Shown: positions 1-55,935, counted from the first letter of the stretch. The stretch: 55,935 nt of DNA from a virus (IMGVR_UViG_3300042391_000478:1-55935), one strand, 5' to 3'. Program-made: numbers and translations. Notes: a model not told the origin generated them from the letters alone.

Positions 1-609
1 GCAAGTATCTTGCCTATCGTTGACGTTAGCGGCTCTATGAGCTGCCCAGCAGGTCAGTCAGGCTCTGTGACTTGTATGGATGTTTCTATCAGCCTTGGCT
101 TGTACTTGGCTGACAAGAACAGGGGTGTGTTCAAGGACACATTCTTGACATTCTCTAGCAAGCCAGAACTGATGACTCTGAAGGGTAACATCATCGACAA
201 GGTGAACCAAATGAGCCGTAGCAACTGGGATATGAGCACAAACATCAACGCAGCTTTCAACAAGATTCTTGATGTGGCTGTTAAGGGTAACGCTCCGCAA
301 AGTGACATGCCAGCAATGGTATTGATCTTGAGCGATATGCAGTTTGATCAATGCGCTCGGTACGACGACAGTGCGATGGAAATGATTGTACGCAAGTACG
401 AAGCAGCCGGATACACTGCACCAAAGGTTGTGTTCTGGAACTTGAACGCTGGAGACAACGTTCCTGTGAAGAGCGACAAGAGTGGTGCCGCATTGGTTAG
501 TGGATTTAGTCCAGCCATTATGGCCAGCTTGCTAGGCGCAGACGTTGAACAATTCACTCCAGAAGGCATCATGCTTAAGACTGTAATGGTCGACCGCTAC
601 GCTCTTTAA
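1..609 (+). CDS. vWA-domain protein, 5' end missing
   Basis: The reading frame is open at the left edge, so the true start lies outside the window; about 202 residues are visible. It shows a von Willebrand factor A metal-ion-dependent adhesion site: the DxSGS motif (DVSGSMS) near visible residue 8, a downstream Thr in DMSTN, and a third acidic site in LILSDMQFD. This fits the vWA half of phage proteins resembling DUF2828/Ro60-like families, but the N-terminal part that would decide this is absent. The role is probably metal-dependent protein or RNA-complex binding. A strong hairpin terminator follows the stop codon directly. The vWA fold is well supported; the function is unknown. Confidence 0.75.
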   Translation, partial: ASILPIVDVSGSMSCPAGQSGSVTCMDVSISLGLYLADKNRGVFKDTFLTFSSKPELMTLKGNIIDKVNQMSRSNWDMSTNINAAFNKILDVAVKGNAPQSDMPAMVLILSDMQFDQCARYDDSAMEMIVRKYEAAGYTAPKVVFWNLNAGDNVPVKSDKSGAALVSGFSPAIMASLLGADVEQFTPEGIMLKTVMVDRYAL

Positions 610-626
610 AAGTAATACTTTTTAAG

Positions 627-662
627 TACCCTACTAGTGTAATGCTAGTAGGGTATTTTTTT
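627..662 (+). terminator. Rho-independent terminator after vWA gene
   Basis: A perfect 11-bp stem (TACCCTACTAG at 627-637, complement at 645-655) with a 7-nt loop is followed by a run of seven T. It closes the upstream transcription unit. Confidence 0.93.
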
Positions 663-785
663 AGGCTTTAAAGTCCAAAATACAAGCATTTAAACAGCCC
701 TACACGCGGTTTAAACTGGCAAAGGACACTTAGGCCTACCCTAAATCCTGATCGTGCATTGTAGGGCTTGTAAACAGGCATAATC
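663..785. other. Non-coding stretch with dispersed inverted repeat
   Basis: No convincing gene lies here. AGCCCTACA at 696-704 is exactly complementary to 760-768, and TTAGGCCTAA-like sequence lies between them (about 730-745). The RNA could fold into a long-range stem. Function unknown. Confidence 0.35.
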
Positions 786-803
786 TGTTGTTAAAATACA
801 ACA
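786..803. promoter_or_regulatory. Dyad upstream of early promoter, copy 1
   Basis: TGTTGT, six bases, ACAACA. It sits exactly 20 nt upstream of a TTGACA box. The same dyad, loop length and 20-nt distance recur at 2485-2502, which suggests an operator or activator site rather than chance. Confidence 0.55.
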
Positions 804-823
804 CTTGATACTACCAGCTCGAG

Positions 824-852
824 TTGACAGGATTCTTGTTTGACAGTATAAT
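824..852 (+). promoter_or_regulatory. Sigma70 promoter for the 859 gene
   Basis: TTGACA at 824-829, 17-nt spacer, TATAAT at 847-852. Both boxes are perfect consensus. The expected start of transcription (about 859) coincides with the ATG of the next gene, so its mRNA may be leaderless. Confidence 0.93.
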
Positions 853-858
853 ACATAG

Positions 859-1080
859 ATGTATAAAGTAATAAACAATAAAATAGAAACAGAATTTCCT
901 AGCTTAGACACAGCAATGGCCTACGCTAAGACTCTAGATGCTTTTGTTAGCATCACAGGAAGCAAATTTGAAATTGTAGGTATGTTTGGTGTAGACAGCA
1001 TCGAGAACGGTAAGTGTCCAGATGGTGTTACCTACGATTGGAATAAAGCAAGCCGCATTGGCGCTGCAAAAAGACGTTAA
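859..1080 (+). CDS. Small hypothetical phage protein (73 aa)
   Basis: The protein is compact and mixed-charge with no recognised motif; the C-terminus is basic (ending AAKRR). It is first in an early transcription unit, with the ATG only 7 nt after the -10 box and no Shine-Dalgarno sequence. It is followed at 14 nt by a DUF3307-like membrane protein. Codon use matches its neighbours, so I take it as a real gene; function unknown. Confidence 0.75.
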   Translation: MYKVINNKIETEFPSLDTAMAYAKTLDAFVSITGSKFEIVGMFGVDSIENGKCPDGVTYDWNKASRIGAAKRR

Positions 1081-1093
1081 CGGGAGAATTAAC

Positions 1094-1459
1094 ATGAATG
1101 ATACACTCTGGATACTTTTGGCATTATTTGCCAAACACTTTATTGTAGATTTTCCGTTACAAACAAAATTTCAATGGAGTAATAAAGGTACGTACGGACA
1201 CCCCGGCGGCGTACTACACGCTTGGTTACATGGTATGGGCACTCTACTGTGTCTGTATTGGGTTGCTCCAGTTGCTGCATGGTATCTAGCATTAGCTGAC
1301 ATGGTCGTTCATTATCATATTGATTGGGCTAAAATGAAACTTAATAATAAGTTAGGTTGGGGTCCGACTACACATGAACAGTTTTGGTGGCTATTAGGAT
1401 TTGATCAATTCTTGCATGCCATTACATATATAGGTTTAGTAGCGTTAGTAACAGTATAA
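1094..1459 (+). CDS. DUF3307-like membrane protein
   Basis: 121 residues. I start at ATG 1094 because GGGAG lies about 10 nt upstream; an upstream in-frame start at 1022 would overlap the previous gene without a ribosome site. The sequence has the hallmarks of DUF3307 proteins: an N-terminal helix, KHFIVDFPLQT, then HPGGVLHAWLHG, a His/Asp-rich segment (HYHIDWAK) between hydrophobic helices, and a C-terminal FDQFLH helix. Three or four membrane segments are likely. DUF3307 proteins are poorly characterised membrane proteins found in bacteria and phages. The family call is by pattern; the role in infection is unknown. Confidence 0.75.
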   Translation: MNDTLWILLALFAKHFIVDFPLQTKFQWSNKGTYGHPGGVLHAWLHGMGTLLCLYWVAPVAAWYLALADMVVHYHIDWAKMKLNNKLGWGPTTHEQFWWLLGFDQFLHAITYIGLVALVTV

Positions 1460-1469
1460 AGGAAAAGTT

Positions 1470-1940
1470 ATGCCTTGGATTGAAAACGTAGCGGCAGATG
1501 ACATCCCAAAAAGATTTCATCACGAAGCGGGTGAGAACAGTATGCTGATCAGCATTGTTGATCCAGCAAGTTGGCGTCCTACTCCTGCCCATAAGTTCAA
1601 AGAGATTCATAATTTTGAATTTTTGGATGTAGAAGAAAAAGACGAAGTGCTGGAAGAAGCTATGAAGTGCAGTCAAGAACAGGCCGACGAACTTGTCCGC
1701 TTACTGCAACACGCAAAGGATAATCGTATGAATGTGGTTGTTCATTGTTATGCAGGTATTTGCAGATCGGGTGCGGTTTGTGAAGTTGGAGTTATGCTAG
1801 GGTTTGAAGACACTGGTCGTTTCCGTAGTCCAAATTTGTTGGTCAAGCATCGCATGATGAAGGCTTTAGGTTGGACTTATGATGCAGACGAAAAGCCAAA
1901 TATTGATGATTGGCGAACTATGAGGCCTATTGGAGATTAA
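1470..1940 (+). CDS. Tyrosine/dual-specificity phosphatase-like protein
   Basis: 156 residues with a canonical cysteine-phosphatase P-loop HCYAGICRS (residues 92-100). Cys93 would be the nucleophile and Arg99 the phosphate-binding residue. The ATG is preceded by AAAGGA. A possible general acid lies in the acidic segment LDVEEKDE (about 52-59). It may dephosphorylate a host protein, RNA 5' end or small molecule; the substrate cannot be read from sequence. It lies in a run of small early genes and overlaps nothing. Confidence 0.85.
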   Translation: MPWIENVAADDIPKRFHHEAGENSMLISIVDPASWRPTPAHKFKEIHNFEFLDVEEKDEVLEEAMKCSQEQADELVRLLQHAKDNRMNVVVHCYAGICRSGAVCEVGVMLGFEDTGRFRSPNLLVKHRMMKALGWTYDADEKPNIDDWRTMRPIGD

Positions 1941-1941
1941 T

Positions 1942-2133
1942 ATGTATTTGTGTAAAGAAGAAGTCCAAAAGATTTTGGACACAATGGACAAGTTTCCAGA
2001 TGCAAAATCTTTTGAGTTAGTACAGGACAGTCATAGTGGTATCGGTAGCGTTACTGCTTTGATTGTACATACTAAAATTAACGGTCTGGACGGTGAGTTT
2101 AGAACTGAGATTTCGGGTGTGGAGAATTGGTAA
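1942..2133 (+). CDS. Small hypothetical protein (63 aa)
   Basis: ATG 1942 follows one base after the stop of the phosphatase gene, with GGAG inside that gene as ribosome site. The protein has a short N-terminal helix and a beta-rich C-terminal half. No family recognised. Its stop overlaps the next ATG (TAATG), showing translational coupling. Confidence 0.7.
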   Translation: MYLCKEEVQKILDTMDKFPDAKSFELVQDSHSGIGSVTALIVHTKINGLDGEFRTEISGVENW

Positions 2134-2318
2134 TGAATAATCAAATTAAAAATCTAATGCTCGAAGCAGGTTATGCAGCTCCTGAGATTGCCGGCCGTGC
2201 GCAAGTGTTTAGTCAACTGTTAATTAAAGACTGTATTAGAATCCTGCATAATAATGGGTACGACGATGCGGCTAAATGCTTATCGGACGTACACTTCGGA
2301 ACAACGGATTCGGTATGA
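2133..2318 (+). CDS. Small hypothetical helical protein (61 aa)
   Basis: It starts in a TAATG overlap with the previous gene. Largely alpha-helical, with no known motif. It ends in an ATGA overlap with the next gene, so 1942-2482 reads as a coupled operon. Confidence 0.65.
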   Translation: MNNQIKNLMLEAGYAAPEIAGRAQVFSQLLIKDCIRILHNNGYDDAAKCLSDVHFGTTDSV

Positions 2319-2482
2319 AAATTAAGTTTGATAAAAATACCATGCCAGACGAGCTATATAATGCACTGCTTCGCCATTTTGTAAACGAAGCGGTTGGGTT
2401 AGGCATAGAGGTTAACAAGTTTACTCAATTTGAAAATTGGGTGATTGAATGTACGATAAACTGTAAAGAATCAGTGCATTAA
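2315..2482 (+). CDS. Small hypothetical protein (55 aa)
   Basis: The ATG at 2315 overlaps the preceding stop (ATGA). A short charged protein with two cysteines near the C-terminus and no recognisable domain. It is the last gene before a new promoter module. Confidence 0.6.
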   Translation: MKIKFDKNTMPDELYNALLRHFVNEAVGLGIEVNKFTQFENWVIECTINCKESVH

Positions 2483-2484
2483 TC

Positions 2485-2502
2485 TGTTGTAGTAATACAA
2501 CA
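2485..2502. promoter_or_regulatory. Dyad upstream of early promoter, copy 2
   Basis: TGTTGT, six bases, ACAACA, exactly 20 nt upstream of TTGACA. It is the second copy of the arrangement at 786-803; flanking bases (AATC before, CTGAT-like after) are also similar. Confidence 0.55.
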
Positions 2503-2522
2503 CTGATCCTGTTAATCTCTAG

Positions 2523-2551
2523 TTGACAGGATCTTGTCACGAGTGTATAAT
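2523..2551 (+). promoter_or_regulatory. Sigma70 promoter for the 2580 operon
   Basis: TTGACA 2523-2528, 17-nt spacer, TATAAT 2546-2551. The sequence just after the -35 box (GGAT) matches the 824-852 promoter. Leader of about 22 nt with AAGGA before ATG 2580. Confidence 0.93.
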
Positions 2552-2579
2552 ACATATATACTAGCAAACAAGGACTAAA

Positions 2580-2753
2580 ATGGCAGGCAAAGCAAAATCG
2601 GTTTATTTGACAATTAACCCAAAAGGTACATTTAAAACAGTTTTCACTAAACTGTTCTTTGACGCAAAGTCGTATAATGAATACGTTAAAACAGATGAAT
2701 TTAAAGCCAAATGGCCTGCTGAAGAATTTGATATAGTAAAAGAGACATATTAA
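2580..2753 (+). CDS. Small hypothetical protein (57 aa)
   Basis: ATG 2580 lies behind AAGGA and a strong promoter. The protein is rich in Lys, Phe and Tyr, with alternating hydrophobic strands then a helix; no family recognised. Its TAA overlaps the ATG of the metallophosphoesterase (TAATG). Confidence 0.7.
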   Translation: MAGKAKSVYLTINPKGTFKTVFTKLFFDAKSYNEYVKTDEFKAKWPAEEFDIVKETY

Positions 2754-3298
2754 TGACAAATTGGATTACAAGTGACTTGCACTTTGGGCATAAGAACATT
2801 ATGAACTTTTGCCCAGAAACACGAGCACGATTTAGAAATGATGTTGCCTATATGAATAGCGCAATGGTTGAAGAATGGAACCATCGTGTTCAAACAGAAG
2901 ACACAGTTTATATCTTAGGTGATGTAGCTTTTATGTCAGGTAGTGATGCAGCAAAGATGGTTAATCGTTTGAATGGCACTAAGATTTTAGTACGTGGAAA
3001 TCACGATCGCAAAACATTAATGGATGTAAACTTCCGTAATGCCTTTGCTGAAGTACACGATTACTTGGATATTACATATGATGGACACAAGTGCGTCATG
3101 TTCCATTATCCGATCGCTGAGTGGGATCAAATGCATAGAGGTGCGTTACACTTTCATGGCCACTTACATGGTGGTAAGAGTGGTTTGGAACAATACCGTT
3201 GTTTGGATGTAGGAATGGACTCAACTGGTGAAATTGTTATATCCATGGATCGTGCTATCCGTATGATCAAAGACAAGGAAATCAAAAGCCATCACTAA
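2753..3298 (+). CDS. Calcineurin-like metallophosphoesterase
   Basis: 181 residues carrying all metal-binding blocks of the family: DLHFGH (8-13), GDVAF (56-60), GNHD (82-85), His118 in FHYP, and GHLHG (136-140). The family uses a two-metal centre to hydrolyse phosphomonoesters, phosphodiesters or nucleotides. Length is typical of small phage and bacterial members. It is translationally coupled to the small gene before it. The substrate is open: 2',3'-cyclic phosphates or nucleotides are possible given the nearby RNA-repair genes, but this is inference. Confidence 0.9.
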   Translation: MTNWITSDLHFGHKNIMNFCPETRARFRNDVAYMNSAMVEEWNHRVQTEDTVYILGDVAFMSGSDAAKMVNRLNGTKILVRGNHDRKTLMDVNFRNAFAEVHDYLDITYDGHKCVMFHYPIAEWDQMHRGALHFHGHLHGGKSGLEQYRCLDVGMDSTGEIVISMDRAIRMIKDKEIKSHH

Positions 3299-3319
3299 AA
3301 CTAATACTTGTGTACTATG

Positions 3320-3348
3320 TTGACACTTCTTAGTTTTGGTGCTATAAT
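3320..3348 (+). promoter_or_regulatory. Sigma70 promoter for HD/RNA-ligase operon
   Basis: TTGACA 3320-3325, 17-nt spacer, TATAAT 3343-3348. Leader of about 24 nt with AAGGAG before ATG 3379. Confidence 0.93.
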
Positions 3349-3378
3349 ATACACATAGTAAGAAATAAGGAGTAAGCG

Positions 3379-3915
3379 ATGGAACACTTTACAATGGAAC
3401 AAAGCGGCATAGACGTTGTCCGCAAGGCGCAAGTCTATGCCATGGCTGCTCATGCGGCTGTTGGACAGAGACGTAAGTACACCAACGAACCCTACATTGT
3501 TCACCCTGCCGAAGTTGCCAAGATTGTAGCAGGTGTTCCGGGTTCAACTCCTGACATGGTTGCGGCTGCTTGGTTGCATGATGTTGTGGAAGACACTGGT
3601 TGCACATACACTGACATCCATATGGCCTTTGGTATCGACATCGCTACTTTGGTTGGCTGGTTAACTGACGTTTCTAAGCCCGAAGATGGCAATCGTGCCC
3701 ACCGCAAGGCTATGGATCGTGAGCACAGTGCCTCTGCACCTGCTGAAGCACAGACCATCAAGTTGGCTGATTTGATCAGCAACAGTAAGAGTATCATGCA
3801 ACATGACCCTGCTTTTGCCAAGACCTACTTGGAAGAAAAGAGATTGTTGTTGGCAGTGATGACTAAGGGTGATCCGACATTAATGATAGAAGCTAGAAAG
3901 TTTATCGGTGAATAA
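3379..3915 (+). CDS. HD-domain ppGpp hydrolase-like (SAH/MESH1 type)
   Basis: 178 residues resembling the hydrolase half of RelA/SpoT proteins. HD-family residues are visible: His24/25, RRKYTNEPYIVHP (31-43) with His42, HDVVEDT (67-73), and KLADLISN (128-135). It has no synthetase, TGS or ACT domain, so it fits a small alarmone hydrolase that would degrade (p)ppGpp with Mn2+. In infection it could relieve the stringent response. The gene heads an operon with an RNA ligase and a kinase. A nucleotide hydrolase of another specificity remains possible. Confidence 0.85.
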   Translation: MEHFTMEQSGIDVVRKAQVYAMAAHAAVGQRRKYTNEPYIVHPAEVAKIVAGVPGSTPDMVAAAWLHDVVEDTGCTYTDIHMAFGIDIATLVGWLTDVSKPEDGNRAHRKAMDREHSASAPAEAQTIKLADLISNSKSIMQHDPAFAKTYLEEKRLLLAVMTKGDPTLMIEARKFIGE

Positions 3916-3916
3916 T

Positions 3917-4804
3917 ATGTTTCAAACTAAATTGAAAGAGTACGTAGAATCGTCTAACCTAGTTAACATGAAAGATTGTGGCGACGGTATCTACGTGCTC
4001 AAATACAAGAAGAAGGTGTTCTACGATAACTTGTGGAACGAGTACATTGCTGAATGTCGTGGGGCTATTGTGGACAAGGATTTCAACCTAGTGTCGTATC
4101 CTTTCACAAAGATCTATAACTATGGTATCGAAAAGGAAGCACCAGTGCTGACTCTAGATACTAAAGTAACTGCTCACCGCAAGGTAAACGGTTTCATGGT
4201 TGCTTGTACACTACACAACGGTGAGCTGTTAGTGTCTACTACTGGTAGCACAGACAGCCCTTATGTTGCTATGGCTCGTGAACTGATCGACGAAGCAAAG
4301 TACTTAGACCTATGCTCACGCTGGGCAGGTTATACATTTATGTTTGAGTGTGTTCATAAGAACGACCCGCACATTGTTCCTGAAAAGGAAGGCATGTATA
4401 TTCTAGGCTATCGTGAGAACAAGTGGAACACTCCTATTGAACATGACCCGTTCATGTTAATGGAGATGGGCCGTGCTCTAGGTTGCTTTGTACCAGAAAG
4501 CATACTGACTAACATGGCTCAGCTACAAGTGTTGGCTAAGGAATGTCGTCACGAAGGTTATGTATTCTATACTGATGATGGTGTAGGTGCTAAAATCAAG
4601 TCGCCGTACTATTTGACTTCGAAGTGGGTTGCTCGCAATCCACGTACAGACAAATTGGTGAACTTGCAAAATGACATCAAGCACAATCTAGACGAAGAAT
4701 ACTTTCCACTAGTGGACGCTATCCGTGCTAACATTGTTGAGTATACTGCTATGGACGAGCAAGCTCGTTTAGTGTGGGTTCGCAACTATTTGGAGACAGT
4801 ATGA
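3917..4804 (+). CDS. rnlA: T4 Rnl1-type RNA ligase
   Basis: 295 residues from ATG 3917 (a GTG nine bases earlier would overlap the previous stop). Nucleotidyltransferase motifs are in order: motif I KVNG at 89-92 (Lys89 as the AMP-accepting lysine), motif III/IIIa FECVH (143-147), motif IV EGYV (213-216) and motif V KIKS (226-229). The enzyme would seal 3'-OH/5'-phosphate RNA ends with ATP, as T4 RNA ligase 1 does for cleaved tRNA. It is shorter than T4 Rnl1 (374 aa), mainly at the C-terminus. The kinase at 4971 in the same operon is a plausible 5'-end-healing partner. Confidence 0.92.
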   Translation: MFQTKLKEYVESSNLVNMKDCGDGIYVLKYKKKVFYDNLWNEYIAECRGAIVDKDFNLVSYPFTKIYNYGIEKEAPVLTLDTKVTAHRKVNGFMVACTLHNGELLVSTTGSTDSPYVAMARELIDEAKYLDLCSRWAGYTFMFECVHKNDPHIVPEKEGMYILGYRENKWNTPIEHDPFMLMEMGRALGCFVPESILTNMAQLQVLAKECRHEGYVFYTDDGVGAKIKSPYYLTSKWVARNPRTDKLVNLQNDIKHNLDEEYFPLVDAIRANIVEYTAMDEQARLVWVRNYLETV

Positions 4805-4992
4805 TTGATGAAAGTCATTTACCTGTAGCCGAACAAAGCCTAGTGTTCCGTTTGCGTAAGCGAGCAGAAATACGTAGGCAGATCCAAGGACGTAAGTCAG
4901 TAGAGGAAGGTAAACCGGATCGCATTGCAGATCTGCTTGAAGAAGCAGCTAACGAGATAGAAAGATTAAAATGCCAAAGTGTTATCAATTAA
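4801..4992 (+). CDS. Small charged helical protein (63 aa)
   Basis: ATG 4801 overlaps the RNA-ligase stop (ATGA). The C-terminal EEAANEIERLK helix resembles a segment common in small phage proteins. No enzyme motif. Its end overlaps the kinase gene by 22 nt. Function unknown. Confidence 0.7.
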   Translation: MIDESHLPVAEQSLVFRLRKRAEIRRQIQGRKSVEEGKPDRIADLLEEAANEIERLKCQSVIN

Positions 4993-5435
4993 TTGGAGTT
5001 CCAGGTGCTGGTAAGAGTACCTGGGTTAAGAATCAAGATTGGGCCCTGGGTCTAACTGTAGTTTCTACAGATTCATTTGTAGAAGCCTATGCACACGAAC
5101 AGGGCAAGACGTATAATGATGTCTTTACAGAATATATGCCTACGGCAGTGGATCTAATGGCTAAAGTTGTTGTTCATGCTCGCGAGCATGGACACGATAT
5201 TATTTGGGATCAAACTAGCACTACTGTCAAAAGTCGTACTCGTAAGTTTCGTATGTTGCGTGACTATGAGCATATTGCTGTAGTGTTCACGACCCCAGAT
5301 CGGGCAGAGTTAGATGTACGATTAGCTGGTCGCCCTGGCAAGCACATTCCGAAGACAGTTGTTGATTCAATGATCAACGGATTTGAAATGCCAACTGAAG
5401 AAGAAGGCTTTAAGGAGATATGGTATGCTGCGTAA
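4971..5435 (+). CDS. P-loop kinase, polynucleotide-kinase-like (AAA_33)
   Basis: 154 residues with Walker A GVPGAGKST (9-17), an acidic strand STDSF, and DQTST in the position of the lid/substrate strand. The layout matches the kinase domain of T4 polynucleotide kinase (PseT), but the C-terminal phosphatase domain of PseT is absent. It probably phosphorylates RNA or DNA 5' ends, consistent with the RNA ligase in the same operon. Its last codons (GFKEIWYA) are part of a repeated sequence seen again at 6234-6258. Confidence 0.85.
   Translation: MPKCYQLIGVPGAGKSTWVKNQDWALGLTVVSTDSFVEAYAHEQGKTYNDVFTEYMPTAVDLMAKVVVHAREHGHDIIWDQTSTTVKSRTRKFRMLRDYEHIAVVFTTPDRAELDVRLAGRPGKHIPKTVVDSMINGFEMPTEEEGFKEIWYAA
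5403..5427 (+). repeat. 25-bp repeat, copy A (kinase 3' end plus ribosome site)
   Basis: Matches 6234-6258 at 23 of 25 positions. It contains the end of the kinase coding sequence, the AAGGAG ribosome site and the ATG of the following exported hydrolase. Confidence 0.85.
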
Positions 5436-6195
5436 CCTAGTATTAACATGTTTACTATTACTATCTAATAATGGTTATGCTTTCTATGTATATGGTGGCG
5501 AGCCGCATCGAGAATACGATGTTAGAAAATCCTGGGAGAAAGCAGTAGTGCATGTTCCTGGTAATTTTCTAACTAAGTCGATTGATAATATCACAGTAAG
5601 TAATCCGATGCCTGTGTTAGTATTTCTGCACGGGTGTGCTGGTATAAACGAACAAGAACACCAATGGGCTAATTTCTTAAAATCACAAAAAATTATTGTT
5701 GTGTTACTAGATTCTTACGCTATACCTAACAGAGAAAAAAATTGTGCGCCAGCAAGCTATACTACTAACCTGGGAAAGGTGCCAGTACATGATCTGCGTC
5801 CGGCAGAAGCAGAATATGCAATTTCAAAATTAAAGGAAATGCCATGGGCAGACCCTAACAATATATTCTTAATGGGCTTTAGCGAAGGCGGTATGGGGGC
5901 ATTCCTTACAAGGGAACTCGGACTACGTGGAGTAATTATTTCTGGATTTCCATGTACAGTAAGGGGACGAAGATTCGGTTCGTCTAGAGATACTCCAACT
6001 TTGATCATAAATCATGAAAGTGATCCGTTCTTCATACGTTCAAATGTAGAGTACACGCAATGTTCCGATAGACCCTATTGGAAATTTAGAACGAATACTA
6101 TTGAAGTAATATTATCAGGAAAAGGACACGGAACTGCTCACGCACCTCTTGCACAAGAAGCGGTTAGCAAATTCTTAAAGGAGAATAAAAAATGA
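5425..6195 (+). CDS. Exported dienelactone-hydrolase-like alpha/beta hydrolase
   Basis: 256 residues from ATG 5425, chosen because AAGGAG lies just upstream and the protein then begins with a clean signal peptide (MLRN, then a Leu-rich core, cleavage likely after NGYA). Oxyanion region FLHGCAG (68-73); nucleophile elbow GFSEGG with Ser153; acid probably Asp200 in HESD; His235 in GKGHGTAH. This is the complete triad of the alpha/beta-hydrolase fold, closest to dienelactone-hydrolase-type proteins. It would act in the periplasm on an ester. Together with the exported histidine phosphatase next door it is an unusual cargo for a phage. Confidence 0.85.
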   Translation: MLRNLVLTCLLLLSNNGYAFYVYGGEPHREYDVRKSWEKAVVHVPGNFLTKSIDNITVSNPMPVLVFLHGCAGINEQEHQWANFLKSQKIIVVLLDSYAIPNREKNCAPASYTTNLGKVPVHDLRPAEAEYAISKLKEMPWADPNNIFLMGFSEGGMGAFLTRELGLRGVIISGFPCTVRGRRFGSSRDTPTLIINHESDPFFIRSNVEYTQCSDRPYWKFRTNTIEVILSGKGHGTAHAPLAQEAVSKFLKENKK

Positions 6196-6240
6196 CTGCA
6201 TCCAAAAGTCCCCAACGACACAGTTTTCAACGAGAAGGCC
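6192..6240 (+). repeat. 49-bp direct repeat, copy 1
   Basis: Matches 6888-6936 at 46 of 49 positions. Its right end merges, at the shared GAAGGC, with the 25-bp repeat copy B. Confidence 0.9.
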
Positions 6241-6254
6241 TTAAGGAGATATAG
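6192..6254 (+). pseudogene. Truncated duplicate of the 6888 gene 5' end
   Basis: A 20-codon frame starting ATG 6192 (overlapping the hydrolase stop) repeats the first 16 codons of the gene at 6888, then runs into the kinase-derived sequence LKEI and stops at TAG 6252-6254. 46 of 49 bases match 6888-6936. It is a duplication remnant, though translation through it could couple the next gene. Confidence 0.85.
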
Positions 6255-6258
6255 TATG
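6234..6258 (+). repeat. 25-bp repeat, copy B
   Basis: Copy of 5403-5427 (23 of 25). It supplies the ribosome site and ATG of the histidine phosphatase gene. Confidence 0.85.
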
Positions 6259-6849
6259 TATAAGAATATATTAGCACTGGTATTTTTCGTACTGCCTACC
6301 GTTGTGTGGTCACAAGATCAAGTGCTTATAGATCGGCTTAAGCAAGGCGGTCTGAACATTTTTATTAGACATGCCATCACCCCCGGTAGTGATTTATCTA
6401 AGTTTAATCCGCCAAGCGAACGTCCTAAAGATTGCTCTTCTGGATCACGTCAACTGAATGACGAGGGAAGAGAACAAAGTAGACGTATTGGCAAAAGAAT
6501 AAAAGAACTCAACATACCGATTGGAGAGGTTTATTCCAGTAGCTTTTGTCGATGCGAAGAAACGGCAAAGTTGGCATTTGATAGATTTACGACTGTTGAA
6601 TGGTTGTTGGTTCAACCAGGAGTATTTCAATCGAAACTGGACAGAGAGCTCAGTTCAGTCCCCAGCACCGGATTTTTTCAAAAAACTCCAACTGGGAAAA
6701 ATAATGTATTCATAGGACACGCGGTCACGTTCTTGCCTGGGACTCTAAGCAGAGAGCTGTCCTTGGTTAGATTGCTGGCAGAGGGCGAAGCATTAATCAT
6801 TGAACCAGGTAATCCTCCTAGGAAATTAGGAAGAATTAAATTTGATTAA
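6256..6849 (+). CDS. Exported histidine phosphatase family protein
   Basis: 197 residues with an N-terminal signal peptide (cleavage likely near VVWSQ, about residue 19). Histidine-phosphatase residues: FIRHA with Arg38-His39 (phosphohistidine), Arg near SSSFCRCEET (about 94-103), and FIGHA with His155. Its SSxFCRCxET block is typical of a periplasmic branch of the superfamily. Substrate unknown, perhaps a phosphorylated envelope or nutrient compound. The ribosome site and ATG derive from a duplicated 25-bp segment, so it occupies the second copy of a duplicated gene slot. Confidence 0.87.
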   Translation: MYKNILALVFFVLPTVVWSQDQVLIDRLKQGGLNIFIRHAITPGSDLSKFNPPSERPKDCSSGSRQLNDEGREQSRRIGKRIKELNIPIGEVYSSSFCRCEETAKLAFDRFTTVEWLLVQPGVFQSKLDRELSSVPSTGFFQKTPTGKNNVFIGHAVTFLPGTLSRELSLVRLLAEGEALIIEPGNPPRKLGRIKFD

Positions 6850-6860
6850 ACGGTTATGCA

Positions 6861-6869
6861 AATAAATAT
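6861..6869 (+). promoter_or_regulatory. T4-late-like promoter box for the 6888 gene
   Basis: AATAAATAT, one mismatch from the T4 late consensus TATAAATA at its first base. Predicted start near 6874. Confidence 0.5.
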
Positions 6870-6887
6870 ATTTTTAAGTAAATTAAA

Positions 6888-6936
6888 ATGACAGCATCCA
6901 AAAGTCCCCAACGACATAGTTTTCAACGAGAAGGCT
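6888..6936 (+). repeat. 49-bp direct repeat, copy 2
   Basis: The intact copy, at the start of a full-length gene; see 6192-6240. Confidence 0.9.
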
Positions 6937-7427
6937 ATGTTAAACGTTGTGAAGAAAAAGGCGAAGAACCTAACCCCAACTACTTAGATCTGTTTCAAAA
7001 GATTCTAGAGGATGCTGATAAAAAATGGCAAACTCCCGAATCTATGAAAAACAACATGGAATATGATCTTGTAACTACTGATTGGATCCTAGCAAAGGCT
7101 CGGGCAAGCAAGTCTTACGCACAAAATCTATATGCCGCAATTTGTAATAATGATTTTACCAAAAGAGAAATGTGGCCTATTTTAAAAGAAGAAAAATGGA
7201 GTGCAAGTTGGAGATCAGCCGGGGGTATTGTTGCAGACATGCGGCAAGAAGGCGACTACATTGATTGGTATTGTTCTGGTATCGGAGGTCAAAATGCTGA
7301 ATACAATAGCGAAGAAACTAACGATCAATGGCAAGCTCGTACAGGTTATGTTCCTGAAAGTGTTGTTACACAAGAAATTGAAGACGATTTACACAAATTG
7401 GGGTGGTTAGTTATACGAGGAGAATAA
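6888..7427 (+). CDS. Conserved hypothetical phage protein (179 aa)
   Basis: A soluble, acidic, helix-rich protein with a conserved-looking core (residues about 105-125, around GGIVADMRQEGDYIDWYCSG) of a kind seen in proteins of T4-like phages. No catalytic motif can be assigned. Its first 49 bases are duplicated at 6192-6240, marking it as the right boundary of the duplicated slot. A TAAATA box lies upstream and only a weak ribosome site (TTAAG). Confidence 0.85.
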   Translation: MTASKSPQRHSFQREGYVKRCEEKGEEPNPNYLDLFQKILEDADKKWQTPESMKNNMEYDLVTTDWILAKARASKSYAQNLYAAICNNDFTKREMWPILKEEKWSASWRSAGGIVADMRQEGDYIDWYCSGIGGQNAEYNSEETNDQWQARTGYVPESVVTQEIEDDLHKLGWLVIRGE

Positions 7428-7431
7428 ATAC
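7423..7431 (+). promoter_or_regulatory. T4-late-like box directly before ATG 7435
   Basis: AATAAATAC overlaps the previous stop codon. The last A of TAAATA (7430) lies 5 nt before the ATG, so the predicted +1 falls on the start codon. Confidence 0.5.
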
Positions 7432-7434
7432 TAG

Positions 7435-8178
7435 ATGCGAACTGATATTGAAAACTCAATTGTTGAATCGAACCTAGGCGATACATTTTCTAAAGAGCAA
7501 TTCCTTAGTCAAAGCGAACTGTCTTTTTTTATTAACTACTTTAAACAAGCTAGCGAACGAATTCATAAAACTACCGGCCCGGTTACTAGTCAAGAACTAC
7601 GAGATATTTTTACAACTGTTCCAGAGTTCATTTCGTTATTTGATAGAATTAAATCAATCATAGGCGAGTGCGAGATATACACGGCATTTTATTTTCACGT
7701 CGATACTCCACACGTAATTCACAACGATGACGATAAATCATATCCAGTTGTGTACAAGGCTATAACCATTCCTCTCGAATTAGAGTATGAAGATACAAAT
7801 GAAAACTATCCATACTTGTGTTTCTTTGATCAGTATTATTTAAAAGGTCCTGCTAAGTTTTTCAAAGGTGGCGCAAATATTGCTAGTTATTATAATCAAC
7901 CAGTTTATGACTATGCTGATGTTAAAAATAAGTCATCTACACTTATAGATAAACAAACGTATCAGCAGTATCTTACTCACATTAAAATAAGACATTTAGA
8001 GGAGTTAAGTTTAAAATCTGTTGAACTGTGGAAACCTACAAATGCAATATTTTTTGATTGTGTACGATTACATTGTGCCAGCGATTTTAAAGCAGCAGGT
8101 ATCAAAAAGAAACTAGGATTGAGTATTTTTACAAAACTAAAAATTAGTGCGGATGTTGCAGATGCGCAATTGCCTTAG
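7435..8178 (+). CDS. Putative 2OG/Fe(II) oxygenase-like protein
   Basis: 247 residues. Candidate metal ligands: HVD (88-90) or HND (96-98) and a distal His213 in RLHCASDF, followed by basic residues that could bind 2-oxoglutarate. The double-stranded beta-helix pattern is plausible (strands about 80-130 and 200-235), but identification rests on these motifs alone. It opens the accessory island. The 3' end overlaps the convergent gene by 35 nt. No Shine-Dalgarno sequence is close to ATG 7435. Confidence 0.6.
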   Translation: MRTDIENSIVESNLGDTFSKEQFLSQSELSFFINYFKQASERIHKTTGPVTSQELRDIFTTVPEFISLFDRIKSIIGECEIYTAFYFHVDTPHVIHNDDDKSYPVVYKAITIPLELEYEDTNENYPYLCFFDQYYLKGPAKFFKGGANIASYYNQPVYDYADVKNKSSTLIDKQTYQQYLTHIKIRHLEELSLKSVELWKPTNAIFFDCVRLHCASDFKAAGIKKKLGLSIFTKLKISADVADAQLP

Positions 8179-8854
8179 CAACGGTTGCGGAGTTAAATGG
8201 TATGTTCATAATCAAATGAATACTATCATCGGCCCAGCTAATAGTTCTATGAGTTTTTCTTGTGTTAATGTAGTACACCCTACCCATTTCTATTTGTAAT
8301 TTTCTGTCAGTATCGATCAACCAATCGTATTGCAACGGCGCACAGTTATTTAAAAAAACTGCTAGTCTAAAACTTTCTCTAGGCATAGTAGGATGATCAC
8401 GATGCGGCACAAAGTATCCGCCCACATTAGACTTAACTAGAAATGTTCTTCCAAGTGGCTGGAATTCATCTAATAACCCGTGTAGGCTAGTACATGCGGT
8501 ATAGACATCAGTTTTGTTATTAAAATCGTTTTCGCTTAGTCGATGTCCTGCTTCTAAACTTGCCTGAGGTAGACTAGGATTATCTCGATGAGTCTTTCCC
8601 GGAAGATTACTAATAACTAGTCCCTTCCTGTTATTAGGACGATCAGTCCTTGGAAGATAATCAACCCAATCGTTGTCAAATTGTTTAATCTCTTCCATAA
8701 ACTTGCTGCAATTGATCTTGATATTCAGTGGCTCAAAATCTCCAAGATTTAACAATGCTAGTTCGTTCGCAACTGTTTCTAAGTTAACCAATCTAGAATT
8801 AAACTTTGGAGCTCTTCCACTTACACCCGGTGGAACAATTTGGTTAGTTGTCAT
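8144..8854 (-). CDS. Putative 2OG/Fe(II) oxygenase (aspartyl-hydroxylase-like)
   Basis: 236 residues. HRD (151-153) after GGYFVP gives the first two Fe ligands; His202 in THRTISW is the distal ligand, followed by IHLIMNI. The spacing (about 50 residues) suits the JBP/aspartyl-asparaginyl hydroxylase type of double-stranded beta-helix enzyme. It likely hydroxylates a peptide or small molecule. It is on the minus strand with the nitroreductase and the 10592 gene, converging on the 7435 gene. Confidence 0.72.
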   Translation of the reverse strand: MTTNQIVPPGVSGRAPKFNSRLVNLETVANELALLNLGDFEPLNIKINCSKFMEEIKQFDNDWVDYLPRTDRPNNRKGLVISNLPGKTHRDNPSLPQASLEAGHRLSENDFNNKTDVYTACTSLHGLLDEFQPLGRTFLVKSNVGGYFVPHRDHPTMPRESFRLAVFLNNCAPLQYDWLIDTDRKLQIEMGRVYYINTRKTHRTISWADDSIHLIMNIPFNSATVAKAIAHLQHPH

Positions 8855-8869
8855 ACTAAATCCTTTTAG

Positions 8870-10045
8870 TTAGAGATATTTAACCAATGCGTCCAACGTT
8901 GGCCTCAAACTTCGATTTAATCCGACACGGGTTTTAGGCGTTGTATTGTTGAAGTCATGCCCGATTGGAGAATTAAGGACTCCCCGACCCCCAAGCCCGT
9001 CTAGCATAATAGTAGACAACTCATCAATTTTAGTAAAAGCATTAGGCTCGGCTGATAACGATTGATTAATATATTGAATCGTTGCAGCTTGACTAGAATT
9101 ATAAGGCAAATTTACTAGTATGAAGTTTTTAATAAAACTATGCAAAAAGTGGTATGTAGCAATTTCTACATTGGGATTTCTAAGTTGAATCTTTCCCTGA
9201 TTCCAATAATATGATACAACAGTCCTAGTAGCTTCGTTTGAATTAAATTGTAAATCATGCAAGAATGCGCCCAAAATAATTTCAATATCTCGTTGACACT
9301 TCTTTTGAATTATTTCGTCATACATAAATTTATTAAACGGGGCTTTTCTAGCAACTGTATTTTGTTGTATCCATGACGACAGTTCTTGCATAATAAAGTT
9401 TTTATTATTTAAAATAAGTTCATATGCCTGAGGCATTGCTTTTGCTTGTTCGTTAGGGTGAGGAATTGCAAATAATGAGTTGTCATAAACCTGACGGTGA
9501 ATTCTTGGCTCAGTAAACCCGTATCCTATTCCCATTGCTAAGATAGATACTTCGTCTGCCTCCATTGGCTTTTTACCAGTAACTTTAGATACAAAATCAT
9601 ATGTACTTATACAAGCGCAAAATCCTGTTTGCAGTCCCAATTCTTCAGCAGCACACATGGCAACTGTAGCACTAACAATACAATCATCCCTAACACGTTG
9701 CGTATTACTTTCTGCGGCAGCATTCAAATTAGAGCCTTCGTTATATTTCTTTGCTATCCATACTAGAACTATAGGAGCATTTACTTGACCATTGAATCTC
9801 TTATTTCCAGGCGCATCCGACCCACGGATACCATCTACACAAACAGTGTCTTCCCAAAATAGGTATTTTTTGAGTTCTATACTTTCTTCACTAGTGCCTA
9901 GTACATAAATCTTATGATTAAATTTACCTTGTTTAGAAGGCGCTAGTCGTGCAGTTTCTAATATCTGAGTTAGTTTATCAGACTCAACAGTTCTAGGTAG
10001 CCACCATTTTGTTGTAATTCTTTCTAATAAGTGTTCTTTAAGCAT
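8870..10045 (-). CDS. Nitroreductase-family flavoprotein with C-terminal extension
   Basis: 391 residues. The first ~210 residues look like an FMN-dependent nitroreductase: TTKWWLPRTVES, ILETARLAPSKQGKF (29-42), an Ala/Cys-rich helix around AMCAAEELGLQTGF, and AMGIGYG. Family members are usually about 180-220 aa; here some 180 further helical residues follow (about 210-391), not recognised. It overlaps the 10592 gene by 8 nt. Possible roles: flavin-dependent oxidation or reduction in the tailoring island. Confidence 0.78.
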   Translation of the reverse strand: MLKEHLLERITTKWWLPRTVESDKLTQILETARLAPSKQGKFNHKIYVLGTSEESIELKKYLFWEDTVCVDGIRGSDAPGNKRFNGQVNAPIVLVWIAKKYNEGSNLNAAAESNTQRVRDDCIVSATVAMCAAEELGLQTGFCACISTYDFVSKVTGKKPMEADEVSILAMGIGYGFTEPRIHRQVYDNSLFAIPHPNEQAKAMPQAYELILNNKNFIMQELSSWIQQNTVARKAPFNKFMYDEIIQKKCQRDIEIILGAFLHDLQFNSNEATRTVVSYYWNQGKIQLRNPNVEIATYHFLHSFIKNFILVNLPYNSSQAATIQYINQSLSAEPNAFTKIDELSTIMLDGLGGRGVLNSPIGHDFNNTTPKTRVGLNRSLRPTLDALVKYL

Positions 10046-10592
10046 GTAGGTTCTCGGTTAAGTTTTGTATCTGTGTCCAGTCCATCTCAAATGGAATTTT
10101 TAATATAAACACTAGAGGCATTGTTCCGAAAGCTGGATAGTATGAATAAATTTTTCTACCGTTAATAGCAATTGGATTTTTTACAACTTTTGACGCAAAT
10201 TTAGAATTTTGAATTTCAGCGATTTCCTGTGCTGTCATCGGCGGCCTATCTTTTAAGTACGGAGACAGCATTGTTAATCCGTTTACTACAGGCGCTGGCG
10301 CACTATAAAATTCTACATTTAACTCGCCTGATACTGGAAATACAATTAGTCCGTTATTACCAGGATTAGTGTGAATAGGAACTGCTCGCCGTATTGTTGT
10401 TAACGTACAGTGATGGTTATACAATGGGAAATTAAATTTATCAAATATATTCGATACTGTCTCGAGTACTGTAATATTTGAATCGACAAAGGTAAACGGA
10501 CCTGTCCTAGATATATCCGATGAATTTCGGAACATAGATTCTAGCGCATCCTTATCGTAGTCGAAGTTAATATCAATAAAGTGATCTTTCAT
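10038..10592 (-). CDS. Cupin/2OG-oxygenase-like protein with HxN instead of HxD
   Basis: 184 residues from the ATG at 10592; an upstream start at 10628 would overlap the divergent gene. A beta-rich core carries VPIHTNPGNNG (72-81), where Asn76 stands in the place of the usual Asp of the HxD motif, and no clear distal His is seen. It may be a degenerate, non-catalytic or altered-ligand member. A GATAAATA box on the minus strand ends 5 nt before the ATG. Confidence 0.5.
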   Translation of the reverse strand: MKDHFIDINFDYDKDALESMFRNSSDISRTGPFTFVDSNITVLETVSNIFDKFNFPLYNHHCTLTTIRRAVPIHTNPGNNGLIVFPVSGELNVEFYSAPAPVVNGLTMLSPYLKDRPPMTAQEIAEIQNSKFASKVVKNPIAINGRKIYSYYPAFGTMPLVFILKIPFEMDWTQIQNLTENLHA

Positions 10593-10597
10593 ACTGT

Positions 10598-10605
10598 TAT
10601 TTATC
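10598..10605 (-). promoter_or_regulatory. T4-late-like box, minus strand
   Basis: GATAAATA read on the minus strand. Predicted +1 coincides with ATG 10592. It lies back to back with the plus-strand box at 10609-10617. Confidence 0.5.
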
Positions 10606-10608
10606 GTG

Positions 10609-10617
10609 AATAAATAC
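10609..10617 (+). promoter_or_regulatory. T4-late-like box, plus strand
   Basis: AATAAATAC; the last A of TAAATA is 5 nt before ATG 10621, so the predicted +1 falls on the start codon. Confidence 0.5.
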
Positions 10618-10620
10618 AAT

Positions 10621-11271
10621 ATGAACACTTTACAATTTTTGTTAGAGATACCAGAGTTACAATTTGATAGGGATCAATTATTAGAAATTTTTGAACAGGC
10701 TAAGCCCTATGCTAGACTCAAGGGGTTAGTGTGGAAGGAAAAACCGAAGTGGTTACCGCCATTAGACAAAGCTACATGCCTTGTTATTCAATCCGGCGAG
10801 TATATGATGCTAGATAAAGATAAAGCTAATATGGGCTACAATTTGCTACAGCACGATTATCTTAAAGACATCATGAAACGGTTAAGATTTAGTCATGAAA
10901 TAAAATCTGGAAATATTGATATAATTTGGTACAGACCAGGCTTTCAATTTGAACCACATGTAGATCATTATGCAGCAGCTACAATGATGTGGCCAATATT
11001 TCCCGCTAGCGGCGGCGCACCGATAGATTTTTATTATAATGAAAATGTTAAAATCGAAGCAGGGGTCGCGGCAGGGTTAGAAGGAATCATAACTAAAAAA
11101 GATTTAATTCATACACATTATTATAATACCACCTACCCAACAATCTTTAACAGTCACTGGATACACGGAGTACGCAGGGTTACTGAAGAACGAGCATATC
11201 TAAGATTACGTATTAATGAATCATTTGAATCAATTGTTAACAAATACAATAACAAAGAACTAGTAGAATGA
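10621..11271 (+). CDS. Putative 2OG/Fe(II) oxygenase
   Basis: 216 residues from ATG 10621. HVD (113-115) sits in GFQFEPHVDHY, preceded by IIWYRPG, and a distal His182 lies in SHWIHGVRRV with the 2OG-anchoring basic residue probably in RAYLRLRI (191-198). This is the standard H-x-D...H...R order of the fold. It starts a plus-strand run of coupled genes; its end overlaps the next ATG (ATGA). Confidence 0.75.
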   Translation: MNTLQFLLEIPELQFDRDQLLEIFEQAKPYARLKGLVWKEKPKWLPPLDKATCLVIQSGEYMMLDKDKANMGYNLLQHDYLKDIMKRLRFSHEIKSGNIDIIWYRPGFQFEPHVDHYAAATMMWPIFPASGGAPIDFYYNENVKIEAGVAAGLEGIITKKDLIHTHYYNTTYPTIFNSHWIHGVRRVTEERAYLRLRINESFESIVNKYNNKELVE

Positions 11272-11801
11272 TAGATAACGAATTTATTTATGAGACTAGC
11301 TGTACATTCAATACTATGTATTTGCTTAATCTAGTGAACCAGTCTATAGCACATAAAAGTATAAAGCAACATCAACGACTGGTTAAAGATGATCCGTATT
11401 TAACTTCGATTAGACAGCAGATACCAATGCTAACTCCTATTTGGAACTTTTACAAATTAGAACCGTATGCTATGATTCCAGTTCATGTCGATGCTCAACG
11501 TAATTGCGCATTAAATATTCCACTCCAAGGTACCGACCAATCTAAAACATCATTTTATAATTCAATAGGTCCTGAAAATTTTGTATACGATTCTACAAAG
11601 ATTCTACATTGGGCAAAGCACGACTTAGCAAAAGTATTTGAATTTAATTTAACCCAGCCTACGCTGATAAAAAATAACGTACCACACGGAGTGATCAACG
11701 GCCCTCATCGACGAATAATTTTGAGTTGGAGTATAACCCTCGACTTCACGTTTGAGCAGGCAAAGCTAATTTTAAAAGATCAGTCTATTGACTTTAGTTA
11801 A
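11268..11801 (+). CDS. Putative 2OG/Fe(II) oxygenase-like protein
   Basis: 177 residues, ATG overlapping the previous stop. HVD (73-75) in AMIPVHVDAQRN and His140 in NNVPHGVINGPHRRIILSW give a complete ligand set, with Arg148/149 as candidate 2OG anchor. It looks like a compact cupin-type hydroxylase. Substrate unknown. Confidence 0.68.
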   Translation: MIDNEFIYETSCTFNTMYLLNLVNQSIAHKSIKQHQRLVKDDPYLTSIRQQIPMLTPIWNFYKLEPYAMIPVHVDAQRNCALNIPLQGTDQSKTSFYNSIGPENFVYDSTKILHWAKHDLAKVFEFNLTQPTLIKNNVPHGVINGPHRRIILSWSITLDFTFEQAKLILKDQSIDFS

Positions 11802-11824
11802 CATTCATGCTAAAATATGAATAT

Positions 11825-12526
11825 ATGAATTATGACATTTTTCACATAACATTTAACGAATCTAACCAAGAAGAAAATTGGTTAAGAATATTAGACCTGC
11901 ATCCCAATGCAAAACGCATACACGGAATTGCAGGCATAGATCGTGCCCATATGGCCTGTAACTCGTTAGCTACAACCGATTGGTTCTGGACTATCGACGG
12001 CGACAACTGGCTAACTGAATCATTAATATGGACTGATATAAATCCACGCAAAGATCTAATATGGTTTTATGCGTTAGATCCAGTGACTAACAAGCGCATT
12101 AAAAATGGTGGCGTAAAATTATGGAAACGAAATAGTTTCGTAAATACCGACATGAGTCAAGGCGATTTCTGTGTGGCTGCTGTGCAATCAAAAATTAGTC
12201 CCGATAAAGTATTCTCAATTACCAAGTATAATTCTATTCCATATGACGGGTGGAAAACTGCATTTAGACATTGTGTAAAATTAATGTCTAGAATATTTAG
12301 AGACAGACCGTTAGCGGTTAATATTGAACACTACTTAGGCATATGGCGTTCGTATGAAAATTTAGATGATGGGTCGAATAACGCCCGATGGTGTTACCAG
12401 GGATATCTCGATGCAGCAGAATATACAAAGTTGTGTAATGATGATTTAGAATTACTTTATAAAATAAATGACTATGTATGGTTAAAAAATTACTTTAATA
12501 ACAAACATGAAAACAGAATACATTAA
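11825..12526 (+). CDS. Glycosyltransferase-like protein (GT-A type)
   Basis: 233 residues from ATG 11825; ATG 11807 would add six residues. It opens MNYDIFHITFNES, then PNAKRIHGIAGIDRAH, then TDWFWTIDGDNW, whose DGDN resembles the DxD metal/nucleotide-sugar site of GT-A enzymes. The C-terminal half has aromatic-rich helices (HYLGIWRSYEN). The pattern resembles glycosyltransferase-like proteins of T4-like marine phages. It could add sugar to a virion or envelope component. Confidence 0.6.
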   Translation: MNYDIFHITFNESNQEENWLRILDLHPNAKRIHGIAGIDRAHMACNSLATTDWFWTIDGDNWLTESLIWTDINPRKDLIWFYALDPVTNKRIKNGGVKLWKRNSFVNTDMSQGDFCVAAVQSKISPDKVFSITKYNSIPYDGWKTAFRHCVKLMSRIFRDRPLAVNIEHYLGIWRSYENLDDGSNNARWCYQGYLDAAEYTKLCNDDLELLYKINDYVWLKNYFNNKHENRIH

Positions 12527-13136
12527 AGGTAATGATCTCGATCATAGCAGGATTGCCGCTTACATTCCGGAAGTTATGAATGCGTTATACGATTCGGTAT
12601 CTTTCGAGTCGACTAGCTTGACTGAAATGCGAGACGCATTTCGAATGAAACAAATTCAAGGTAAAACTTGGCTACTTAATAGTGGTCTATTAGACCATTG
12701 TTTGGATAAATCAAAAAGTGTATTAGTAGTCGGCAGTTGGTTTGGGTTTACTAGTTTTTGTTTACATAAATTGGGATTTAGCAACGTAACTGAGGTTGAT
12801 CCCGACAGCAGATTAGAACATTTTGCCAAGCACCTAAATAGATTTAACAAGCAGTATACACACATTACAGCTGACATTAATACAGTTGATATGTCATCTT
12901 ATGATATCGTTGTAAACCCTAGTGGCGAACATATTGTAGATAACACGTGGTTCGACAACATAAAAACTGGCGCAACAGTAATTATTCACAGCACGGATTA
13001 CCCAGCAAGCGACCACGTTAACACATGTCAACAACAGGACGAATTGTTAAGTAGATATAAAATGTTACCTACGTTTTTAGGAACATTAGATTTACAAACG
13101 TACAAACGTTTTATGATTGTAGGAATAAAAACATGA
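12507..13136 (+). CDS. SAM-dependent methyltransferase-like protein
   Basis: 209 residues. The class-I motif is VLVVGSWFGF (72-81), with an acidic residue closing strand 2 (TEVDPD, 95-100). Motif II/III region SYDIVVNPSGEH is present. It overlaps its upstream neighbour by 20 nt and the next gene by 4 nt. Distinct from the three other methyltransferases of the island, which share a GCGxNQxK signature. Confidence 0.72.
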   Translation: MKTEYIKGNDLDHSRIAAYIPEVMNALYDSVSFESTSLTEMRDAFRMKQIQGKTWLLNSGLLDHCLDKSKSVLVVGSWFGFTSFCLHKLGFSNVTEVDPDSRLEHFAKHLNRFNKQYTHITADINTVDMSSYDIVVNPSGEHIVDNTWFDNIKTGATVIIHSTDYPASDHVNTCQQQDELLSRYKMLPTFLGTLDLQTYKRFMIVGIKT

Positions 13137-13645
13137 GCATTGAAAAACCACGATTCTTTAAAATACTAGGCAAAACCGATAGTAAACGTGCAGTAAAACA
13201 ACTATCTTCTATAATCCAACAAATGGAAGAGGAAGATATCGAACAATGGGGTCTTAAGGGTAGACTTGACGGCGACGAAGATATTGACTACGGCGAAGGT
13301 AAAACTAGACCCGGATCTAAACTATCAGATTGGAATCATTGGAGAGATGAAACATACAACTCGGGATGGCTGGCAGAATTAATAGAGATGCTTCAGCCGA
13401 GAGAAATTGGACGAATTCGTATAATGAAGATGAAGCCTAGAAGTTGTTACTCTTGGCACAGAGACTTGTCGCCCCGTGTGCATATTCCGTTAATAACCAA
13501 TTCGGAAAACTTTATGATTATACGTACTGAATCAAGACACTTGTATACCGGAGCAATATGGTGGACTGATACTCGTCAAAATCATAGCGCAATGAATTGT
13601 TCAGATAAAAATAGATATCATTTAATTTTAGAAGTATCGGAATGA
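13133..13645 (+). CDS. Putative 2OG/Fe(II) oxygenase (Asp/Asn or Pro hydroxylase-like)
   Basis: 170 residues. HRD (109-111) in SCYSWHRDLSPRVHIPL is a textbook first motif, and NHSAMNCSDKNRYHLI (150-165) holds the distal His151 and Arg161. Spacing and the R-V-H-I-P-L strand fit aspartyl/asparaginyl beta-hydroxylase-type enzymes. Coupled (ATGA) to both neighbours, next to a sulfotransferase-like gene. Confidence 0.8.
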   Translation: MSIEKPRFFKILGKTDSKRAVKQLSSIIQQMEEEDIEQWGLKGRLDGDEDIDYGEGKTRPGSKLSDWNHWRDETYNSGWLAELIEMLQPREIGRIRIMKMKPRSCYSWHRDLSPRVHIPLITNSENFMIIRTESRHLYTGAIWWTDTRQNHSAMNCSDKNRYHLILEVSE

Positions 13646-14334
13646 GAGATAATATAATTTGGTTTACTGGAGCTCCCGGATCAAAATGGAGCGGTAGTGC
13701 TAATATATTACAAGCTATCCCGCATCTTAATTTTAATATTACTGATAGAAGTTCTGATAGAGAATATACTCATCCTGGTACAACAGAATTATCTAAGGGT
13801 ATTATGCACACTGGGGCATACTTTGGTCCAGGGCACGGTCTCGGAGAGCAATTCCATTTGCTAGATACACTAACAGTTGACGAAGTTGAAAATGAAATTG
13901 TAGATAAGTGGCAAACTGTACAAGGCAAGCTACTAGTAAAAAGCCACTTCTTCTCTAACCAATTAGACTACATTGCCAACACTTGGAAAGATAATGTAAT
14001 TATAATGATACTACGTCCAGATCAAACCTGTATACAAGGTTGGTTTGGCGCTGGCGGTTGGAGTATTGCATACCCTGATTACAGACCGTTTTATAAAAAC
14101 GGTGATAGAATGAAAGAGCTAATAGCAGAACACAACTTTAATATTAAACAGTTTTGCACAAAACACAGTTTACCTTTTAATAAATTAAACGAACAATTTT
14201 TAAAAGATGAATTTGATTGGGATTATAATTCTATTGAAGATGCTACGCAACGAGCATGGGTTGAACGACATCTACGACATACTGAAAGTCAAGACGATGT
14301 CGAAATAGCAATCTTCAATAGACACAAATTATAA
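13642..14334 (+). CDS. Sulfotransferase-like P-loop protein
   Basis: 230 residues. GAPGSKWS (10-17) replaces the PKSGTTW 5'-phosphosulfate loop, KSH (100-102) matches the second conserved element, and ILRPDQTC (123-130) the 3'-phosphate region of PAPS sulfotransferases. Paralogues lie at 18458 and 22880 with the same order and a conserved GAYFGP/GVYFGP segment. A role in sulfation is inferred from these motifs; another P-loop activity is possible. The stop abuts a convergent methyltransferase gene. Confidence 0.6.
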   Translation: MRDNIIWFTGAPGSKWSGSANILQAIPHLNFNITDRSSDREYTHPGTTELSKGIMHTGAYFGPGHGLGEQFHLLDTLTVDEVENEIVDKWQTVQGKLLVKSHFFSNQLDYIANTWKDNVIIMILRPDQTCIQGWFGAGGWSIAYPDYRPFYKNGDRMKELIAEHNFNIKQFCTKHSLPFNKLNEQFLKDEFDWDYNSIEDATQRAWVERHLRHTESQDDVEIAIFNRHKL

Positions 14335-15066
14335 AGTTTTAGAATAGACAAAATACAAACGATCGTTGTTGTCTTTTTTAAATGTTTCTAAGTTTAAATT
14401 AAATTGTTTAGCAAATTCAGTAACTAGTGCAAAGTCCCAGGGAAAAATATCCACGTAAGGTCCGTTGTTCCAAATGTTACCCGGATTAGCTCTAAAGTAT
14501 ATTTTCCCGTCATCTTCTAGTAACTCTACAATCTTAGCCAATCTGATTTCTAAATCAATTTTTTCGTTGAAGTTTAATGACCCTAATACTAGAATATGGT
14601 CGTATGTCTTATCAGGCATGACAAAATCTAGCACGTCAACCATATAGTCAGCACAGTTATTATAAGGGTCGATACCAACTAGATTATTAATCCTTCCTTT
14701 AAACTGATTGTATCCGCATCCCACATCTAGTACAGCTTTTGGGTTGTGCTTGTTAACTTCGTCAACAAGTGCCCAGCCGCTGTAGGTATATACTTCAGTT
14801 GTCGGTTTCCAAATTTCGCCAAAGTATCTAGTAAGATATTTGACATCTAAATTGTCTACTATTTCTTCAATTGTACCGTTCTCTGGAACATCAAATCCAA
14901 GTTCCTTACGAACCCTAGTCTTAAATTTGTCAAATCTAGCAGGAGTCCAAGGCAACGATTCCATAGTTGTCTGTTTTGTTAGATTGCTACGAATTTCTGT
15001 ATACTTTTCTAAATTAAAAGAATTATGCAAATTTTCAATTAATAGCTTAAAAATTCTGGTATTCAT
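14329..15066 (-). CDS. SAM-dependent methyltransferase (island family, copy 1)
   Basis: 245 residues from the minus-strand ATG at 15066, chosen for its AAGAGG ribosome site. Motif I VLDVGCGYNQFKG is followed by INNLVGIDPY, then LVLGSLNF and a FRANPGN segment. The genes at 20110 and 21302 have the same GCGxNxxK-x-xINNLVGID block, so these three form a paralogous set. Substrate unknown. Confidence 0.85.
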   Translation of the reverse strand: MNTRIFKLLIENLHNSFNLEKYTEIRSNLTKQTTMESLPWTPARFDKFKTRVRKELGFDVPENGTIEEIVDNLDVKYLTRYFGEIWKPTTEVYTYSGWALVDEVNKHNPKAVLDVGCGYNQFKGRINNLVGIDPYNNCADYMVDVLDFVMPDKTYDHILVLGSLNFNEKIDLEIRLAKIVELLEDDGKIYFRANPGNIWNNGPYVDIFPWDFALVTEFAKQFNLNLETFKKDNNDRLYFVYSKTL

Positions 15067-15085
15067 TATGTTTTTTCCTCTTTTC

Positions 15086-15094
15086 GATAAATAT
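15086..15094 (+). promoter_or_regulatory. T4-late-like box upstream of Bug-family gene
   Basis: GATAAATAT on the plus strand, about 80 nt before ATG 15174. A minus-strand AATAAATAA box (15131-15139) faces the opposite way for the methyltransferase, making a possible divergent pair. Confidence 0.4.
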
Positions 15095-15173
15095 TCTTGT
15101 AATAAAATAAATTTCATTCATTTTTGTAAATTATTTATTCTACGAGCATATATAGTTATCAAGGAGACAAATA

Positions 15174-16154
15174 ATGCTGTTGAAAAGCGAATTCATTAAA
15201 CGACTACTAGTTGTATTCTTTACACTAGTAACAACCGCCGCCTATGCGTGGCAACCTAAAGGAACAGTTACTTTTATACTGCCAAACGGCCCTGGTGCTG
15301 GTAACGAGATCAGTTTTAGGTTGTTAGCTAGTATTGTAGAGCAAAACAATCCGGGAGTACGATTCCAGCCGCAGCACATGCCGGGTGCCGATGGTAATAT
15401 TGCTATGAATCACCTGTTTAATAAAACAGCTAATGATGGGCAGACTCTAGCAGTTCCTGCTTGTCAAAGTGCGTGGATCACTCCCGAAATTTGGTATAAT
15501 GCCAAATATGACATAATGCAGGCTGTGCATGTGACTCACATTGCGAGAAGCCCGTTGGCAGTTTGGGCACATCCTAGCAGTAAAATTAACACACCTAAAG
15601 AACTCATAGATGCTATTAGGAAAAAGGATCGACAGATCAACATAGCTATCGGTGGAGCAGGGCACAAACTAGCTGTTGAATATCTAACCACTAGTCTTAA
15701 AGTTGCAGGCGGCGATATGGTTGAAACTCCTATGTACAAAGGCCCTGCACAAGCTCTATTAGATGTTATGGGAGGACACGCTGAGTTTGGAGTTACTCCG
15801 GTCACAGTAGGCTATCCGCATGTTCAAAGTGGGAAATTAAAACTAATTGGTATTGCTAATGATTTTCCACTAGCCGGATTAGAAAAAGCACCGTTGATGA
15901 AAGATCTTGTACCAGGTCTTAGCATACACGGATGTTGGAACATTGTTCTACCGCCGGGTACTGATCCAGAAATTGCCAAGTGGTATAGGGATCAATTTAA
16001 TGCAGCTAGCAAACACCCCGAAGTACAAGAAAAGTTTAAAGAAAACTTTATGTTCGCTACCCCGGAATGGCAAACAGAGCAGGGATTAAAGAATGGTATG
16101 ATCGGTCTGCGTAAAGTTTGGCAACCAATTGCACAACGGATCAAACCAGAATGA
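15174..16154 (+). CDS. Bug/TctC-family periplasmic substrate-binding protein
   Basis: 326 residues with AAGGAG before ATG 15174 and a signal peptide (hydrophobic residues about 10-20, cleavage after AAYA). The mature protein starts WQPKGTVTFILPNGPGAGNE and has QHMPGADGNIAMN, typical of Bordetella-uptake-gene (Bug)/TctC receptors, which bind carboxylated solutes in the periplasm for tripartite tricarboxylate transporters. Length is full (family about 300-330). No transporter membrane genes are nearby, so it would need host permease partners. Bug genes are greatly expanded in Burkholderiales, which hints at the host. Confidence 0.9.
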   Translation: MLLKSEFIKRLLVVFFTLVTTAAYAWQPKGTVTFILPNGPGAGNEISFRLLASIVEQNNPGVRFQPQHMPGADGNIAMNHLFNKTANDGQTLAVPACQSAWITPEIWYNAKYDIMQAVHVTHIARSPLAVWAHPSSKINTPKELIDAIRKKDRQINIAIGGAGHKLAVEYLTTSLKVAGGDMVETPMYKGPAQALLDVMGGHAEFGVTPVTVGYPHVQSGKLKLIGIANDFPLAGLEKAPLMKDLVPGLSIHGCWNIVLPPGTDPEIAKWYRDQFNAASKHPEVQEKFKENFMFATPEWQTEQGLKNGMIGLRKVWQPIAQRIKPE

Positions 16155-16726
16155 GAATAGGTATCAGTATGGAAATGACTCGGATGCTACGGGACACGTG
16201 GCATTCGGCTATCAATCACGAATGGTATGATTTTTTACAAGGGCACCACATTGTGCCCTTATCATGCCACGGTGCATTGCCACAAACTGACGAGTACGAT
16301 CTAATCATACTAGCAGGCGGTAACGATATGCATGATATCGTAACCTGGCGAGATAATAACTACCCATTACGAGATCAATACGAACGGCAACTAATACAAC
16401 AATGTTTACTGACCAGCACTTCTGTTATCGGTATATGTCGCGGTGCGCATTTTATCAATTGGGTGTTTGGCGGCACACATAAGCTAATGGATCAGCCCTA
16501 CGATAACGTAACAGTTCAGCTAGACGATCTTGAAGTAACTTGTCATCATACTATTCAAATAGATCAGTTAGCCCCAGGGTTTGATATCATTCTACAAGAC
16601 AGCAATGAAGTAGTTGAACTGTCTATCAATAAATCGCAGCGTGTGATGGGCATAGGTTGGCATCCTGAACGAGCCGTTAACAAACACACTAGATCATATA
16701 TACTAGACTTAATTAACAATTTATAA
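16151..16726 (+). CDS. Class-I glutamine amidotransferase (peptidase C26-like)
   Basis: 191 residues from ATG 16151, overlapping the Bug-gene stop (ATGA). Triad: Cys96 in GICRG (94-98), His171 and Glu173 in GWHPER (169-174). An AGGND loop (55-59) forms the oxyanion region. The closest pattern is the gamma-glutamyl-GABA/gamma-glutamyl hydrolase branch, which cleaves gamma-glutamyl amides, but an amidotransferase partner role is possible. Coupling to the Bug gene suggests joint uptake and breakdown or transfer of a glutamyl compound. Confidence 0.85.
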   Translation: MRIGISMEMTRMLRDTWHSAINHEWYDFLQGHHIVPLSCHGALPQTDEYDLIILAGGNDMHDIVTWRDNNYPLRDQYERQLIQQCLLTSTSVIGICRGAHFINWVFGGTHKLMDQPYDNVTVQLDDLEVTCHHTIQIDQLAPGFDIILQDSNEVVELSINKSQRVMGIGWHPERAVNKHTRSYILDLINNL

Positions 16727-16737
16727 AGTAAAAATAA

Positions 16738-17091
16738 TTGGAACTAGTTCTAACAAATATAATCTATGTGACCTACCGACTCATTGTCAGTGGGCCCATA
16801 GTAAAGGTATTAACCAAATACATACCATTTTACATAGCTGTGTTTATTATGGCACAGCTAAGTTTTGCCTACGACACGTTTGTGTTTGGCTATTATTTCA
16901 ACGCCACAGAATTACCCCAATGGTTCGAATACTTACAGTCTGATGTACTGTACACGTTGCGAGTTCTAGCAGCCTGGTGGCTAATTAAACAAATTTGGAA
17001 ATTAGTAGGTAATTATTGGATTGCTGTGTTTATAGGAGCAGAAATTACATTTATTTGTGATTATTTTATCTTCTCAGATCTATACAGTTAA
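16738..17091 (+). CDS. Integral membrane protein (about 117 aa)
   Basis: Three hydrophobic segments are visible (about 35-55, 68-85 and 93-110), with aromatic-rich helices. There is no ATG near the 5' end; TTG 16738 or GTG 16768 must be used, so the start is uncertain. No family recognised. It follows the amidotransferase at 11 nt and could be a membrane partner. Confidence 0.55.
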   Translation: MELVLTNIIYVTYRLIVSGPIVKVLTKYIPFYIAVFIMAQLSFAYDTFVFGYYFNATELPQWFEYLQSDVLYTLRVLAAWWLIKQIWKLVGNYWIAVFIGAEITFICDYFIFSDLYS

Positions 17092-17112
17092 ATAGTGCAT
17101 AGGAGAATAACC

Positions 17113-17778
17113 ATGACAGAAAGTAACTGGGAAGCACGTAAAGAAGTATCAGCATACCACTTTGATAATAAAATTACGGATCCTCGATGGGATTGTGTAA
17201 TTGGACTAGGTAGAATTAACATTGATTGTGCAGACGAAGTAGCACAAGTAATAGAAAGTGCTAAACCTGTAACATGGCGCACACGAGGTCGTACTAGTAA
17301 CAGTAGACCTGAAGAAGAATATGCACAAGAAGAATTTGATTTAACAACAGCTGGCGCAGACGTTGATTTAAAAATTGCAAATTTTGAATACAATCTAACT
17401 CCTAAGTTCCAACAGATTTGTGAACTCATCGGGTTAGAAGATCGTGAAGATCGAGTTCACGTTCAATGGCCTGGACAAGTGTTTAATTTACACATTGATA
17501 AGTTAGAAAAATTTAATGAAGCACAACCCAATAAAATAATGCGTATAATGATACAACTAACTGATTGGGAACCGGGACACTTTGCTGCGTATGGCAATTT
17601 TTTGCATACACATTGGCGTAAAGGTGATGTGTTTACATTTGCATGGAAGCATGTTCCCCATGCCAGCGCCAATGCTAGTTTACTTCCTAGAGTATCAATA
17701 GTCACTACAGGTACCGTTGGAGAGAAAACTAGGCAATTTTTGAGCACAGCAAGGCATACCAATGAGATTAAGCTATGA
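17113..17778 (+). CDS. 2OG/Fe(II) oxygenase, paralogue 1 of 4
   Basis: 221 residues, AGGAG before ATG 17113. HID (127-129) in WPGQVFNLHIDK, distal His183 in WKHVPHASAN, and Arg193 in PRVSIVTTG as 2OG anchor. It shares an AYHFDN N-terminal motif, the DWxPGH segment and the W-K-x-V-P-H block with the genes at 17775, 19323 and (more distantly) 21901. The substrate is unknown; the island context suggests hydroxylation of a common scaffold by several related enzymes. Confidence 0.8.
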   Translation: MTESNWEARKEVSAYHFDNKITDPRWDCVIGLGRINIDCADEVAQVIESAKPVTWRTRGRTSNSRPEEEYAQEEFDLTTAGADVDLKIANFEYNLTPKFQQICELIGLEDREDRVHVQWPGQVFNLHIDKLEKFNEAQPNKIMRIMIQLTDWEPGHFAAYGNFLHTHWRKGDVFTFAWKHVPHASANASLLPRVSIVTTGTVGEKTRQFLSTARHTNEIKL

Positions 17779-18461
17779 TAGAAGAGTCAACAGAAATTAG
17801 TAATTGGGAATACACTAAAAAAACTAGTGCTTACCACTTTGACAATACCATTATAGATCATCGATGGGACGCACTACAAGGTGTAGGCAGATTTGAAGGC
17901 GATTGGTCTGCTGAATTAGCAGAATCAATACAGACGGCTGAACCGGTAACATGGCGCACAAGACTTAACGGCACCTTTTCAAAAGAAAGTCCTATGATTG
18001 ATCAAGAAGAATATGACTTAATTAGTGCCGGGGCCGATCCTAATTTAATATTGTTACGGATGCAGCATAAGATTCCTGATATTTTTAAAAAGATGGCAGA
18101 CATTACTGGTGTAGAGAATCCTAAAATAAGGATACATGTACAATATCCTGGAGAAGTATTCACAACGCATATTGATAAATTAACGCCACAGGTTGTAATC
18201 AAAACAAACGCTGACAAAATTATAAGATTTGTAGTTTTTTTAACAGACTGGATGCCTGGACATTTTTATCAATTTGGAAATCAGAATGTACAAGGATGGA
18301 GAGCAGGCGATATTCACACCTTTGCATGGAAGCATGTTCCGCATTGCACTGCAAATGCTGGCCACACTCCGCGAGTAACACTTCAAATTACTGGTCAATT
18401 GACAATTAAAACTCAGGCATTTTTAGAAACTGCCGCTAACACAAGTGCGATAAAATTATGA
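17775..18461 (+). CDS. 2OG/Fe(II) oxygenase, paralogue 2 of 4
   Basis: 228 residues, ATG overlapping the preceding stop. HID (132-134), His190 in WKHVPHCTANAGHTPR and Arg200 complete the set. It is close enough to the 17113 protein over its whole length to be a tandem duplicate. It is coupled (ATGA) to a sulfotransferase-like gene. Confidence 0.82.
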   Translation: MIEESTEISNWEYTKKTSAYHFDNTIIDHRWDALQGVGRFEGDWSAELAESIQTAEPVTWRTRLNGTFSKESPMIDQEEYDLISAGADPNLILLRMQHKIPDIFKKMADITGVENPKIRIHVQYPGEVFTTHIDKLTPQVVIKTNADKIIRFVVFLTDWMPGHFYQFGNQNVQGWRAGDIHTFAWKHVPHCTANAGHTPRVTLQITGQLTIKTQAFLETAANTSAIKL

Positions 18462-19333
18462 TATTAGAAAATTTTGATTTTGAAAATTACCAAGGCGAAG
18501 ACCTTATTATAGCAACTGGTGCGCCTGGTTCTAAATGGAGCGGGCTGCTGAATGCTATATCATTCCATAACGATGTAAACGATGAAGATAAAGCAGATCA
18601 TCGAAAATATTTCATTTATTATGAACAAGCCGACACCGGCCAAATTTTAAAAATGGGTTGGCATTTCGGTGTATACTTTGGACCAGATAATGAATATGGT
18701 CACAAATTTGACAATCTTAAATCTATATCTAAAGAAGATATGGTTAGAGAATTTGCTAAACCTTACAAGACCTGGGACGGAATTAAGATTATTAAAAGTC
18801 ATTGGTTTGCATATGATTTAGATACACTGACAAAATATTTTCCCAAGGCAAAAATTATAGTAGTATGGGCACCTGATGAAAGTTGTTTTGATTGGTGGAC
18901 ACACCTTGGAGGTTGGGATATCAGCTTCCCCGTGTATACCTGGTACAACAACGATACTAGGATGCAGGAAAAGGTAAGAGAAGAAAATGCTTATATACTT
19001 AAATTTGTATTTGAAAAGAATTTAAAAATATCAAAGGGTAACATTAAAGAAGTGTGCAATATGTTAGGGTTAACTTCGGACACTAATTCATTTAAAAACT
19101 TCGATCCAAATGATCTATCAAAGAATGTATCTCGAGACCCGCTCTACCACGCAGATTTAGGAGCAACCGGATCGTTAAGTCAGCTAATTGGAAGCACATT
19201 ATTTGCAATTTATAATCCAACTACTCATGTTGATGATCATCCAGTGTTGCGGTTGATTGACAATGCGTTTGCCAAACGATCAGTACACAGTATAGACACA
19301 CTAATTCCACTAGGAAAAAATTATGAAGTTTGA
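18458..19333 (+). CDS. Sulfotransferase-like P-loop protein (long form)
   Basis: 291 residues. GAPGSKWS (21-28), KSHWFAYD (113-120) and a VVWAPDES segment correspond to the conserved blocks of the 13642 and 22880 proteins, plus the GGWDISFPVYTWYNND block shared with 22880. A C-terminal extension of about 60 residues is not in the paralogues. PAPS-dependent sulfation is a reasonable inference, unproven. Confidence 0.6.
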   Translation: MILENFDFENYQGEDLIIATGAPGSKWSGLLNAISFHNDVNDEDKADHRKYFIYYEQADTGQILKMGWHFGVYFGPDNEYGHKFDNLKSISKEDMVREFAKPYKTWDGIKIIKSHWFAYDLDTLTKYFPKAKIIVVWAPDESCFDWWTHLGGWDISFPVYTWYNNDTRMQEKVREENAYILKFVFEKNLKISKGNIKEVCNMLGLTSDTNSFKNFDPNDLSKNVSRDPLYHADLGATGSLSQLIGSTLFAIYNPTTHVDDHPVLRLIDNAFAKRSVHSIDTLIPLGKNYEV

Positions 19334-20120
19334 TAATAATTTTTACGAAGAATACATGAGTATTAAAACAAAGGCTCCTGTAACAAAAGACGGATTTGAC
19401 AGCTTATACGAATACTGTCGAGCTACTAGCCACTATCACTTTGATAACTCTATAAAAGATGATAGAACAACTACCTGTGAAAATCTCCTATACATACCGT
19501 TATGCAATTTCACTGGTGACTGGTCTAACGAAATAGCTGAGATGACTGGCATGGCAAAGCCATTTACTTTTGATTTACGTGGACAGCCGCGCTTACAAAA
19601 TAACAACAGCATGGAACGCAATGACTTTGATAAATGGGGATATGTTACCGACGGGGATCAGCCTTACGTTGTGTTAAATAGAGCAAAAACAGAAGTTATA
19701 GGCAAACTACAAAAAATTGCAGATCTATTTCACTTAACATACCCACAAGTTGTGCGATACGATGTACAACTACCCGGTCAAATGTTTTATTATCATATTG
19801 ATAACTTTGGTGCTTTACTAAAAAGTAAACGAGGTGACTATGAAAGATTTGCAGATTGTGATTACGATCAACGTAAAATGATACGCTTAATTGTATTTTT
19901 AGAAGATCAGCAACCAGGGCATATATGGCAACAAGGTAATGAATACTTATCTTGGAAGAAAGGTGATTGTTTTACATGGCCGTGGAAAGACATACCTCAC
20001 GGTACCGCAAATTGTGGCCATACACCGAGGCCAACACTAAATATTACTGGAATGCTAACTGATAAAAGTTACGAAGTGTTAAAGAATTTTCCTAAAAGTA
20101 TAAATGTAGATGAACTGTGA
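19323..20120 (+). CDS. 2OG/Fe(II) oxygenase, paralogue 3 of 4
   Basis: 265 residues. HID (158-160), His226 in WKDIPHGTANCGHTPRPT and Arg236. An insertion around residues 165-183 enlarges the loop after HID. N-terminal HYHFDN matches AYHFDN of the other copies. It overlaps the previous gene by 11 nt and the next by 11 nt. Confidence 0.8.
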   Translation: MKFDNNFYEEYMSIKTKAPVTKDGFDSLYEYCRATSHYHFDNSIKDDRTTTCENLLYIPLCNFTGDWSNEIAEMTGMAKPFTFDLRGQPRLQNNNSMERNDFDKWGYVTDGDQPYVVLNRAKTEVIGKLQKIADLFHLTYPQVVRYDVQLPGQMFYYHIDNFGALLKSKRGDYERFADCDYDQRKMIRLIVFLEDQQPGHIWQQGNEYLSWKKGDCFTWPWKDIPHGTANCGHTPRPTLNITGMLTDKSYEVLKNFPKSINVDEL

Positions 20121-20754
20121 ACTATTAGAAACAATCAAAGGTGCCTTTGATTCTCAAATAAAAAATACATACGAGTTACGAGACGATGACTCTAGAGAAG
20201 CTTTTTTAAAAAAGATTGTAGAAAAATATCCCGTAAACGGTAAACCTATGATTGAAGAGATTAATAGTAGTAATCCGTCTCTAGTAATTGATTTAGGTTG
20301 TGGATTAAATCAATATAAAAATGTTATTAACAATCTAGTGGGAATTGATATTATTGGGGTACGGGAAGATATTACAGCAGACATTAGCGATTTGTCTGTA
20401 CACTTTGCAGACCATACTGCCGATGTAGTTCTAGCACTTGGTAGTATTAACTTTGGAACTGACGATACAATTTCACAGCAATTGGCAGAAGTAAAACGCT
20501 TGCTAAAGCCCGGTGGTGTAGCTTACTTTAGAGCTAATCAAAACGACCACGATAAAGATCATCAAGGTACATTACGATATTACGATTGGTCTACTGAAAG
20601 AGTAATAGAATGGTCCAACAAATTCAACTTTGAAATAGTAGGAGAAGTTGAATTAAAAGAAGGAAGAGCTGGAGTAAATGATCGAATGAATCGAGAATTT
20701 GTTGCAAAGAAACGATCTAATATTAGATTATTTTGGAAATGGAAATCAATATGA
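20110..20754 (+). CDS. SAM-dependent methyltransferase (island family, copy 2)
   Basis: 214 residues with VIDLGCGLNQYK, VINNLVGIDI and LALGSINFG, matching the 14329 and 21302 proteins. LKPGGVAYFRAN is the usual post-III strand region. Overlaps both neighbours, so part of one coupled transcription unit. Confidence 0.85.
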   Translation: MNCELLETIKGAFDSQIKNTYELRDDDSREAFLKKIVEKYPVNGKPMIEEINSSNPSLVIDLGCGLNQYKNVINNLVGIDIIGVREDITADISDLSVHFADHTADVVLALGSINFGTDDTISQQLAEVKRLLKPGGVAYFRANQNDHDKDHQGTLRYYDWSTERVIEWSNKFNFEIVGEVELKEGRAGVNDRMNREFVAKKRSNIRLFWKWKSI

Positions 20755-21302
20755 CAAAAGTGTTTGTGTTCGGTGCACCTGGTAGTGGCACACTAAAAGT
20801 ATCTGAAGAATTATACTCTAGAGACGATTTTAAAAAAATATTTAAAAATGATCCCATCTATAAAAGAGCATCGTTTCCTAAAGATATTAAATGGGCAGAT
20901 GTACAGCCAGTACTTGATGATAATTATCAAGAAGGACAACTAGAACAATATGAAATTGCTAGCGGTTGGTGGCTTTACAAATATTACCATAAAATAATTG
21001 CCACTTACCCTGATGCAATTATTATTTGTGTTAGTAGAAACAGTCAAGAGTCTCTATGTACTATTGGTGTTAATGGCAGCTCTTACGAAGCTATCGAAAA
21101 TCATGGTGGCGAAGATGCTTACCGAAAACAAATAATAACAGCTGATGTTGAAATATCTAATATAGCAGCGTCATTAAATGCCGACTGGAAATATGTACAT
21201 AGCGATGAAACTATTTTTGATAAAGAATTTAACTGCATTAATTCAAAAGACGAGTCGCTAGCTAAGCCAGCAACAATTAAAATTGCAGTGGGTAATTTAT
21301 AA
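20751..21302 (+). CDS. P-loop protein, distant sulfotransferase/kinase-like
   Basis: 183 residues from ATG 20751 (overlapping the previous stop). GAPGSG (8-13) near the N-terminus and IIICVSRNSQES in the place of the 3'-phosphate segment suggest a shortened relative of the other P-loop proteins of the island. The K-S-H element is not seen. Function uncertain. Confidence 0.5.
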   Translation: MTKVFVFGAPGSGTLKVSEELYSRDDFKKIFKNDPIYKRASFPKDIKWADVQPVLDDNYQEGQLEQYEIASGWWLYKYYHKIIATYPDAIIICVSRNSQESLCTIGVNGSSYEAIENHGGEDAYRKQIITADVEISNIAASLNADWKYVHSDETIFDKEFNCINSKDESLAKPATIKIAVGNL

Positions 21303-21904
21303 TGGATCCGTTAGATCTAGCTAAAAAATTTAATCCTGCTACTTGGGACGGATTCATGGCGTTCCAACATTACACCCACAGTGGAATGAACTTGATTGAT
21401 GAAGTGAATTCGCTAGATGCCGACTTAGTAATTGATGTAGGTTGCGGACATAATAGATTCAAAGGGCATATTAAAAATTTAATTGGATTCGATCCGCAAC
21501 CGTTTCCAATGGCAGACATTCAGTCAGATATCGCTAGCATTAACTTTAGACCGGAATCAGCTGATGCATTACTAGTACTAGGCAGTATTCAATTCGGCAC
21601 TAGAGAAAATGTAAAACAAAATTTAGATAAAGTAGTTACTTGGCTTAAACCGGGTGGCTATATTGTTATGCGTACACTGTATCAGTTTGATACAAATGCA
21701 ATACCATACGCGGATGTACACTATGCATGGACAGATAAGGATATTGAAGAATTTGGTTCTAGTAATAATTTAACAATAATTAAAGGACCGTTCGTAGATC
21801 AGGCGCCAAAATCGAGCAGATTAGTATGGTGGTGGCAAAAAGAAGGCACACTTAAAAAATATTCAATTGACCCGTTAACTTGCAATAGGATAGAACGTAC
21901 ATGA
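21302..21904 (+). CDS. SAM-dependent methyltransferase (island family, copy 3)
   Basis: 200 residues, TAATG start overlap. VIDVGCGHNRFKG, IKNLIGFDPQP and LVLGSIQFG align with the two other family copies. LKPGGYIVMRT is the C-terminal strand region. It ends in an ATGA overlap with the next oxygenase. Confidence 0.85.
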   Translation: MDPLDLAKKFNPATWDGFMAFQHYTHSGMNLIDEVNSLDADLVIDVGCGHNRFKGHIKNLIGFDPQPFPMADIQSDIASINFRPESADALLVLGSIQFGTRENVKQNLDKVVTWLKPGGYIVMRTLYQFDTNAIPYADVHYAWTDKDIEEFGSSNNLTIIKGPFVDQAPKSSRLVWWWQKEGTLKKYSIDPLTCNRIERT

Positions 21905-22878
21905 GTAAAAATTTAATTAGAGTTATCCCCCACGATGAATGGGTTGTTAAACAAAAAGCCCTGCAAGAAAAACAACATATATGGGATCAACAGTATCTAG
22001 CATATAAACGAGGAGAAGGACCAAAACCTACCTTTAGACATCCTAGAGACTGGTTTGATCCCGATACCGGCAAACCAAGCCGATGGCTTCATGGGAAAAC
22101 ATACGGCAACTACGATGAAACTAGATTCGGACCTGATCCCATTGATAGTGTTATTGATCGACTAGGAATATTTGAAGGTGTTGATTGGCAAGCTGAAATA
22201 GAATTTGCAGAAGCAAATAATTTTGGTCCAATAAATTTAATACAGCGAACTGGTACTCCTGAGCATATGGAAAAGACTAGTACGCATTATCCGCACAGTA
22301 TGGTTAATGATGCTGAAAAGATAGGATTAAAATTAGAAGATTTAATAATGTTCGACAGTGCCAAGCCCGGCGACGGTTGTAGACGTATTGGTAATTTTTT
22401 AGGATTAGATTTTGATCAGGCGCAAGAAGGCGCACAACGAGATTACGGATATGACAGTTTTCATATCCAGCGTCCAGGACAAGTATTAATGATGCATCAC
22501 GATATCTATAGTGCAGTAATACGTGATAAAGACCAAGAGCTTGCATGGCGCCCTGAAAAATTAAAACGATTTGTGATTTTTATGGAAGATTGGAAGCCTG
22601 GCCACATATGGAGTGTAGGTAATACTACATGGAGTCACTGGAGAGCAGGTGAATGTATCACATGGAATCATAATGATATGCCTCATGCAACTTGCAACCT
22701 ATCGAGCAAGTCTAGGTATAGCGTACACTTAACTGGATACCTAACAGAAAAAACTTGGAATTTTTATAATAAAGGCAATCATAACATGCGATATCGTCCT
22801 AGAGCAGACGGTCAGGCTGGATTTGATGCATTTCAAAAAAATGAAGACGGTACTGAAACCTTGATATATACTGCTTAA
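21901..22878 (+). CDS. 2OG/Fe(II) oxygenase, paralogue 4 of 4 (long)
   Basis: 325 residues. HHD (199-201) in RPGQVLMMHHD, the DWKPGH block, distal His262 in DMPHATCN and Arg272 in SRYSVHLTG. An N-terminal extension of about 80 residues, rich in Trp, Pro and charged residues, distinguishes it from the other three. It lies between a methyltransferase and a sulfotransferase-like gene. Confidence 0.8.
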   Translation: MSKNLIRVIPHDEWVVKQKALQEKQHIWDQQYLAYKRGEGPKPTFRHPRDWFDPDTGKPSRWLHGKTYGNYDETRFGPDPIDSVIDRLGIFEGVDWQAEIEFAEANNFGPINLIQRTGTPEHMEKTSTHYPHSMVNDAEKIGLKLEDLIMFDSAKPGDGCRRIGNFLGLDFDQAQEGAQRDYGYDSFHIQRPGQVLMMHHDIYSAVIRDKDQELAWRPEKLKRFVIFMEDWKPGHIWSVGNTTWSHWRAGECITWNHNDMPHATCNLSSKSRYSVHLTGYLTEKTWNFYNKGNHNMRYRPRADGQAGFDAFQKNEDGTETLIYTA

Positions 22879-22879
22879 T

Positions 22880-23560
22880 ATGAATAATAATTTTAAACTT
22901 GTTTTATGTACTGGCGCTCCTGGTTCGGCTTGGAGTATGATTTGTCAACGTATGCGACTTCAGATTGCAGGCTTTGATATGTCGGATCAAAGCCCCGACA
23001 GAATGTACAAAATGCCAATTGAGCATACTAAAGATTATACTGTGACTGACGATACGTGGAAATCCTATACTCATAACGGTGCGTACTTTGGGCCGCATCA
23101 CGAATTTGGTAACACATTTGATAATTTGGCAGAGTGTGATACTAACGAGTTTGTTAGTGAGTGTCTTAAGCCTTTTAGTGATGCAACTAAACCGTTGAAG
23201 CAGATTAAAAGCCATTGGTTTGCCTACAACTTAGATTGGATCTGGGATAACTGTAAAGGCCAAGATTTATTGTTAGTGTGGCGCGGTGCCCAGGAATGTA
23301 AAGATTGGTGGTATCATATGGGCGGCTTTGGTATCTATTATCCCATTTATAAATGGTACGAAAATGATGAACGTATGTGGGAAAAAATGCAAGAAGAAAC
23401 AAATAACATTTGGGACTTTGCAGAGAGAAAGGGATTGAAATGGGATAACTATAGTACAGACTGGGTCACTGATCGTTTTCCAAATGCAACGACCCAACAG
23501 TTTAAAGCAGAACCTAATATAGCAGACACAATTAAAGTTTGCTATACAACAATTATTTAA
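22880..23560 (+). CDS. Sulfotransferase-like P-loop protein
   Basis: 226 residues. GAPGSAWS (12-19), GAYFGP (67-72), KSHWFAYN (110-117) and LVWRGAQEC follow the pattern of the 13642 and 18458 proteins. Aromatic-rich DWWYHMGGFGIYYP is the shared central block. One base separates it from the preceding oxygenase stop. Confidence 0.6.
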   Translation: MNNNFKLVLCTGAPGSAWSMICQRMRLQIAGFDMSDQSPDRMYKMPIEHTKDYTVTDDTWKSYTHNGAYFGPHHEFGNTFDNLAECDTNEFVSECLKPFSDATKPLKQIKSHWFAYNLDWIWDNCKGQDLLLVWRGAQECKDWWYHMGGFGIYYPIYKWYENDERMWEKMQEETNNIWDFAERKGLKWDNYSTDWVTDRFPNATTQQFKAEPNIADTIKVCYTTII

Positions 23561-23571
23561 GGAATTTAATT

Positions 23572-24159
23572 ATGAGAATGTATATTGTAGCCGGAGTCGT
23601 TGGTTCCGGAATTACCGAAGTAGTTGGTCAATTATGGGAGGACCTATTCTCTAGAGGATTTAGATCTTCAAGAATAGTATATGGTCGCAGCGATCGTGTT
23701 GATTTTAATTCAACAGAAACTGCCGACGAGTTTATTGCAACAATCGAACAAGATCTTCTTAATCGCGCCAACACTACTGATATTATTATTACAGGAAGTT
23801 TGGCGGCAAAATATCACAGAGAAATTAGAGCAAACTGGCCAGACGAATCAATAATTATATTTGTAAGAAAATCAAATGAACAGCGAGGTATTGAAGCTGG
23901 GTTATGTCTGCTAGAGACCCATACATCATACGACAGAGAATCGTATGCAGAATTTATAAGGATTCAATTAGACGCATTAGATCAGTCAGTTGAACAGATG
24001 AACGCTGCGTGGGTTGACGTTGATGTTAGTAACATGTTTACAGTCGACACTGAAAAGTTATCAGAAAGTGACAACATGACACCTAATCTATTTTTAGTCA
24101 ATGAGTATACTGGTCCAAAATCAGCAGATTGTGTATTACGACAACTTGCAATTTATTAA
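23572..24159 (+). CDS. P-loop-like protein of the island (195 aa)
   Basis: ATG 23572 follows AAGGA. AGVVGSGITEV (7-17) resembles the P-loop region of the neighbours and IIIFVRKSNEQ the later Arg block. The lysine of a classic Walker A is absent. Possibly a diverged sulfotransferase/kinase relative. The TAA overlaps the stop of the convergent 24156 gene (shared TTAA). Confidence 0.5.
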   Translation: MRMYIVAGVVGSGITEVVGQLWEDLFSRGFRSSRIVYGRSDRVDFNSTETADEFIATIEQDLLNRANTTDIIITGSLAAKYHREIRANWPDESIIIFVRKSNEQRGIEAGLCLLETHTSYDRESYAEFIRIQLDALDQSVEQMNAAWVDVDVSNMFTVDTEKLSESDNMTPNLFLVNEYTGPKSADCVLRQLAIY

Positions 24160-24980
24160 TTTTTTAACAGCAATTTATAATTTTCATCTATTGCAGTTGC
24201 ATTAATAAAACTTTTAATTAAGTCAATATCCAGATTGTCCCATGTTACATTTATGTAACTGGGACTTTCTTTTATGCGTTCAGCATGTTGCGCTGTAAGC
24301 AGACTAGAAACGTAAGATTTATACTCATCATCTAAATCTTCAGTATATTCTAACTGTTGTTTATTTTCCCAAGCCCAGAAATCTCTATAAGTAGGCTCAA
24401 TATTTTTTAATGATGTAGTTGACCGCACTTCTACTAATTCATCTAATAGCCTTGCATGGTCATTAATGTATAACGGTTTAAGATTTTTATTCTCAATTGT
24501 TATTGGAAATAATGCAGTTGTTTTTAAATATCGATCGATAACATACTCTATATCTAAATCAACTAAGTTAATAACTTTAGCATTTGGGAATCTAGATAAA
24601 ACGTAATCAGCTGTATCATGTAACACCCATACTAAAGATTTATCACTATTGATAATATTATCTGCACCTGCTGCAGTCATTTGATTATTCCAAACTGTAG
24701 AATAGAACGTGTCTAAATCATCTGTATTCCAAAATCGTTCAATTCGTTCGCCGACTAACGGAATCATGTTAGTTGCAGTTCTTCTATCAAAATGGAACGA
24801 GCTAATATCTTTACCTTTAACTACATCGCTAGGAAATATCCTCCACGGATATTTCCCGTTACGTATGGCTTCGTACCAAAATACATTATCAAAGCAACAT
24901 AGGATACGTCCTAATCGATATCCTCCGCCTGCCGGACTTGCTAATATAAAAATTAATTTATCGCTATCAGTATAATTCAT
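24156..24980 (-). CDS. P-loop-like protein, minus strand (274 aa)
   Basis: FILASPAGGGYRLGRIL near the N-terminus (about 11-27) is a Gly-rich loop like that of sulfotransferase-type proteins, and VINLVDLDIEYVID a later strand. No Walker lysine, no KSH. It overlaps the upstream GNAT-like gene by 14 nt, forming a three-gene minus-strand unit with the ANL-domain gene. Confidence 0.45.
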   Translation of the reverse strand: MNYTDSDKLIFILASPAGGGYRLGRILCCFDNVFWYEAIRNGKYPWRIFPSDVVKGKDISSFHFDRRTATNMIPLVGERIERFWNTDDLDTFYSTVWNNQMTAAGADNIINSDKSLVWVLHDTADYVLSRFPNAKVINLVDLDIEYVIDRYLKTTALFPITIENKNLKPLYINDHARLLDELVEVRSTTSLKNIEPTYRDFWAWENKQQLEYTEDLDDEYKSYVSSLLTAQHAERIKESPSYINVTWDNLDIDLIKSFINATAIDENYKLLLKN

Positions 24981-25557
24981 TTCTACTCCTAAACCCTTCT
25001 CGGGCTGTAAAATACGTTTCTAAATTCAAATTCCATACACTCTGCTCAGTGTCAAATAATATAACTTTTTCTTCTAGACAAGATACTAAACCTTGTTTTT
25101 CTAATAATTGGAATACTCGATGACTCTTACTCATAGAAGCAATACCGTCCGGATTACTCCAATTAGTTGTAACTACAAATTTTGTAGCATTAGCTTTTTT
25201 AGCCCACTCTATTTCTAACGGTACATGATAGTAGAACGGTAGTGACGACATGTGAGTCTTGCTGACAATACCAAATAAATTTCTATATTCTGGCAATTCT
25301 ACTCCTCTAAACAATAGCCTAAAAATATCATGACCCACTTGCGGTAAAGGATGACATCCACTTAACCCGATTAACATATCATCTAAGTACGTTAGATAAA
25401 ACTGGCCTCCGTTATCAATGCACCAGTCTAATTTCATAGCTCGCAAAGAACTGTTATTATGGTAACCTAGCCGGCGACACTTAAAACAAAAATCTTCTAA
25501 ATCTGCTCTATGGGCAGAGTCATAGACGTAAGTAGTTACCCTTTCTTCGGAGACCAT
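24967..25557 (-). CDS. GNAT-like acyltransferase candidate
   Basis: 196 residues. The order of elements (an N-terminal helix pair, a LTYLDDMLIGLSGCHPLP strand pair, then a helix and IEWAKKANATKFVVTTN, ending in a loop-strand SCLEEKVILF) resembles the GCN5-type acyltransferase fold, but the R/QxxGxG/A acetyl-CoA loop is not evident. It overlaps the ANL-domain gene by 22 nt. Acyl transfer after adenylation would be logical for this pair; inference. Confidence 0.4.
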   Translation of the reverse strand: MVSEERVTTYVYDSAHRADLEDFCFKCRRLGYHNNSSLRAMKLDWCIDNGGQFYLTYLDDMLIGLSGCHPLPQVGHDIFRLLFRGVELPEYRNLFGIVSKTHMSSLPFYYHVPLEIEWAKKANATKFVVTTNWSNPDGIASMSKSHRVFQLLEKQGLVSCLEEKVILFDTEQSVWNLNLETYFTAREGFRSRNELY

Positions 25558-26264
25558 ATGTCAATTACCTTGTTAGTTCTTCCAGTATAGTATAACACAT
25601 TATTTTGTAAAAATACACAATCTTTAGTATGGTACCAGTCGTCGTATATAGATATGTCGCCGTTTACAACTAGTTCACCGTTTACGATTTTCCAATCGCA
25701 ATAAAATCTATCACCTAACACAGTTGCATTAGCTATAGTAGTAGAATGCACATCCTCAACAGTTTTAAATACTTTGTTTATCGCAATTGGTCCGATTTCG
25801 CTCATCCCCCAGTTGGTCATAACAGTTGCGCCTCTTTCTACAAAGGCAGTAACAATATCAGCGGTTACAGGATCTGCGCCAATAGTGACCCAAATACCTG
25901 TTAAGTCTAAATTTTGAAAACCTTTGGTCAACATGATAGCTTTTGCATGTAACGGTGTAATATGGGTATGAGTATAATTTTTAATGACTCGAACAAACTC
26001 CCATGCATTAAATTTAACAATGTCAACTTGAGCTCCTATACTCAATGCTGGTAAGGTCTGCGCCAGCAGTCCGCCCGCATGGGTAGTCTTACAGCAGGTA
26101 TAAATTTTACTATTGATAGTAATTTGTTGAGCTTCTAATGCCACCCGACACGCAGCCTGAAGTTTTTCCGGAGTTTGGAAATAAGGTGCTGGCTGTCCGC
26201 TAGTTCCCGAACTGTATATAGTAATACCATTTTCCAAAATATATTCGTAATCGATAAGATTCAT
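25536..26264 (-). CDS. Minimal ANL (AMP-forming) adenylating domain
   Basis: 242 residues, less than half of a normal acyl-CoA synthetase/NRPS A domain. Recognisable motifs: YSSGTSGQP (17-25, phosphate loop, lacking the usual following Lys), NWGMSEIGP (151-159, adenine/acyl site), YHTKD (211-215, standing for Y/W-x-TGD) and YYTGRTNKVID (225-235). The N-terminal ~150 residues and the C-terminal catalytic-lysine subdomain are missing. A divergent promoter lies right upstream. It may activate a carboxylate for the GNAT-like partner or may be a binding-only remnant. Confidence 0.75.
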   Translation of the reverse strand: MNLIDYEYILENGITIYSSGTSGQPAPYFQTPEKLQAACRVALEAQQITINSKIYTCCKTTHAGGLLAQTLPALSIGAQVDIVKFNAWEFVRVIKNYTHTHITPLHAKAIMLTKGFQNLDLTGIWVTIGADPVTADIVTAFVERGATVMTNWGMSEIGPIAINKVFKTVEDVHSTTIANATVLGDRFYCDWKIVNGELVVNGDISIYDDWYHTKDCVFLQNNVLYYTGRTNKVIDIWSPKKG

Positions 26265-26266
26265 TG

Positions 26267-26295
26267 TTGACAGCCAGTTCTAAAAAAGTTATAAT
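26267..26295 (+). promoter_or_regulatory. Sigma70 promoter for AbrB-like/IF-1 operon
   Basis: TTGACA 26267-26272, 17-nt spacer, TATAAT 26290-26295. It separates the island from the next module. An AGTAAATAC box lies downstream at 26309-26317. Confidence 0.9.
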
Positions 26296-26330
26296 AGTAT
26301 TTAATTGAAGTAAATACACTTAATATCTTT

Positions 26331-26516
26331 ATGAGCCAAACAATGGAAAATTTAACATTTAAAGTAGAAGAAATTTTTGAAGACATTCCGGGAGATCCGG
26401 ATAATGTTATGATGAAAATTCCTCCCGAGATATGTGAAGCTCAGGGATGGAAGGAAGGCGACACATTGAATATCAAAGTTGAGAATGGTGCAATCATAAT
26501 AAGCAAACATGGCTAA
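26331..26516 (+). CDS. SpoVT/AbrB-like (MazE-type) DNA-binding protein
   Basis: 61 residues. The C-terminal two thirds show the swapped-hairpin pattern: VMMKIPPEICEAQGWKEGD, then TLNIKVENGAIIISK. AbrB/MazE-type proteins dimerise and bind DNA as regulators or antitoxins; no toxin gene is adjacent. It overlaps the IF-1 gene by 8 nt, so the two are co-translated. Confidence 0.8.
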   Translation: MSQTMENLTFKVEEIFEDIPGDPDNVMMKIPPEICEAQGWKEGDTLNIKVENGAIIISKHG

Positions 26517-26730
26517 AAATTCAGAACTAATCGAACTTACTGGAAAAGTTGTTGAAGTGCTACCAAACTTTACTTTTAGAGTAGAGGTTGACAATATGCC
26601 AAAGCCCATTGTATGCTACACTAGTGGCAGACTTAAAAAACATAAGATTAAAATCATCTTGGCAGATAACGTACGAATAGAAGTTAGCTCGTACGATTTA
26701 TCCAAAGGCAGAATAACATTTAGGTTGTGA
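26509..26730 (+). CDS. infA: Translation initiation factor IF-1 (phage-encoded)
   Basis: 73 residues, the normal length of bacterial IF-1 (72). It follows IF-1 almost end to end: MAKNSELIELTGKVVEVLPN, F-R-V-E, SGRLKKHKIKI, DNVRIEVSSYDLSKGRI and a terminal F-R. This is an S1/OB-fold protein that binds the ribosomal A site during initiation. The N-terminal region and C-terminal SxYDLSKGRI block are well kept, so a functional factor is likely. It lies between an AbrB-like gene and an HExxH gene under a sigma70 promoter. Confidence 0.92.
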   Translation: MAKNSELIELTGKVVEVLPNFTFRVEVDNMPKPIVCYTSGRLKKHKIKIILADNVRIEVSSYDLSKGRITFRL

Positions 26731-26732
26731 CT

Positions 26733-27395
26733 ATGAACTCCGTTCTCGAGCGTGTAAACACTGTATGTAAAAACGTTCGAACGGCAATTGTTACTCCTAC
26801 CTCCTTCAAAAAATTAATAGGAGCTGCTCGTCGAGAATTCAAAGAAGCTGATATCGACCTTGTCCTTAAAACCAAAAAAGACAGTTCTTTAGAAAAATCT
26901 GGATTTTATGTAATGGCCTATTACGATCCAGATGACGACTTCAACAACGAAACACCGATAGAAGTAGTAATCCATCATCACTTTAACGACTCGGACAGAT
27001 TCCAACTTAATCAAATAACAGATTTCTTAATACAAATTTTTGATGCAGTTGTACACGAGATTAGACATCAAAGGCAGAGTCGTAAGCGCAATCACGAGAC
27101 CTTTAGCGAACACATACAAGAACCGTATGCAGCGTACCTAGCAGATCCTGATGAATTAGACGCCTACGCATTTAGCATAGCCATAGAAATACTTAGAGTA
27201 ATGCCCAAGTCCAAGGCCAAAATATACATGACTAGAATGCACATACTAGCCAAAATGAGAATTGGCCCAATGTATGTTAGTACTAACTTACATGCCTACG
27301 TGGGAAATTTTAAAAACAATCCGTTACTTAAAAATCTAGCCAAAAAAATATACAAGCATATAGAATCGATTGACAGAACCTACATCTTTGTGTAA
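26733..27395 (+). CDS. Putative zinc metallopeptidase-like protein, paralogue A
   Basis: 220 residues from ATG 26733 (a GTG two codons earlier is possible). HEIRH (108-112) is an HExxH zinc motif, in AVVHEIRHQRQSRKRN, and an acidic YLADPDELDAYAF segment about 30 residues on could supply the third ligand. The gene at 42064 encodes a paralogue with the same order. Substrate unknown. Confidence 0.7.
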   Translation: MNSVLERVNTVCKNVRTAIVTPTSFKKLIGAARREFKEADIDLVLKTKKDSSLEKSGFYVMAYYDPDDDFNNETPIEVVIHHHFNDSDRFQLNQITDFLIQIFDAVVHEIRHQRQSRKRNHETFSEHIQEPYAAYLADPDELDAYAFSIAIEILRVMPKSKAKIYMTRMHILAKMRIGPMYVSTNLHAYVGNFKNNPLLKNLAKKIYKHIESIDRTYIFV

Positions 27396-27398
27396 AAT
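27370..27398 (+). promoter_or_regulatory. Sigma70 promoter inside the 26733 gene end
   Basis: TTGACA 27370-27375, 17-nt spacer, TAAAAT 27393-27398. CGGAG precedes ATG 27435. Confidence 0.75.
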
Positions 27399-27434
27399 AT
27401 AGGTTAGTTTAGCAACTTATACGGAGCGGTTACA

Positions 27435-28118
27435 ATGACAGAATTTTCAGTAAAACAAGTTTTAGAATTGGCTTGCGCCGCCCAACGGGTCAACGGCGAC
27501 TATGTTAAAGAAACCGTTTGGGTCTACGATGACAACTTGAAGCCCCTGTACCGTAAAGAACCAAATAAATTCCTAATGTTGTTTACCCTAGGATGCCAAC
27601 CTCATTATGATGACGTTAATCGTCCAGAGTTGCTAACGATTACAGATCAAGATAGATCGCAAGCTGAGGACATACAAAAGCATTTTCGAAAGTTTATGTT
27701 TGGTGCAATCGCAGGAGAAAACGAATTTCAAACAGAAGTTAATACTATTCTCAATAGCGATACAGTTAAACAAAATAAATTTGGATTCATAGCCTGCTTA
27801 CCTAGCGTAATGGTTCGAGATGTTAAACGCAATACAGTTAAACGATCCTTACGTGATTGCGATAACGAACCGTTGGCTCAAGTTGACGTAAAACTGAAAG
27901 ATTTAGATTGTGAAATTATTGAAGTAAAACGTTCAAATAACTTTGATGCATGGAATATTTCTGCTATAATTAACAATAAGATTGTCAGCTGGTTTAGTAA
28001 GGTTGAATTAAAAACAGGGCCTTGTGTTGTAATCAAGGCCAAGGTAAAAACGCACGGCGAGAACTGGTCTACTAAGAAAGTTGAAACTCGCCTTAACTTT
28101 GTAAAGGCAGCTCAATGA
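27435..28118 (+). CDS. Hypothetical protein (227 aa)
   Basis: A soluble, mixed alpha/beta protein with a beta-rich C-terminal half ending in a basic patch (WSTKKVETRLNFVKAAQ). No family or catalytic motif recognised. It has its own promoter within the preceding gene. Confidence 0.8.
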   Translation: MTEFSVKQVLELACAAQRVNGDYVKETVWVYDDNLKPLYRKEPNKFLMLFTLGCQPHYDDVNRPELLTITDQDRSQAEDIQKHFRKFMFGAIAGENEFQTEVNTILNSDTVKQNKFGFIACLPSVMVRDVKRNTVKRSLRDCDNEPLAQVDVKLKDLDCEIIEVKRSNNFDAWNISAIINNKIVSWFSKVELKTGPCVVIKAKVKTHGENWSTKKVETRLNFVKAAQ

Positions 28119-28146
28119 TGTTATCCAACCAGAAGGTGCAAGAAAA

Positions 28147-28746
28147 ATGAAACAAGAACTAGATAAATTGCTGTGCGAAAAGTATCCAAAGATGATGGTC
28201 AACCGTACAAAGCCCATGATGGAAACTTGTATGTGTTGGGGTTTTGAATGCGGCGATGGGTGGTTCAATATCCTGGATCAGCTTATGGGCAATATTCAGC
28301 ATCACATTGATTGGAAAGAGAAACAACGTCGATGGGCTATCGAGTACAACGACATGGCCGCTCAGGCTAAGGCTGGTAACTTTGATCTGTTCGAAGAAAC
28401 TACAAAGGCTCAACCTAATGACCAATATAAAGAAAAACGACTAGCAGAAATCGTTGCTGGAGACTTTAGAGAAGTGCCAGAGTCTATTCCGCAAGTTACG
28501 CTGGATCAAGTTAAAGAGAAATTTGGAACATTACGGTTTTACTACTCGGGCGGTGATGACGTTATCGATGGTATGGTACGTATGGCAGAAAGCATGACTG
28601 GAGTCACTTGTGAAGGTTGTGGCAATCTCGGCGAACGTCGTGGTGGTGGATGGATACACACTTATTGTACACCGTGTGAAGAAGCACGTGAGCTAGCACG
28701 TAAACAAGCAGACGAAGAATATTTGGCTAAGAGAGAATCAAAATGA
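28147..28746 (+). CDS. Conserved phage protein with C-terminal zinc-binding region
   Basis: 199 residues. A CxxC pair at CEGCG (about 165-169) and a later HTYCTPCEEAR (about 181-191) form a plausible four-cysteine zinc site. The N-terminal CMCWGFECGDGWFNILDQL block and the KEKFGTLRFYYSGGDD segment are of a kind seen in many phage proteins annotated only as hypothetical. Function unknown. Confidence 0.8.
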   Translation: MKQELDKLLCEKYPKMMVNRTKPMMETCMCWGFECGDGWFNILDQLMGNIQHHIDWKEKQRRWAIEYNDMAAQAKAGNFDLFEETTKAQPNDQYKEKRLAEIVAGDFREVPESIPQVTLDQVKEKFGTLRFYYSGGDDVIDGMVRMAESMTGVTCEGCGNLGERRGGGWIHTYCTPCEEARELARKQADEEYLAKRESK

Positions 28747-28916
28747 AACAAACCTGTGCTATATGCCGTAAACCAGTTGAACCAAATTGTGATTGGCAAC
28801 AAGGACGTTGCCCCCACAGACCTAGTATGTTTGAACAAATTATGAGCGATCCCTATAAGACTAGATTTTATAATTTATTCAAAATGTTTAGCTCGAAAAA
28901 GAATGACAACTCATAG
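28743..28916 (+). CDS. Small zinc-ribbon-like protein (57 aa)
   Basis: ATG 28743 overlaps the previous stop (ATGA). CAICRKP near the start and CDWQQGRCPH after it give Cys/His spacing for a small zinc site; the tail is basic. It overlaps the next gene by 14 nt. Confidence 0.65.
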   Translation: MKQTCAICRKPVEPNCDWQQGRCPHRPSMFEQIMSDPYKTRFYNLFKMFSSKKNDNS

Positions 28917-29109
28917 TTTTGATGTTACAATACAATGGAACAACGAAAATGTTCCGTGGTGGAATGAAACGTGTGCGTTAGTACTAGAAGTATTTGGACT
29001 TCCCGGACATAGATTTGTGTACCACCCGTACGAGGATTATATGACTTTTTCGTTTACTAGCGAAAAAGATGCATCACTATGTAAAATACTGTTGTCGGAA
29101 AGATTATGA
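28903..29109 (+). CDS. Small hypothetical protein (68 aa)
   Basis: Aromatic-rich (WNNENVPWWNETC) with a beta-strand C-terminus. Overlaps both neighbours by a few bases (ATGA with the next), supporting translation. No family recognised. Confidence 0.65.
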   Translation: MTTHSFDVTIQWNNENVPWWNETCALVLEVFGLPGHRFVYHPYEDYMTFSFTSEKDASLCKILLSERL

Positions 29110-29960
29110 AAATTAAACTTGTATCAGACCTCCATTTGGAGTTTTCGGATTGTTACATCAACAATAACGAAGGCGCCGATGTATTGATTTTGGGTGGCGA
29201 CATTATGATTGCCCAGGATCTGCACGATCATCATGCGGCTGACTTTAATCCCTACAGCAATGGCGCATTAGCCGACCTTAGCCGTAAAATGCAACGAGTT
29301 GCTCGCTTCCGTGATTTCTTTAAGCGTTGTAGTTTTCAGTTCCCGCATGTTATCTACATTATGGGTAATCACGAATTCTACAATGGTAAGTTCTATGCTG
29401 GCATCGATTACATGCGAGAAGAAATTGCCAAGTACCCTAACATCTATATGTTAGAGCAAGATACTAAGATTATCGACGATGTTGTGTTTGTTGGCGGTAC
29501 TTTGTGGACTAACATGAACAAGCGTGATCCACTTACAATGCATGCCATTGAAGGTATGATGAACGATTTCCGTATTATCCGTAACGACAAGAGAAACTAT
29601 GCGGCTATGAGTGCGTTGGATGTTGCTATTCGTCACGATAAGACACTGGGCTATATCAAGCATATTGTTCAGGAACACAAGGACAAGAGGTGTGTTGTAG
29701 TCGGGCATCACAGTCCTAGTTTCCAAAGTGTGCATGAAACTTATCAAGCACAGACTTTGATGAACGGTGGCTACCATAGCGACTTGAGTGAGTTCATCAT
29801 GGATCACCCACAGATCAAACTGTGGACACATGGTCACACCCATCATCCGTTTGATTACATGATTGGTGAAACCCGTATTGTGTGTAACCCTCGTGGTTAC
29901 GAAAACGATGGTTACAGCGAAGAAACTGGCTGGGATCCTACTAAAATTTTGGAGATTTAA
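29106..29960 (+). CDS. Calcineurin-like metallophosphoesterase
   Basis: 284 residues. Metal-binding blocks: SDLHLE (7-12), GGDIM (30-34), GNHEF (87-91), GHHSPS and the final THGHTHH. This is a full-length member of the Ser/Thr phosphatase/phosphoesterase superfamily, different in length and insertions from the 2753 protein. A nucleotide or nucleic-acid phosphodiesterase role is possible. Well supported as a family call. Confidence 0.9.
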   Translation: MKIKLVSDLHLEFSDCYINNNEGADVLILGGDIMIAQDLHDHHAADFNPYSNGALADLSRKMQRVARFRDFFKRCSFQFPHVIYIMGNHEFYNGKFYAGIDYMREEIAKYPNIYMLEQDTKIIDDVVFVGGTLWTNMNKRDPLTMHAIEGMMNDFRIIRNDKRNYAAMSALDVAIRHDKTLGYIKHIVQEHKDKRCVVVGHHSPSFQSVHETYQAQTLMNGGYHSDLSEFIMDHPQIKLWTHGHTHHPFDYMIGETRIVCNPRGYENDGYSEETGWDPTKILEI

Positions 29961-29961
29961 A

Positions 29962-30111
29962 ATGGCTGAAGAAAATGTAAACATTGTAGAAGTTGTGCGG
30001 ACTACTGCTAAAAATATGTACGAGATGCTGATGCAACTAGCTGGTCATATTGAAGCACTAGAAAATGAAAATTCAGAACTTAAGGCAAAGTTATCAGATG
30101 ACTTTAAATGA
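29962..30111 (+). CDS. Small coiled-coil protein (49 aa)
   Basis: ATG 29962 follows GGAG at the end of the phosphoesterase gene. The C-terminal half (HIEALENENSELKAKL) has heptad spacing typical of a short coiled coil. It overlaps the next gene. Confidence 0.65.
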   Translation: MAEENVNIVEVVRTTAKNMYEMLMQLAGHIEALENENSELKAKLSDDFK

Positions 30112-30412
30112 AAAAGATTTAGCCATGTTTAAAAAATGGCTTTGTGGACATTTAAGGCTAGGTCCAGTTACTGTAATATTCACTAAGAAAGACGGTACCG
30201 AACGAGTGATGGAATGTACAACCGCTCCATCACTTGTTCCTGTAGTAGCTGAACCAGTACACTATACTAACACAGACAACCCTATTGATTTTCCTGTTGC
30301 TAAAAAGGAAAGAAAAATCAATGAGGATGTGATGCCTGTATATGACCTTGAAAGTTTAGCATGGAAAAGTTTTCGATGGGATTCAATTAAACAAGTGAGC
30401 TTTAAGCTATGA
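30098..30412 (+). CDS. SH3-barrel phage protein (DUF2693-like)
   Basis: 104 residues from ATG 30098, inside the previous gene. VTVIFTKKDGTERVMECT and the later VYDLESLAWKSFRWDSI match a small family of phage proteins with an SH3-like barrel whose role is not known. A Pro/Val-rich linker separates the two parts. Overlaps the next ATG by 4 nt. Confidence 0.75.
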   Translation: MTLNEKDLAMFKKWLCGHLRLGPVTVIFTKKDGTERVMECTTAPSLVPVVAEPVHYTNTDNPIDFPVAKKERKINEDVMPVYDLESLAWKSFRWDSIKQVSFKL

Positions 30413-30636
30413 AGCAATATGTAGAGGAAACCTGCGAAGTTATATGTGAAGACAACGGTAGAAAGTTTGTTGCAGATATATTGAATTTTAGGGCAGGTCA
30501 AAATATTACAATTAGTTTGGAAAAAAGCATTAGAATTGAACTTAAATGGAATCGAAGAGTATACGAAGGTTTTTTTGGTGGTAAAAGTTTTATCACCGAT
30601 GGGCCAGTTATTCGTAATGTAAGACAAGGAAGATAA
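30409..30636 (+). CDS. Small hypothetical beta-rich protein (75 aa)
   Basis: Starts in an ATGA overlap. Alternating hydrophobic strands with a basic C-terminus (VRQGR); no motif. Probably a small structural or binding domain. Confidence 0.65.
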   Translation: MKQYVEETCEVICEDNGRKFVADILNFRAGQNITISLEKSIRIELKWNRRVYEGFFGGKSFITDGPVIRNVRQGR

Positions 30637-30637
30637 T

Positions 30638-31084
30638 ATGAAAATCGGACTAAGCTATAGTCGTTGCGTGAGAGATATTGTTGACGGCAAAGTAGACATT
30701 GCTGATGTGCTAGTATTGATTACTCGCACAGATTTCGATCCGCGTGATGCTGGCCAATGGTCGTCTATTTGGACTGGCTACGGAGGAGGTACAGAAAATG
30801 CCTACAATCGTGGATTTTTTAGTCATAGTAATCCCGAATGGGCAGACTATAATGCCGAAGATGAAGATCGCTTCCGTTCAGTGAGTATTGAACTGTGGGA
30901 GTCAGGTAAACTTCACCAACCCCGCAAGTTCGGTGCTCACCCTGCTCGCCGTCGAGAAATTTGGCTAGAAGCAGTTCTGCCAAGTAGTGAACTGGAAACC
31001 AATCCAGCCGCTAAGAAAGCGTGGGACAAGTTCCAAACAGTTGCTGGCCTTACGAATGTCGAACTAGACGACAAGTATCAATAA
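30638..31084 (+). CDS. Conserved hypothetical phage protein (148 aa)
   Basis: Begins MKIGLSYSRCVRDIVDGKVD with AGGAAG upstream. Central aromatic/Gly segment (WSSIWTGYGGGTENAYNRG) and a basic HPARRREIW segment. The pattern resembles conserved hypothetical proteins of T4-like phages; function not known. Confidence 0.8.
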   Translation: MKIGLSYSRCVRDIVDGKVDIADVLVLITRTDFDPRDAGQWSSIWTGYGGGTENAYNRGFFSHSNPEWADYNAEDEDRFRSVSIELWESGKLHQPRKFGAHPARRREIWLEAVLPSSELETNPAAKKAWDKFQTVAGLTNVELDDKYQ

Positions 31085-31122
31085 TTCGAGCAACGATGCG
31101 CAAATAATATGTAACAATGTCA

Positions 31123-31151
31123 TTGACACTAGTCGATATTGTTGTTATAAT
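31123..31151 (+). promoter_or_regulatory. Sigma70 promoter for AAA ATPase
   Basis: TTGACA 31123-31128, 17-nt spacer, TATAAT 31146-31151. Confidence 0.92.
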
Positions 31152-31184
31152 AGACACACTAAGCAACACATTAAGGCAATTGAA

Positions 31185-32276
31185 ATGTCGTATTTTTTAA
31201 AGTCAGGAAACACATTCCGAGTTTCTAGCAAAGAAGCTATGGATCTGCACGATATGTTACCAGCTGGTAACTATGTAGTTAAAGAGATGCCAATGGACGG
31301 CCCTCTTTACCTTGAGCATATTGAATCATTTGAAATCAAAGGTAAACGCTACGGCGACCTTGACAAGAACACCGATCGTATCTTGAATACATTTATGGAT
31401 CGTAGTTCATCTACTGGCGTTATGCTAGCAGGTGAAAAAGGATCTGGTAAGAGTTTGCTGGCCAAGAACTTGGCCATCGAAGCTGCAAAGCGCATGAACA
31501 TTCCTTGTATTGTTATCAATGCTCCGTGGGTTGGTGACAAGTTCAACGCATTTATGCAGATGATTGAACAACCATGCATGGTTTTGTTTGACGAGTTCGA
31601 AAAGGTCTACGATAGCGATGACCAAGAGAAAGCATTGACTTTGCTTGACGGTGTGTTCCCCAGCAAGAAGTTGTTCGTATTGACCTGTAACGACAAGTGG
31701 CGTATTGACCAGCACATGCGTAACCGTCCAGGCCGTCTATACTACATGTTGGACTACAAAGGACTGGATGCCAACTTTATCACTGAGTACTGCAATGATA
31801 ACTTGAAGCCAGACTTGCTCAAGCATACTGAAAAGCTATGCCAAATTGCGTCATTGTTTGCTCAGTTCAACTTCGACATGCTGAAGGCAACTGTTGAAGA
31901 AATGAACCGCTATAACGAAGAACCGCAAGATGCACTCCGTATGTTAAACGTCAAGCCGGAGTTTGACTCGGGTAACAAGTTCACTATGAAGGTTATCCGA
32001 AACGGTGAGGAAGTTAAATCTGACGACATCGAAACTAACGAATGGAAAGGTAACCCGCTGCAAGGCGAAGTTCGAATCCACTTGAAAGAATACGAAGATA
32101 CTCGAGATGAAGACGGTGACCTGGATTGGAACTGGGGTGCCATTCGATTCACTCCAGCAGAGTTGAAGAAGATTGACAGCCAAACTGGCAAATTTGTTTT
32201 TGCCAATGCCAACGGTGTTCAGCTTGTTTTGAGCAAAGTTAAAGAGCAGAACTTTTCATACTACGATGCGTTCTAA
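31185..32276 (+). CDS. AAA-family ATPase
   Basis: 363 residues. Walker A GEKGSGKS (83-90), Walker B MVLFDEFEK (132-140, DE at 136-137), a sensor-like LTCNDKW and an arginine-rich MRNRPGRLYY. After the ATPase core (about 55-240) is a beta-rich C-terminal domain of about 110 residues. Proteins of this layout occur in T4-like phages with unknown partners; remodelling of a nucleoprotein or protein complex is likely. Confidence 0.87.
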   Translation: MSYFLKSGNTFRVSSKEAMDLHDMLPAGNYVVKEMPMDGPLYLEHIESFEIKGKRYGDLDKNTDRILNTFMDRSSSTGVMLAGEKGSGKSLLAKNLAIEAAKRMNIPCIVINAPWVGDKFNAFMQMIEQPCMVLFDEFEKVYDSDDQEKALTLLDGVFPSKKLFVLTCNDKWRIDQHMRNRPGRLYYMLDYKGLDANFITEYCNDNLKPDLLKHTEKLCQIASLFAQFNFDMLKATVEEMNRYNEEPQDALRMLNVKPEFDSGNKFTMKVIRNGEEVKSDDIETNEWKGNPLQGEVRIHLKEYEDTRDEDGDLDWNWGAIRFTPAELKKIDSQTGKFVFANANGVQLVLSKVKEQNFSYYDAF

Positions 32277-32519
32277 ATGGGAACACAGACAGACTATTTT
32301 AATAAGATAGGCTACAAGCCCAAATACTTTATCGGTGATAGAGTGTTTGGGCGATGGAATAAGATTCCGTTTATCGGCTCGGTTGGTAACGACCGCTGCA
32401 TAGACGGAGTTAATCCCGAAATAACAATCCATTTGGATTTGCCAATTAAGATCAACAATACTGTACACAATTTTATCATAGTCAAACATAAAGATGTTAA
32501 ACAGTTAGTAACTTGGTAG
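32277..32519 (+). CDS. Small hypothetical protein (80 aa)
   Basis: ATG directly follows the ATPase stop. Central FIGDRVFGRWNKIPFIGSVGND suggests an SH3-like small barrel. No family assigned; coupling suggests a partner of the ATPase. Confidence 0.7.
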   Translation: MGTQTDYFNKIGYKPKYFIGDRVFGRWNKIPFIGSVGNDRCIDGVNPEITIHLDLPIKINNTVHNFIIVKHKDVKQLVTW

Positions 32520-32535
32520 TGTTAGCCAAAATAGC

Positions 32536-32564
32536 TTGACTATAATTATTGTTAGTGTTATACT
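32536..32564 (+). promoter_or_regulatory. Sigma70 promoter for NadM-Nudix gene
   Basis: TTGACT 32536-32541, 17-nt spacer, TATACT 32559-32564. The Nampt promoter at 34694 has the same TATACT -10 box. Confidence 0.85.
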
Positions 32565-32589
32565 TAAAGCATAAATAAAACAAAGCAAT

Positions 32590-32601
32590 GCGATAGACGC
32601 A
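32590..32601 (+). promoter_or_regulatory. NAD-gene leader hairpin, copy 1
   Basis: GCGATAGACGCA in the 5' leader. GCG and CGC (TGCG/CGCA here) pair around the loop ATAGA. The identical 12 bases occur in the Nampt leader at 34737-34748. Confidence 0.6.
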
Positions 32602-32629
32602 AAGCTGACATTATTGAAAGGATTTTTCA

Positions 32630-33649
32630 ATGTCTAGAAAATACGATACCCTTGTCCTTATTGGACGTTTTCAACCCATACACAATGCTCACTTAGAGAT
32701 TATCAAACGTGCTACTGCACTTTGTGATCAGCTGGTAATTATTACAGGCAGTGCCGCACAACCCCGTACTTACAAAAACCCATTTACCTCCGCTGAACGT
32801 GAACGCATGATCAAATACGCGGCCGGCGGACTTTCAATGTTTATCAACGTTGAAGAAAACCCAGACACTATCTACAATGACCAAGCATGGGCAGTTCGTG
32901 TTCAGGCACTGGTTGCTAAACACACTAAGCCTGGAAGCAAAGTTGGCATCATTGGACACAAGAAAGATGACAGCTCATTCTACCTTGACATGTTCCCACA
33001 ATGGGGCTTTGAGAATGTAGAGCTGATTGAGTTCTTGAGCGCAGTTAACATTCGTGACCTGTACTTTAAACGTGATGTTAACATGAGCTTCATCAAAGGC
33101 GTTGTGCCAGAAAGCACTTTCAATTTTTTGGTTGAGTTCAAAGACAGCCCAGAGTACGAACAAATCATCCGAGAACGTGAGTTTGTTATCAACTACAAGA
33201 AGCAATACGCAAGTTTGCCTTATCCTCCAATCTTCAGTACAGCCGATGCAGTTGTAATACAAAGTGGACACATCTTGCTGATCAAACGCCGTGCTGAGCC
33301 AGGTAAGGGATTGTGGGCATTGCCAGGTGGTTATGTCAACGCTAACACTGACAAGTCGGTAGAAGATGCTGCCATCCGTGAGCTTCGTGAAGAAACACTG
33401 ATCAAGGTGCCTGCTCCTGTACTGCGTGGATCGATTGTGCGTAGCAAGGTCTTTGATGCAGTCGATCGTAGCCCACGTGGGCGTATTATCACTCACGCAT
33501 TCCATATCCAATTGCCCGACGGCGAACTGCCCAAAGTAAAGGGATCAGACGATGCTGAAAAGGCACGTTGGGTTCCTATCGCAGAGGTTCGAAGCGAAGA
33601 ATGCTTTGAAGACCATTTTGAAATCATCCAACACTTTTTAGGAGCATAA
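32630..33649 (+). CDS. nadM: Bifunctional NMN adenylyltransferase/Nudix hydrolase
   Basis: 339 residues. The N-terminal half is a nucleotidyltransferase: GRFQPIHNAH (12-21) with the (H/T)xxH-type site and a later VNIRDLYFKR. The C-terminal half is a Nudix domain: LPGGYVNANT...ELREET (231-256) with the REuxEE core at 250-255. This is the NadM-Nudix fusion: it makes NAD from NMN and ATP and hydrolyses ADP-ribose. It has its own promoter, an AAAGGA site before the ATG, and belongs functionally with the Nampt gene at 34783. Confidence 0.95.
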   Translation: MSRKYDTLVLIGRFQPIHNAHLEIIKRATALCDQLVIITGSAAQPRTYKNPFTSAERERMIKYAAGGLSMFINVEENPDTIYNDQAWAVRVQALVAKHTKPGSKVGIIGHKKDDSSFYLDMFPQWGFENVELIEFLSAVNIRDLYFKRDVNMSFIKGVVPESTFNFLVEFKDSPEYEQIIREREFVINYKKQYASLPYPPIFSTADAVVIQSGHILLIKRRAEPGKGLWALPGGYVNANTDKSVEDAAIRELREETLIKVPAPVLRGSIVRSKVFDAVDRSPRGRIITHAFHIQLPDGELPKVKGSDDAEKARWVPIAEVRSEECFEDHFEIIQHFLGA

Positions 33650-33650
33650 A

Positions 33651-33836
33651 ATGAACGAACGAATTCTAAAACTTGCTGAACAATGTCATCATCGGTACTC
33701 TGAGCACAACATTGATTTGGAAAAGTTCGCCGAGTTGATTGTCAAGGAATGTTATCTGTGGGCCAAAGAAAATGGTGGCTTGGGCTGTGAGGAAGATTTT
33801 GAAGCGTTAAAAGAACATTTCGGAGTTGAAGAATGA
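33651..33836 (+). CDS. Small hypothetical phage protein (61 aa)
   Basis: Helical, acidic, of the pattern seen in many tailed-phage small proteins (LAEQCHHRY...FAELIVKECYLWA). Function unknown. ATGA overlap with the next gene. Confidence 0.75.
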   Translation: MNERILKLAEQCHHRYSEHNIDLEKFAELIVKECYLWAKENGGLGCEEDFEALKEHFGVEE

Positions 33837-34036
33837 AACAATTAGCTATTGATGGTGATACCGCAGATCGCATCACAGTTCTTACTCTCAAGGACTATGC
33901 TAAGTACCTGCGTAAAGAATTAAAACAGTTTAAAAAAGGCGAGTATCTACATCCAGAAGATGTAGCTGGCAACATTCGTCGCATTGAAGCAATTGAATTT
34001 ATTTTAAAGGACTTTCCAAATGTTGAAACACGCTAA
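33833..34036 (+). CDS. Small hypothetical protein (67 aa)
   Basis: Highly charged helical protein; overlaps the previous gene by 4 nt and the macro-domain gene by 17 nt, so it is part of the NAD operon by position. No motif recognised. Confidence 0.7.
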   Translation: MKQLAIDGDTADRITVLTLKDYAKYLRKELKQFKKGEYLHPEDVAGNIRRIEAIEFILKDFPNVETR

Positions 34037-34481
34037 AGGTAATCTACTTGACCTGGCAGAAGCGGGAGACTTTGACATTGTAGTACAAGGCTGTAATTGC
34101 TTTAACACTATGGGCGGCGGCATTGCTCGTGAAATCCGTGAACGCTACCCTATGGCCGCAGAGGTAGATAATGAAACACTAAAGGGCGACTACCGTAAGT
34201 TAGGTAACTGGACCACAGCATTCACTGGAAAGTTCTTGATTGTCAACGCCTATACACAGTATAATATGAGTCAGGGCACAGATGTGTTTGAATACACTGC
34301 GTTCCAATTAATATTAGATAAGCTGGTCTTTGTTTATCCAGGCAAACGGATTGGCCTGCCCTACATTGGATGCGGACTTGCCGGCGGCGAACAAGAAACT
34401 ATCGTTGACATGATCGAAGTATTTGCCAAAAGAGTTGCCCGAAAAAGCGGCACAGTTACACTAGTAGAATTTGTTCGATAA
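34020..34481 (+). CDS. Macro-domain protein (ADP-ribose binding/processing)
   Basis: 153 residues, the size of a single macro domain. GNLLDL (7-12), VVQGCNCFNTMGGGIA (21-36, the ADP-ribose pocket with the Asn and Gly-rich loop) and GLPYIGCGLAGG match the Poa1p/ALC1-like branch. Members bind ADP-ribose or remove it from protein, DNA or ADP-ribose-1''-phosphate. Its place between NadM-Nudix and Nampt supports an ADP-ribose recycling or counter-defence role. Confidence 0.92.
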   Translation: MLKHAKGNLLDLAEAGDFDIVVQGCNCFNTMGGGIAREIRERYPMAAEVDNETLKGDYRKLGNWTTAFTGKFLIVNAYTQYNMSQGTDVFEYTAFQLILDKLVFVYPGKRIGLPYIGCGLAGGEQETIVDMIEVFAKRVARKSGTVTLVEFVR

Positions 34482-34492
34482 AGAAAGAAAAT

Positions 34493-34693
34493 ATGAGTGA
34501 TCCATTAGAAGAAGCAGCCGCAGTAACCGAAATGTTGTTAGCTGAAAGTTTACGTATGCGAGCCAAAGTACCGGAAAAGACTGGACTATGTTTGGCTTGC
34601 GAAGACCCAACCGAAGGTGCATTCTGCTCAAAAGAATGCAGAGAAGATTACGAACGAATGGAAAGAATTAAAACCATTCGTGGTAAGAAATAG
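34493..34693 (+). CDS. Small zinc-finger protein (66 aa)
   Basis: CLACEDPTEGAFCSKEC (about 33-49) is a CxxC...CxxxC zinc finger in a small charged phage protein; the N-terminus is a helix rich in Ala/Glu. DksA-like small phage zinc fingers look similar. Function unknown. Confidence 0.75.
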   Translation: MSDPLEEAAAVTEMLLAESLRMRAKVPEKTGLCLACEDPTEGAFCSKECREDYERMERIKTIRGKK

Positions 34694-34722
34694 TTGACAC
34701 TAGATGGGCTAGATGTTATACT
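34694..34722 (+). promoter_or_regulatory. Sigma70 promoter for Nampt gene
   Basis: TTGACA 34694-34699, 17-nt spacer, TATACT 34717-34722. Starts one base after the previous stop. Confidence 0.9.
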
Positions 34723-34736
34723 ATAAACAAGTCCAA

Positions 34737-34748
34737 GCGATAGACGCA
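34737..34748 (+). promoter_or_regulatory. NAD-gene leader hairpin, copy 2
   Basis: GCGATAGACGCA, identical to 32590-32601, about 34 nt before the ATG and 14 nt after the -10 box. A short GCG/CGC stem with loop ATAGA. Confidence 0.6.
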
Positions 34749-34782
34749 GACGACTTAAGAAGTAAAATAAAGGAACTTTATT

Positions 34783-36183
34783 ATGAAACTCGCAAAAAAT
34801 CTTATTCTCAACACTGACAGTTATAAAGTCAGTATGTGGAAACAATATCCAGCAGGTACCACCGGTGTATACAGTTACATTGAATCCCGAGGCGGGCGAT
34901 ACGATCGTACTGTATTCTTCGGACTCCAGGCTTTTATCAAAGAGTACCTTCTCGAACCCATCACTCAATCAGACATTGATGTCGCTGACGAAATCCTTAC
35001 CGCACACGGTGAGCCTTTCAACAGAGCAGGATGGCAATACATACTTGACAAGCACCGTGGATTTCTCCCGGTTGTCATTCGGGCAGTTCCAGAAGGAACA
35101 GTGGTGCCCGTCAAAAATGTACTTGCAACTATTGAAAACACAGACCCAGAATGCTTCTGGTTGACCACTTGGTTGGAAACTGCCTTGCTTCGTGCAGTGT
35201 GGTATGGTACTACTGTGGCAACACAGAGTTATACAATTAAACAAGTCATTCTTGACTACTTGGAGAGAACTGGTGACCCTAGTACTATTGATTTTAAGTT
35301 ACATGACTTTGGTGCTCGTGGTGTTAGCAGTTTGGAATCGGCTGGCATTGGTTCTGCCGCCCACCTTGTCAACTTTATGGGCACTGATACTATTAGTGGT
35401 GTTTTGTTTGCTCGTGAGTATTACAATGCCGGTATCGCTGGCTTTAGTATCCCAGCCGCAGAACACTCAACTATTACCAGTTGGGGTCGTGACGGGGAAG
35501 TAGATGCTTATCGTAATATGCTTAATAACTTTGCTTCACCTGGTAGCATTCTTGCTGTCGTGTCGGATAGTTATGATATCTATAATGCAGTTGAAAACCT
35601 CTGGGGTGGAGAACTACGACAACAAGTTATTGACAGCGGTGCTACAGTTGTTATTCGTCCAGACAGTGGTGACCCTGTTGAAGTTAACCGTAAGTTGATT
35701 GAGATCCTCGGATCAAAATTTGGCTACACTACTAACAGCAAAGGCTTCAAAGTACTCAACAATGTGCGTCTGATCCAAGGCGATGGCATCAACGAACTTA
35801 CTGTTCGTACAATCCTTGGTGCGTTTATGGCCATGGGATGGAGTGCCGATAACATTGCATTTGGTATGGGCGGCGCCCTGCTACAGATTGTGGATCGCGA
35901 TACACAGCGTTTTGCAATGAAAGCTTCGAGTGCGGAGATTAACGGTAAATGGATCGATGTACAAAAAGATCCAATTACTGACGCAGGTAAGAAGTCAAAG
36001 GCGGGTCGTGTTACCTTGTGGACCAACAGTGGCGGCGAGTTTGCTTCTAGTGTTGCCGCACCTACTGGATGGACTGACAAGGGTATCGGAGAATGGACTG
36101 AAGCATTAGTTCCAGTGTTTTGGAACGGCAACCTTCACAAAGATTACACCTTTGACGAAGTTCGGGCAAATGCTCGTAAATAA
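34783..36183 (+). CDS. nadV: Nicotinamide phosphoribosyltransferase (Nampt)
   Basis: 466 residues, close to the family length. NTDSYKVSMWKQYP at the N-terminus, DFGARG (175-180), AAEHST (225-230) with the catalytic His228, and VIRPDSGDPVE for phosphoribosyl binding. It converts nicotinamide and PRPP to NMN, the substrate of the NadM protein at 32630. Together they form a two-step salvage route from nicotinamide to NAD, matching the phage NARP2-type pathway that restores NAD after defence systems have consumed it. A UUCG terminator follows. Confidence 0.96.
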   Translation: MKLAKNLILNTDSYKVSMWKQYPAGTTGVYSYIESRGGRYDRTVFFGLQAFIKEYLLEPITQSDIDVADEILTAHGEPFNRAGWQYILDKHRGFLPVVIRAVPEGTVVPVKNVLATIENTDPECFWLTTWLETALLRAVWYGTTVATQSYTIKQVILDYLERTGDPSTIDFKLHDFGARGVSSLESAGIGSAAHLVNFMGTDTISGVLFAREYYNAGIAGFSIPAAEHSTITSWGRDGEVDAYRNMLNNFASPGSILAVVSDSYDIYNAVENLWGGELRQQVIDSGATVVIRPDSGDPVEVNRKLIEILGSKFGYTTNSKGFKVLNNVRLIQGDGINELTVRTILGAFMAMGWSADNIAFGMGGALLQIVDRDTQRFAMKASSAEINGKWIDVQKDPITDAGKKSKAGRVTLWTNSGGEFASSVAAPTGWTDKGIGEWTEALVPVFWNGNLHKDYTFDEVRANARK

Positions 36184-36209
36184 TAAAAGGGCTTCGGCCC
36201 TTTTATTTT
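36182..36209 (+). terminator. Rho-independent terminator after Nampt gene
   Basis: 11-bp perfect stem (36182-36192 with 36197-36207) with a TTCG tetraloop, followed by T-rich sequence. Symmetrical A/T flanks allow bidirectional action. Confidence 0.95.
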
Positions 36210-36254
36210 GGCTAATTTTCTCTCAATGAGTTCAACTTTTGGCACCATTGACAG

Positions 36255-36283
36255 TTGACAATGCTCGAGATCCTTGCTATAAT
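36255..36283 (+). promoter_or_regulatory. Sigma70 promoter for rIIA-rIIB
   Basis: TTGACA 36255-36260, 17-nt spacer, TATAAT 36278-36283; AGAAAGG before ATG 36320. Confidence 0.93.
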
Positions 36284-36319
36284 ACATACATAGCGAAACA
36301 CACACAGAAAGGTTTTTAG

Positions 36320-38488
36320 ATGATTATTAACAACACTCCGCAAAACGAAGCAGTTTTGAGTAACGTTGGCGAAATTGGCGAGTTCCGTATTCGTAACTCT
36401 GCCAAAGCGTTTAGTATTTTGAGTTCAGGCTTGTATGCCAACAAGGTTCGTGCTATTGTGCGTGAATTGAGTTGTAATGCTGTAGACAGTCATACTGCCG
36501 CTGGCAAACAAGATACTCCATTTGATGTACATCTGCCAAATACTTTGGAACCTTGGTTTGCTATTCGCGACTACGGAACTGGACTGAGCCATGAACAAGT
36601 TACTAATATCTACACAACCTATTTTGAATCTACTAAAACAGACAGCAACGACTACATTGGTGCGTTGGGTTTGGGTTCTAAGTCTCCTTTTAGTTACACT
36701 GATAACTTTACTGTAACCGCTATCAAGGACGGCATCAAGGGTATCTATACTGCTTTCATTAACGAATCGGGCGTACCTAGTATTGCTAAGATGATGGACG
36801 AAGCTAGTGATGAGCCATCGGGTGTTGAAGTTAAGTTCTCAGTTAACGATCGTTGGGACTTTGACAAGTTCCGTCAAGAAGCTCGTCAAGTTTATACATA
36901 CTTTAAATTGCGGCCTGTTATCTCAGGTAACTCCGACTTCACATTTGTCAATGTAGAGTACGAAACTGAAAATATTATTCCAGGAGTGCATTGCTACAAA
37001 AGTGCCAGCCGTAGTGTTGCTATTATGGGTAATATTGCCTATCCAATCGATGTGCCTGCTGCAGACACTAACCTAGGTGAATTGCGGGCATTGTTGAACG
37101 GTGGATTAGAATTGCACTTTGCCATCGGTGAGTTGGACTTCCAAGCATCGCGTGAAGGCTTGTCATATATCCCAAGCACTATTGAAAGCATCAAACGAAA
37201 GTTAGAGGCTGTTAATACACAGTTGGCCGTTCATATTGCTACGGAAGCAGATGCCATTGCTAACTTGTGGGAACGTGCAGACTTTCTTGTTAAAAAGAGA
37301 AGCAACGGACTTTGGTCTGCAGCTGTCAATAAGTATGCCATTGACACTAAATTGTCCACATTAGACACAGGCCGGTACGGCGGTGTTGCTTTGTTTAAAT
37401 TAGGTGTTGAGGATCTTGCTAAGAAATTCAACATTGCGCTCAAAGGTATTCAACGTACTCGAGGTAGTAAAACTTGTACCACACTAAAGCCCAATACAGA
37501 TTACGATAACAAAAAGGACGTCAACGGACAATGGGTCTACCTTAACATGTGGAGTATCACTTGCGATGTGAACGCACATTTTGTTATCAACGATACTAAG
37601 ATTGGTGCTGTTGAACGTGCTAAGTTTCACTATCGCAATCAAAAGGATCAAACAATTCACAGCCAAAATGTGTTTGTGTTGGAACCAGCTGATCGCACCA
37701 AGGATATGAAAGTCAAAGCGTTCTTCAAAGCAATTTGTAACCCTCCTGTTAAAAATATTTTCAATGCTAGTACATTAGAAAAGAAAGTACGTGCCGACAG
37801 CGGTTTGGGCAAGAACGTCACTATCATGTGTTTGCAAGAACGTGGCTCAGGTGGTTACTATCGTGAGAAAGAAATGGTGTGGCGTGATGCTGGTAAGAGC
37901 GACAGCTTTGATCCAGCTACTACATTCTATTACTTGCCGTTGAGTGGCTTTGAAGTTATCAGCAAGTGCGGTATGAGCAACGTTAAGGAGTTCTACAACG
38001 ATTTGAAAGAGTGCGGTTTGACTGGCTTGAAGACCACTATCTACGGGGTGCGTAAAGGCGATATCGACGTTATTAAAACCAAAGCAAATTGGATTAATAT
38101 TGAAGACCATATTGCTAAAGAATTGGCTAAGCCAATCGATAACAAACTTGTAATGAGTTTGGTGATGCAGGCTGTTGACAATTTTAACTTGTTGCAATAT
38201 AATAGCAACATCGTATATCATATTGCCGATAGCAATAGCCCATATGTTAAATTGGTAACACAATTTAACGGGTTCGAAAAGATTCGCTATAGCGAACTGA
38301 GTTTAAAGCGACTGTGCCAACGTTATGCTACTGGTGTAACTTTTAACCCAGAAGCGCAAGTCCAGAAGTTTGTTGATGAATGTGCAACCATTAGCAAACG
38401 TTACCCGTTGCTGCAGTTCTTGCGTTCTGCTCCTAACGAAGATGTTGCCGAGTATGTAAATTTGATTGACACCCAGAAAGGTTTTTAA
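36320..38488 (+). CDS. rIIA: RIIA-like protein (GHKL ATPase)
   Basis: 722 residues, nearly identical in length to T4 RIIA (725). The N-terminal GHKL ATPase core is clear: VRELSCNAVDSH (N box), IRDYGTGLS (G1) and GALGLGSKSPFSYT (G2). RIIA and RIIB are membrane-associated T4 proteins needed for normal infection under prophage exclusion; their biochemistry is not settled. It is followed 2 nt later by the RIIB gene, the same order as in T4. Lies directly before a prohibitin-like lipoprotein cluster. Confidence 0.94.
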   Translation: MIINNTPQNEAVLSNVGEIGEFRIRNSAKAFSILSSGLYANKVRAIVRELSCNAVDSHTAAGKQDTPFDVHLPNTLEPWFAIRDYGTGLSHEQVTNIYTTYFESTKTDSNDYIGALGLGSKSPFSYTDNFTVTAIKDGIKGIYTAFINESGVPSIAKMMDEASDEPSGVEVKFSVNDRWDFDKFRQEARQVYTYFKLRPVISGNSDFTFVNVEYETENIIPGVHCYKSASRSVAIMGNIAYPIDVPAADTNLGELRALLNGGLELHFAIGELDFQASREGLSYIPSTIESIKRKLEAVNTQLAVHIATEADAIANLWERADFLVKKRSNGLWSAAVNKYAIDTKLSTLDTGRYGGVALFKLGVEDLAKKFNIALKGIQRTRGSKTCTTLKPNTDYDNKKDVNGQWVYLNMWSITCDVNAHFVINDTKIGAVERAKFHYRNQKDQTIHSQNVFVLEPADRTKDMKVKAFFKAICNPPVKNIFNASTLEKKVRADSGLGKNVTIMCLQERGSGGYYREKEMVWRDAGKSDSFDPATTFYYLPLSGFEVISKCGMSNVKEFYNDLKECGLTGLKTTIYGVRKGDIDVIKTKANWINIEDHIAKELAKPIDNKLVMSLVMQAVDNFNLLQYNSNIVYHIADSNSPYVKLVTQFNGFEKIRYSELSLKRLCQRYATGVTFNPEAQVQKFVDECATISKRYPLLQFLRSAPNEDVAEYVNLIDTQKGF

Positions 38489-38490
38489 AA

Positions 38491-39537
38491 ATGGCTTATC
38501 CATATTTGATTCAAGGCTCTAACATTGTTGTTGTAATTGGCAACAAGAGCCACACTATTAGCAAGACTCACATCACTTATACAAAAGTGCTGGAAGCAAT
38601 TAAAGCAGGTGATTGGGATTCTATCCCAGACATTATCGAACCTAAAAAGGTTGTGCTGAACTATGGTGCTGGCAATGTCAGTATCCAGGGCGAAACACTC
38701 TACTGGAAAGGCAAGGAACTGAACACTGGACTATCAGTGCGTATGATTCAAATGTTGCAAGATGGTTTCCCTATCGAGCCCATGGTTAACTTCATGGAAA
38801 ACTTGTATTCAAATCCAAGTCATCGTGCAGTTACAGAACTGTACGGATTCTTGGAAAAGTGCAACTTGCCAATCACTCCAGACGGACACTTTCTTGCCTA
38901 CAAGAAAGTACGTGAAAACTACAAGGATGTCCACAGTGGCACTATGGATAATAGTGTTGGACAAGTTGTTGAAATGGAACGTCACGAAGTTAACGACAAT
39001 AAGGATCAAACCTGTTCAACTGGTCTGCACTTTTGTTCACAAAGCTACTTGACTAGTTTTGGCGGTGAACGTACTGTTATTGTTAAGATCAATCCCCGTG
39101 ATGTTGTTTCGATCCCAAGTGACTATAACGATGCTAAGGGTCGTGCTTGCCGCTACGAAGTTATCGGCGAACTCAACGTTGATCCAGCAGATGCGTTTAC
39201 TAAACCAGTGCATACAACTGCAGTCGGTAGTCAACCTGTACACGCAGGTCCTAAGTCGGGTAATAGTGCGTTTTATGCAGGCTACTCAGCAGGTTATCAA
39301 AATAGCTACAATGCCACTGATGACCACTACGGCAAAGATCGGTTGAACTATCGCGAAGGTTTTGAAAAGGGCACCGATGACAGATTGTACAGCGGTAACG
39401 AACGATATCGTTACGAATCAAAAGTGCCAGCAACTCCACGGGGTTGGACACGACACGCTGATGGTAAGATTAGTCCACCATCGGGATTCGTAGCAGTCGC
39501 TCAAACGGGTGCGTGGCCCTTTCCAACTAAGGGCTAA
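38491..39537 (+). CDS. rIIB: RIIB-like protein
   Basis: 348 residues (T4 RIIB 312). Central block: NFMENLYSNPSHRAVTELYG, FLAYKKVRENY, CSTGLHFCSQSY and VVSIPSDY, matching RIIB proteins; the C-terminal Tyr/Gly-rich part (about 250-348) is less conserved. Co-transcribed with rIIA. The N-terminal segment (1-60) looks beta-rich and may be phage-specific. Confidence 0.92.
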   Translation: MAYPYLIQGSNIVVVIGNKSHTISKTHITYTKVLEAIKAGDWDSIPDIIEPKKVVLNYGAGNVSIQGETLYWKGKELNTGLSVRMIQMLQDGFPIEPMVNFMENLYSNPSHRAVTELYGFLEKCNLPITPDGHFLAYKKVRENYKDVHSGTMDNSVGQVVEMERHEVNDNKDQTCSTGLHFCSQSYLTSFGGERTVIVKINPRDVVSIPSDYNDAKGRACRYEVIGELNVDPADAFTKPVHTTAVGSQPVHAGPKSGNSAFYAGYSAGYQNSYNATDDHYGKDRLNYREGFEKGTDDRLYSGNERYRYESKVPATPRGWTRHADGKISPPSGFVAVAQTGAWPFPTKG

Positions 39538-39540
39538 TAT

Positions 39541-39717
39541 ATGATTAGACTTTGGTTAGCATTTGCCGTACTTGCCGTTCTTATTCACTTTGGCATTAGT
39601 GCTTGGAGAAAGATGGACGGTAAGGACCAATTGGCCTTGACAAAAAGCATAGGCTATAGTATACTTGTATCACTGGCAACAGTAATGTTGATGGCAGTAC
39701 TGGTAATTTTATTTTAA
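39541..39717 (+). CDS. Small two-helix membrane protein (58 aa)
   Basis: Two hydrophobic helices (about 3-20 and 38-57) around a short polar loop with WRKMDGKDQ. ATG three bases after the rIIB stop. Function unknown; located among membrane-linked genes (rIIA/B, SPFH). Confidence 0.7.
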   Translation: MIRLWLAFAVLAVLIHFGISAWRKMDGKDQLALTKSIGYSILVSLATVMLMAVLVILF

Positions 39718-39725
39718 GGTGTTGT

Positions 39726-39812
39726 ATGATCAATGATCGAGTCCTTAGACCCTTGTATTTTGCATTGGGTTTTGTAGTTTGTTTTTATCTTTTTTCCACT
39801 GGAGTTCTTTAA
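39726..39812 (+). CDS. Very small single-span membrane peptide (28 aa)
   Basis: A basic N-terminus (NDRVLR) then one hydrophobic segment. The stop abuts the next ATG exactly. Ribosome site weak; could be chance, but the tight packing between genes supports it. Confidence 0.4.
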   Translation: MINDRVLRPLYFALGFVVCFYLFSTGVL

Positions 39813-40607
39813 ATGAAGCGTTTTTTCACTCTCTCTATTTTGGCTGCTGCTGTTTTGGCAACAGGTTGTACTCGTATTGAAACCGGTGAAGTCGGTGTGC
39901 GAGTTGGTTTTGACAAGCAGGTCCAAAGTGGAGAACTGCTTCCAGGTTCGTTCAATCAGGTACTAATCGGCGATGTGCTTACATTCCCAATCAAGGACGT
40001 CAACGTTATACTGGAGAATATGACTCCCGTGGCCAAAGATAATAGCACTATGAAAGACTTTGATGCTGTAGTTGTTTACAACATCAACCCGCAACAAGTT
40101 GCTGAGTTGTATTCAACTAAGAACAAGAGCTTTCACGCTGAAGCTAAAGGCGACACTTACGTGATGTATAACTACATTGTGCAGAATGCTCGTAATGCCA
40201 TCTACAAGGCTGCACGAAAGTACGAAGCACTGGACATGGCAGACAACCGCACTGACATGGAAAACTACATCAAAGAAGAAATCACTCGCAACCTTGCTGA
40301 AGAAAAGTTGGACGGCAGTATCATGATTAATCAGGTTATGATTCGTAATGTTGTACCTAGCGATACTGTAGTCGAATCGGCTAATGCATTGGTCCGTTCA
40401 AAGAACGAATTGAAGCAGAAGGAAGTTGAAGTTAAGACTGCCGAAGCCGAATCGCGTCGTATGGCAGCACTTGCTAACAACTCAGGTAGCTCAATTGCAT
40501 TCATGCAAGCACAGGCCATGTTGAATATCTCCGAAGGTATCAAGAACGGCAAGGTACAGACTATTGTTGTTCCTAGCAACTTCAATGCATTGATGATGCC
40601 TAAGTAA
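39813..40607 (+). CDS. SPFH/prohibitin-like lipoprotein
   Basis: 264 residues. Signal peptide MKRFFTLSIL... with lipobox LATGC (Cys19). The mature part begins with an SPFH-type strand set (GEVGVRVGFD...FPIKDVNVI) and continues into a long Lys/Glu/Ala-rich helix (KSKNELKQKEVEVKTAEAESRR) typical of prohibitin/HflC coiled coils. Prohibitin-like genes occur in T4-like cyanophages. It would sit in a membrane and may act as a scaffold, possibly on FtsH as HflKC does. Confidence 0.87.
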   Translation: MKRFFTLSILAAAVLATGCTRIETGEVGVRVGFDKQVQSGELLPGSFNQVLIGDVLTFPIKDVNVILENMTPVAKDNSTMKDFDAVVVYNINPQQVAELYSTKNKSFHAEAKGDTYVMYNYIVQNARNAIYKAARKYEALDMADNRTDMENYIKEEITRNLAEEKLDGSIMINQVMIRNVVPSDTVVESANALVRSKNELKQKEVEVKTAEAESRRMAALANNSGSSIAFMQAQAMLNISEGIKNGKVQTIVVPSNFNALMMPK

Positions 40608-40608
40608 T

Positions 40609-40794
40609 ATGCTCTGGACTCTAATACTATTCGCACACGTTGGTATGATGAGTGATAAGGATTCCATGGCGCTGACTTCAGTGCCTGGTTTCCGAACTCA
40701 ACAAGAATGTGTAGCAGCCGGCAAAACTGCTGAAAGAATGGCTACTGGAACAACTAAGGTTATGAAGTATACTTGTGTAGAAGTTACCAAATGA
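40609..40794 (+). CDS. Small hypothetical protein with hydrophobic N-terminus (61 aa)
   Basis: A short N-terminal hydrophobic stretch, two cysteines (ECVAAGK and YTCVEV) that could form a disulfide if exported. Overlaps the next ATG. Function unknown. Confidence 0.65.
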   Translation: MLWTLILFAHVGMMSDKDSMALTSVPGFRTQQECVAAGKTAERMATGTTKVMKYTCVEVTK

Positions 40795-40949
40795 GTAATC
40801 TCTGGTTTAATATCAGATTTGGATCGAGACATTTCCAGTTCTCTAGAGACTGGGAAGTCTCCTTCCGTATTAATCCGTATTGGATTGAAAACACACCCAC
40901 TACGTGGTTTGCAGTATATTGTCTATTTGGAAAGCAGATAGGGGTCTAG
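40791..40949 (+). CDS. Small aromatic-rich protein (52 aa)
   Basis: ATGA overlap with the previous gene. Beta-like, rich in Trp/Phe/Arg (RFGSRHFQFSRDW). No motif. One base separates it from the next gene. Confidence 0.6.
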   Translation: MSNLWFNIRFGSRHFQFSRDWEVSFRINPYWIENTPTTWFAVYCLFGKQIGV

Positions 40950-40950
40950 T

Positions 40951-41223
40951 ATGTTTGATTGGTTTAAAAAGCGAGACTATAGTAACGTGATTAAATTTCC
41001 AGAAACAAAAGCAGTTCCAGATATTCCGTACGTTGTTCCACCGGAGCCAGAAAAGCCAGCTAAGATTTTTTATCGTATTGGCGTTACTGATAACAACCGG
41101 GTTGCATTCAGTATGGGCATGTCAGAAATCACAATGACTAAGTTAGGTTGTCAACAAATGATCGATCAGCTTGAAGTGTTTATGAATCAGCTAGGGGATG
41201 GGCAATGTCAGGACGAGGAATAA
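40951..41223 (+). CDS. Small hypothetical phage protein (90 aa)
   Basis: Pro-rich N-terminal arm, then a beta-strand/helix unit (RIGVTDNNRVAFSMG...GCQQMIDQLEVFMNQL) of a kind found in many small phage proteins. Overlaps the zinc-finger gene by 19 nt. Confidence 0.7.
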   Translation: MFDWFKKRDYSNVIKFPETKAVPDIPYVVPPEPEKPAKIFYRIGVTDNNRVAFSMGMSEITMTKLGCQQMIDQLEVFMNQLGDGQCQDEE

Positions 41224-41384
41224 TTGCACAGCAAGACGATGAGGTTTGCGAAATGTGCGGCAAAGTAGACGAGTGCAGGCCTTATGGACCAAACGATGAA
41301 AACATCTGTTTTGATTGTGCTATGCTAGATAACGAAACAACTACACGCAAAATGGAAGCGTATATTTTTGGAGAAAATAAGTAA
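41205..41384 (+). CDS. Small zinc-ribbon protein (59 aa)
   Basis: CEMCGK...CRPYGPNDENICFDCA gives two CxxC knuckles plus an extra Cys, a treble-clef-like zinc site. Its TAA overlaps the ClpP ATG (TAATG), so it is translationally coupled to the protease gene. Confidence 0.75.
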   Translation: MSGRGIIAQQDDEVCEMCGKVDECRPYGPNDENICFDCAMLDNETTTRKMEAYIFGENK

Positions 41385-42004
41385 TGCCTAATTTAGTACC
41401 AATGGTTATTGAGACCGAAGCAAAAGGCGAACGTGCCTATGACATTTATAGTCGTTTGCTCAAAGACCGTGTTGTAATGCTAGACACGGATGTTAACGAG
41501 CATACATCGAGCTTGCTGGTTGCTCAGTTACTCTTTATGGAGAGTCAAGGTAATGAAGACATTAGCCTGTTTATTAACAGCCCAGGGGGGTCCGTTACCG
41601 CTGGTCTTGCTATTTACGATACCATGCAATTTATCCGCCCCGATGTAGCAACCTACGTGATTGGCCAGGCTTGTTCAATGGGCTCGTTCCTTGCACAGGC
41701 AGGAGCTCCCGGCAAACGTTTTGTGCTTCCCGAGGCTCGCACAATGATTCACCGTGTTAGTTCAGGTACCCCTGGCACACGTGGTAGCGTACACGTACAA
41801 GAACTACAGTTTGAAGATGCTAAACGCAGCTTTGAAGAAAGCCAACGTATCAATAAGCGTCTAACAGAGCTATACGTTAAGCACAATACAGCGGGTAAAA
41901 CCTACGAAGAGCTGTTTAGTGACATGAAATTTGACACATTTTTGAGTGCAGACGAAGCTGTAAAATACGGATTGGCTGACAAAGTCATTGAAAAACGCCC
42001 GTAA
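41384..42004 (+). CDS. clpP: ClpP-type serine protease
   Basis: 206 residues, normal ClpP length. Triad: Ser98 in GQACSMGS, His123 in MIHR, Asp180 in FSDMKFD. SPGGSVTAGLAIYDT and LSADEAVKYGLADKVI are family blocks. It could assemble into a tetradecamer driven by host ClpX/ClpA or replace the host subunit. No head-protease genes are nearby, so a capsid-maturation role is not suggested. Confidence 0.94.
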   Translation: MPNLVPMVIETEAKGERAYDIYSRLLKDRVVMLDTDVNEHTSSLLVAQLLFMESQGNEDISLFINSPGGSVTAGLAIYDTMQFIRPDVATYVIGQACSMGSFLAQAGAPGKRFVLPEARTMIHRVSSGTPGTRGSVHVQELQFEDAKRSFEESQRINKRLTELYVKHNTAGKTYEELFSDMKFDTFLSADEAVKYGLADKVIEKRP

Positions 42005-42035
42005 AGTGCGTACATAATGATTACCCGTAGTACAC

Positions 42036-42044
42036 TATAAATAC
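42036..42044 (+). promoter_or_regulatory. T4 late promoter (consensus) for 42064 gene
   Basis: TATAAATAC, an exact match to the T4 late box TATAAATA. Predicted +1 about 42049, followed by TAGGAG and ATG 42064. Confidence 0.7.
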
Positions 42045-42063
42045 TAATGTCTAGGAGTGTACT

Positions 42064-42792
42064 ATGGCCCGTCAGGCTTTTAATTGGTCCTTATTGGATC
42101 GTAATACGTTGTACTCAATGCTCTACAGTCTCAAATCAGAGATTGTAGATAGACGCTTACCTATTGGTGAAATTACCAAACTGTTAAGTAAGCATATTAA
42201 AAGCCATCTTCCAGTTAAAGTGCGTAGCAGTAGATACAAGCCTGTTAAAGCTGGAGAACTTTGGGTAGGCGGGGCTTACTACAGTCATTTAGACAAAGCT
42301 AAAAAGAAACGTTTCATTGAAGTAGAATTGGCTTTTCCAACAACAGCCGATACTATGAAGACCAGTCTGTATCGTTGGGAACGTATTTGTTGCTTATTTG
42401 CCGATACAATTTTACACGAAATTATACACACACGGCAATATCGAGCCCGCAATTTTAAAGATATTCCCGGCTACGAAAGTACAGCCTACTATGCCAAAGA
42501 TCGCAAAGAGCAAGAGTATTACGGCGACAGAGATGAGATGGGCGCACACAGTTTCAATCTAGCACAAGATATGATTGATAAATTCGGTTTCGATACTCGA
42601 GCTATTAAAGAATATTTGGACAGTCCAGTACCAAAACGTGTTCGTCCAAATGGTTGGGGACGCTTTATGAAGTCATTTGAGTACGATCATAGCCACCCAA
42701 AAGTGTGTCAAATGAAGCGTAAGATTATGACTCAGTTAGAAAATGCCCACAGCGGTAAACCATTCAAGACATCAAATCACTTGACATACTAG
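42064..42792 (+). CDS. Putative zinc metallopeptidase-like protein, paralogue B
   Basis: 242 residues. HEIIH (118-122) in TILHEIIHTRQYRARN matches the HEIRHQRQSRKRN of the 26733 protein, and YYGDRDEMGAHSFNLAQ matches its YLADPDELDAYAF. Two genes 15 kb apart thus encode the same architecture. It has a consensus late promoter, so it may act in assembly or lysis; substrate unknown. Confidence 0.72.
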   Translation: MARQAFNWSLLDRNTLYSMLYSLKSEIVDRRLPIGEITKLLSKHIKSHLPVKVRSSRYKPVKAGELWVGGAYYSHLDKAKKKRFIEVELAFPTTADTMKTSLYRWERICCLFADTILHEIIHTRQYRARNFKDIPGYESTAYYAKDRKEQEYYGDRDEMGAHSFNLAQDMIDKFGFDTRAIKEYLDSPVPKRVRPNGWGRFMKSFEYDHSHPKVCQMKRKIMTQLENAHSGKPFKTSNHLTY

Positions 42793-42809
42793 TCTCTAGG
42801 CTGTATAAT
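42781..42809 (+). promoter_or_regulatory. Sigma70 promoter for DNA ligase
   Basis: TTGACA 42781-42786 (inside the previous gene), 17-nt spacer, TATAAT 42804-42809; CGGAG before ATG 42843. Confidence 0.93.
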
Positions 42810-42842
42810 AAACAATTATACAGTTAATTATCGGAGTCAAAC

Positions 42843-44156
42843 ATGAGTCATTGTGCTAATCATATTTGGTCGTTAGAAAGCCATCCTTCTCGCCTTAATA
42901 AAGAAGCTATTATTGAAGCTATTGCCAAAGAAGGTAATGACGAGTTCTTTCATGGGTGTCAGTTGGCGCTAGATCCGATGGTTACATTTGGTATTAAACA
43001 AGTAAAGGAAAAACATGATCAAGACGGCCCTGGGCTACCTTGGGATACTTTTGTTAGCATCATTGGCGGTTTTCGTAATCGTACAGTCACCGGGAATGCT
43101 GCAAGAGATACACTTGAGGAAATGATGTCATTGGCCACTAAGGCCGAATGGAATGGTTGGTACCGACGCATTCTTATCAAAGACTTACGTTGCGGTACTA
43201 GTGAAAAAACAATTAACAAGGTTGTAGAGAAAGATTATGCCGCTTATACTATACCTATCTTCAGTTGTCAGCTTGCTCATGATAGTGCTAATCACGAGAC
43301 GAAGGTCACGGGTAAGAAAATTCTCGAGGTTAAGTTGGATGGGGTTCGAGTTATTACTATTGTATATCCTGATGGGCACGTCGATCAGTTTAGCCGTAAT
43401 GGAAAAGAGTTGGTAAACTTTCCGCATGTTAAAGAACAAATCTCTGCTGTAGTTAAGCAAGATCCGCCGCCGTACCCTGTAGTCTTAGATGGTGAGATTA
43501 TGAGTGGTACTTTCCAGGACTTGATGAAGCAGATTCATCGTAAGAGTAGTGCCAAGGCAAATGATGCTGTGCTTAACTTGTTCGACTTTGTTCCCCTCGC
43601 TGACTTTGAAAAGGGCGAGTGGGATAAAGCTCAAACAACTCGTAGTATGATGCTCAAAGCCTGGTTTGAAAAGAATGAAGCAGCATTGCCCAACGTAACA
43701 GTTGTGGCACAAGAAACTGTAGACTTGGATACTGATGCAGGCCAGAATCGTTACAAAGAAATCAACGCATTGGCCATTGCCGGTGGCTACGAAGGTATCA
43801 TGTTAAAAGATGCCGACGCGGGTTATAAGTGCAAGCGATCAGTTGCGTGGCTTAAATTAAAGCCATTCATCGAAGTGAGTCTAACAGTAGTTGCTACTGA
43901 AGAAGGTACAGGTAAGAACGCAGGTAAGATGGGTGCATTGGTATGCGAAGGTGTTGATGACGGTAAGGATATTCGGGTCAATGTTGGTAGCGGCTTTTCT
44001 GATCAACAAAGAGACGACTTTTGGAATTGTAGAGTTGATGGTCAAATTGTAGAAGTCCGTGCCGATGCTATTACGCAGAATCAAGACGGTACATATAGTC
44101 TGCGATTTCCACGCTTTAAATCATTCCGGGGGTTCGAACTAGGAGAGAAAATATGA
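42843..44156 (+). CDS. ATP-dependent DNA ligase
   Basis: 437 residues, T4 gp30 size class. Motif I EVKLDGVR (162-169) with adenylated Lys164; YPVVLDGEIM for motif III; EGIMLKDADAGYKC for motif IV; WLKLKPF for motif V; a C-terminal OB-fold ends RFPRFKSFRG. It seals nicks in phage DNA replication and repair. Overlaps the next small gene (ATGA). Confidence 0.94.
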   Translation: MSHCANHIWSLESHPSRLNKEAIIEAIAKEGNDEFFHGCQLALDPMVTFGIKQVKEKHDQDGPGLPWDTFVSIIGGFRNRTVTGNAARDTLEEMMSLATKAEWNGWYRRILIKDLRCGTSEKTINKVVEKDYAAYTIPIFSCQLAHDSANHETKVTGKKILEVKLDGVRVITIVYPDGHVDQFSRNGKELVNFPHVKEQISAVVKQDPPPYPVVLDGEIMSGTFQDLMKQIHRKSSAKANDAVLNLFDFVPLADFEKGEWDKAQTTRSMMLKAWFEKNEAALPNVTVVAQETVDLDTDAGQNRYKEINALAIAGGYEGIMLKDADAGYKCKRSVAWLKLKPFIEVSLTVVATEEGTGKNAGKMGALVCEGVDDGKDIRVNVGSGFSDQQRDDFWNCRVDGQIVEVRADAITQNQDGTYSLRFPRFKSFRGFELGEKI

Positions 44157-44323
44157 TCGGCAGTCATTGGAAAGATAAAGACAATAATAAATTTGTAGTG
44201 TTACATGAGGTTGTTGTAGATGGGCATGTTTGGATACATTATAGAGATGTGTTAGGAGATCCTCCCATTGAGCATAGTTGTTATAAAATAAGTTTTTTAG
44301 AGCAGTTCACGCAGGTAGATTAA
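44153..44323 (+). CDS. Small hypothetical protein (56 aa)
   Basis: Starts in the ligase stop overlap. A small beta-barrel-like pattern (WKDKDNNKFVVLHEVVVDGHVWIHYRD). No family assigned. Confidence 0.65.
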   Translation: MIGSHWKDKDNNKFVVLHEVVVDGHVWIHYRDVLGDPPIEHSCYKISFLEQFTQVD

Positions 44324-44347
44324 ATATATTTTCAAAAGGAGTAATTT

Positions 44348-45061
44348 ATGTTTGGAACAAATTATACAGGTGGTATGTCATATCGTTCTGCCACTGATAT
44401 TAACTCGGCAATGGGCAGAGTTTATGGTAACATGAGTCTAGCGGTGCTGACCAGTATGGTTGTCAGCTACCTAGTAGGCACGTCACCTGAATTACTGGCA
44501 TTCTTTTTTACTGGTGTATTAAAATGGATTGTGATTTTTGCACCACTAGTGGCAATCTTTGCCTATAGTTTTGTCAGTGACGGTTGGTCACGCAGTGGTC
44601 TACAGCTATTCCTACACGGTTTTGCCGCTCTTATGGGATTGAGCTTTGCCACAATTTTTGCCGTGTTCACTATGGGTAGTATTGTGTCGGCATTTATGGG
44701 CGCTGCAATACTATTCGGAGTAATGAGTGGCTATGGATACTTTACTAAGAAAGACCTCAGCGGTGTTGGTCAATTTATGATTATTGGTCTAATTGCCATT
44801 ATCATTGCTAGTATTTTTAATATTGTTATGGCTAGTTTTTGGCCTGGTGCGATCGATAACTTGTTGTTTAGTATGGTAATTAGTGCTTTGGCAATTATTA
44901 TCTTCCTTGGCTTAACTGCCTACGACACACAACGTATTCGTGAGATGGTCAGTGTTGATAATGACGGTACTGAAGAAGTTCGCGGTGCATTAACTTTATA
45001 CATGGACTTCATCAACTTGTTTATTAACCTATTACAGCTATTCGGCATAAAGAAAGACTAA
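44348..45061 (+). CDS. Bax inhibitor-1/YccA family membrane protein
   Basis: 237 residues with seven hydrophobic helices, preceded by AAAGGAG. Ends with LTAYDTQRIREMV...ALTLYMDFINLFINLLQLFG, the conserved acidic/aromatic signature of the family. In bacteria YccA is an FtsH substrate and inhibitor; others act as pH-sensitive Ca2+ leak proteins. A phage copy might protect phage membrane proteins from FtsH or modulate the membrane during infection (inference). Confidence 0.93.
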   Translation: MFGTNYTGGMSYRSATDINSAMGRVYGNMSLAVLTSMVVSYLVGTSPELLAFFFTGVLKWIVIFAPLVAIFAYSFVSDGWSRSGLQLFLHGFAALMGLSFATIFAVFTMGSIVSAFMGAAILFGVMSGYGYFTKKDLSGVGQFMIIGLIAIIIASIFNIVMASFWPGAIDNLLFSMVISALAIIIFLGLTAYDTQRIREMVSVDNDGTEEVRGALTLYMDFINLFINLLQLFGIKKD

Positions 45062-45063
45062 AA

Positions 45064-45912
45064 ATGGCACAACACTCAACTTACTGGTCATGTACACCGT
45101 TTGCAGATTGGCTCCGCGGCACTAAAAAACTTAGTGTAGGTACGGCTGAGCAGTGGGACGAGTGGACAACCTCTGCTCAAATGAAGCATAACTTTCGCTA
45201 CTGGTTAGCTGAAGAAGCTCTGGGTCATATCCAGGATTTTGTAACATGGCCTATTAGAAAAATTTACGATGCGAAATACTATATTAATAACCGTTGGGTT
45301 ACTAGGACTCATGCTCTTACTGCTCATCCTAGGGATATCAAGCCTGGTACTTGGTCAGATGTTGGGAACCGTTTTCTCCCATGTCTTTTTAATGAACTAG
45401 TGGACTTTGTGGAAATTGAATCAGCATGGAGTCACATTGCTTGGGGAGACAAAGAAGCTCGCGCAAAGTATGATCCTCCCTTTTGGGCCAGTGGTTGGTT
45501 CCGTTGGCGTACATGGCGTTGCCCGCAAGCAGGTCTTGATCACTTAGATTGGGCAATGACCTTAACTATGGGTAGTGATTGGGGAGTAGAAAAAGATAAT
45601 CCTAATTTTGGCAAGCCTACTGATCAAGCACTTCGAGCCAAAGAGCTTAAAGAACTATACCTATGGTGGACTGTGACTTATCGCAATCGTCCTGACCCAT
45701 ACGATGCTAGTGGATGGACTGAGTATTGTGAAGCAGCTCGCGTGGCCAATGGCGGTAAGCTGAGTTGGATGAGCAAGGATAAAACTCCTGAACTTAAAAA
45801 GATGAGCGATAAGTCACACAAGTTGCTACGAAAAATCGAAGCTGCTTACGAAAAAGAAGATGAAGACATGATGATTCGATTGATTAAAGCTAGGAATAGT
45901 CTATGGACTTGA
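45064..45912 (+). CDS. Conserved hypothetical phage protein (282 aa)
   Basis: Trp/Tyr-rich protein (YWSCTPFADWLRGTKK, WASGWFRWRTWRCP), ending in a charged coiled-coil-like tail (LLRKIEAAYEKEDEDMMIRLI). Similar proteins are found in T4-like aquatic phages without assigned role. Coupled by 2 nt to the YccA-like gene. Confidence 0.8.
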   Translation: MAQHSTYWSCTPFADWLRGTKKLSVGTAEQWDEWTTSAQMKHNFRYWLAEEALGHIQDFVTWPIRKIYDAKYYINNRWVTRTHALTAHPRDIKPGTWSDVGNRFLPCLFNELVDFVEIESAWSHIAWGDKEARAKYDPPFWASGWFRWRTWRCPQAGLDHLDWAMTLTMGSDWGVEKDNPNFGKPTDQALRAKELKELYLWWTVTYRNRPDPYDASGWTEYCEAARVANGGKLSWMSKDKTPELKKMSDKSHKLLRKIEAAYEKEDEDMMIRLIKARNSLWT

Positions 45913-46244
45913 CGGTACAAATTCCCGCCGAAGGTATAATGAAAACAAATGATTGGGGAGACTCGAAAGTTTATCGAATTGCCTGCGAGTGCGGCGATGA
46001 GAATCATAATCATAATATGTGGGTAGAAGCAGATGATCATGATATCGTTGTTACTATATATACAACTGGCAAGACTAATTGGTGGAGTAAAACTCGCTGG
46101 TATCATATCTGGACTCTGCTCACTAAGGGCTATATTGATACTGAGTCGAGTGTACATTTAACTCGTCAACAAGCGGTTAACTACGCCAATACATTGACCA
46201 GTGCTATAGAAGATGTAGAACAATTTAGAAAAACTAGTAAGTAA
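45903..46244 (+). CDS. Conserved hypothetical phage protein (113 aa)
   Basis: CECGDENHNHNMWVE and a YTTGKTNWWSKTRWYHIW block; a zinc-binding Cys/His set is possible. Overlaps the previous gene by 10 nt; ATG 45939 is an alternative start, where the protein begins MKTNDWGDSKVYR. Confidence 0.72.
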   Translation: MDLTVQIPAEGIMKTNDWGDSKVYRIACECGDENHNHNMWVEADDHDIVVTIYTTGKTNWWSKTRWYHIWTLLTKGYIDTESSVHLTRQQAVNYANTLTSAIEDVEQFRKTSK

Positions 46245-46259
46245 CTAGAATTGTTTTTG

Positions 46260-46268
46260 GATAAATAT
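46260..46268 (+). promoter_or_regulatory. T4-late-like box
   Basis: GATAAATAT; predicted +1 about 46273, then GCGAGGAG and ATG 46290. Confidence 0.55.
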
Positions 46269-46289
46269 TTGATTAGCGAGGAGACTACA

Positions 46290-46526
46290 ATGAAACTAAT
46301 TACAGCTCTAATTTTAGCATTGAGTTTTGGTTTGGCTAGCGCCAATGATACTAAAACGGTGGATGCTAACGGAAAAAAGATCGAGGCACGTGTACCAAAA
46401 TCAGCAAAAATTGATTGCAAAGACAAGGCAAATGCAGACAAAGTTGAGTGCAAAAAGGCAAGCAAAGAAATGCCAAAAGTTGAAAAACCAAAAGAGACAG
46501 CACCAGCAGACGCTAAAAAGAAATAA
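46290..46526 (+). CDS. Small exported Lys-rich protein (78 aa)
   Basis: ATG 46290 after GAGGAG. Signal peptide (MKLITALILALSFG..., cleavage after LASA). The mature part is low-complexity, Lys/Ala/Glu/Pro-rich with two cysteines (DCKDKAN, ECKKAS). A periplasmic or virion-surface role is possible. Followed by a terminator. Confidence 0.75.
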   Translation: MKLITALILALSFGLASANDTKTVDANGKKIEARVPKSAKIDCKDKANADKVECKKASKEMPKVEKPKETAPADAKKK

Positions 46527-46531
46527 TTTGG

Positions 46532-46573
46532 CCCGCCCCTCTGATGTCATAGACTTACGGGTGGGTTTTCTTT
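46532..46573 (+). terminator. Rho-independent terminator
   Basis: CCCGCCC (46532-46538) pairs with GGGTGGG (46559-46565, one G-T pair), followed by TTTTCTTTT. The loop is about 20 nt, so moderately convincing. Confidence 0.75.
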
Positions 46574-46587
46574 TGGCTATTTAATGC

Positions 46588-46616
46588 TTGACTTTTGTCT
46601 TCAATGACTATATAAT
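46588..46616 (+). promoter_or_regulatory. Sigma70 promoter for 46648 gene
   Basis: TTGACT 46588-46593, 17-nt spacer, TATAAT 46611-46616; CGGAG before ATG 46648. Confidence 0.88.
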
Positions 46617-46647
46617 AGTTGTATTGTTAAACACAACGGAGTGAAAA

Positions 46648-47859
46648 ATGGCAACAGTAGCAGGCGTAAAAATTAAACCCAAGGCAAAAAAAGAATCTAA
46701 ACGGATTACTAGTGTAACTATTCGACAGAATGCCAAGAAAGATCACAGCCCAGTTTGGGAAGGCACCGAAACACTAGACGCCGCACAATTTTTACGTCAC
46801 TGGCATCGTGCTATGGATTACTATCGCCTCGATGGTGACAGCAAATCATTCAAACCTGCTGTGCTTAAATGGATGGCTACTATCGGTTGCACTAAAGAAG
46901 ACATTGCTGCTTTTAAGAAAACCAAAGATAATCGTTGTTCCACTACTATGGGGTCTATCGCTAGCTGTCTGCTGAGAGGTATGCCACCAGTACGTGAGGA
47001 CTTCAACGACGGCCGAGATACCGCAAAATGGTTGCTCTCAGCTATTAGCAAAGTAGTTGAAGAAGGCAAAAACGATATCGATGCAGATGAAGTTGTAGAA
47101 GTGAAATCTACAGTAGTACAGCCAACAATTCAAGAACGTGTACGTGATGCGGCCATGAGAATGACTGAAGAGATCGAAGAAGCTCTCGATAGCTTTCAAA
47201 CAGACCCAGAAAACTTTGATCCAAAAGCATTTAAGATGCTTAACCTGCTCAAAGGTAAAGAAGTTAAGGCAGCTCATGCACGTTTGATTAAAGGTTACTA
47301 CGAACGCGATTTAGCAGAACTTACCGAACTTGCTAGCGGCAAGGCAGATGAGCAATTGAAAGAAGGCTACAGCCATCGTTCAAAGAAGCAGATCAAGAAC
47401 TTGATTGTGTTCTATCAAGAAATTATGAGTGCATGTGATATGCTTGCACAAGAAGCTAAGGTCAATCGTGCGCCCCGTGCTAAGAAGTCTGTTCCGGCTG
47501 AAAAGTTGGTTGCTAAATTAAAGTTCATGAAGACTAATGAGCCACTTAAATTGGTCAGTGTTAATCCTGTTGACATCATCGGTGCAGGAGAATTGTGGAT
47601 CTATAATACTAAGAGCCGTAAGCTAGGCAAGTATGTGGCTGCTGAGTTCCAGACGCTGGGTGTCAAAGGTACTAGTCTTACCGGTTTTGATGAGCACAAA
47701 AGTATCTGCAAGACACTCCGTAAGCCAGAAGAAAAACTCAAAGAGTTTAAGGCAGCTGGCAAGATTGCACTGCGTAAATTCTTAGACGATATTAATGCGA
47801 CTGACACTAAAATGAACGGTCGATTTAATGAAGAAATTATTTTGCTCAAGGTAGCTTGA
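46648..47859 (+). CDS. Conserved hypothetical phage protein (403 aa)
   Basis: N-terminal basic (KIKPKAKKESKR) then a helical, highly charged body; the region about 275-403 (KLVSVNPVDIIGAGELWIYNTKSRKLGKY...) is beta-rich and ends EEIILLKVA. A similar layout is known from T4-like phage proteins of unknown function. Own early promoter. Nucleic-acid binding is possible from the basic N-terminus. Confidence 0.82.
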   Translation: MATVAGVKIKPKAKKESKRITSVTIRQNAKKDHSPVWEGTETLDAAQFLRHWHRAMDYYRLDGDSKSFKPAVLKWMATIGCTKEDIAAFKKTKDNRCSTTMGSIASCLLRGMPPVREDFNDGRDTAKWLLSAISKVVEEGKNDIDADEVVEVKSTVVQPTIQERVRDAAMRMTEEIEEALDSFQTDPENFDPKAFKMLNLLKGKEVKAAHARLIKGYYERDLAELTELASGKADEQLKEGYSHRSKKQIKNLIVFYQEIMSACDMLAQEAKVNRAPRAKKSVPAEKLVAKLKFMKTNEPLKLVSVNPVDIIGAGELWIYNTKSRKLGKYVAAEFQTLGVKGTSLTGFDEHKSICKTLRKPEEKLKEFKAAGKIALRKFLDDINATDTKMNGRFNEEIILLKVA

Positions 47860-47948
47860 GCTAAGTACTTACAGCGGACTTTAACGTCATTCATCCCGCT
47901 ATATAAACTCTGCATGTCGTCACTTGCTCATACATAAGGAGACTAGAG

Positions 47949-48476
47949 ATGGCAAAATATCTTTCAACAAAAACATACGGTAACGACAGAGGTCTGAGTT
48001 GCTGTTTTAGACAATGGCGATCAGTTCATAGCCATTGTTCTATGCTACACGGATACTCAATCGGTATCAAACTAATCTTTGAATCAGAAACACTAGACGA
48101 CCGTAACTGGGTTATGGACTTTGGTGGACTCAAAGCATTCAAGGAATGGGCCGATTGGCAGTTTGATCATACTATGGTCATTGCTAAAGATGATCCAGAA
48201 CGTGGTACGTTTGTAGAACTAAACAAAATCCAAGGTGGTTTTAAAAACATGGGCATCATTGATCTACGCATTGTAGATGGTGTAGGTTGTGAAAAGTTTG
48301 CTGAATTAGCTTACAATACTATGAAAGAAATTCTAGAAGCATATCAAGAAAACCGAAGCTGGACACACCCGGATGGACGTGTATTCGAAGCTCGCTATCC
48401 AGTAGGTGCAGGGGTTAAACTGCAAAGTGCAGAGGTGTTTGAACATGCTGGTAATTCGGCAATTTACCAAGCATAA
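47949..48476 (+). CDS. QueD/6-pyruvoyl-tetrahydropterin-synthase-like protein
   Basis: 175 residues, AAGGAG before ATG. Family pattern: SCCFRQW then HSHCSMLHGYS (27-37), VMDFGGLK, and FDHTMV. Compared with QueD, Cys30 and His34 are kept, but the first zinc His aligns with Cys19 and the third with Tyr36, so metal binding may differ. QueD makes 6-carboxytetrahydropterin for 7-deazaguanine (preQ0) synthesis, which some phages use for DNA modification; other pathway genes are not in this window. Confidence 0.8.
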   Translation: MAKYLSTKTYGNDRGLSCCFRQWRSVHSHCSMLHGYSIGIKLIFESETLDDRNWVMDFGGLKAFKEWADWQFDHTMVIAKDDPERGTFVELNKIQGGFKNMGIIDLRIVDGVGCEKFAELAYNTMKEILEAYQENRSWTHPDGRVFEARYPVGAGVKLQSAEVFEHAGNSAIYQA

Positions 48477-48481
48477 ACTAC

Positions 48482-48510
48482 TAGACATATCTAGACATAC
48501 ATGCTATAAT
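48482..48510 (+). promoter_or_regulatory. Sigma70 promoter with -10 in a hairpin loop
   Basis: TAGACA 48482-48487, 17-nt spacer, TATAAT 48505-48510. The -10 box is the loop of the terminator hairpin listed next. Confidence 0.7.
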
Positions 48511-48529
48511 CATGTATGTCTATTTTTTT
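48493..48529 (+). terminator. Terminator after QueD gene, overlapping a promoter
   Basis: Perfect 11-bp stem (AGACATACATG at 48493-48503 with 48511-48521), 7-nt loop CTATAAT, then A and seven T. Confidence 0.85.
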
Positions 48530-48540
48530 GATTGTATAAA

Positions 48541-49554
48541 ATGATTAAACGTATCGGATTTGCTTGTAAATGGATTGATGATCCCAGTCAGGTCAACGGC
48601 ATTAAGCCAAAGGATCCTGCTAAAATCTATAATACTGGTTCAACTACTGTTGCTTGGTTAAATAGACAAAGCAAGGATGTAGCTGTTGAGAAGTTGTGGT
48701 CCCTAATGAAAAACAACATCGAATCTACTCGCTTGTTAGTTGAACGTGTAGGAGCACTAGATGAAACTTTTAGAATGGTACGACTCAGTAGCGATATACT
48801 TCCTGTATATACTCAGCATGACTGGAGCTGGTTTTGGCGGGATGGCGATGTTAGAACCTATGCAGAAAGAGAATTTAGAAAGGTGGGAGATCTGGCTCGC
48901 AAGATGGGTGTTCGGCTTAGTTTTCATCCTGGCCAGTTTACTGTGTTGGCTAGCGATAACTCGGATATTGTAGATCGAAGCATAGAGGAGTTTGAATATC
49001 ATGCAGATATGGCCAGGTACATGGGCTACGGTAAATCCTTTCAGGACTTTAAGATCAACGTCCACATCTCGGGTCGTGCCGGCCCCGAAGGTATTCGATC
49101 TGCCTACACAAGACTTACCCCCGAAGCAAGAAATTGTATTACAATTGAAAACGAAGAAAACTCGTGGGGCTTAGATGATTGCCTTAGTATTTCTGATATT
49201 ATCCCTATTGTGCTTGATGTACATCATCATTGGATTAGGGAAGGAGAATACATCCAAAGTACTGACCAGCGAGTGCGGGCGGTTGTGGACAGTTGGCGTG
49301 GTGTGCGTCCTGCTATGCATTACTCCGTATCTAGAGAAGATTATCTCATCGGACACAATGCAGACATTATGCCAGATTATAAAACTCTGTTAGAGTCCGG
49401 CTATAAAAAACAGAAACTTAGAGCGCACAGCGATTTTTACTGGAACCATCAGACGAACAAATGGGCAGTGTCGTTTTTAGATCAATTTGATATCATGTGC
49501 GAATCAAAAGGTAAAAACCTAGCCAGTAGAACACTAGCTAATTATATAACATAA
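48541..49554 (+). CDS. uvsE: UV-damage endonuclease (UvdE/UvsE)
   Basis: 337 residues from ATG 48541. Family blocks are clear: RIGFACKW at the N-terminus, WLNRQ, LRLSS-type strand with SSDILPVYTQHDWSW, LSFHPGQFTVL, INVHISG, ITIENEENSW, IVLDVHHHW and AHSDFYWNH. This TIM-barrel, metal-dependent enzyme nicks DNA 5' to UV photoproducts to start alternative excision repair. Its promoter lies inside the terminator of the previous unit. A sunlit aquatic habitat would fit. Confidence 0.95.
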   Translation: MIKRIGFACKWIDDPSQVNGIKPKDPAKIYNTGSTTVAWLNRQSKDVAVEKLWSLMKNNIESTRLLVERVGALDETFRMVRLSSDILPVYTQHDWSWFWRDGDVRTYAEREFRKVGDLARKMGVRLSFHPGQFTVLASDNSDIVDRSIEEFEYHADMARYMGYGKSFQDFKINVHISGRAGPEGIRSAYTRLTPEARNCITIENEENSWGLDDCLSISDIIPIVLDVHHHWIREGEYIQSTDQRVRAVVDSWRGVRPAMHYSVSREDYLIGHNADIMPDYKTLLESGYKKQKLRAHSDFYWNHQTNKWAVSFLDQFDIMCESKGKNLASRTLANYIT

Positions 49555-49584
49555 TAAAAGGGCGTGATGCCCTTTTATTATTTT
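49551..49584. terminator. Bidirectional terminator between convergent genes
   Basis: 13-bp perfect stem (49551-49563 with 49569-49581), 5-nt loop GTGAT, T-run on both strands. It serves uvsE on the plus strand and the 49841 gene on the minus strand. Confidence 0.93.
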
Positions 49585-49841
49585 GTTTTACGTGGCTTTT
49601 TTACAGCTGGTTTTGCGCCAGTGGACTTTTTAACACGTGGCTTCTTAGCTGGTGCTTGAGTAACAGCATCAGTAATCTGTGGATCAACTACTGCTGTTAC
49701 TACTGGTGCTACAGCTACAGCTGGCACTTCGACCGCTGGCACTTCAATTACCGGCGCCGCTGGTGTATCAATCTTATAAGGTGCCTCTGGGGCTGCTTCA
49801 GGCTTTTTGCCTGTAAAAAACTCTTTAATTGCTTTGAACAT
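49578..49841 (-). CDS. Low-complexity Pro/Ala/Val/Lys-rich protein (87 aa)
   Basis: Short N-terminal helix (MFKAIKEFFTGKK), a middle Pro/Ala/Val repeat (EVPAVEVPAVAVAPVV) and a basic tail (AKKPRVKKSTGAKPAVKKPRKTK, in two stretches). The tail resembles histone-H1-like or nucleic-acid-binding proteins. It has an excellent AAGGAGG ribosome site (minus strand, 49848-49854) and an exact TATAAATA late box, so high late expression is expected. Confidence 0.8.
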   Translation of the reverse strand: MFKAIKEFFTGKKPEAAPEAPYKIDTPAAPVIEVPAVEVPAVAVAPVVTAVVDPQITDAVTQAPAKKPRVKKSTGAKPAVKKPRKTK

Positions 49842-49861
49842 AATGTTCCTCCTTGAGCTTT

Positions 49862-49869
49862 TATTTATA
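49862..49869 (-). promoter_or_regulatory. T4 late promoter (consensus), minus strand
   Basis: TATAAATA on the minus strand, exact consensus, 20 nt before ATG 49841 and upstream of AAGGAGG. Confidence 0.7.
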
Positions 49870-49870
49870 G

Positions 49871-49878
49871 CTAAATAC
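49871..49878 (+). promoter_or_regulatory. TAAATA box before SOD gene
   Basis: CTAAATAC; the last A of TAAATA is 5 nt before ATG 49882, the same geometry as at 7435 and 10621. Confidence 0.4.
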
Positions 49879-49881
49879 AGT

Positions 49882-50442
49882 ATGCATCAAGAAATATTAA
49901 AATGGCAGCAGATCGTAGAAGGTAAAACAGAAACACTTTCTTTAGAATCATTACCTTACGGCAAAAGTGACCTAGCACCGTGCATTAGTAAAAATACCAT
50001 TGATTATCACTACGCTGAACTAGCACAGGGCTATGTAACACGTTTCAATAAAGGCGAAGGTGATAAAGACTTTAATCGAGCGGGTGCGTTTTTGCATAAC
50101 ATTTTGTTTCCGCAGTATCAAAAACCTACCAATAAGAATGCTCCGACTGGTCCTGCATCAGAATTTATTGTAAAACATTTTAAAACTTACGATAAATTTA
50201 AAGAAGAATTTACTAAAGTAGCTATGGCTATACAAGGTAGCGGCTGGGCATACTTGGCTAAGAACGGCAAGATAAAAACCATTGTAAACCACGAAATAAA
50301 AGAAGATATCGTATTATTGATCGACTGGTGGGAACATGCGTGGGCTTTAGATTATAATAGCGATAAAGCCAAATACTTAGAAAATCAATGGAAGATTATC
50401 AACTGGAACGTGATTAGTTCTAGAGTTGGTCTAGAGTCTTAA
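49882..50442 (+). CDS. Fe/Mn superoxide dismutase
   Basis: 186 residues from ATG 49882. LESLPYG near the start; metal ligands His43 (IDYHYAEL), His72 (AFLHNILF), Asp148 and His152 (LIDWWEHAW), all in family order, with GSGWAYL before the C-terminal pair. It converts superoxide to peroxide and oxygen. The usual HH..Y segment is altered (YHY) and the C-terminal helix retained. Its end overlaps a minus-strand zinc-finger gene by 23 nt. Secretion signal absent. Confidence 0.88.
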   Translation: MHQEILKWQQIVEGKTETLSLESLPYGKSDLAPCISKNTIDYHYAELAQGYVTRFNKGEGDKDFNRAGAFLHNILFPQYQKPTNKNAPTGPASEFIVKHFKTYDKFKEEFTKVAMAIQGSGWAYLAKNGKIKTIVNHEIKEDIVLLIDWWEHAWALDYNSDKAKYLENQWKIINWNVISSRVGLES

Positions 50443-50707
50443 GACTACTTACTGGCATATCCCATATCTTTCTAGATTCAACTCCCTTACTCTGGGCAAA
50501 TTTTTTAGCATCACAATCGCCGCACACGTGGTAAAAATTGTTGTTTAAGCGTTTGGGATCAATGTTGCCTTTGTCTCTATTGAATATCCCTGTGCAACAA
50601 TCACATCTAAAAACAATCACCGTCTTCTTACGATAATAAACATGCACCTTACCGTGCTTACTGGTACGATAGTGCTGGGTTAGTCGAAATTCAGATCCAA
50701 TATACAT
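50420..50707 (-). CDS. Zinc-finger protein (HNH-like?), minus strand
   Basis: 95 residues from ATG 50707 (an earlier in-frame ATG at 50752 is less likely because a TAAATA box lies between). CDCC and CGDC knuckles flank about 25 residues (FRCDCC...YHVCGDCD), a treble-clef zinc site as in HNH endonucleases, but the catalytic His/Asn pattern is not certain. Confidence 0.65.
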   Translation of the reverse strand: MYIGSEFRLTQHYRTSKHGKVHVYYRKKTVIVFRCDCCTGIFNRDKGNIDPKRLNNNFYHVCGDCDAKKFAQSKGVESRKIWDMPVSSLKTLDQL

Positions 50708-50711
50708 AACT

Positions 50712-50720
50712 GTATTTACA
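50712..50720 (-). promoter_or_regulatory. TAAATA box, minus strand, before ATG 50707
   Basis: TGTAAATAC on the minus strand; last A of TAAATA six positions before the ATG, so predicted +1 falls on it. Confidence 0.4.
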
Positions 50721-50740
50721 TTAAGGTTATAAAAACTTTC

Positions 50741-50749
50741 GATAAATAT
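50741..50749 (+). promoter_or_regulatory. T4-late-like promoter for IscA/tail genes
   Basis: GATAAATAT; predicted +1 about 50754, then CGAGGG and ATG 50767. Confidence 0.6.
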
Positions 50750-50766
50750 CATATCGAGGGCTTAAA

Positions 50767-51120
50767 ATGATCACAATTTCGGAATCAGCAAGAACAAAAA
50801 TTAAAGATTTACTCACAGAGGAAGGAAATCCCAAACTATCGTTGCGTACATTTGTACAAGGTGGCGGATGCAGTGGATTTAGTTATGGATTTACATTTGA
50901 CGAAGAAATTAATGAAGACGACTTCGCTGTTGAATTAGACGAATTTAAAGTATTAGTAGATGCTATGAGTATGCAGTATCTAACTGGTGCGGTTATAGAC
51001 TACAAAGAAGACATAATGGGTGCTAGTTTTAGTATCAACAATCCTCAAGCTCAATCAACATGCGGTTGCGGAAGTAGTTTTTCAATGGCGGATGATCACT
51101 TTGACCACCTAGGGGATTAA
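50767..51120 (+). CDS. IscA/ErpA-type Fe-S cluster carrier
   Basis: 117 residues. The three family cysteines are present: Cys35 in [10 protein letters not shown], Cys99 and Cys101 in [10 protein letters not shown]-type carriers accept and pass Fe-S clusters to apoproteins. It sits under a late-like promoter directly before the giant virion protein (1 nt gap), so it is expressed late; cyanophage and other T4-like genomes carry similar genes near tail genes. Confidence 0.93.
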
Positions 51121-51121
51121 C

Positions 51122-54100
51122 ATGGCAAGACAAAACGTAGACATTGGCGTACAAGGTAATGACGGTACAGGCGACAGTATTCGCGAATCATTTCGAAAAG
51201 TAAACGATAACTTTATACAGTTATTTTCAATTTTTGGAGCCGGCGATACTATTAGTTTTAAAGATCTCGACGACACTCCGAGCACCTATGGAGCTGATCA
51301 AGTAATTGTTTCCAATACAGACGGTGACGGATTATTGGCCAAAGACCTAGTAGGTGGTGAAGGTATTGCTGTTGATCACAGTGACGAAAACGAAATTCGT
51401 ATTATCAGTACTGGCGGAAAAGTCGGTAATGATATTAAACCGCAACTCGGCGGGCATCTAAATGCACAGTTATTTTCGATTGGAAATCTTGCAGAACCTA
51501 CAGATGAAACTGCAGATTCTTTTAATTCTCTGCACGATACTAGCATAACTTCTGATGAGTTAGTAATTACCAAAGGATTTGCAGATCAACGCTATTTACA
51601 AGCCACCGGCGGGCCCGGCACTGGTAGTCAAATTCGTGTAAGAGATGAACCATTAACTGTCGATGAGTATACTATTGAAATCGATGCATGGAATAGTGGG
51701 TATGCACAAATTCCAGATCACGGATTTAACAGCGGATCGAATGGTATCTCTTTTATATACAACATTACAGGCACGGCTCCGGCTACAGGATTAACAGCAG
51801 GTACTACCTACTATCTGCGTTATCTCGATAAAAATAGATTATCAGTACACGAAACTCCAGAAGACGCAATTAGCGGTGATGCAAGAATCGTCGTTAACGA
51901 TCCTGCGGTTAGTCCTTCCACAGCACCGGGTGTTGAAACATTTGTTGATGCAAGTTTTGATCCAACGTTAGCAGGTAAATGGGTTAGTAACGAAGCACTT
52001 CCAAGAAAAGCCATTGTTCGCAGACAAGGCGATACTATGGATGGTCCGCTATATCTGTCAGATCATCCTGGAGAATTTGCAGGTGCAGGAAGTCCCAACG
52101 GTCCAGATGATCTACAAGCTGCCACAAAATTCTATGTAGATAGTTCTAGTTTTGCATCTCAAACAAATCTATTTGTTGCAACATCAGGTACTGACGAGCA
52201 AGACGATGTTCCTGAAGAAAAACGAGGACGAGCATTTGCCTATGCATATGCTAGCGTCAATGCTGCCTGTGTTAGAGCAGAAGAAATAATTAATAATTCG
52301 CAACGGGAACCCGGTCCTTACAGACAAGTGTTAACCTATGACGGCGGAACAAATAACTGTTACCTAAATACTGTTGATGTAGGGGTTGGTAGTAATAGAA
52401 CACTAAACGTATATTCTACAGTGCTAGGCGTTGACCAAACTAAAGATGCAGCCAATAAAGATCTACGTGAAGGTAGCATTATTAGAGGATTACGCAGCGG
52501 CGCAACCGGTTTAGTGTTGGCCTATGACGGCATCGTAACTCCTGACAGTGTTTATCAGATAGCATTGCTACACAACAGAACTGATCCAGTCTATTTCCAA
52601 AGCGATTATTTTTATGCATCTAATAGGTTAGAACTCAATAAAGACTTTATTGTATTTGAAGTTACTGAATTTATCAAAGCAAAATATCCTAGTTTAGAAT
52701 TTGACCAGGTTAAATCTCGTCGAGATACCGGAATACTAGTTGATGCATTAGTACATGATATCAAATACGGCGGAAATATCAAAAGCATAAAAGCAGCTAG
52801 AGCGTTTTGGAATGGACTTTCATCAGTCCTGTCGTCAACTGAAAAAGCACCTTGCATAGACGGGATTAACTACATTAATTTGCTTGCACAAAGCATTATT
52901 GATAACTCATTAATTCCTACAGTAACATTACCTGATACATTCTTAGTACGTAGACGATCTGCTCAGGTACAAAATGTATCGGGCACAGTGGGAGAAGCTG
53001 GCTCGGATAGTTTAATTGCGCAACTAGTAGCAAGCATAAGCGAAATTGTTGAATACGGTATCGATGGAAATTCTACATTATTAGAATTCATCGAAGGCGA
53101 AACTCTAGAGTTTGGGCAACCGGTTCCTGAAACTCAAATAACTGTTCGTATCGAAACAGGTGTTTACTACGAGCAATACCCTATTAAAGTTTCCACTAAC
53201 GTATCCATCAAGGGTGACGAGTTTAGACGAGTAATTATTCGTCCAGCACCTGGTATTAGTACAAGTAAATGGGCAGGCACATACTTTTATAGAGATGACG
53301 AATTTGACGGATTAGTTAGATCATATGATCTAACAGGAGGTAGCAGTGTAGGAACTACTATCACAGTAGATGATACAACTGGATTAGAATCAGACATGCA
53401 GGTCTTTGTAACAGGGGGCACTGGAGAGTTCCCTGCAAATACTAAAATTATAGCTGTTACTGGCTCAACCAATTTCACAGTTGCTCATGCTCCTACAGTA
53501 GCGTTGTCCGGAGCCACAGTTCGTGCGCTGAATAATTCTGGCCTAGCACCGTTAGGTGATAATTTTGGATACCACTATCTAACAAATCCTACCGATTCTA
53601 CAAGTCCACCTAAAGATAACAAGTACATGGATGTGTTCTTGATGAATGACGGAACAATATTGCGTAATATTACAGGTCAGGGACACGGCGGTTTCATGTG
53701 CGTATTAGATCCAGAAGGACAAATACAAACTAAATCTCCGTATATGCAAACATGTACTAGTCTTAGCGGTAGTATTAATAAACAACGATTTGCCGGTGGT
53801 CAGTATATCGATGGCTTTGCTGGAAATATTCCAGCAACTATCGTTGGAAAGAATTCAACACTTGAATTAGAACTAAGTGGATTGACCGTTAGACAACCCT
53901 TGATCCCTACTAGCTTTGTAATAAATGGTATTCGATATCAAGTTAACGAAGTTAATAATTACAATAAGCCTGCAGGTACAGCCACTATTACACTAGATGC
54001 TGCAACTCCTTATCTTCCATCATGGTCTGCACCGATTGATATAATTATTCAAACGCCTGGCAACAGGTCAATGTTATCCAACGACTTTACACAGGTCAAT

Positions 54101-55935
54101 GACCTAGGTTATGGTATTGCTGCAACAAATAATGCTGTTACAGAATTAGTCAGTATGTTTACATACTACAACTGGACTAGTTACTTTGCCAACAAAGGCG
54201 GACAAGTGCGTTCAACTAGCGGATCTAGTTGTAATGGTATCTATGGACTACGTGCAGTTGGATTTGATCCTAATGAAGTACCGGATAATGTTACACTAGG
54301 TGACGACATTGTACAAGTAATGAAAATTTATAAAAGAGATACATTGTCTGCTAGGAACGTTACAGGTGATATTAGTATCTATGTTGATCATTATAAATTT
54401 ATACCGTATAATGTATCCGAATTAGAAATTGATTATACTCCTAATAAAGTTAGTATTATTCCAGATAACACTACATCGGGATTAACAAATGTATCAGTAG
54501 TCAACCCAGGCATAAACTATGCGGTAGGTGACGAATTCACTGCTGTCGGCGGAATTCTATACGATGGCTCTAGTACTGTTACTACTCTTAGAGTAACAGC
54601 TATTACTGGCGGTGGTGGTGCAGGTCCAATTTCCACAGTTGCAGTTATAGATGTAGGTTCGTATCGAGGCGGCAATAGCCCAGTAGGCGCAGGGCTTAGT
54701 GGAACTTTTACCACTAACACGTCGACAGGAATAGGATCTGGTGCAATCATTGGTGCTACCTATCTTGGTCAAATCATAACTTACACAGTTAACACCGTTG
54801 AAAAATTAGTAGATGTTACTAACGGAGTTGGTCTTGTGCCAGGTGGTGGATCCGTAAGCGTTAACGTATTAAAATTAAATATGGCAACTTCACAAACTGG
54901 AAATAGTGGTGAAGGAGTTAGTTTGTTAGCATCGTTAACTGATGGTCAAACTGTTATTGTGCGCAGTCGTCGACAATTTAGATTCGAAGGTGTGTTTGAT
55001 ACTAGTCCTGCTCGTCCAAGTACATCAGTTACGTTTACTGGTGCAGCCGAAGACTACACTGGCTATAATTCAATTACGTATGCAACAACTGGTCCTAATG
55101 GCACGTTGCCAGCAAACGAAGCAATTATAGAATTTAATACTGGTTTTGAAACAGTACTTGTACAAACCGATCCTCCTAAGATGAGTGGTGGCTACGGATC
55201 AGCACCAGGCGACACTAAGATTGCTCTGTTAGCAGCTCCTCCAGTAAGTATTACTAGATTCAATTCTGGAAATATGATATTTGGCTGGGCAGGAAGAATG
55301 CATCGAGTTAGTGGTTACGTTGCTGCATCTGGTCCAATACCTGCGCACATTACGTTTACCGATATTGCTTACGGAAGCGGTAGCCTTGTGTCGCCTGGCA
55401 CCGGTCTTGTTGCAGCAATTCCTACAGCAAGATCGACTGTGCTAAGAGCAGGATTACCCGAAAATAGTCCAGCTGCAATCACAGTTAATATTAGTACATG
55501 CCGAGCTACTGGACACGACTTCTTAGATATCGGTACTGGTGGATATAACACTACTAACTATCCAAATAACGTATTTGGAGGACCTACCTTACCAGTTGCA
55601 GGCATTGCACAGGAAGTAGTTGAATCCAACGGCGGTAGAGTTTACTACATGAGTACTGATCAAAACGGTGTGTTCCGTGTGGGACAATATTTTTCCGTAG
55701 ATCAAGGAACCGGTACAGTAAGTTTCTCAGCTAGTATCGCACTAAGCGACCTAGATGGATTAGGATTTAAACGTGGTGGTTCAGTTGTTAAAGAATTCTC
55801 AACTGATACTACTATGGCAGATAATGATCCGTATAGTGCAACAACAGAATATGCTGTTAGAGAATATGTAGGTAAACGATTAGGCATTGATCATGATGGT
55901 AACTTTGTAGCTGACGCTTCAAGAATACCAGCGTT
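51122..55935 (+). CDS. Very large virion structural/tail-fibre-like protein, 3' end missing
   Basis: At least 1604 residues, open at the right edge. N-terminus: DGTGDSIRESFRKVNDNFIQLF, a segment shared by large structural proteins of T4-like phages. It is rich in Gly/Ser/Thr/Asn with few cysteines and has repeated motifs of beta-type fibre domains (GDTMDGPLYLSDHP near residue 305, DDLQAATKFYVD, a later STTEYAVREYVGKRLG). Such proteins are baseplate-wedge or fibre components contacting the host. The long low-cysteine, beta-rich composition is consistent with that. Host-range determinant is a reasonable inference. Confidence 0.88.
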   Translation, partial: MARQNVDIGVQGNDGTGDSIRESFRKVNDNFIQLFSIFGAGDTISFKDLDDTPSTYGADQVIVSNTDGDGLLAKDLVGGEGIAVDHSDENEIRIISTGGKVGNDIKPQLGGHLNAQLFSIGNLAEPTDETADSFNSLHDTSITSDELVITKGFADQRYLQATGGPGTGSQIRVRDEPLTVDEYTIEIDAWNSGYAQIPDHGFNSGSNGISFIYNITGTAPATGLTAGTTYYLRYLDKNRLSVHETPEDAISGDARIVVNDPAVSPSTAPGVETFVDASFDPTLAGKWVSNEALPRKAIVRRQGDTMDGPLYLSDHPGEFAGAGSPNGPDDLQAATKFYVDSSSFASQTNLFVATSGTDEQDDVPEEKRGRAFAYAYASVNAACVRAEEIINNSQREPGPYRQVLTYDGGTNNCYLNTVDVGVGSNRTLNVYSTVLGVDQTKDAANKDLREGSIIRGLRSGATGLVLAYDGIVTPDSVYQIALLHNRTDPVYFQSDYFYASNRLELNKDFIVFEVTEFIKAKYPSLEFDQVKSRRDTGILVDALVHDIKYGGNIKSIKAARAFWNGLSSVLSSTEKAPCIDGINYINLLAQSIIDNSLIPTVTLPDTFLVRRRSAQVQNVSGTVGEAGSDSLIAQLVASISEIVEYGIDGNSTLLEFIEGETLEFGQPVPETQITVRIETGVYYEQYPIKVSTNVSIKGDEFRRVIIRPAPGISTSKWAGTYFYRDDEFDGLVRSYDLTGGSSVGTTITVDDTTGLESDMQVFVTGGTGEFPANTKIIAVTGSTNFTVAHAPTVALSGATVRALNNSGLAPLGDNFGYHYLTNPTDSTSPPKDNKYMDVFLMNDGTILRNITGQGHGGFMCVLDPEGQIQTKSPYMQTCTSLSGSINKQRFAGGQYIDGFAGNIPATIVGKNSTLELELSGLTVRQPLIPTSFVINGIRYQVNEVNNYNKPAGTATITLDAATPYLPSWSAPIDIIIQTPGNRSMLSNDFTQVNDLGYGIAATNNAVTELVSMFTYYNWTSYFANKGGQVRSTSGSSCNGIYGLRAVGFDPNEVPDNVTLGDDIVQVMKIYKRDTLSARNVTGDISIYVDHYKFIPYNVSELEIDYTPNKVSIIPDNTTSGLTNVSVVNPGINYAVGDEFTAVGGILYDGSSTVTTLRVTAITGGGGAGPISTVAVIDVGSYRGGNSPVGAGLSGTFTTNTSTGIGSGAIIGATYLGQIITYTVNTVEKLVDVTNGVGLVPGGGSVSVNVLKLNMATSQTGNSGEGVSLLASLTDGQTVIVRSRRQFRFEGVFDTSPARPSTSVTFTGAAEDYTGYNSITYATTGPNGTLPANEAIIEFNTGFETVLVQTDPPKMSGGYGSAPGDTKIALLAAPPVSITRFNSGNMIFGWAGRMHRVSGYVAASGPIPAHITFTDIAYGSGSLVSPGTGLVAAIPTARSTVLRAGLPENSPAAITVNISTCRATGHDFLDIGTGGYNTTNYPNNVFGGPTLPVAGIAQEVVESNGGRVYYMSTDQNGVFRVGQYFSVDQGTGTVSFSASIALSDLDGLGFKRGGSVVKEFSTDTTMADNDPYSATTEYAVREYVGKRLGIDHDGNFVADASRIPA

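What the first reader, a model, noticed from the sequence alone, without database searches (positions are those of the whole stretch)
7435..26264. A 19-kb tailoring island: about nine 2OG oxygenase-like, four methyltransferase and several sulfotransferase-like genes in one phage
Directly seen: nine proteins with H-x-D (or H-x-N) and mostly a distal His, three with the sulfotransferase-like order GAPGSxWS, KSH, Arg block plus three weaker relatives, three methyltransferases sharing a GCGxNxxK signature plus a fourth, a nitroreductase fusion, a GT-A-like protein, a minimal ANL domain and a GNAT-like protein. Known families hydroxylate, sulfate, methylate or activate small molecules, peptides and glycans. 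Inference: they act in series on one scaffold, perhaps phage tail or capsid protein, a host surface glycan or a small signal molecule. Many genes overlap by 4-20 nt, so they are made together. This combination is not one I recognise as a described phage system.
Basis: partly seen in the sequence, partly recalled or inferred. Interest (0 to 1): 0.87.

Follow-up and report, generated by a model that had tools for sequence, protein, structure and literature searches.

The report
Transporter-linked phage tailoring enzyme cassette
A phage from uncultured microbes carries a 19-kb block of hydroxylase, methyltransferase and sulfotransferase-like genes whose core travels together with a nutrient transporter in hundreds of other uncultured phages, so it looks like an undescribed virus-borne system for chemically decorating some molecule, which is not yet identified.

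Summary
The 2OG group holds: four proteins form one family with invariant HxD...H...R and a confident DSBH model matching prolyl hydroxylases. A fifth is an Asp/Asn-hydroxylase-type domain and a sixth its remote relative. Four more rest mainly on motifs. Three GAPGS(K/R)WS proteins form one P-loop family (S) with two or three remote relatives. S resembles sulfotransferases in motifs but matches no solved sulfotransferase fold. Three methyltransferases (M) are one family.

The core is a recurrent cassette: S, M and O (2OG) with a tripartite tricarboxylate transporter or a sodium:solute symporter, often in 4-nt-overlapping operons. Selecting viral loci by TctA alone, 71 of 79 carry S, O, M or a second P-loop family (Sx), versus 8 of 80 for a control gene. 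The core is absent from 50,697 deposited phage records except one single-cell marine virus. Few bacterial contigs carry it.

Best reading: a transported small solute or sugar is hydroxylated, methylated and given an anionic group (about 50%). Virion decoration fits mainly the window's own clade. Substrate and product are unknown.

The parts
7435..8178 (+). O1, 2OG oxygenase-like (motif only: HxD plus distal His)
   Evidence: Homologue only in L064/L066; no Pfam
8144..8854 (-). O2, 2OG oxygenase-like, remote relative of the Asp_Arg_Hydrox-type O6
   Evidence: hhalign 92.9% to O6; L064 homologue 82% identical
8870..10045 (-). Nitroreductase domain (residues 8-175) plus C-terminal region of unknown fold
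   Evidence: PF00881 2.4e-8
10038..10628 (-). O3, 2OG-like by HxN motif only
   Evidence: No family hit, no homologue in fetched loci
10606..11271 (+). O4, 2OG oxygenase-like
   Evidence: HVD...H; weak profile match to O family (30%); homologues in marine cassette loci
11268..11801 (+). O5, 2OG-like by motif
   Evidence: HVD plus distal His; homologue only in L064/L066
11807..12526 (+). GT-A-like protein (DGDN); family not confirmed
   Evidence: Syntenic in G001 and found in 21 cassette loci; no Pfam
12507..13136 (+). M1, methyltransferase-like (distinct from the M family)
   Evidence: Methyltransf_11 E 0.07; syntenic in G001
13133..13645 (+). O6, Asp/Asn beta-hydroxylase-type 2OG domain
   Evidence: PF05118 3.4e-11
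13642..14334 (+). S1, sulfotransferase-like P-loop protein (GAPGSKWS, KSH, Arg)
   Evidence: A1/A5 family
14329..15117 (-). M2, class I methyltransferase of the cassette, divergent from the transporter operon
   Evidence: A11; closest solved: phosphoethanolamine N-methyltransferase 2e-7; found in 104 S/O-selected loci
15174..16154 (+). TctC1, periplasmic solute-binding protein of tripartite tricarboxylate transporter type, apparent signal peptide
   Evidence: PF03401 9.2e-23; hhalign 97.6% to the phage TctC2 family
16118..16726 (+). Class I glutamine-amidotransferase/C26-type hydrolase
   Evidence: PF07722 1.2e-15; best NCBIfam gamma-glutamyl-CDP-amidate hydrolase 9.4e-19, far below its cut-off
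16738..17091 (+). Small membrane protein following TctC (possible TctB-like role)
   Evidence: 80% identical in G001; TctC2->TM adjacency in 9 loci
17095..17778 (+). O7, 2OG oxygenase of the O family
17775..18461 (+). O8, 2OG oxygenase of the O family; modelled
   Evidence: AF2 pLDDT 92.5; DSBH/P4H matches
18458..19333 (+). S2, sulfotransferase-like (position of the 3'-binding Arg is Ala here)
19323..20120 (+). O9, 2OG oxygenase of the O family
20110..20754 (+). M3, methyltransferase of the M family
   Evidence: PF08241 1.3e-6
20733..21302 (+). s4, remote S-family relative
   Evidence: hhalign 95% to S
21302..21904 (+). M4, methyltransferase of the M family
   Evidence: PF08241 2.2e-5
21901..22878 (+). 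O10, 2OG oxygenase with long N-terminal extension; most conserved island gene compared with G001 (91% aa identity)
22880..23560 (+). S3, sulfotransferase-like P-loop protein; modelled
   Evidence: AF2 pLDDT 94.2; fold searches
23539..24159 (+). s5, doubtful S-family relative
   Evidence: hhalign 52%
24156..24980 (-). s6, remote S-family relative, linked to GNAT-like and ANL genes
   Evidence: hhalign 89%; module found in 15-19 loci
24967..25557 (-). GNAT-like protein (family not confirmed)
   Evidence: No Pfam or NCBIfam hit; conserved next to ANL
25536..26264 (-). Minimal ANL (AMP-binding) protein aligning to the middle of the profile
   Evidence: PF00501 9.6e-12, profile 168-337 of 384

Best explanation
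The island is an enlarged version of a widespread, undescribed phage cassette built from a solute transporter (TctA/TctC2, or TctC1 alone, or an SSF symporter), a sulfotransferase-like P-loop transferase (S), a class I methyltransferase (M) and a 2OG/Fe(II) oxygenase (O). Proposed mechanism: the binding protein and transporter bring a small solute to the infected cell; O hydroxylates it or a sugar/headgroup derived from it; M methylates and S transfers an anionic group, probably sulfuryl from host PAPS, to the new hydroxyl. Extra enzymes (Asp_Arg_Hydrox type, C26 hydrolase, ANL, GNAT-like, nitroreductase, GT-like) vary the product. Shown: gene content, O family catalytic residues and fold, co-inheritance, operon structure, transporter linkage, purifying selection. 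Inferred: S chemistry, small-solute substrate, order of steps, benefit to the phage.
For: Reciprocal linkage: of 79 viral loci chosen only for phage-type TctA, 74 have TctC2, 64 M, 56 S, 48 O and 71 at least one of S/O/M/Sx; over 38 dereplicated lineages 35 have S, O or M, and M lies within 3 kb of TctA in all 31 that have it. Control: 80 loci chosen by a common phage nucleotidyltransferase, 8 with S or O. Recurrent 4-nt or 1-nt overlaps TctC->S, S->O, TctA->O. TctA/TctC2 is replaced by SSF or TctC1 at the same place. O fold and HxD..H..R. S has P-loop plus KSH plus Arg 23 residues after the His. All four genome-collection hits carry cassette genes: TctA-TctC2-S-O-M on a Pelagibacter MAG contig, M-S-TctC2-TctA in marine bacterium B5-7, and S-M-HO in Tahibacter aquaticus beside a canonical sulfotransferase (PF13469 1.8e-35), a second weaker one, a sulfatase, an arginine-deiminase-family protein and a MATE exporter.
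Against: No substrate or product is known. The window holds TctC1 but no TctA (the record is a fragment). S matches no solved sulfotransferase with E<=1e-3 (best were nucleoside/NMP kinases, E 0.02; 3-OST-1 at rank 48, E 1.1) and lacks the Ser eight residues after the Arg. A candidate PAPS-forming partner (APS-kinase-like plus nucleotidyltransferase) turned out not to be specific. Near the window, S1 follows a fibre gene by 35-36 bp in L091/L035/L095, which suits virion decoration better.
Confidence: 0.5

Rival explanations
1. Virion decoration: O, S, M and the GT-like protein modify the phage's own tail fibres, analogous to viral collagen hydroxylation and phage virion glycosylation.
For: In the window's close relatives a repeat-rich fibre-like gene sits directly upstream of S1 (35-36 bp in L091/L035/L095; fibre-O6-S1 in L011; fibre-SDR-GT-M1-O6-S1 in G001). 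In single-cell virus AG-345-D19 two S genes follow a 1615-aa fibre-like gene. The O model matches peptidyl hydroxylases, with a Chlorella virus collagen hydroxylase in the list.
Against: A fibre N-terminal domain is near the cassette in only 11/169 and 6/79 loci (control 2/80). Cassettes also lie beside topoisomerase-like and DNA-polymerase-like genes (inferred from sequence). The transporter linkage is unexplained. Core pairs occur on bacterial contigs. The window itself has no such fibre gene, and T4-type late promoters are not enriched in it.
Confidence: 0.22
2. Host-envelope modification: the enzymes decorate a host surface glycan or lipid headgroup (for example to block superinfection), with the transporter supplying the decorating unit.
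For: GT-like genes accompany the cassette in 21 loci and a NodU-like carbamoyltransferase in L092/L106 (by sequence). The C26 hydrolase's best NCBIfam match is gamma-glutamyl-CDP-amidate hydrolase of capsule phosphoramidate synthesis. M is closest to phosphoethanolamine N-methyltransferases.
Against: No flippase, polymerase or lipid-carrier enzyme was identified in the window. The C26 match (68 bits) is far below its cut-off of 250, and the other phosphoramidate enzymes were not found.
Confidence: 0.15
3. Loose collection of auxiliary metabolic genes acting separately, for example lowering or raising host 2-oxoglutarate to steer nitrogen control, as proposed for cyanophage oxygenases.
For: 2OG oxygenases are common in cyanophages and this role was proposed (PMC3037559). 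2OG oxygenase and tctA were both listed among AMGs of SUP05 viral contigs with the role of tctA unknown (PMC4164917). TctC-type proteins can bind tri- and dicarboxylates (established knowledge).
Against: Tight reciprocal linkage and translational coupling of S, M, O and transporter; four paralogous O proteins kept by purifying selection suggest distinct substrates.
Confidence: 0.1
4. DNA hypermodification: oxygenases, P-loop kinase-like S, methyltransferases and a GNAT-like protein act on bases of phage DNA.
For: The S model's nearest solved folds are nucleoside and NMP kinases; 2OG plus kinase plus GNAT sets occur in base-modification islands (established knowledge).
Against: The O model matches peptidyl and amino-acid hydroxylases; the transporter linkage and core pairs on bacterial contigs do not fit.
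Confidence: 0.03

Closest known systems
AMGs on SUP05 viral contigs (2OG-Fe(II) oxygenase, tctA, dsrC; PMC4164917)
   Same: A 2OG oxygenase and a TctA-domain gene both reported from viral contigs of one host group
   Different: Listed as separate AMGs with the role of tctA unknown; the passages read mention no S/M/O operon
Cyanophage 2OG-Fe(II) oxygenases (PMC3037559)
   Same: Several 2OG oxygenases per T4-like genome
   Different: Role proposed was 2OG modulation; the passages read do not link them to S, M or a transporter. O8 found no match in deposited phages
Sulfotransfer_3 genes in marine phages (PMC10580990)
   Same: Sulfotransferase-annotated phage genes, function stated as unclear
   Different: Reported as isolated genes; the three S proteins of the island score E 0.16 at best against Pfam sulfotransferases (s4 reaches 0.002)
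Viral collagen prolyl hydroxylase (PBCV-1 vCPH, PDB 5c5u)
   Same: 2OG DSBH fold in a virus (rank 47)
   Different: Single peptidyl hydroxylase; no transporter, S or M linkage
Campylobacter O-methyl phosphoramidate capsule pathway
   Same: C26 hydrolase best matches its gamma-glutamyl-CDP-amidate hydrolase; methyltransferases and group transfer present
   Different: Score far below the family cut-off; kinase, cytidylyltransferase and glutamine kinase absent from the window
Tripartite tricarboxylate transporters (TctABC)
   Same: TctC (PF03401) in the window; TctA (PF01970, 1.3e-88) and TctC2 in G001
   Different: Phage TctC2 is too divergent for Pfam TctC; the window has no TctA

Membership tests
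2OG/Fe(II) oxygenase superfamily (O7-O10) | HxD...H metal triad | tested here: met
   Invariant in 60 of 60 sequences
2OG/Fe(II) oxygenase superfamily (O7-O10) | Basic residue binding 2OG C5 carboxylate ~10 after distal His | tested here: met
   R200 invariant, 10 after H190
2OG/Fe(II) oxygenase superfamily (O7-O10) | Double-stranded beta-helix fold | tested here: met
   Model pLDDT 92.5; P4H, AspH, proline cis-4-hydroxylase and other DSBH proteins among the best matches
2OG/Fe(II) oxygenase superfamily (O7-O10) | 2OG- and Fe-dependent turnover | not testable with these tools
   -
2OG/Fe(II) oxygenase superfamily (O1, O3, O4, O5) | Profile-level homology to the superfamily | tested here: inconclusive
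   Motifs only; hhalign <=30% to O family, no Pfam
2OG/Fe(II) oxygenase superfamily (O6, O2) | Asp/Asn hydroxylase-type domain | tested here: met
   O6 PF05118 3.4e-11; O2 only as remote relative of O6 (92.9%)
PAPS sulfotransferase (S) | 5'-phosphosulfate-binding loop after strand 1 | tested here: inconclusive
   GAPGS(K/R)WS at the right place but not PxSGTTW
PAPS sulfotransferase (S) | Catalytic K-x-H on a central strand | tested here: met
   H112 76/76, K110 72/76
PAPS sulfotransferase (S) | 3'-phosphate-binding Arg and Ser (R...S, +8) | tested here: not met
   Arg in 59/76; the column at +8 is Trp in 64/76 and Gly in 12/76, never Ser
PAPS sulfotransferase (S) | Fold match to solved sulfotransferases | tested here: not met
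   No PDB match E<=1e-3; 3-OST-1 E 1.1. BFVD hit named 'Sulfotransferase family' 2.5e-16 is annotation only
Tripartite tricarboxylate transporter | TctC solute-binding protein | tested here: met
   PF03401 9.2e-23
Tripartite tricarboxylate transporter | TctA permease in the same operon | tested here: not met
   Absent from the window; present in G001 and other relatives
Class I methyltransferase (M) | SAM-binding motif I and Pfam methyltransferase match | tested here: met
   PF08241 at or above cut-off for M3 and M4; M2 by family
Phosphoramidate (MeOPN) pathway | Hydrolase above curated cut-off, plus kinase and cytidylyltransferase | tested here: not met
   68 bits against 250; partners not found in the window
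Virion-modification island | General linkage to fibre or structural genes | tested here: not met
   11/169 and 6/79 loci against 2/80 control
Virion-modification island | Modified residues on virion proteins | not testable with these tools
   -

The most novel reading that the evidence does not exclude
Uncultured phages of many lineages carry a dedicated chemical-messenger or chemical-weapon system: S, M and O make a sulfated, hydroxylated, methylated small molecule and the TctA/TctC2 or SSF transporter moves that molecule or its precursor, so infected cells make or sense a phage-specific compound. The 19-kb island would be an elaborated version making several products.
Probability: 0.15. Interest if true: 0.93.

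Novelty: new variant of a known kind. Interest (0 to 1): 0.72.

Why it matters
Tailoring enzymes and transporters have been listed one at a time as auxiliary genes of marine viruses, with their roles called unknown. Here they resolve into one cassette present in hundreds of viral contigs, nearly absent from deposited phages and found on only a handful of bacterial contigs. That turns several orphan annotations (viral tctA, some viral 2OG oxygenases, some phage sulfotransferase-like genes) into one testable pathway with defined parts and a cultured bacterium, Tahibacter aquaticus, carrying related genes. If the product is a small molecule it would be a new kind of phage-made chemistry; if it is a virion decoration it would link viral hydroxylation and sulfation of fibres. 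The S family is also a P-loop group transferase with no close solved structure.

Tried and rejected
1. PAPS supply: an APS-kinase-like protein plus mini nucleotidyltransferase lies in or next to many cassette operons, often with 4-nt overlaps. The reciprocal test failed: of 80 loci chosen by the nucleotidyltransferase only 8 have S or O, and that protein is closest to NMN adenylyltransferases. Not used as evidence for S chemistry.

2. Phosphoramidate pathway from the C26 hydrolase match: scores below cut-off and partners missing; kept as a lead.

3. Fibre linkage as a general rule: true in the window's clade, not across the family.

4. T4-type late promoters: TATAAATA occurs twice in the window, below chance.

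5. PDB sequence profiles for S and O gave nothing convincing; the HO-like protein had no PDB match.

6. Pfam scan of the O1-O5 group members: no hits.

7. Literature searches for phage sulfotransferase with tail fibre or APS kinase found no description of the cassette; only open-licence papers are held.

8. Rejected before counting: an AF2 job holding rows from deposited phage records, rerun without those rows; a genome scan with too broad an alignment.


Full report
What the window is. It is a 55,935-base linear viral record from IMG/VR, probably a fragment. It carries RIIA, RIIB, NAD salvage and DNA ligase genes of a T4-like myovirus type; no head or tail gene was recognised among the ten large proteins outside the island that were scanned. 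It has no tRNA or known RNA family. The island is poorer in G+C (36.7%) than either flank (41.3%), except for the TctC (43%) and C26-hydrolase (42%) genes.

Checking the observation. All 27 genes are present, 20 of 26 junctions overlap, and six same-strand junctions overlap by exactly 4 nt. Pfam recognises only a nitroreductase, an Asp_Arg_Hydrox domain, TctC, a C26 hydrolase, two methyltransferases and an AMP-binding domain. None of the 20 island proteins compared with PHROGs matched. A relative, record G001 (loci L002 and L010), has the same gene order from 11807 to 26264 at 42-91% protein identity for all but two genes. The exceptions lie between M2 and the membrane protein: G001 has an HO-like protein, a divergent C26 hydrolase (28%), TctA and TctC2 where the window has TctC1 and its own C26 hydrolase. 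Upstream, a fibre-like gene and a dehydrogenase stand in G001 where the window has 7435-11801. dN is 0.06-0.55 while dS is high or saturated in 19 genes, so the genes are under purifying selection.

The oxygenases. O7-O10 are one family. Across 60 diverse homologues the HxD, distal His, Arg and a nearby Asn are invariant. The model of O8 has mean pLDDT 92.5, and its solved matches include bacterial prolyl-4-hydroxylase, proline cis-4-hydroxylase and AspH among other DSBH proteins. O6 is an Asp/Asn-hydroxylase-type domain, with O2 as a remote relative. O1, O3, O4 and O5 remain motif-level claims.

The S proteins. S1-S3 belong to one family; the P-G-S and W-S of GAPGS-x-WS and the His of KSH are invariant in 76 sequences, the Lys is kept in 72 and an Arg 23 residues after the His in 59. 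This order resembles sulfotransferases, but the Ser expected eight residues after the Arg is absent. The confident model (pLDDT 94.2) has no PDB match at E<=1e-3; nucleoside and nucleotide kinases come first. The one strong match in the viral library is a phage protein annotated 'Sulfotransferase family', which is annotation and not proof. I therefore call S a sulfotransferase-like P-loop transferase and do not file it as a sulfotransferase.

The cassette. Scans of IMG/VR found 192 relatives of S and 522 of O. Of 80 O-selected loci, 57 have S and 73 have M within 10 kb. Recurrent adjacent pairs overlap by 4 nt or 1 nt: S then O (17 of 19 at -4), TctC1 then S, TctC2 then S, TctA then O. M is usually divergent from the transporter operon. 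A sodium:solute symporter (PF00474) replaces TctA/TctC2 in many loci. The strongest test is reciprocal. Viral loci chosen only because they encode a relative of the phage TctA carry TctC2 in 74, M in 64, S in 56 and O in 48 of 79, and at least one of S, O, M or the second P-loop family Sx in 71. After dereplication 35 of 38 lineages have S, O or M, with M within 3 kb of TctA in all 31 that have it. A control chosen by a common phage nucleotidyltransferase gives 8 of 80. In 14 viral records of 100-349 kb with both families, the nearest S and O genes are within 10 kb in 11, against 2.6 expected.

Distribution. Among 50,697 deposited phage records, S and M occur only in one single-cell marine virus (AG-345-D19) and O8 has no match; TctA finds only seven distant matches at 26-31% identity. 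One scan of 84,980 bacterial and archaeal genomes found four S loci. Two are on contigs of MAGs (Rhodobacteraceae, Pelagibacter; possibly phage contigs). One, in marine bacterium B5-7, has M, S, TctC2 and TctA beside a 2OG oxygenase (PF13640 5.3e-20). One, in Tahibacter aquaticus DSM 21667, has S, M and the HO-like gene beside a canonical sulfotransferase, a second weaker one, a sulfatase, an arginine-deiminase-family protein, a radical SAM protein and a MATE exporter. That neighbourhood is the best indirect support for sulfur-group chemistry.

What it may do. The dedicated transporter and the bacterial neighbourhoods favour a soluble substrate. The position of S1 behind a fibre gene in the window's clade favours a virion target for at least part of the island, but fibre genes are rare near the cassette in general and the window has none. 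The island may well be two modules: one fibre-associated (GT, M1, O6, S1) and one transporter-associated (M2, TctC, O7-O10, S2, S3, M3, M4), plus the ANL/GNAT-like/s6 module. Which steps occur, and on what, cannot be told from sequence.

Against known systems. 2OG oxygenases in cyanophages (PMC3037559), sulfotransferase genes in marine phages (PMC10580990) and tctA with 2OG oxygenase on SUP05 viral contigs (PMC4164917) have each been noted with unknown or different proposed roles. I found no paper that joins them; subscription papers and preprints were not searchable.

Noticed in passing
window 26331-26730 (+), promoter 26267-26295: A 73-aa translation initiation factor IF-1 (PF01176, 1.2e-15) behind a 61-aa MazE/AbrB-type protein (PF04014), preceded by a perfect TTGACA-17-TATAAT site.
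   Followed up: partly
L142:13972-14807, L093:9112-9972 and many others: APS-kinase-like protein plus a mini nucleotidyltransferase (GRWQPWHxGH...GRDVGY...ISATKIR), adjacent or fused; the scan reached its 600-candidate limit in IMG/VR; mostly not linked to S/O, role unknown.
   Followed up: partly
L041-L047 (marine loci): Tryptophan-halogenase-family gene (PF04820, 8.2e-70 in L044) a few genes beyond the cassette, past neck-type genes.
   Followed up: partly
L172:517-11251: Tahibacter aquaticus gene cluster with sulfotransferases, sulfatase, arginine-deiminase-family protein, HO-like protein, S, M and MATE exporter; looks like an uncharacterised biosynthetic cluster.
   Followed up: partly
window 5383-6195 and 6256-6849 (+): Two phage genes with apparent signal peptides: a dienelactone-hydrolase-like protein (no Pfam) and a histidine phosphatase (PF00300), just before the island.
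   Followed up: no
L071:7465-8163 and window-type relatives: HO-like (putative diiron) protein without Pfam, NCBIfam or PDB match, regularly followed by the C26 hydrolase (15 adjacencies).
   Followed up: partly
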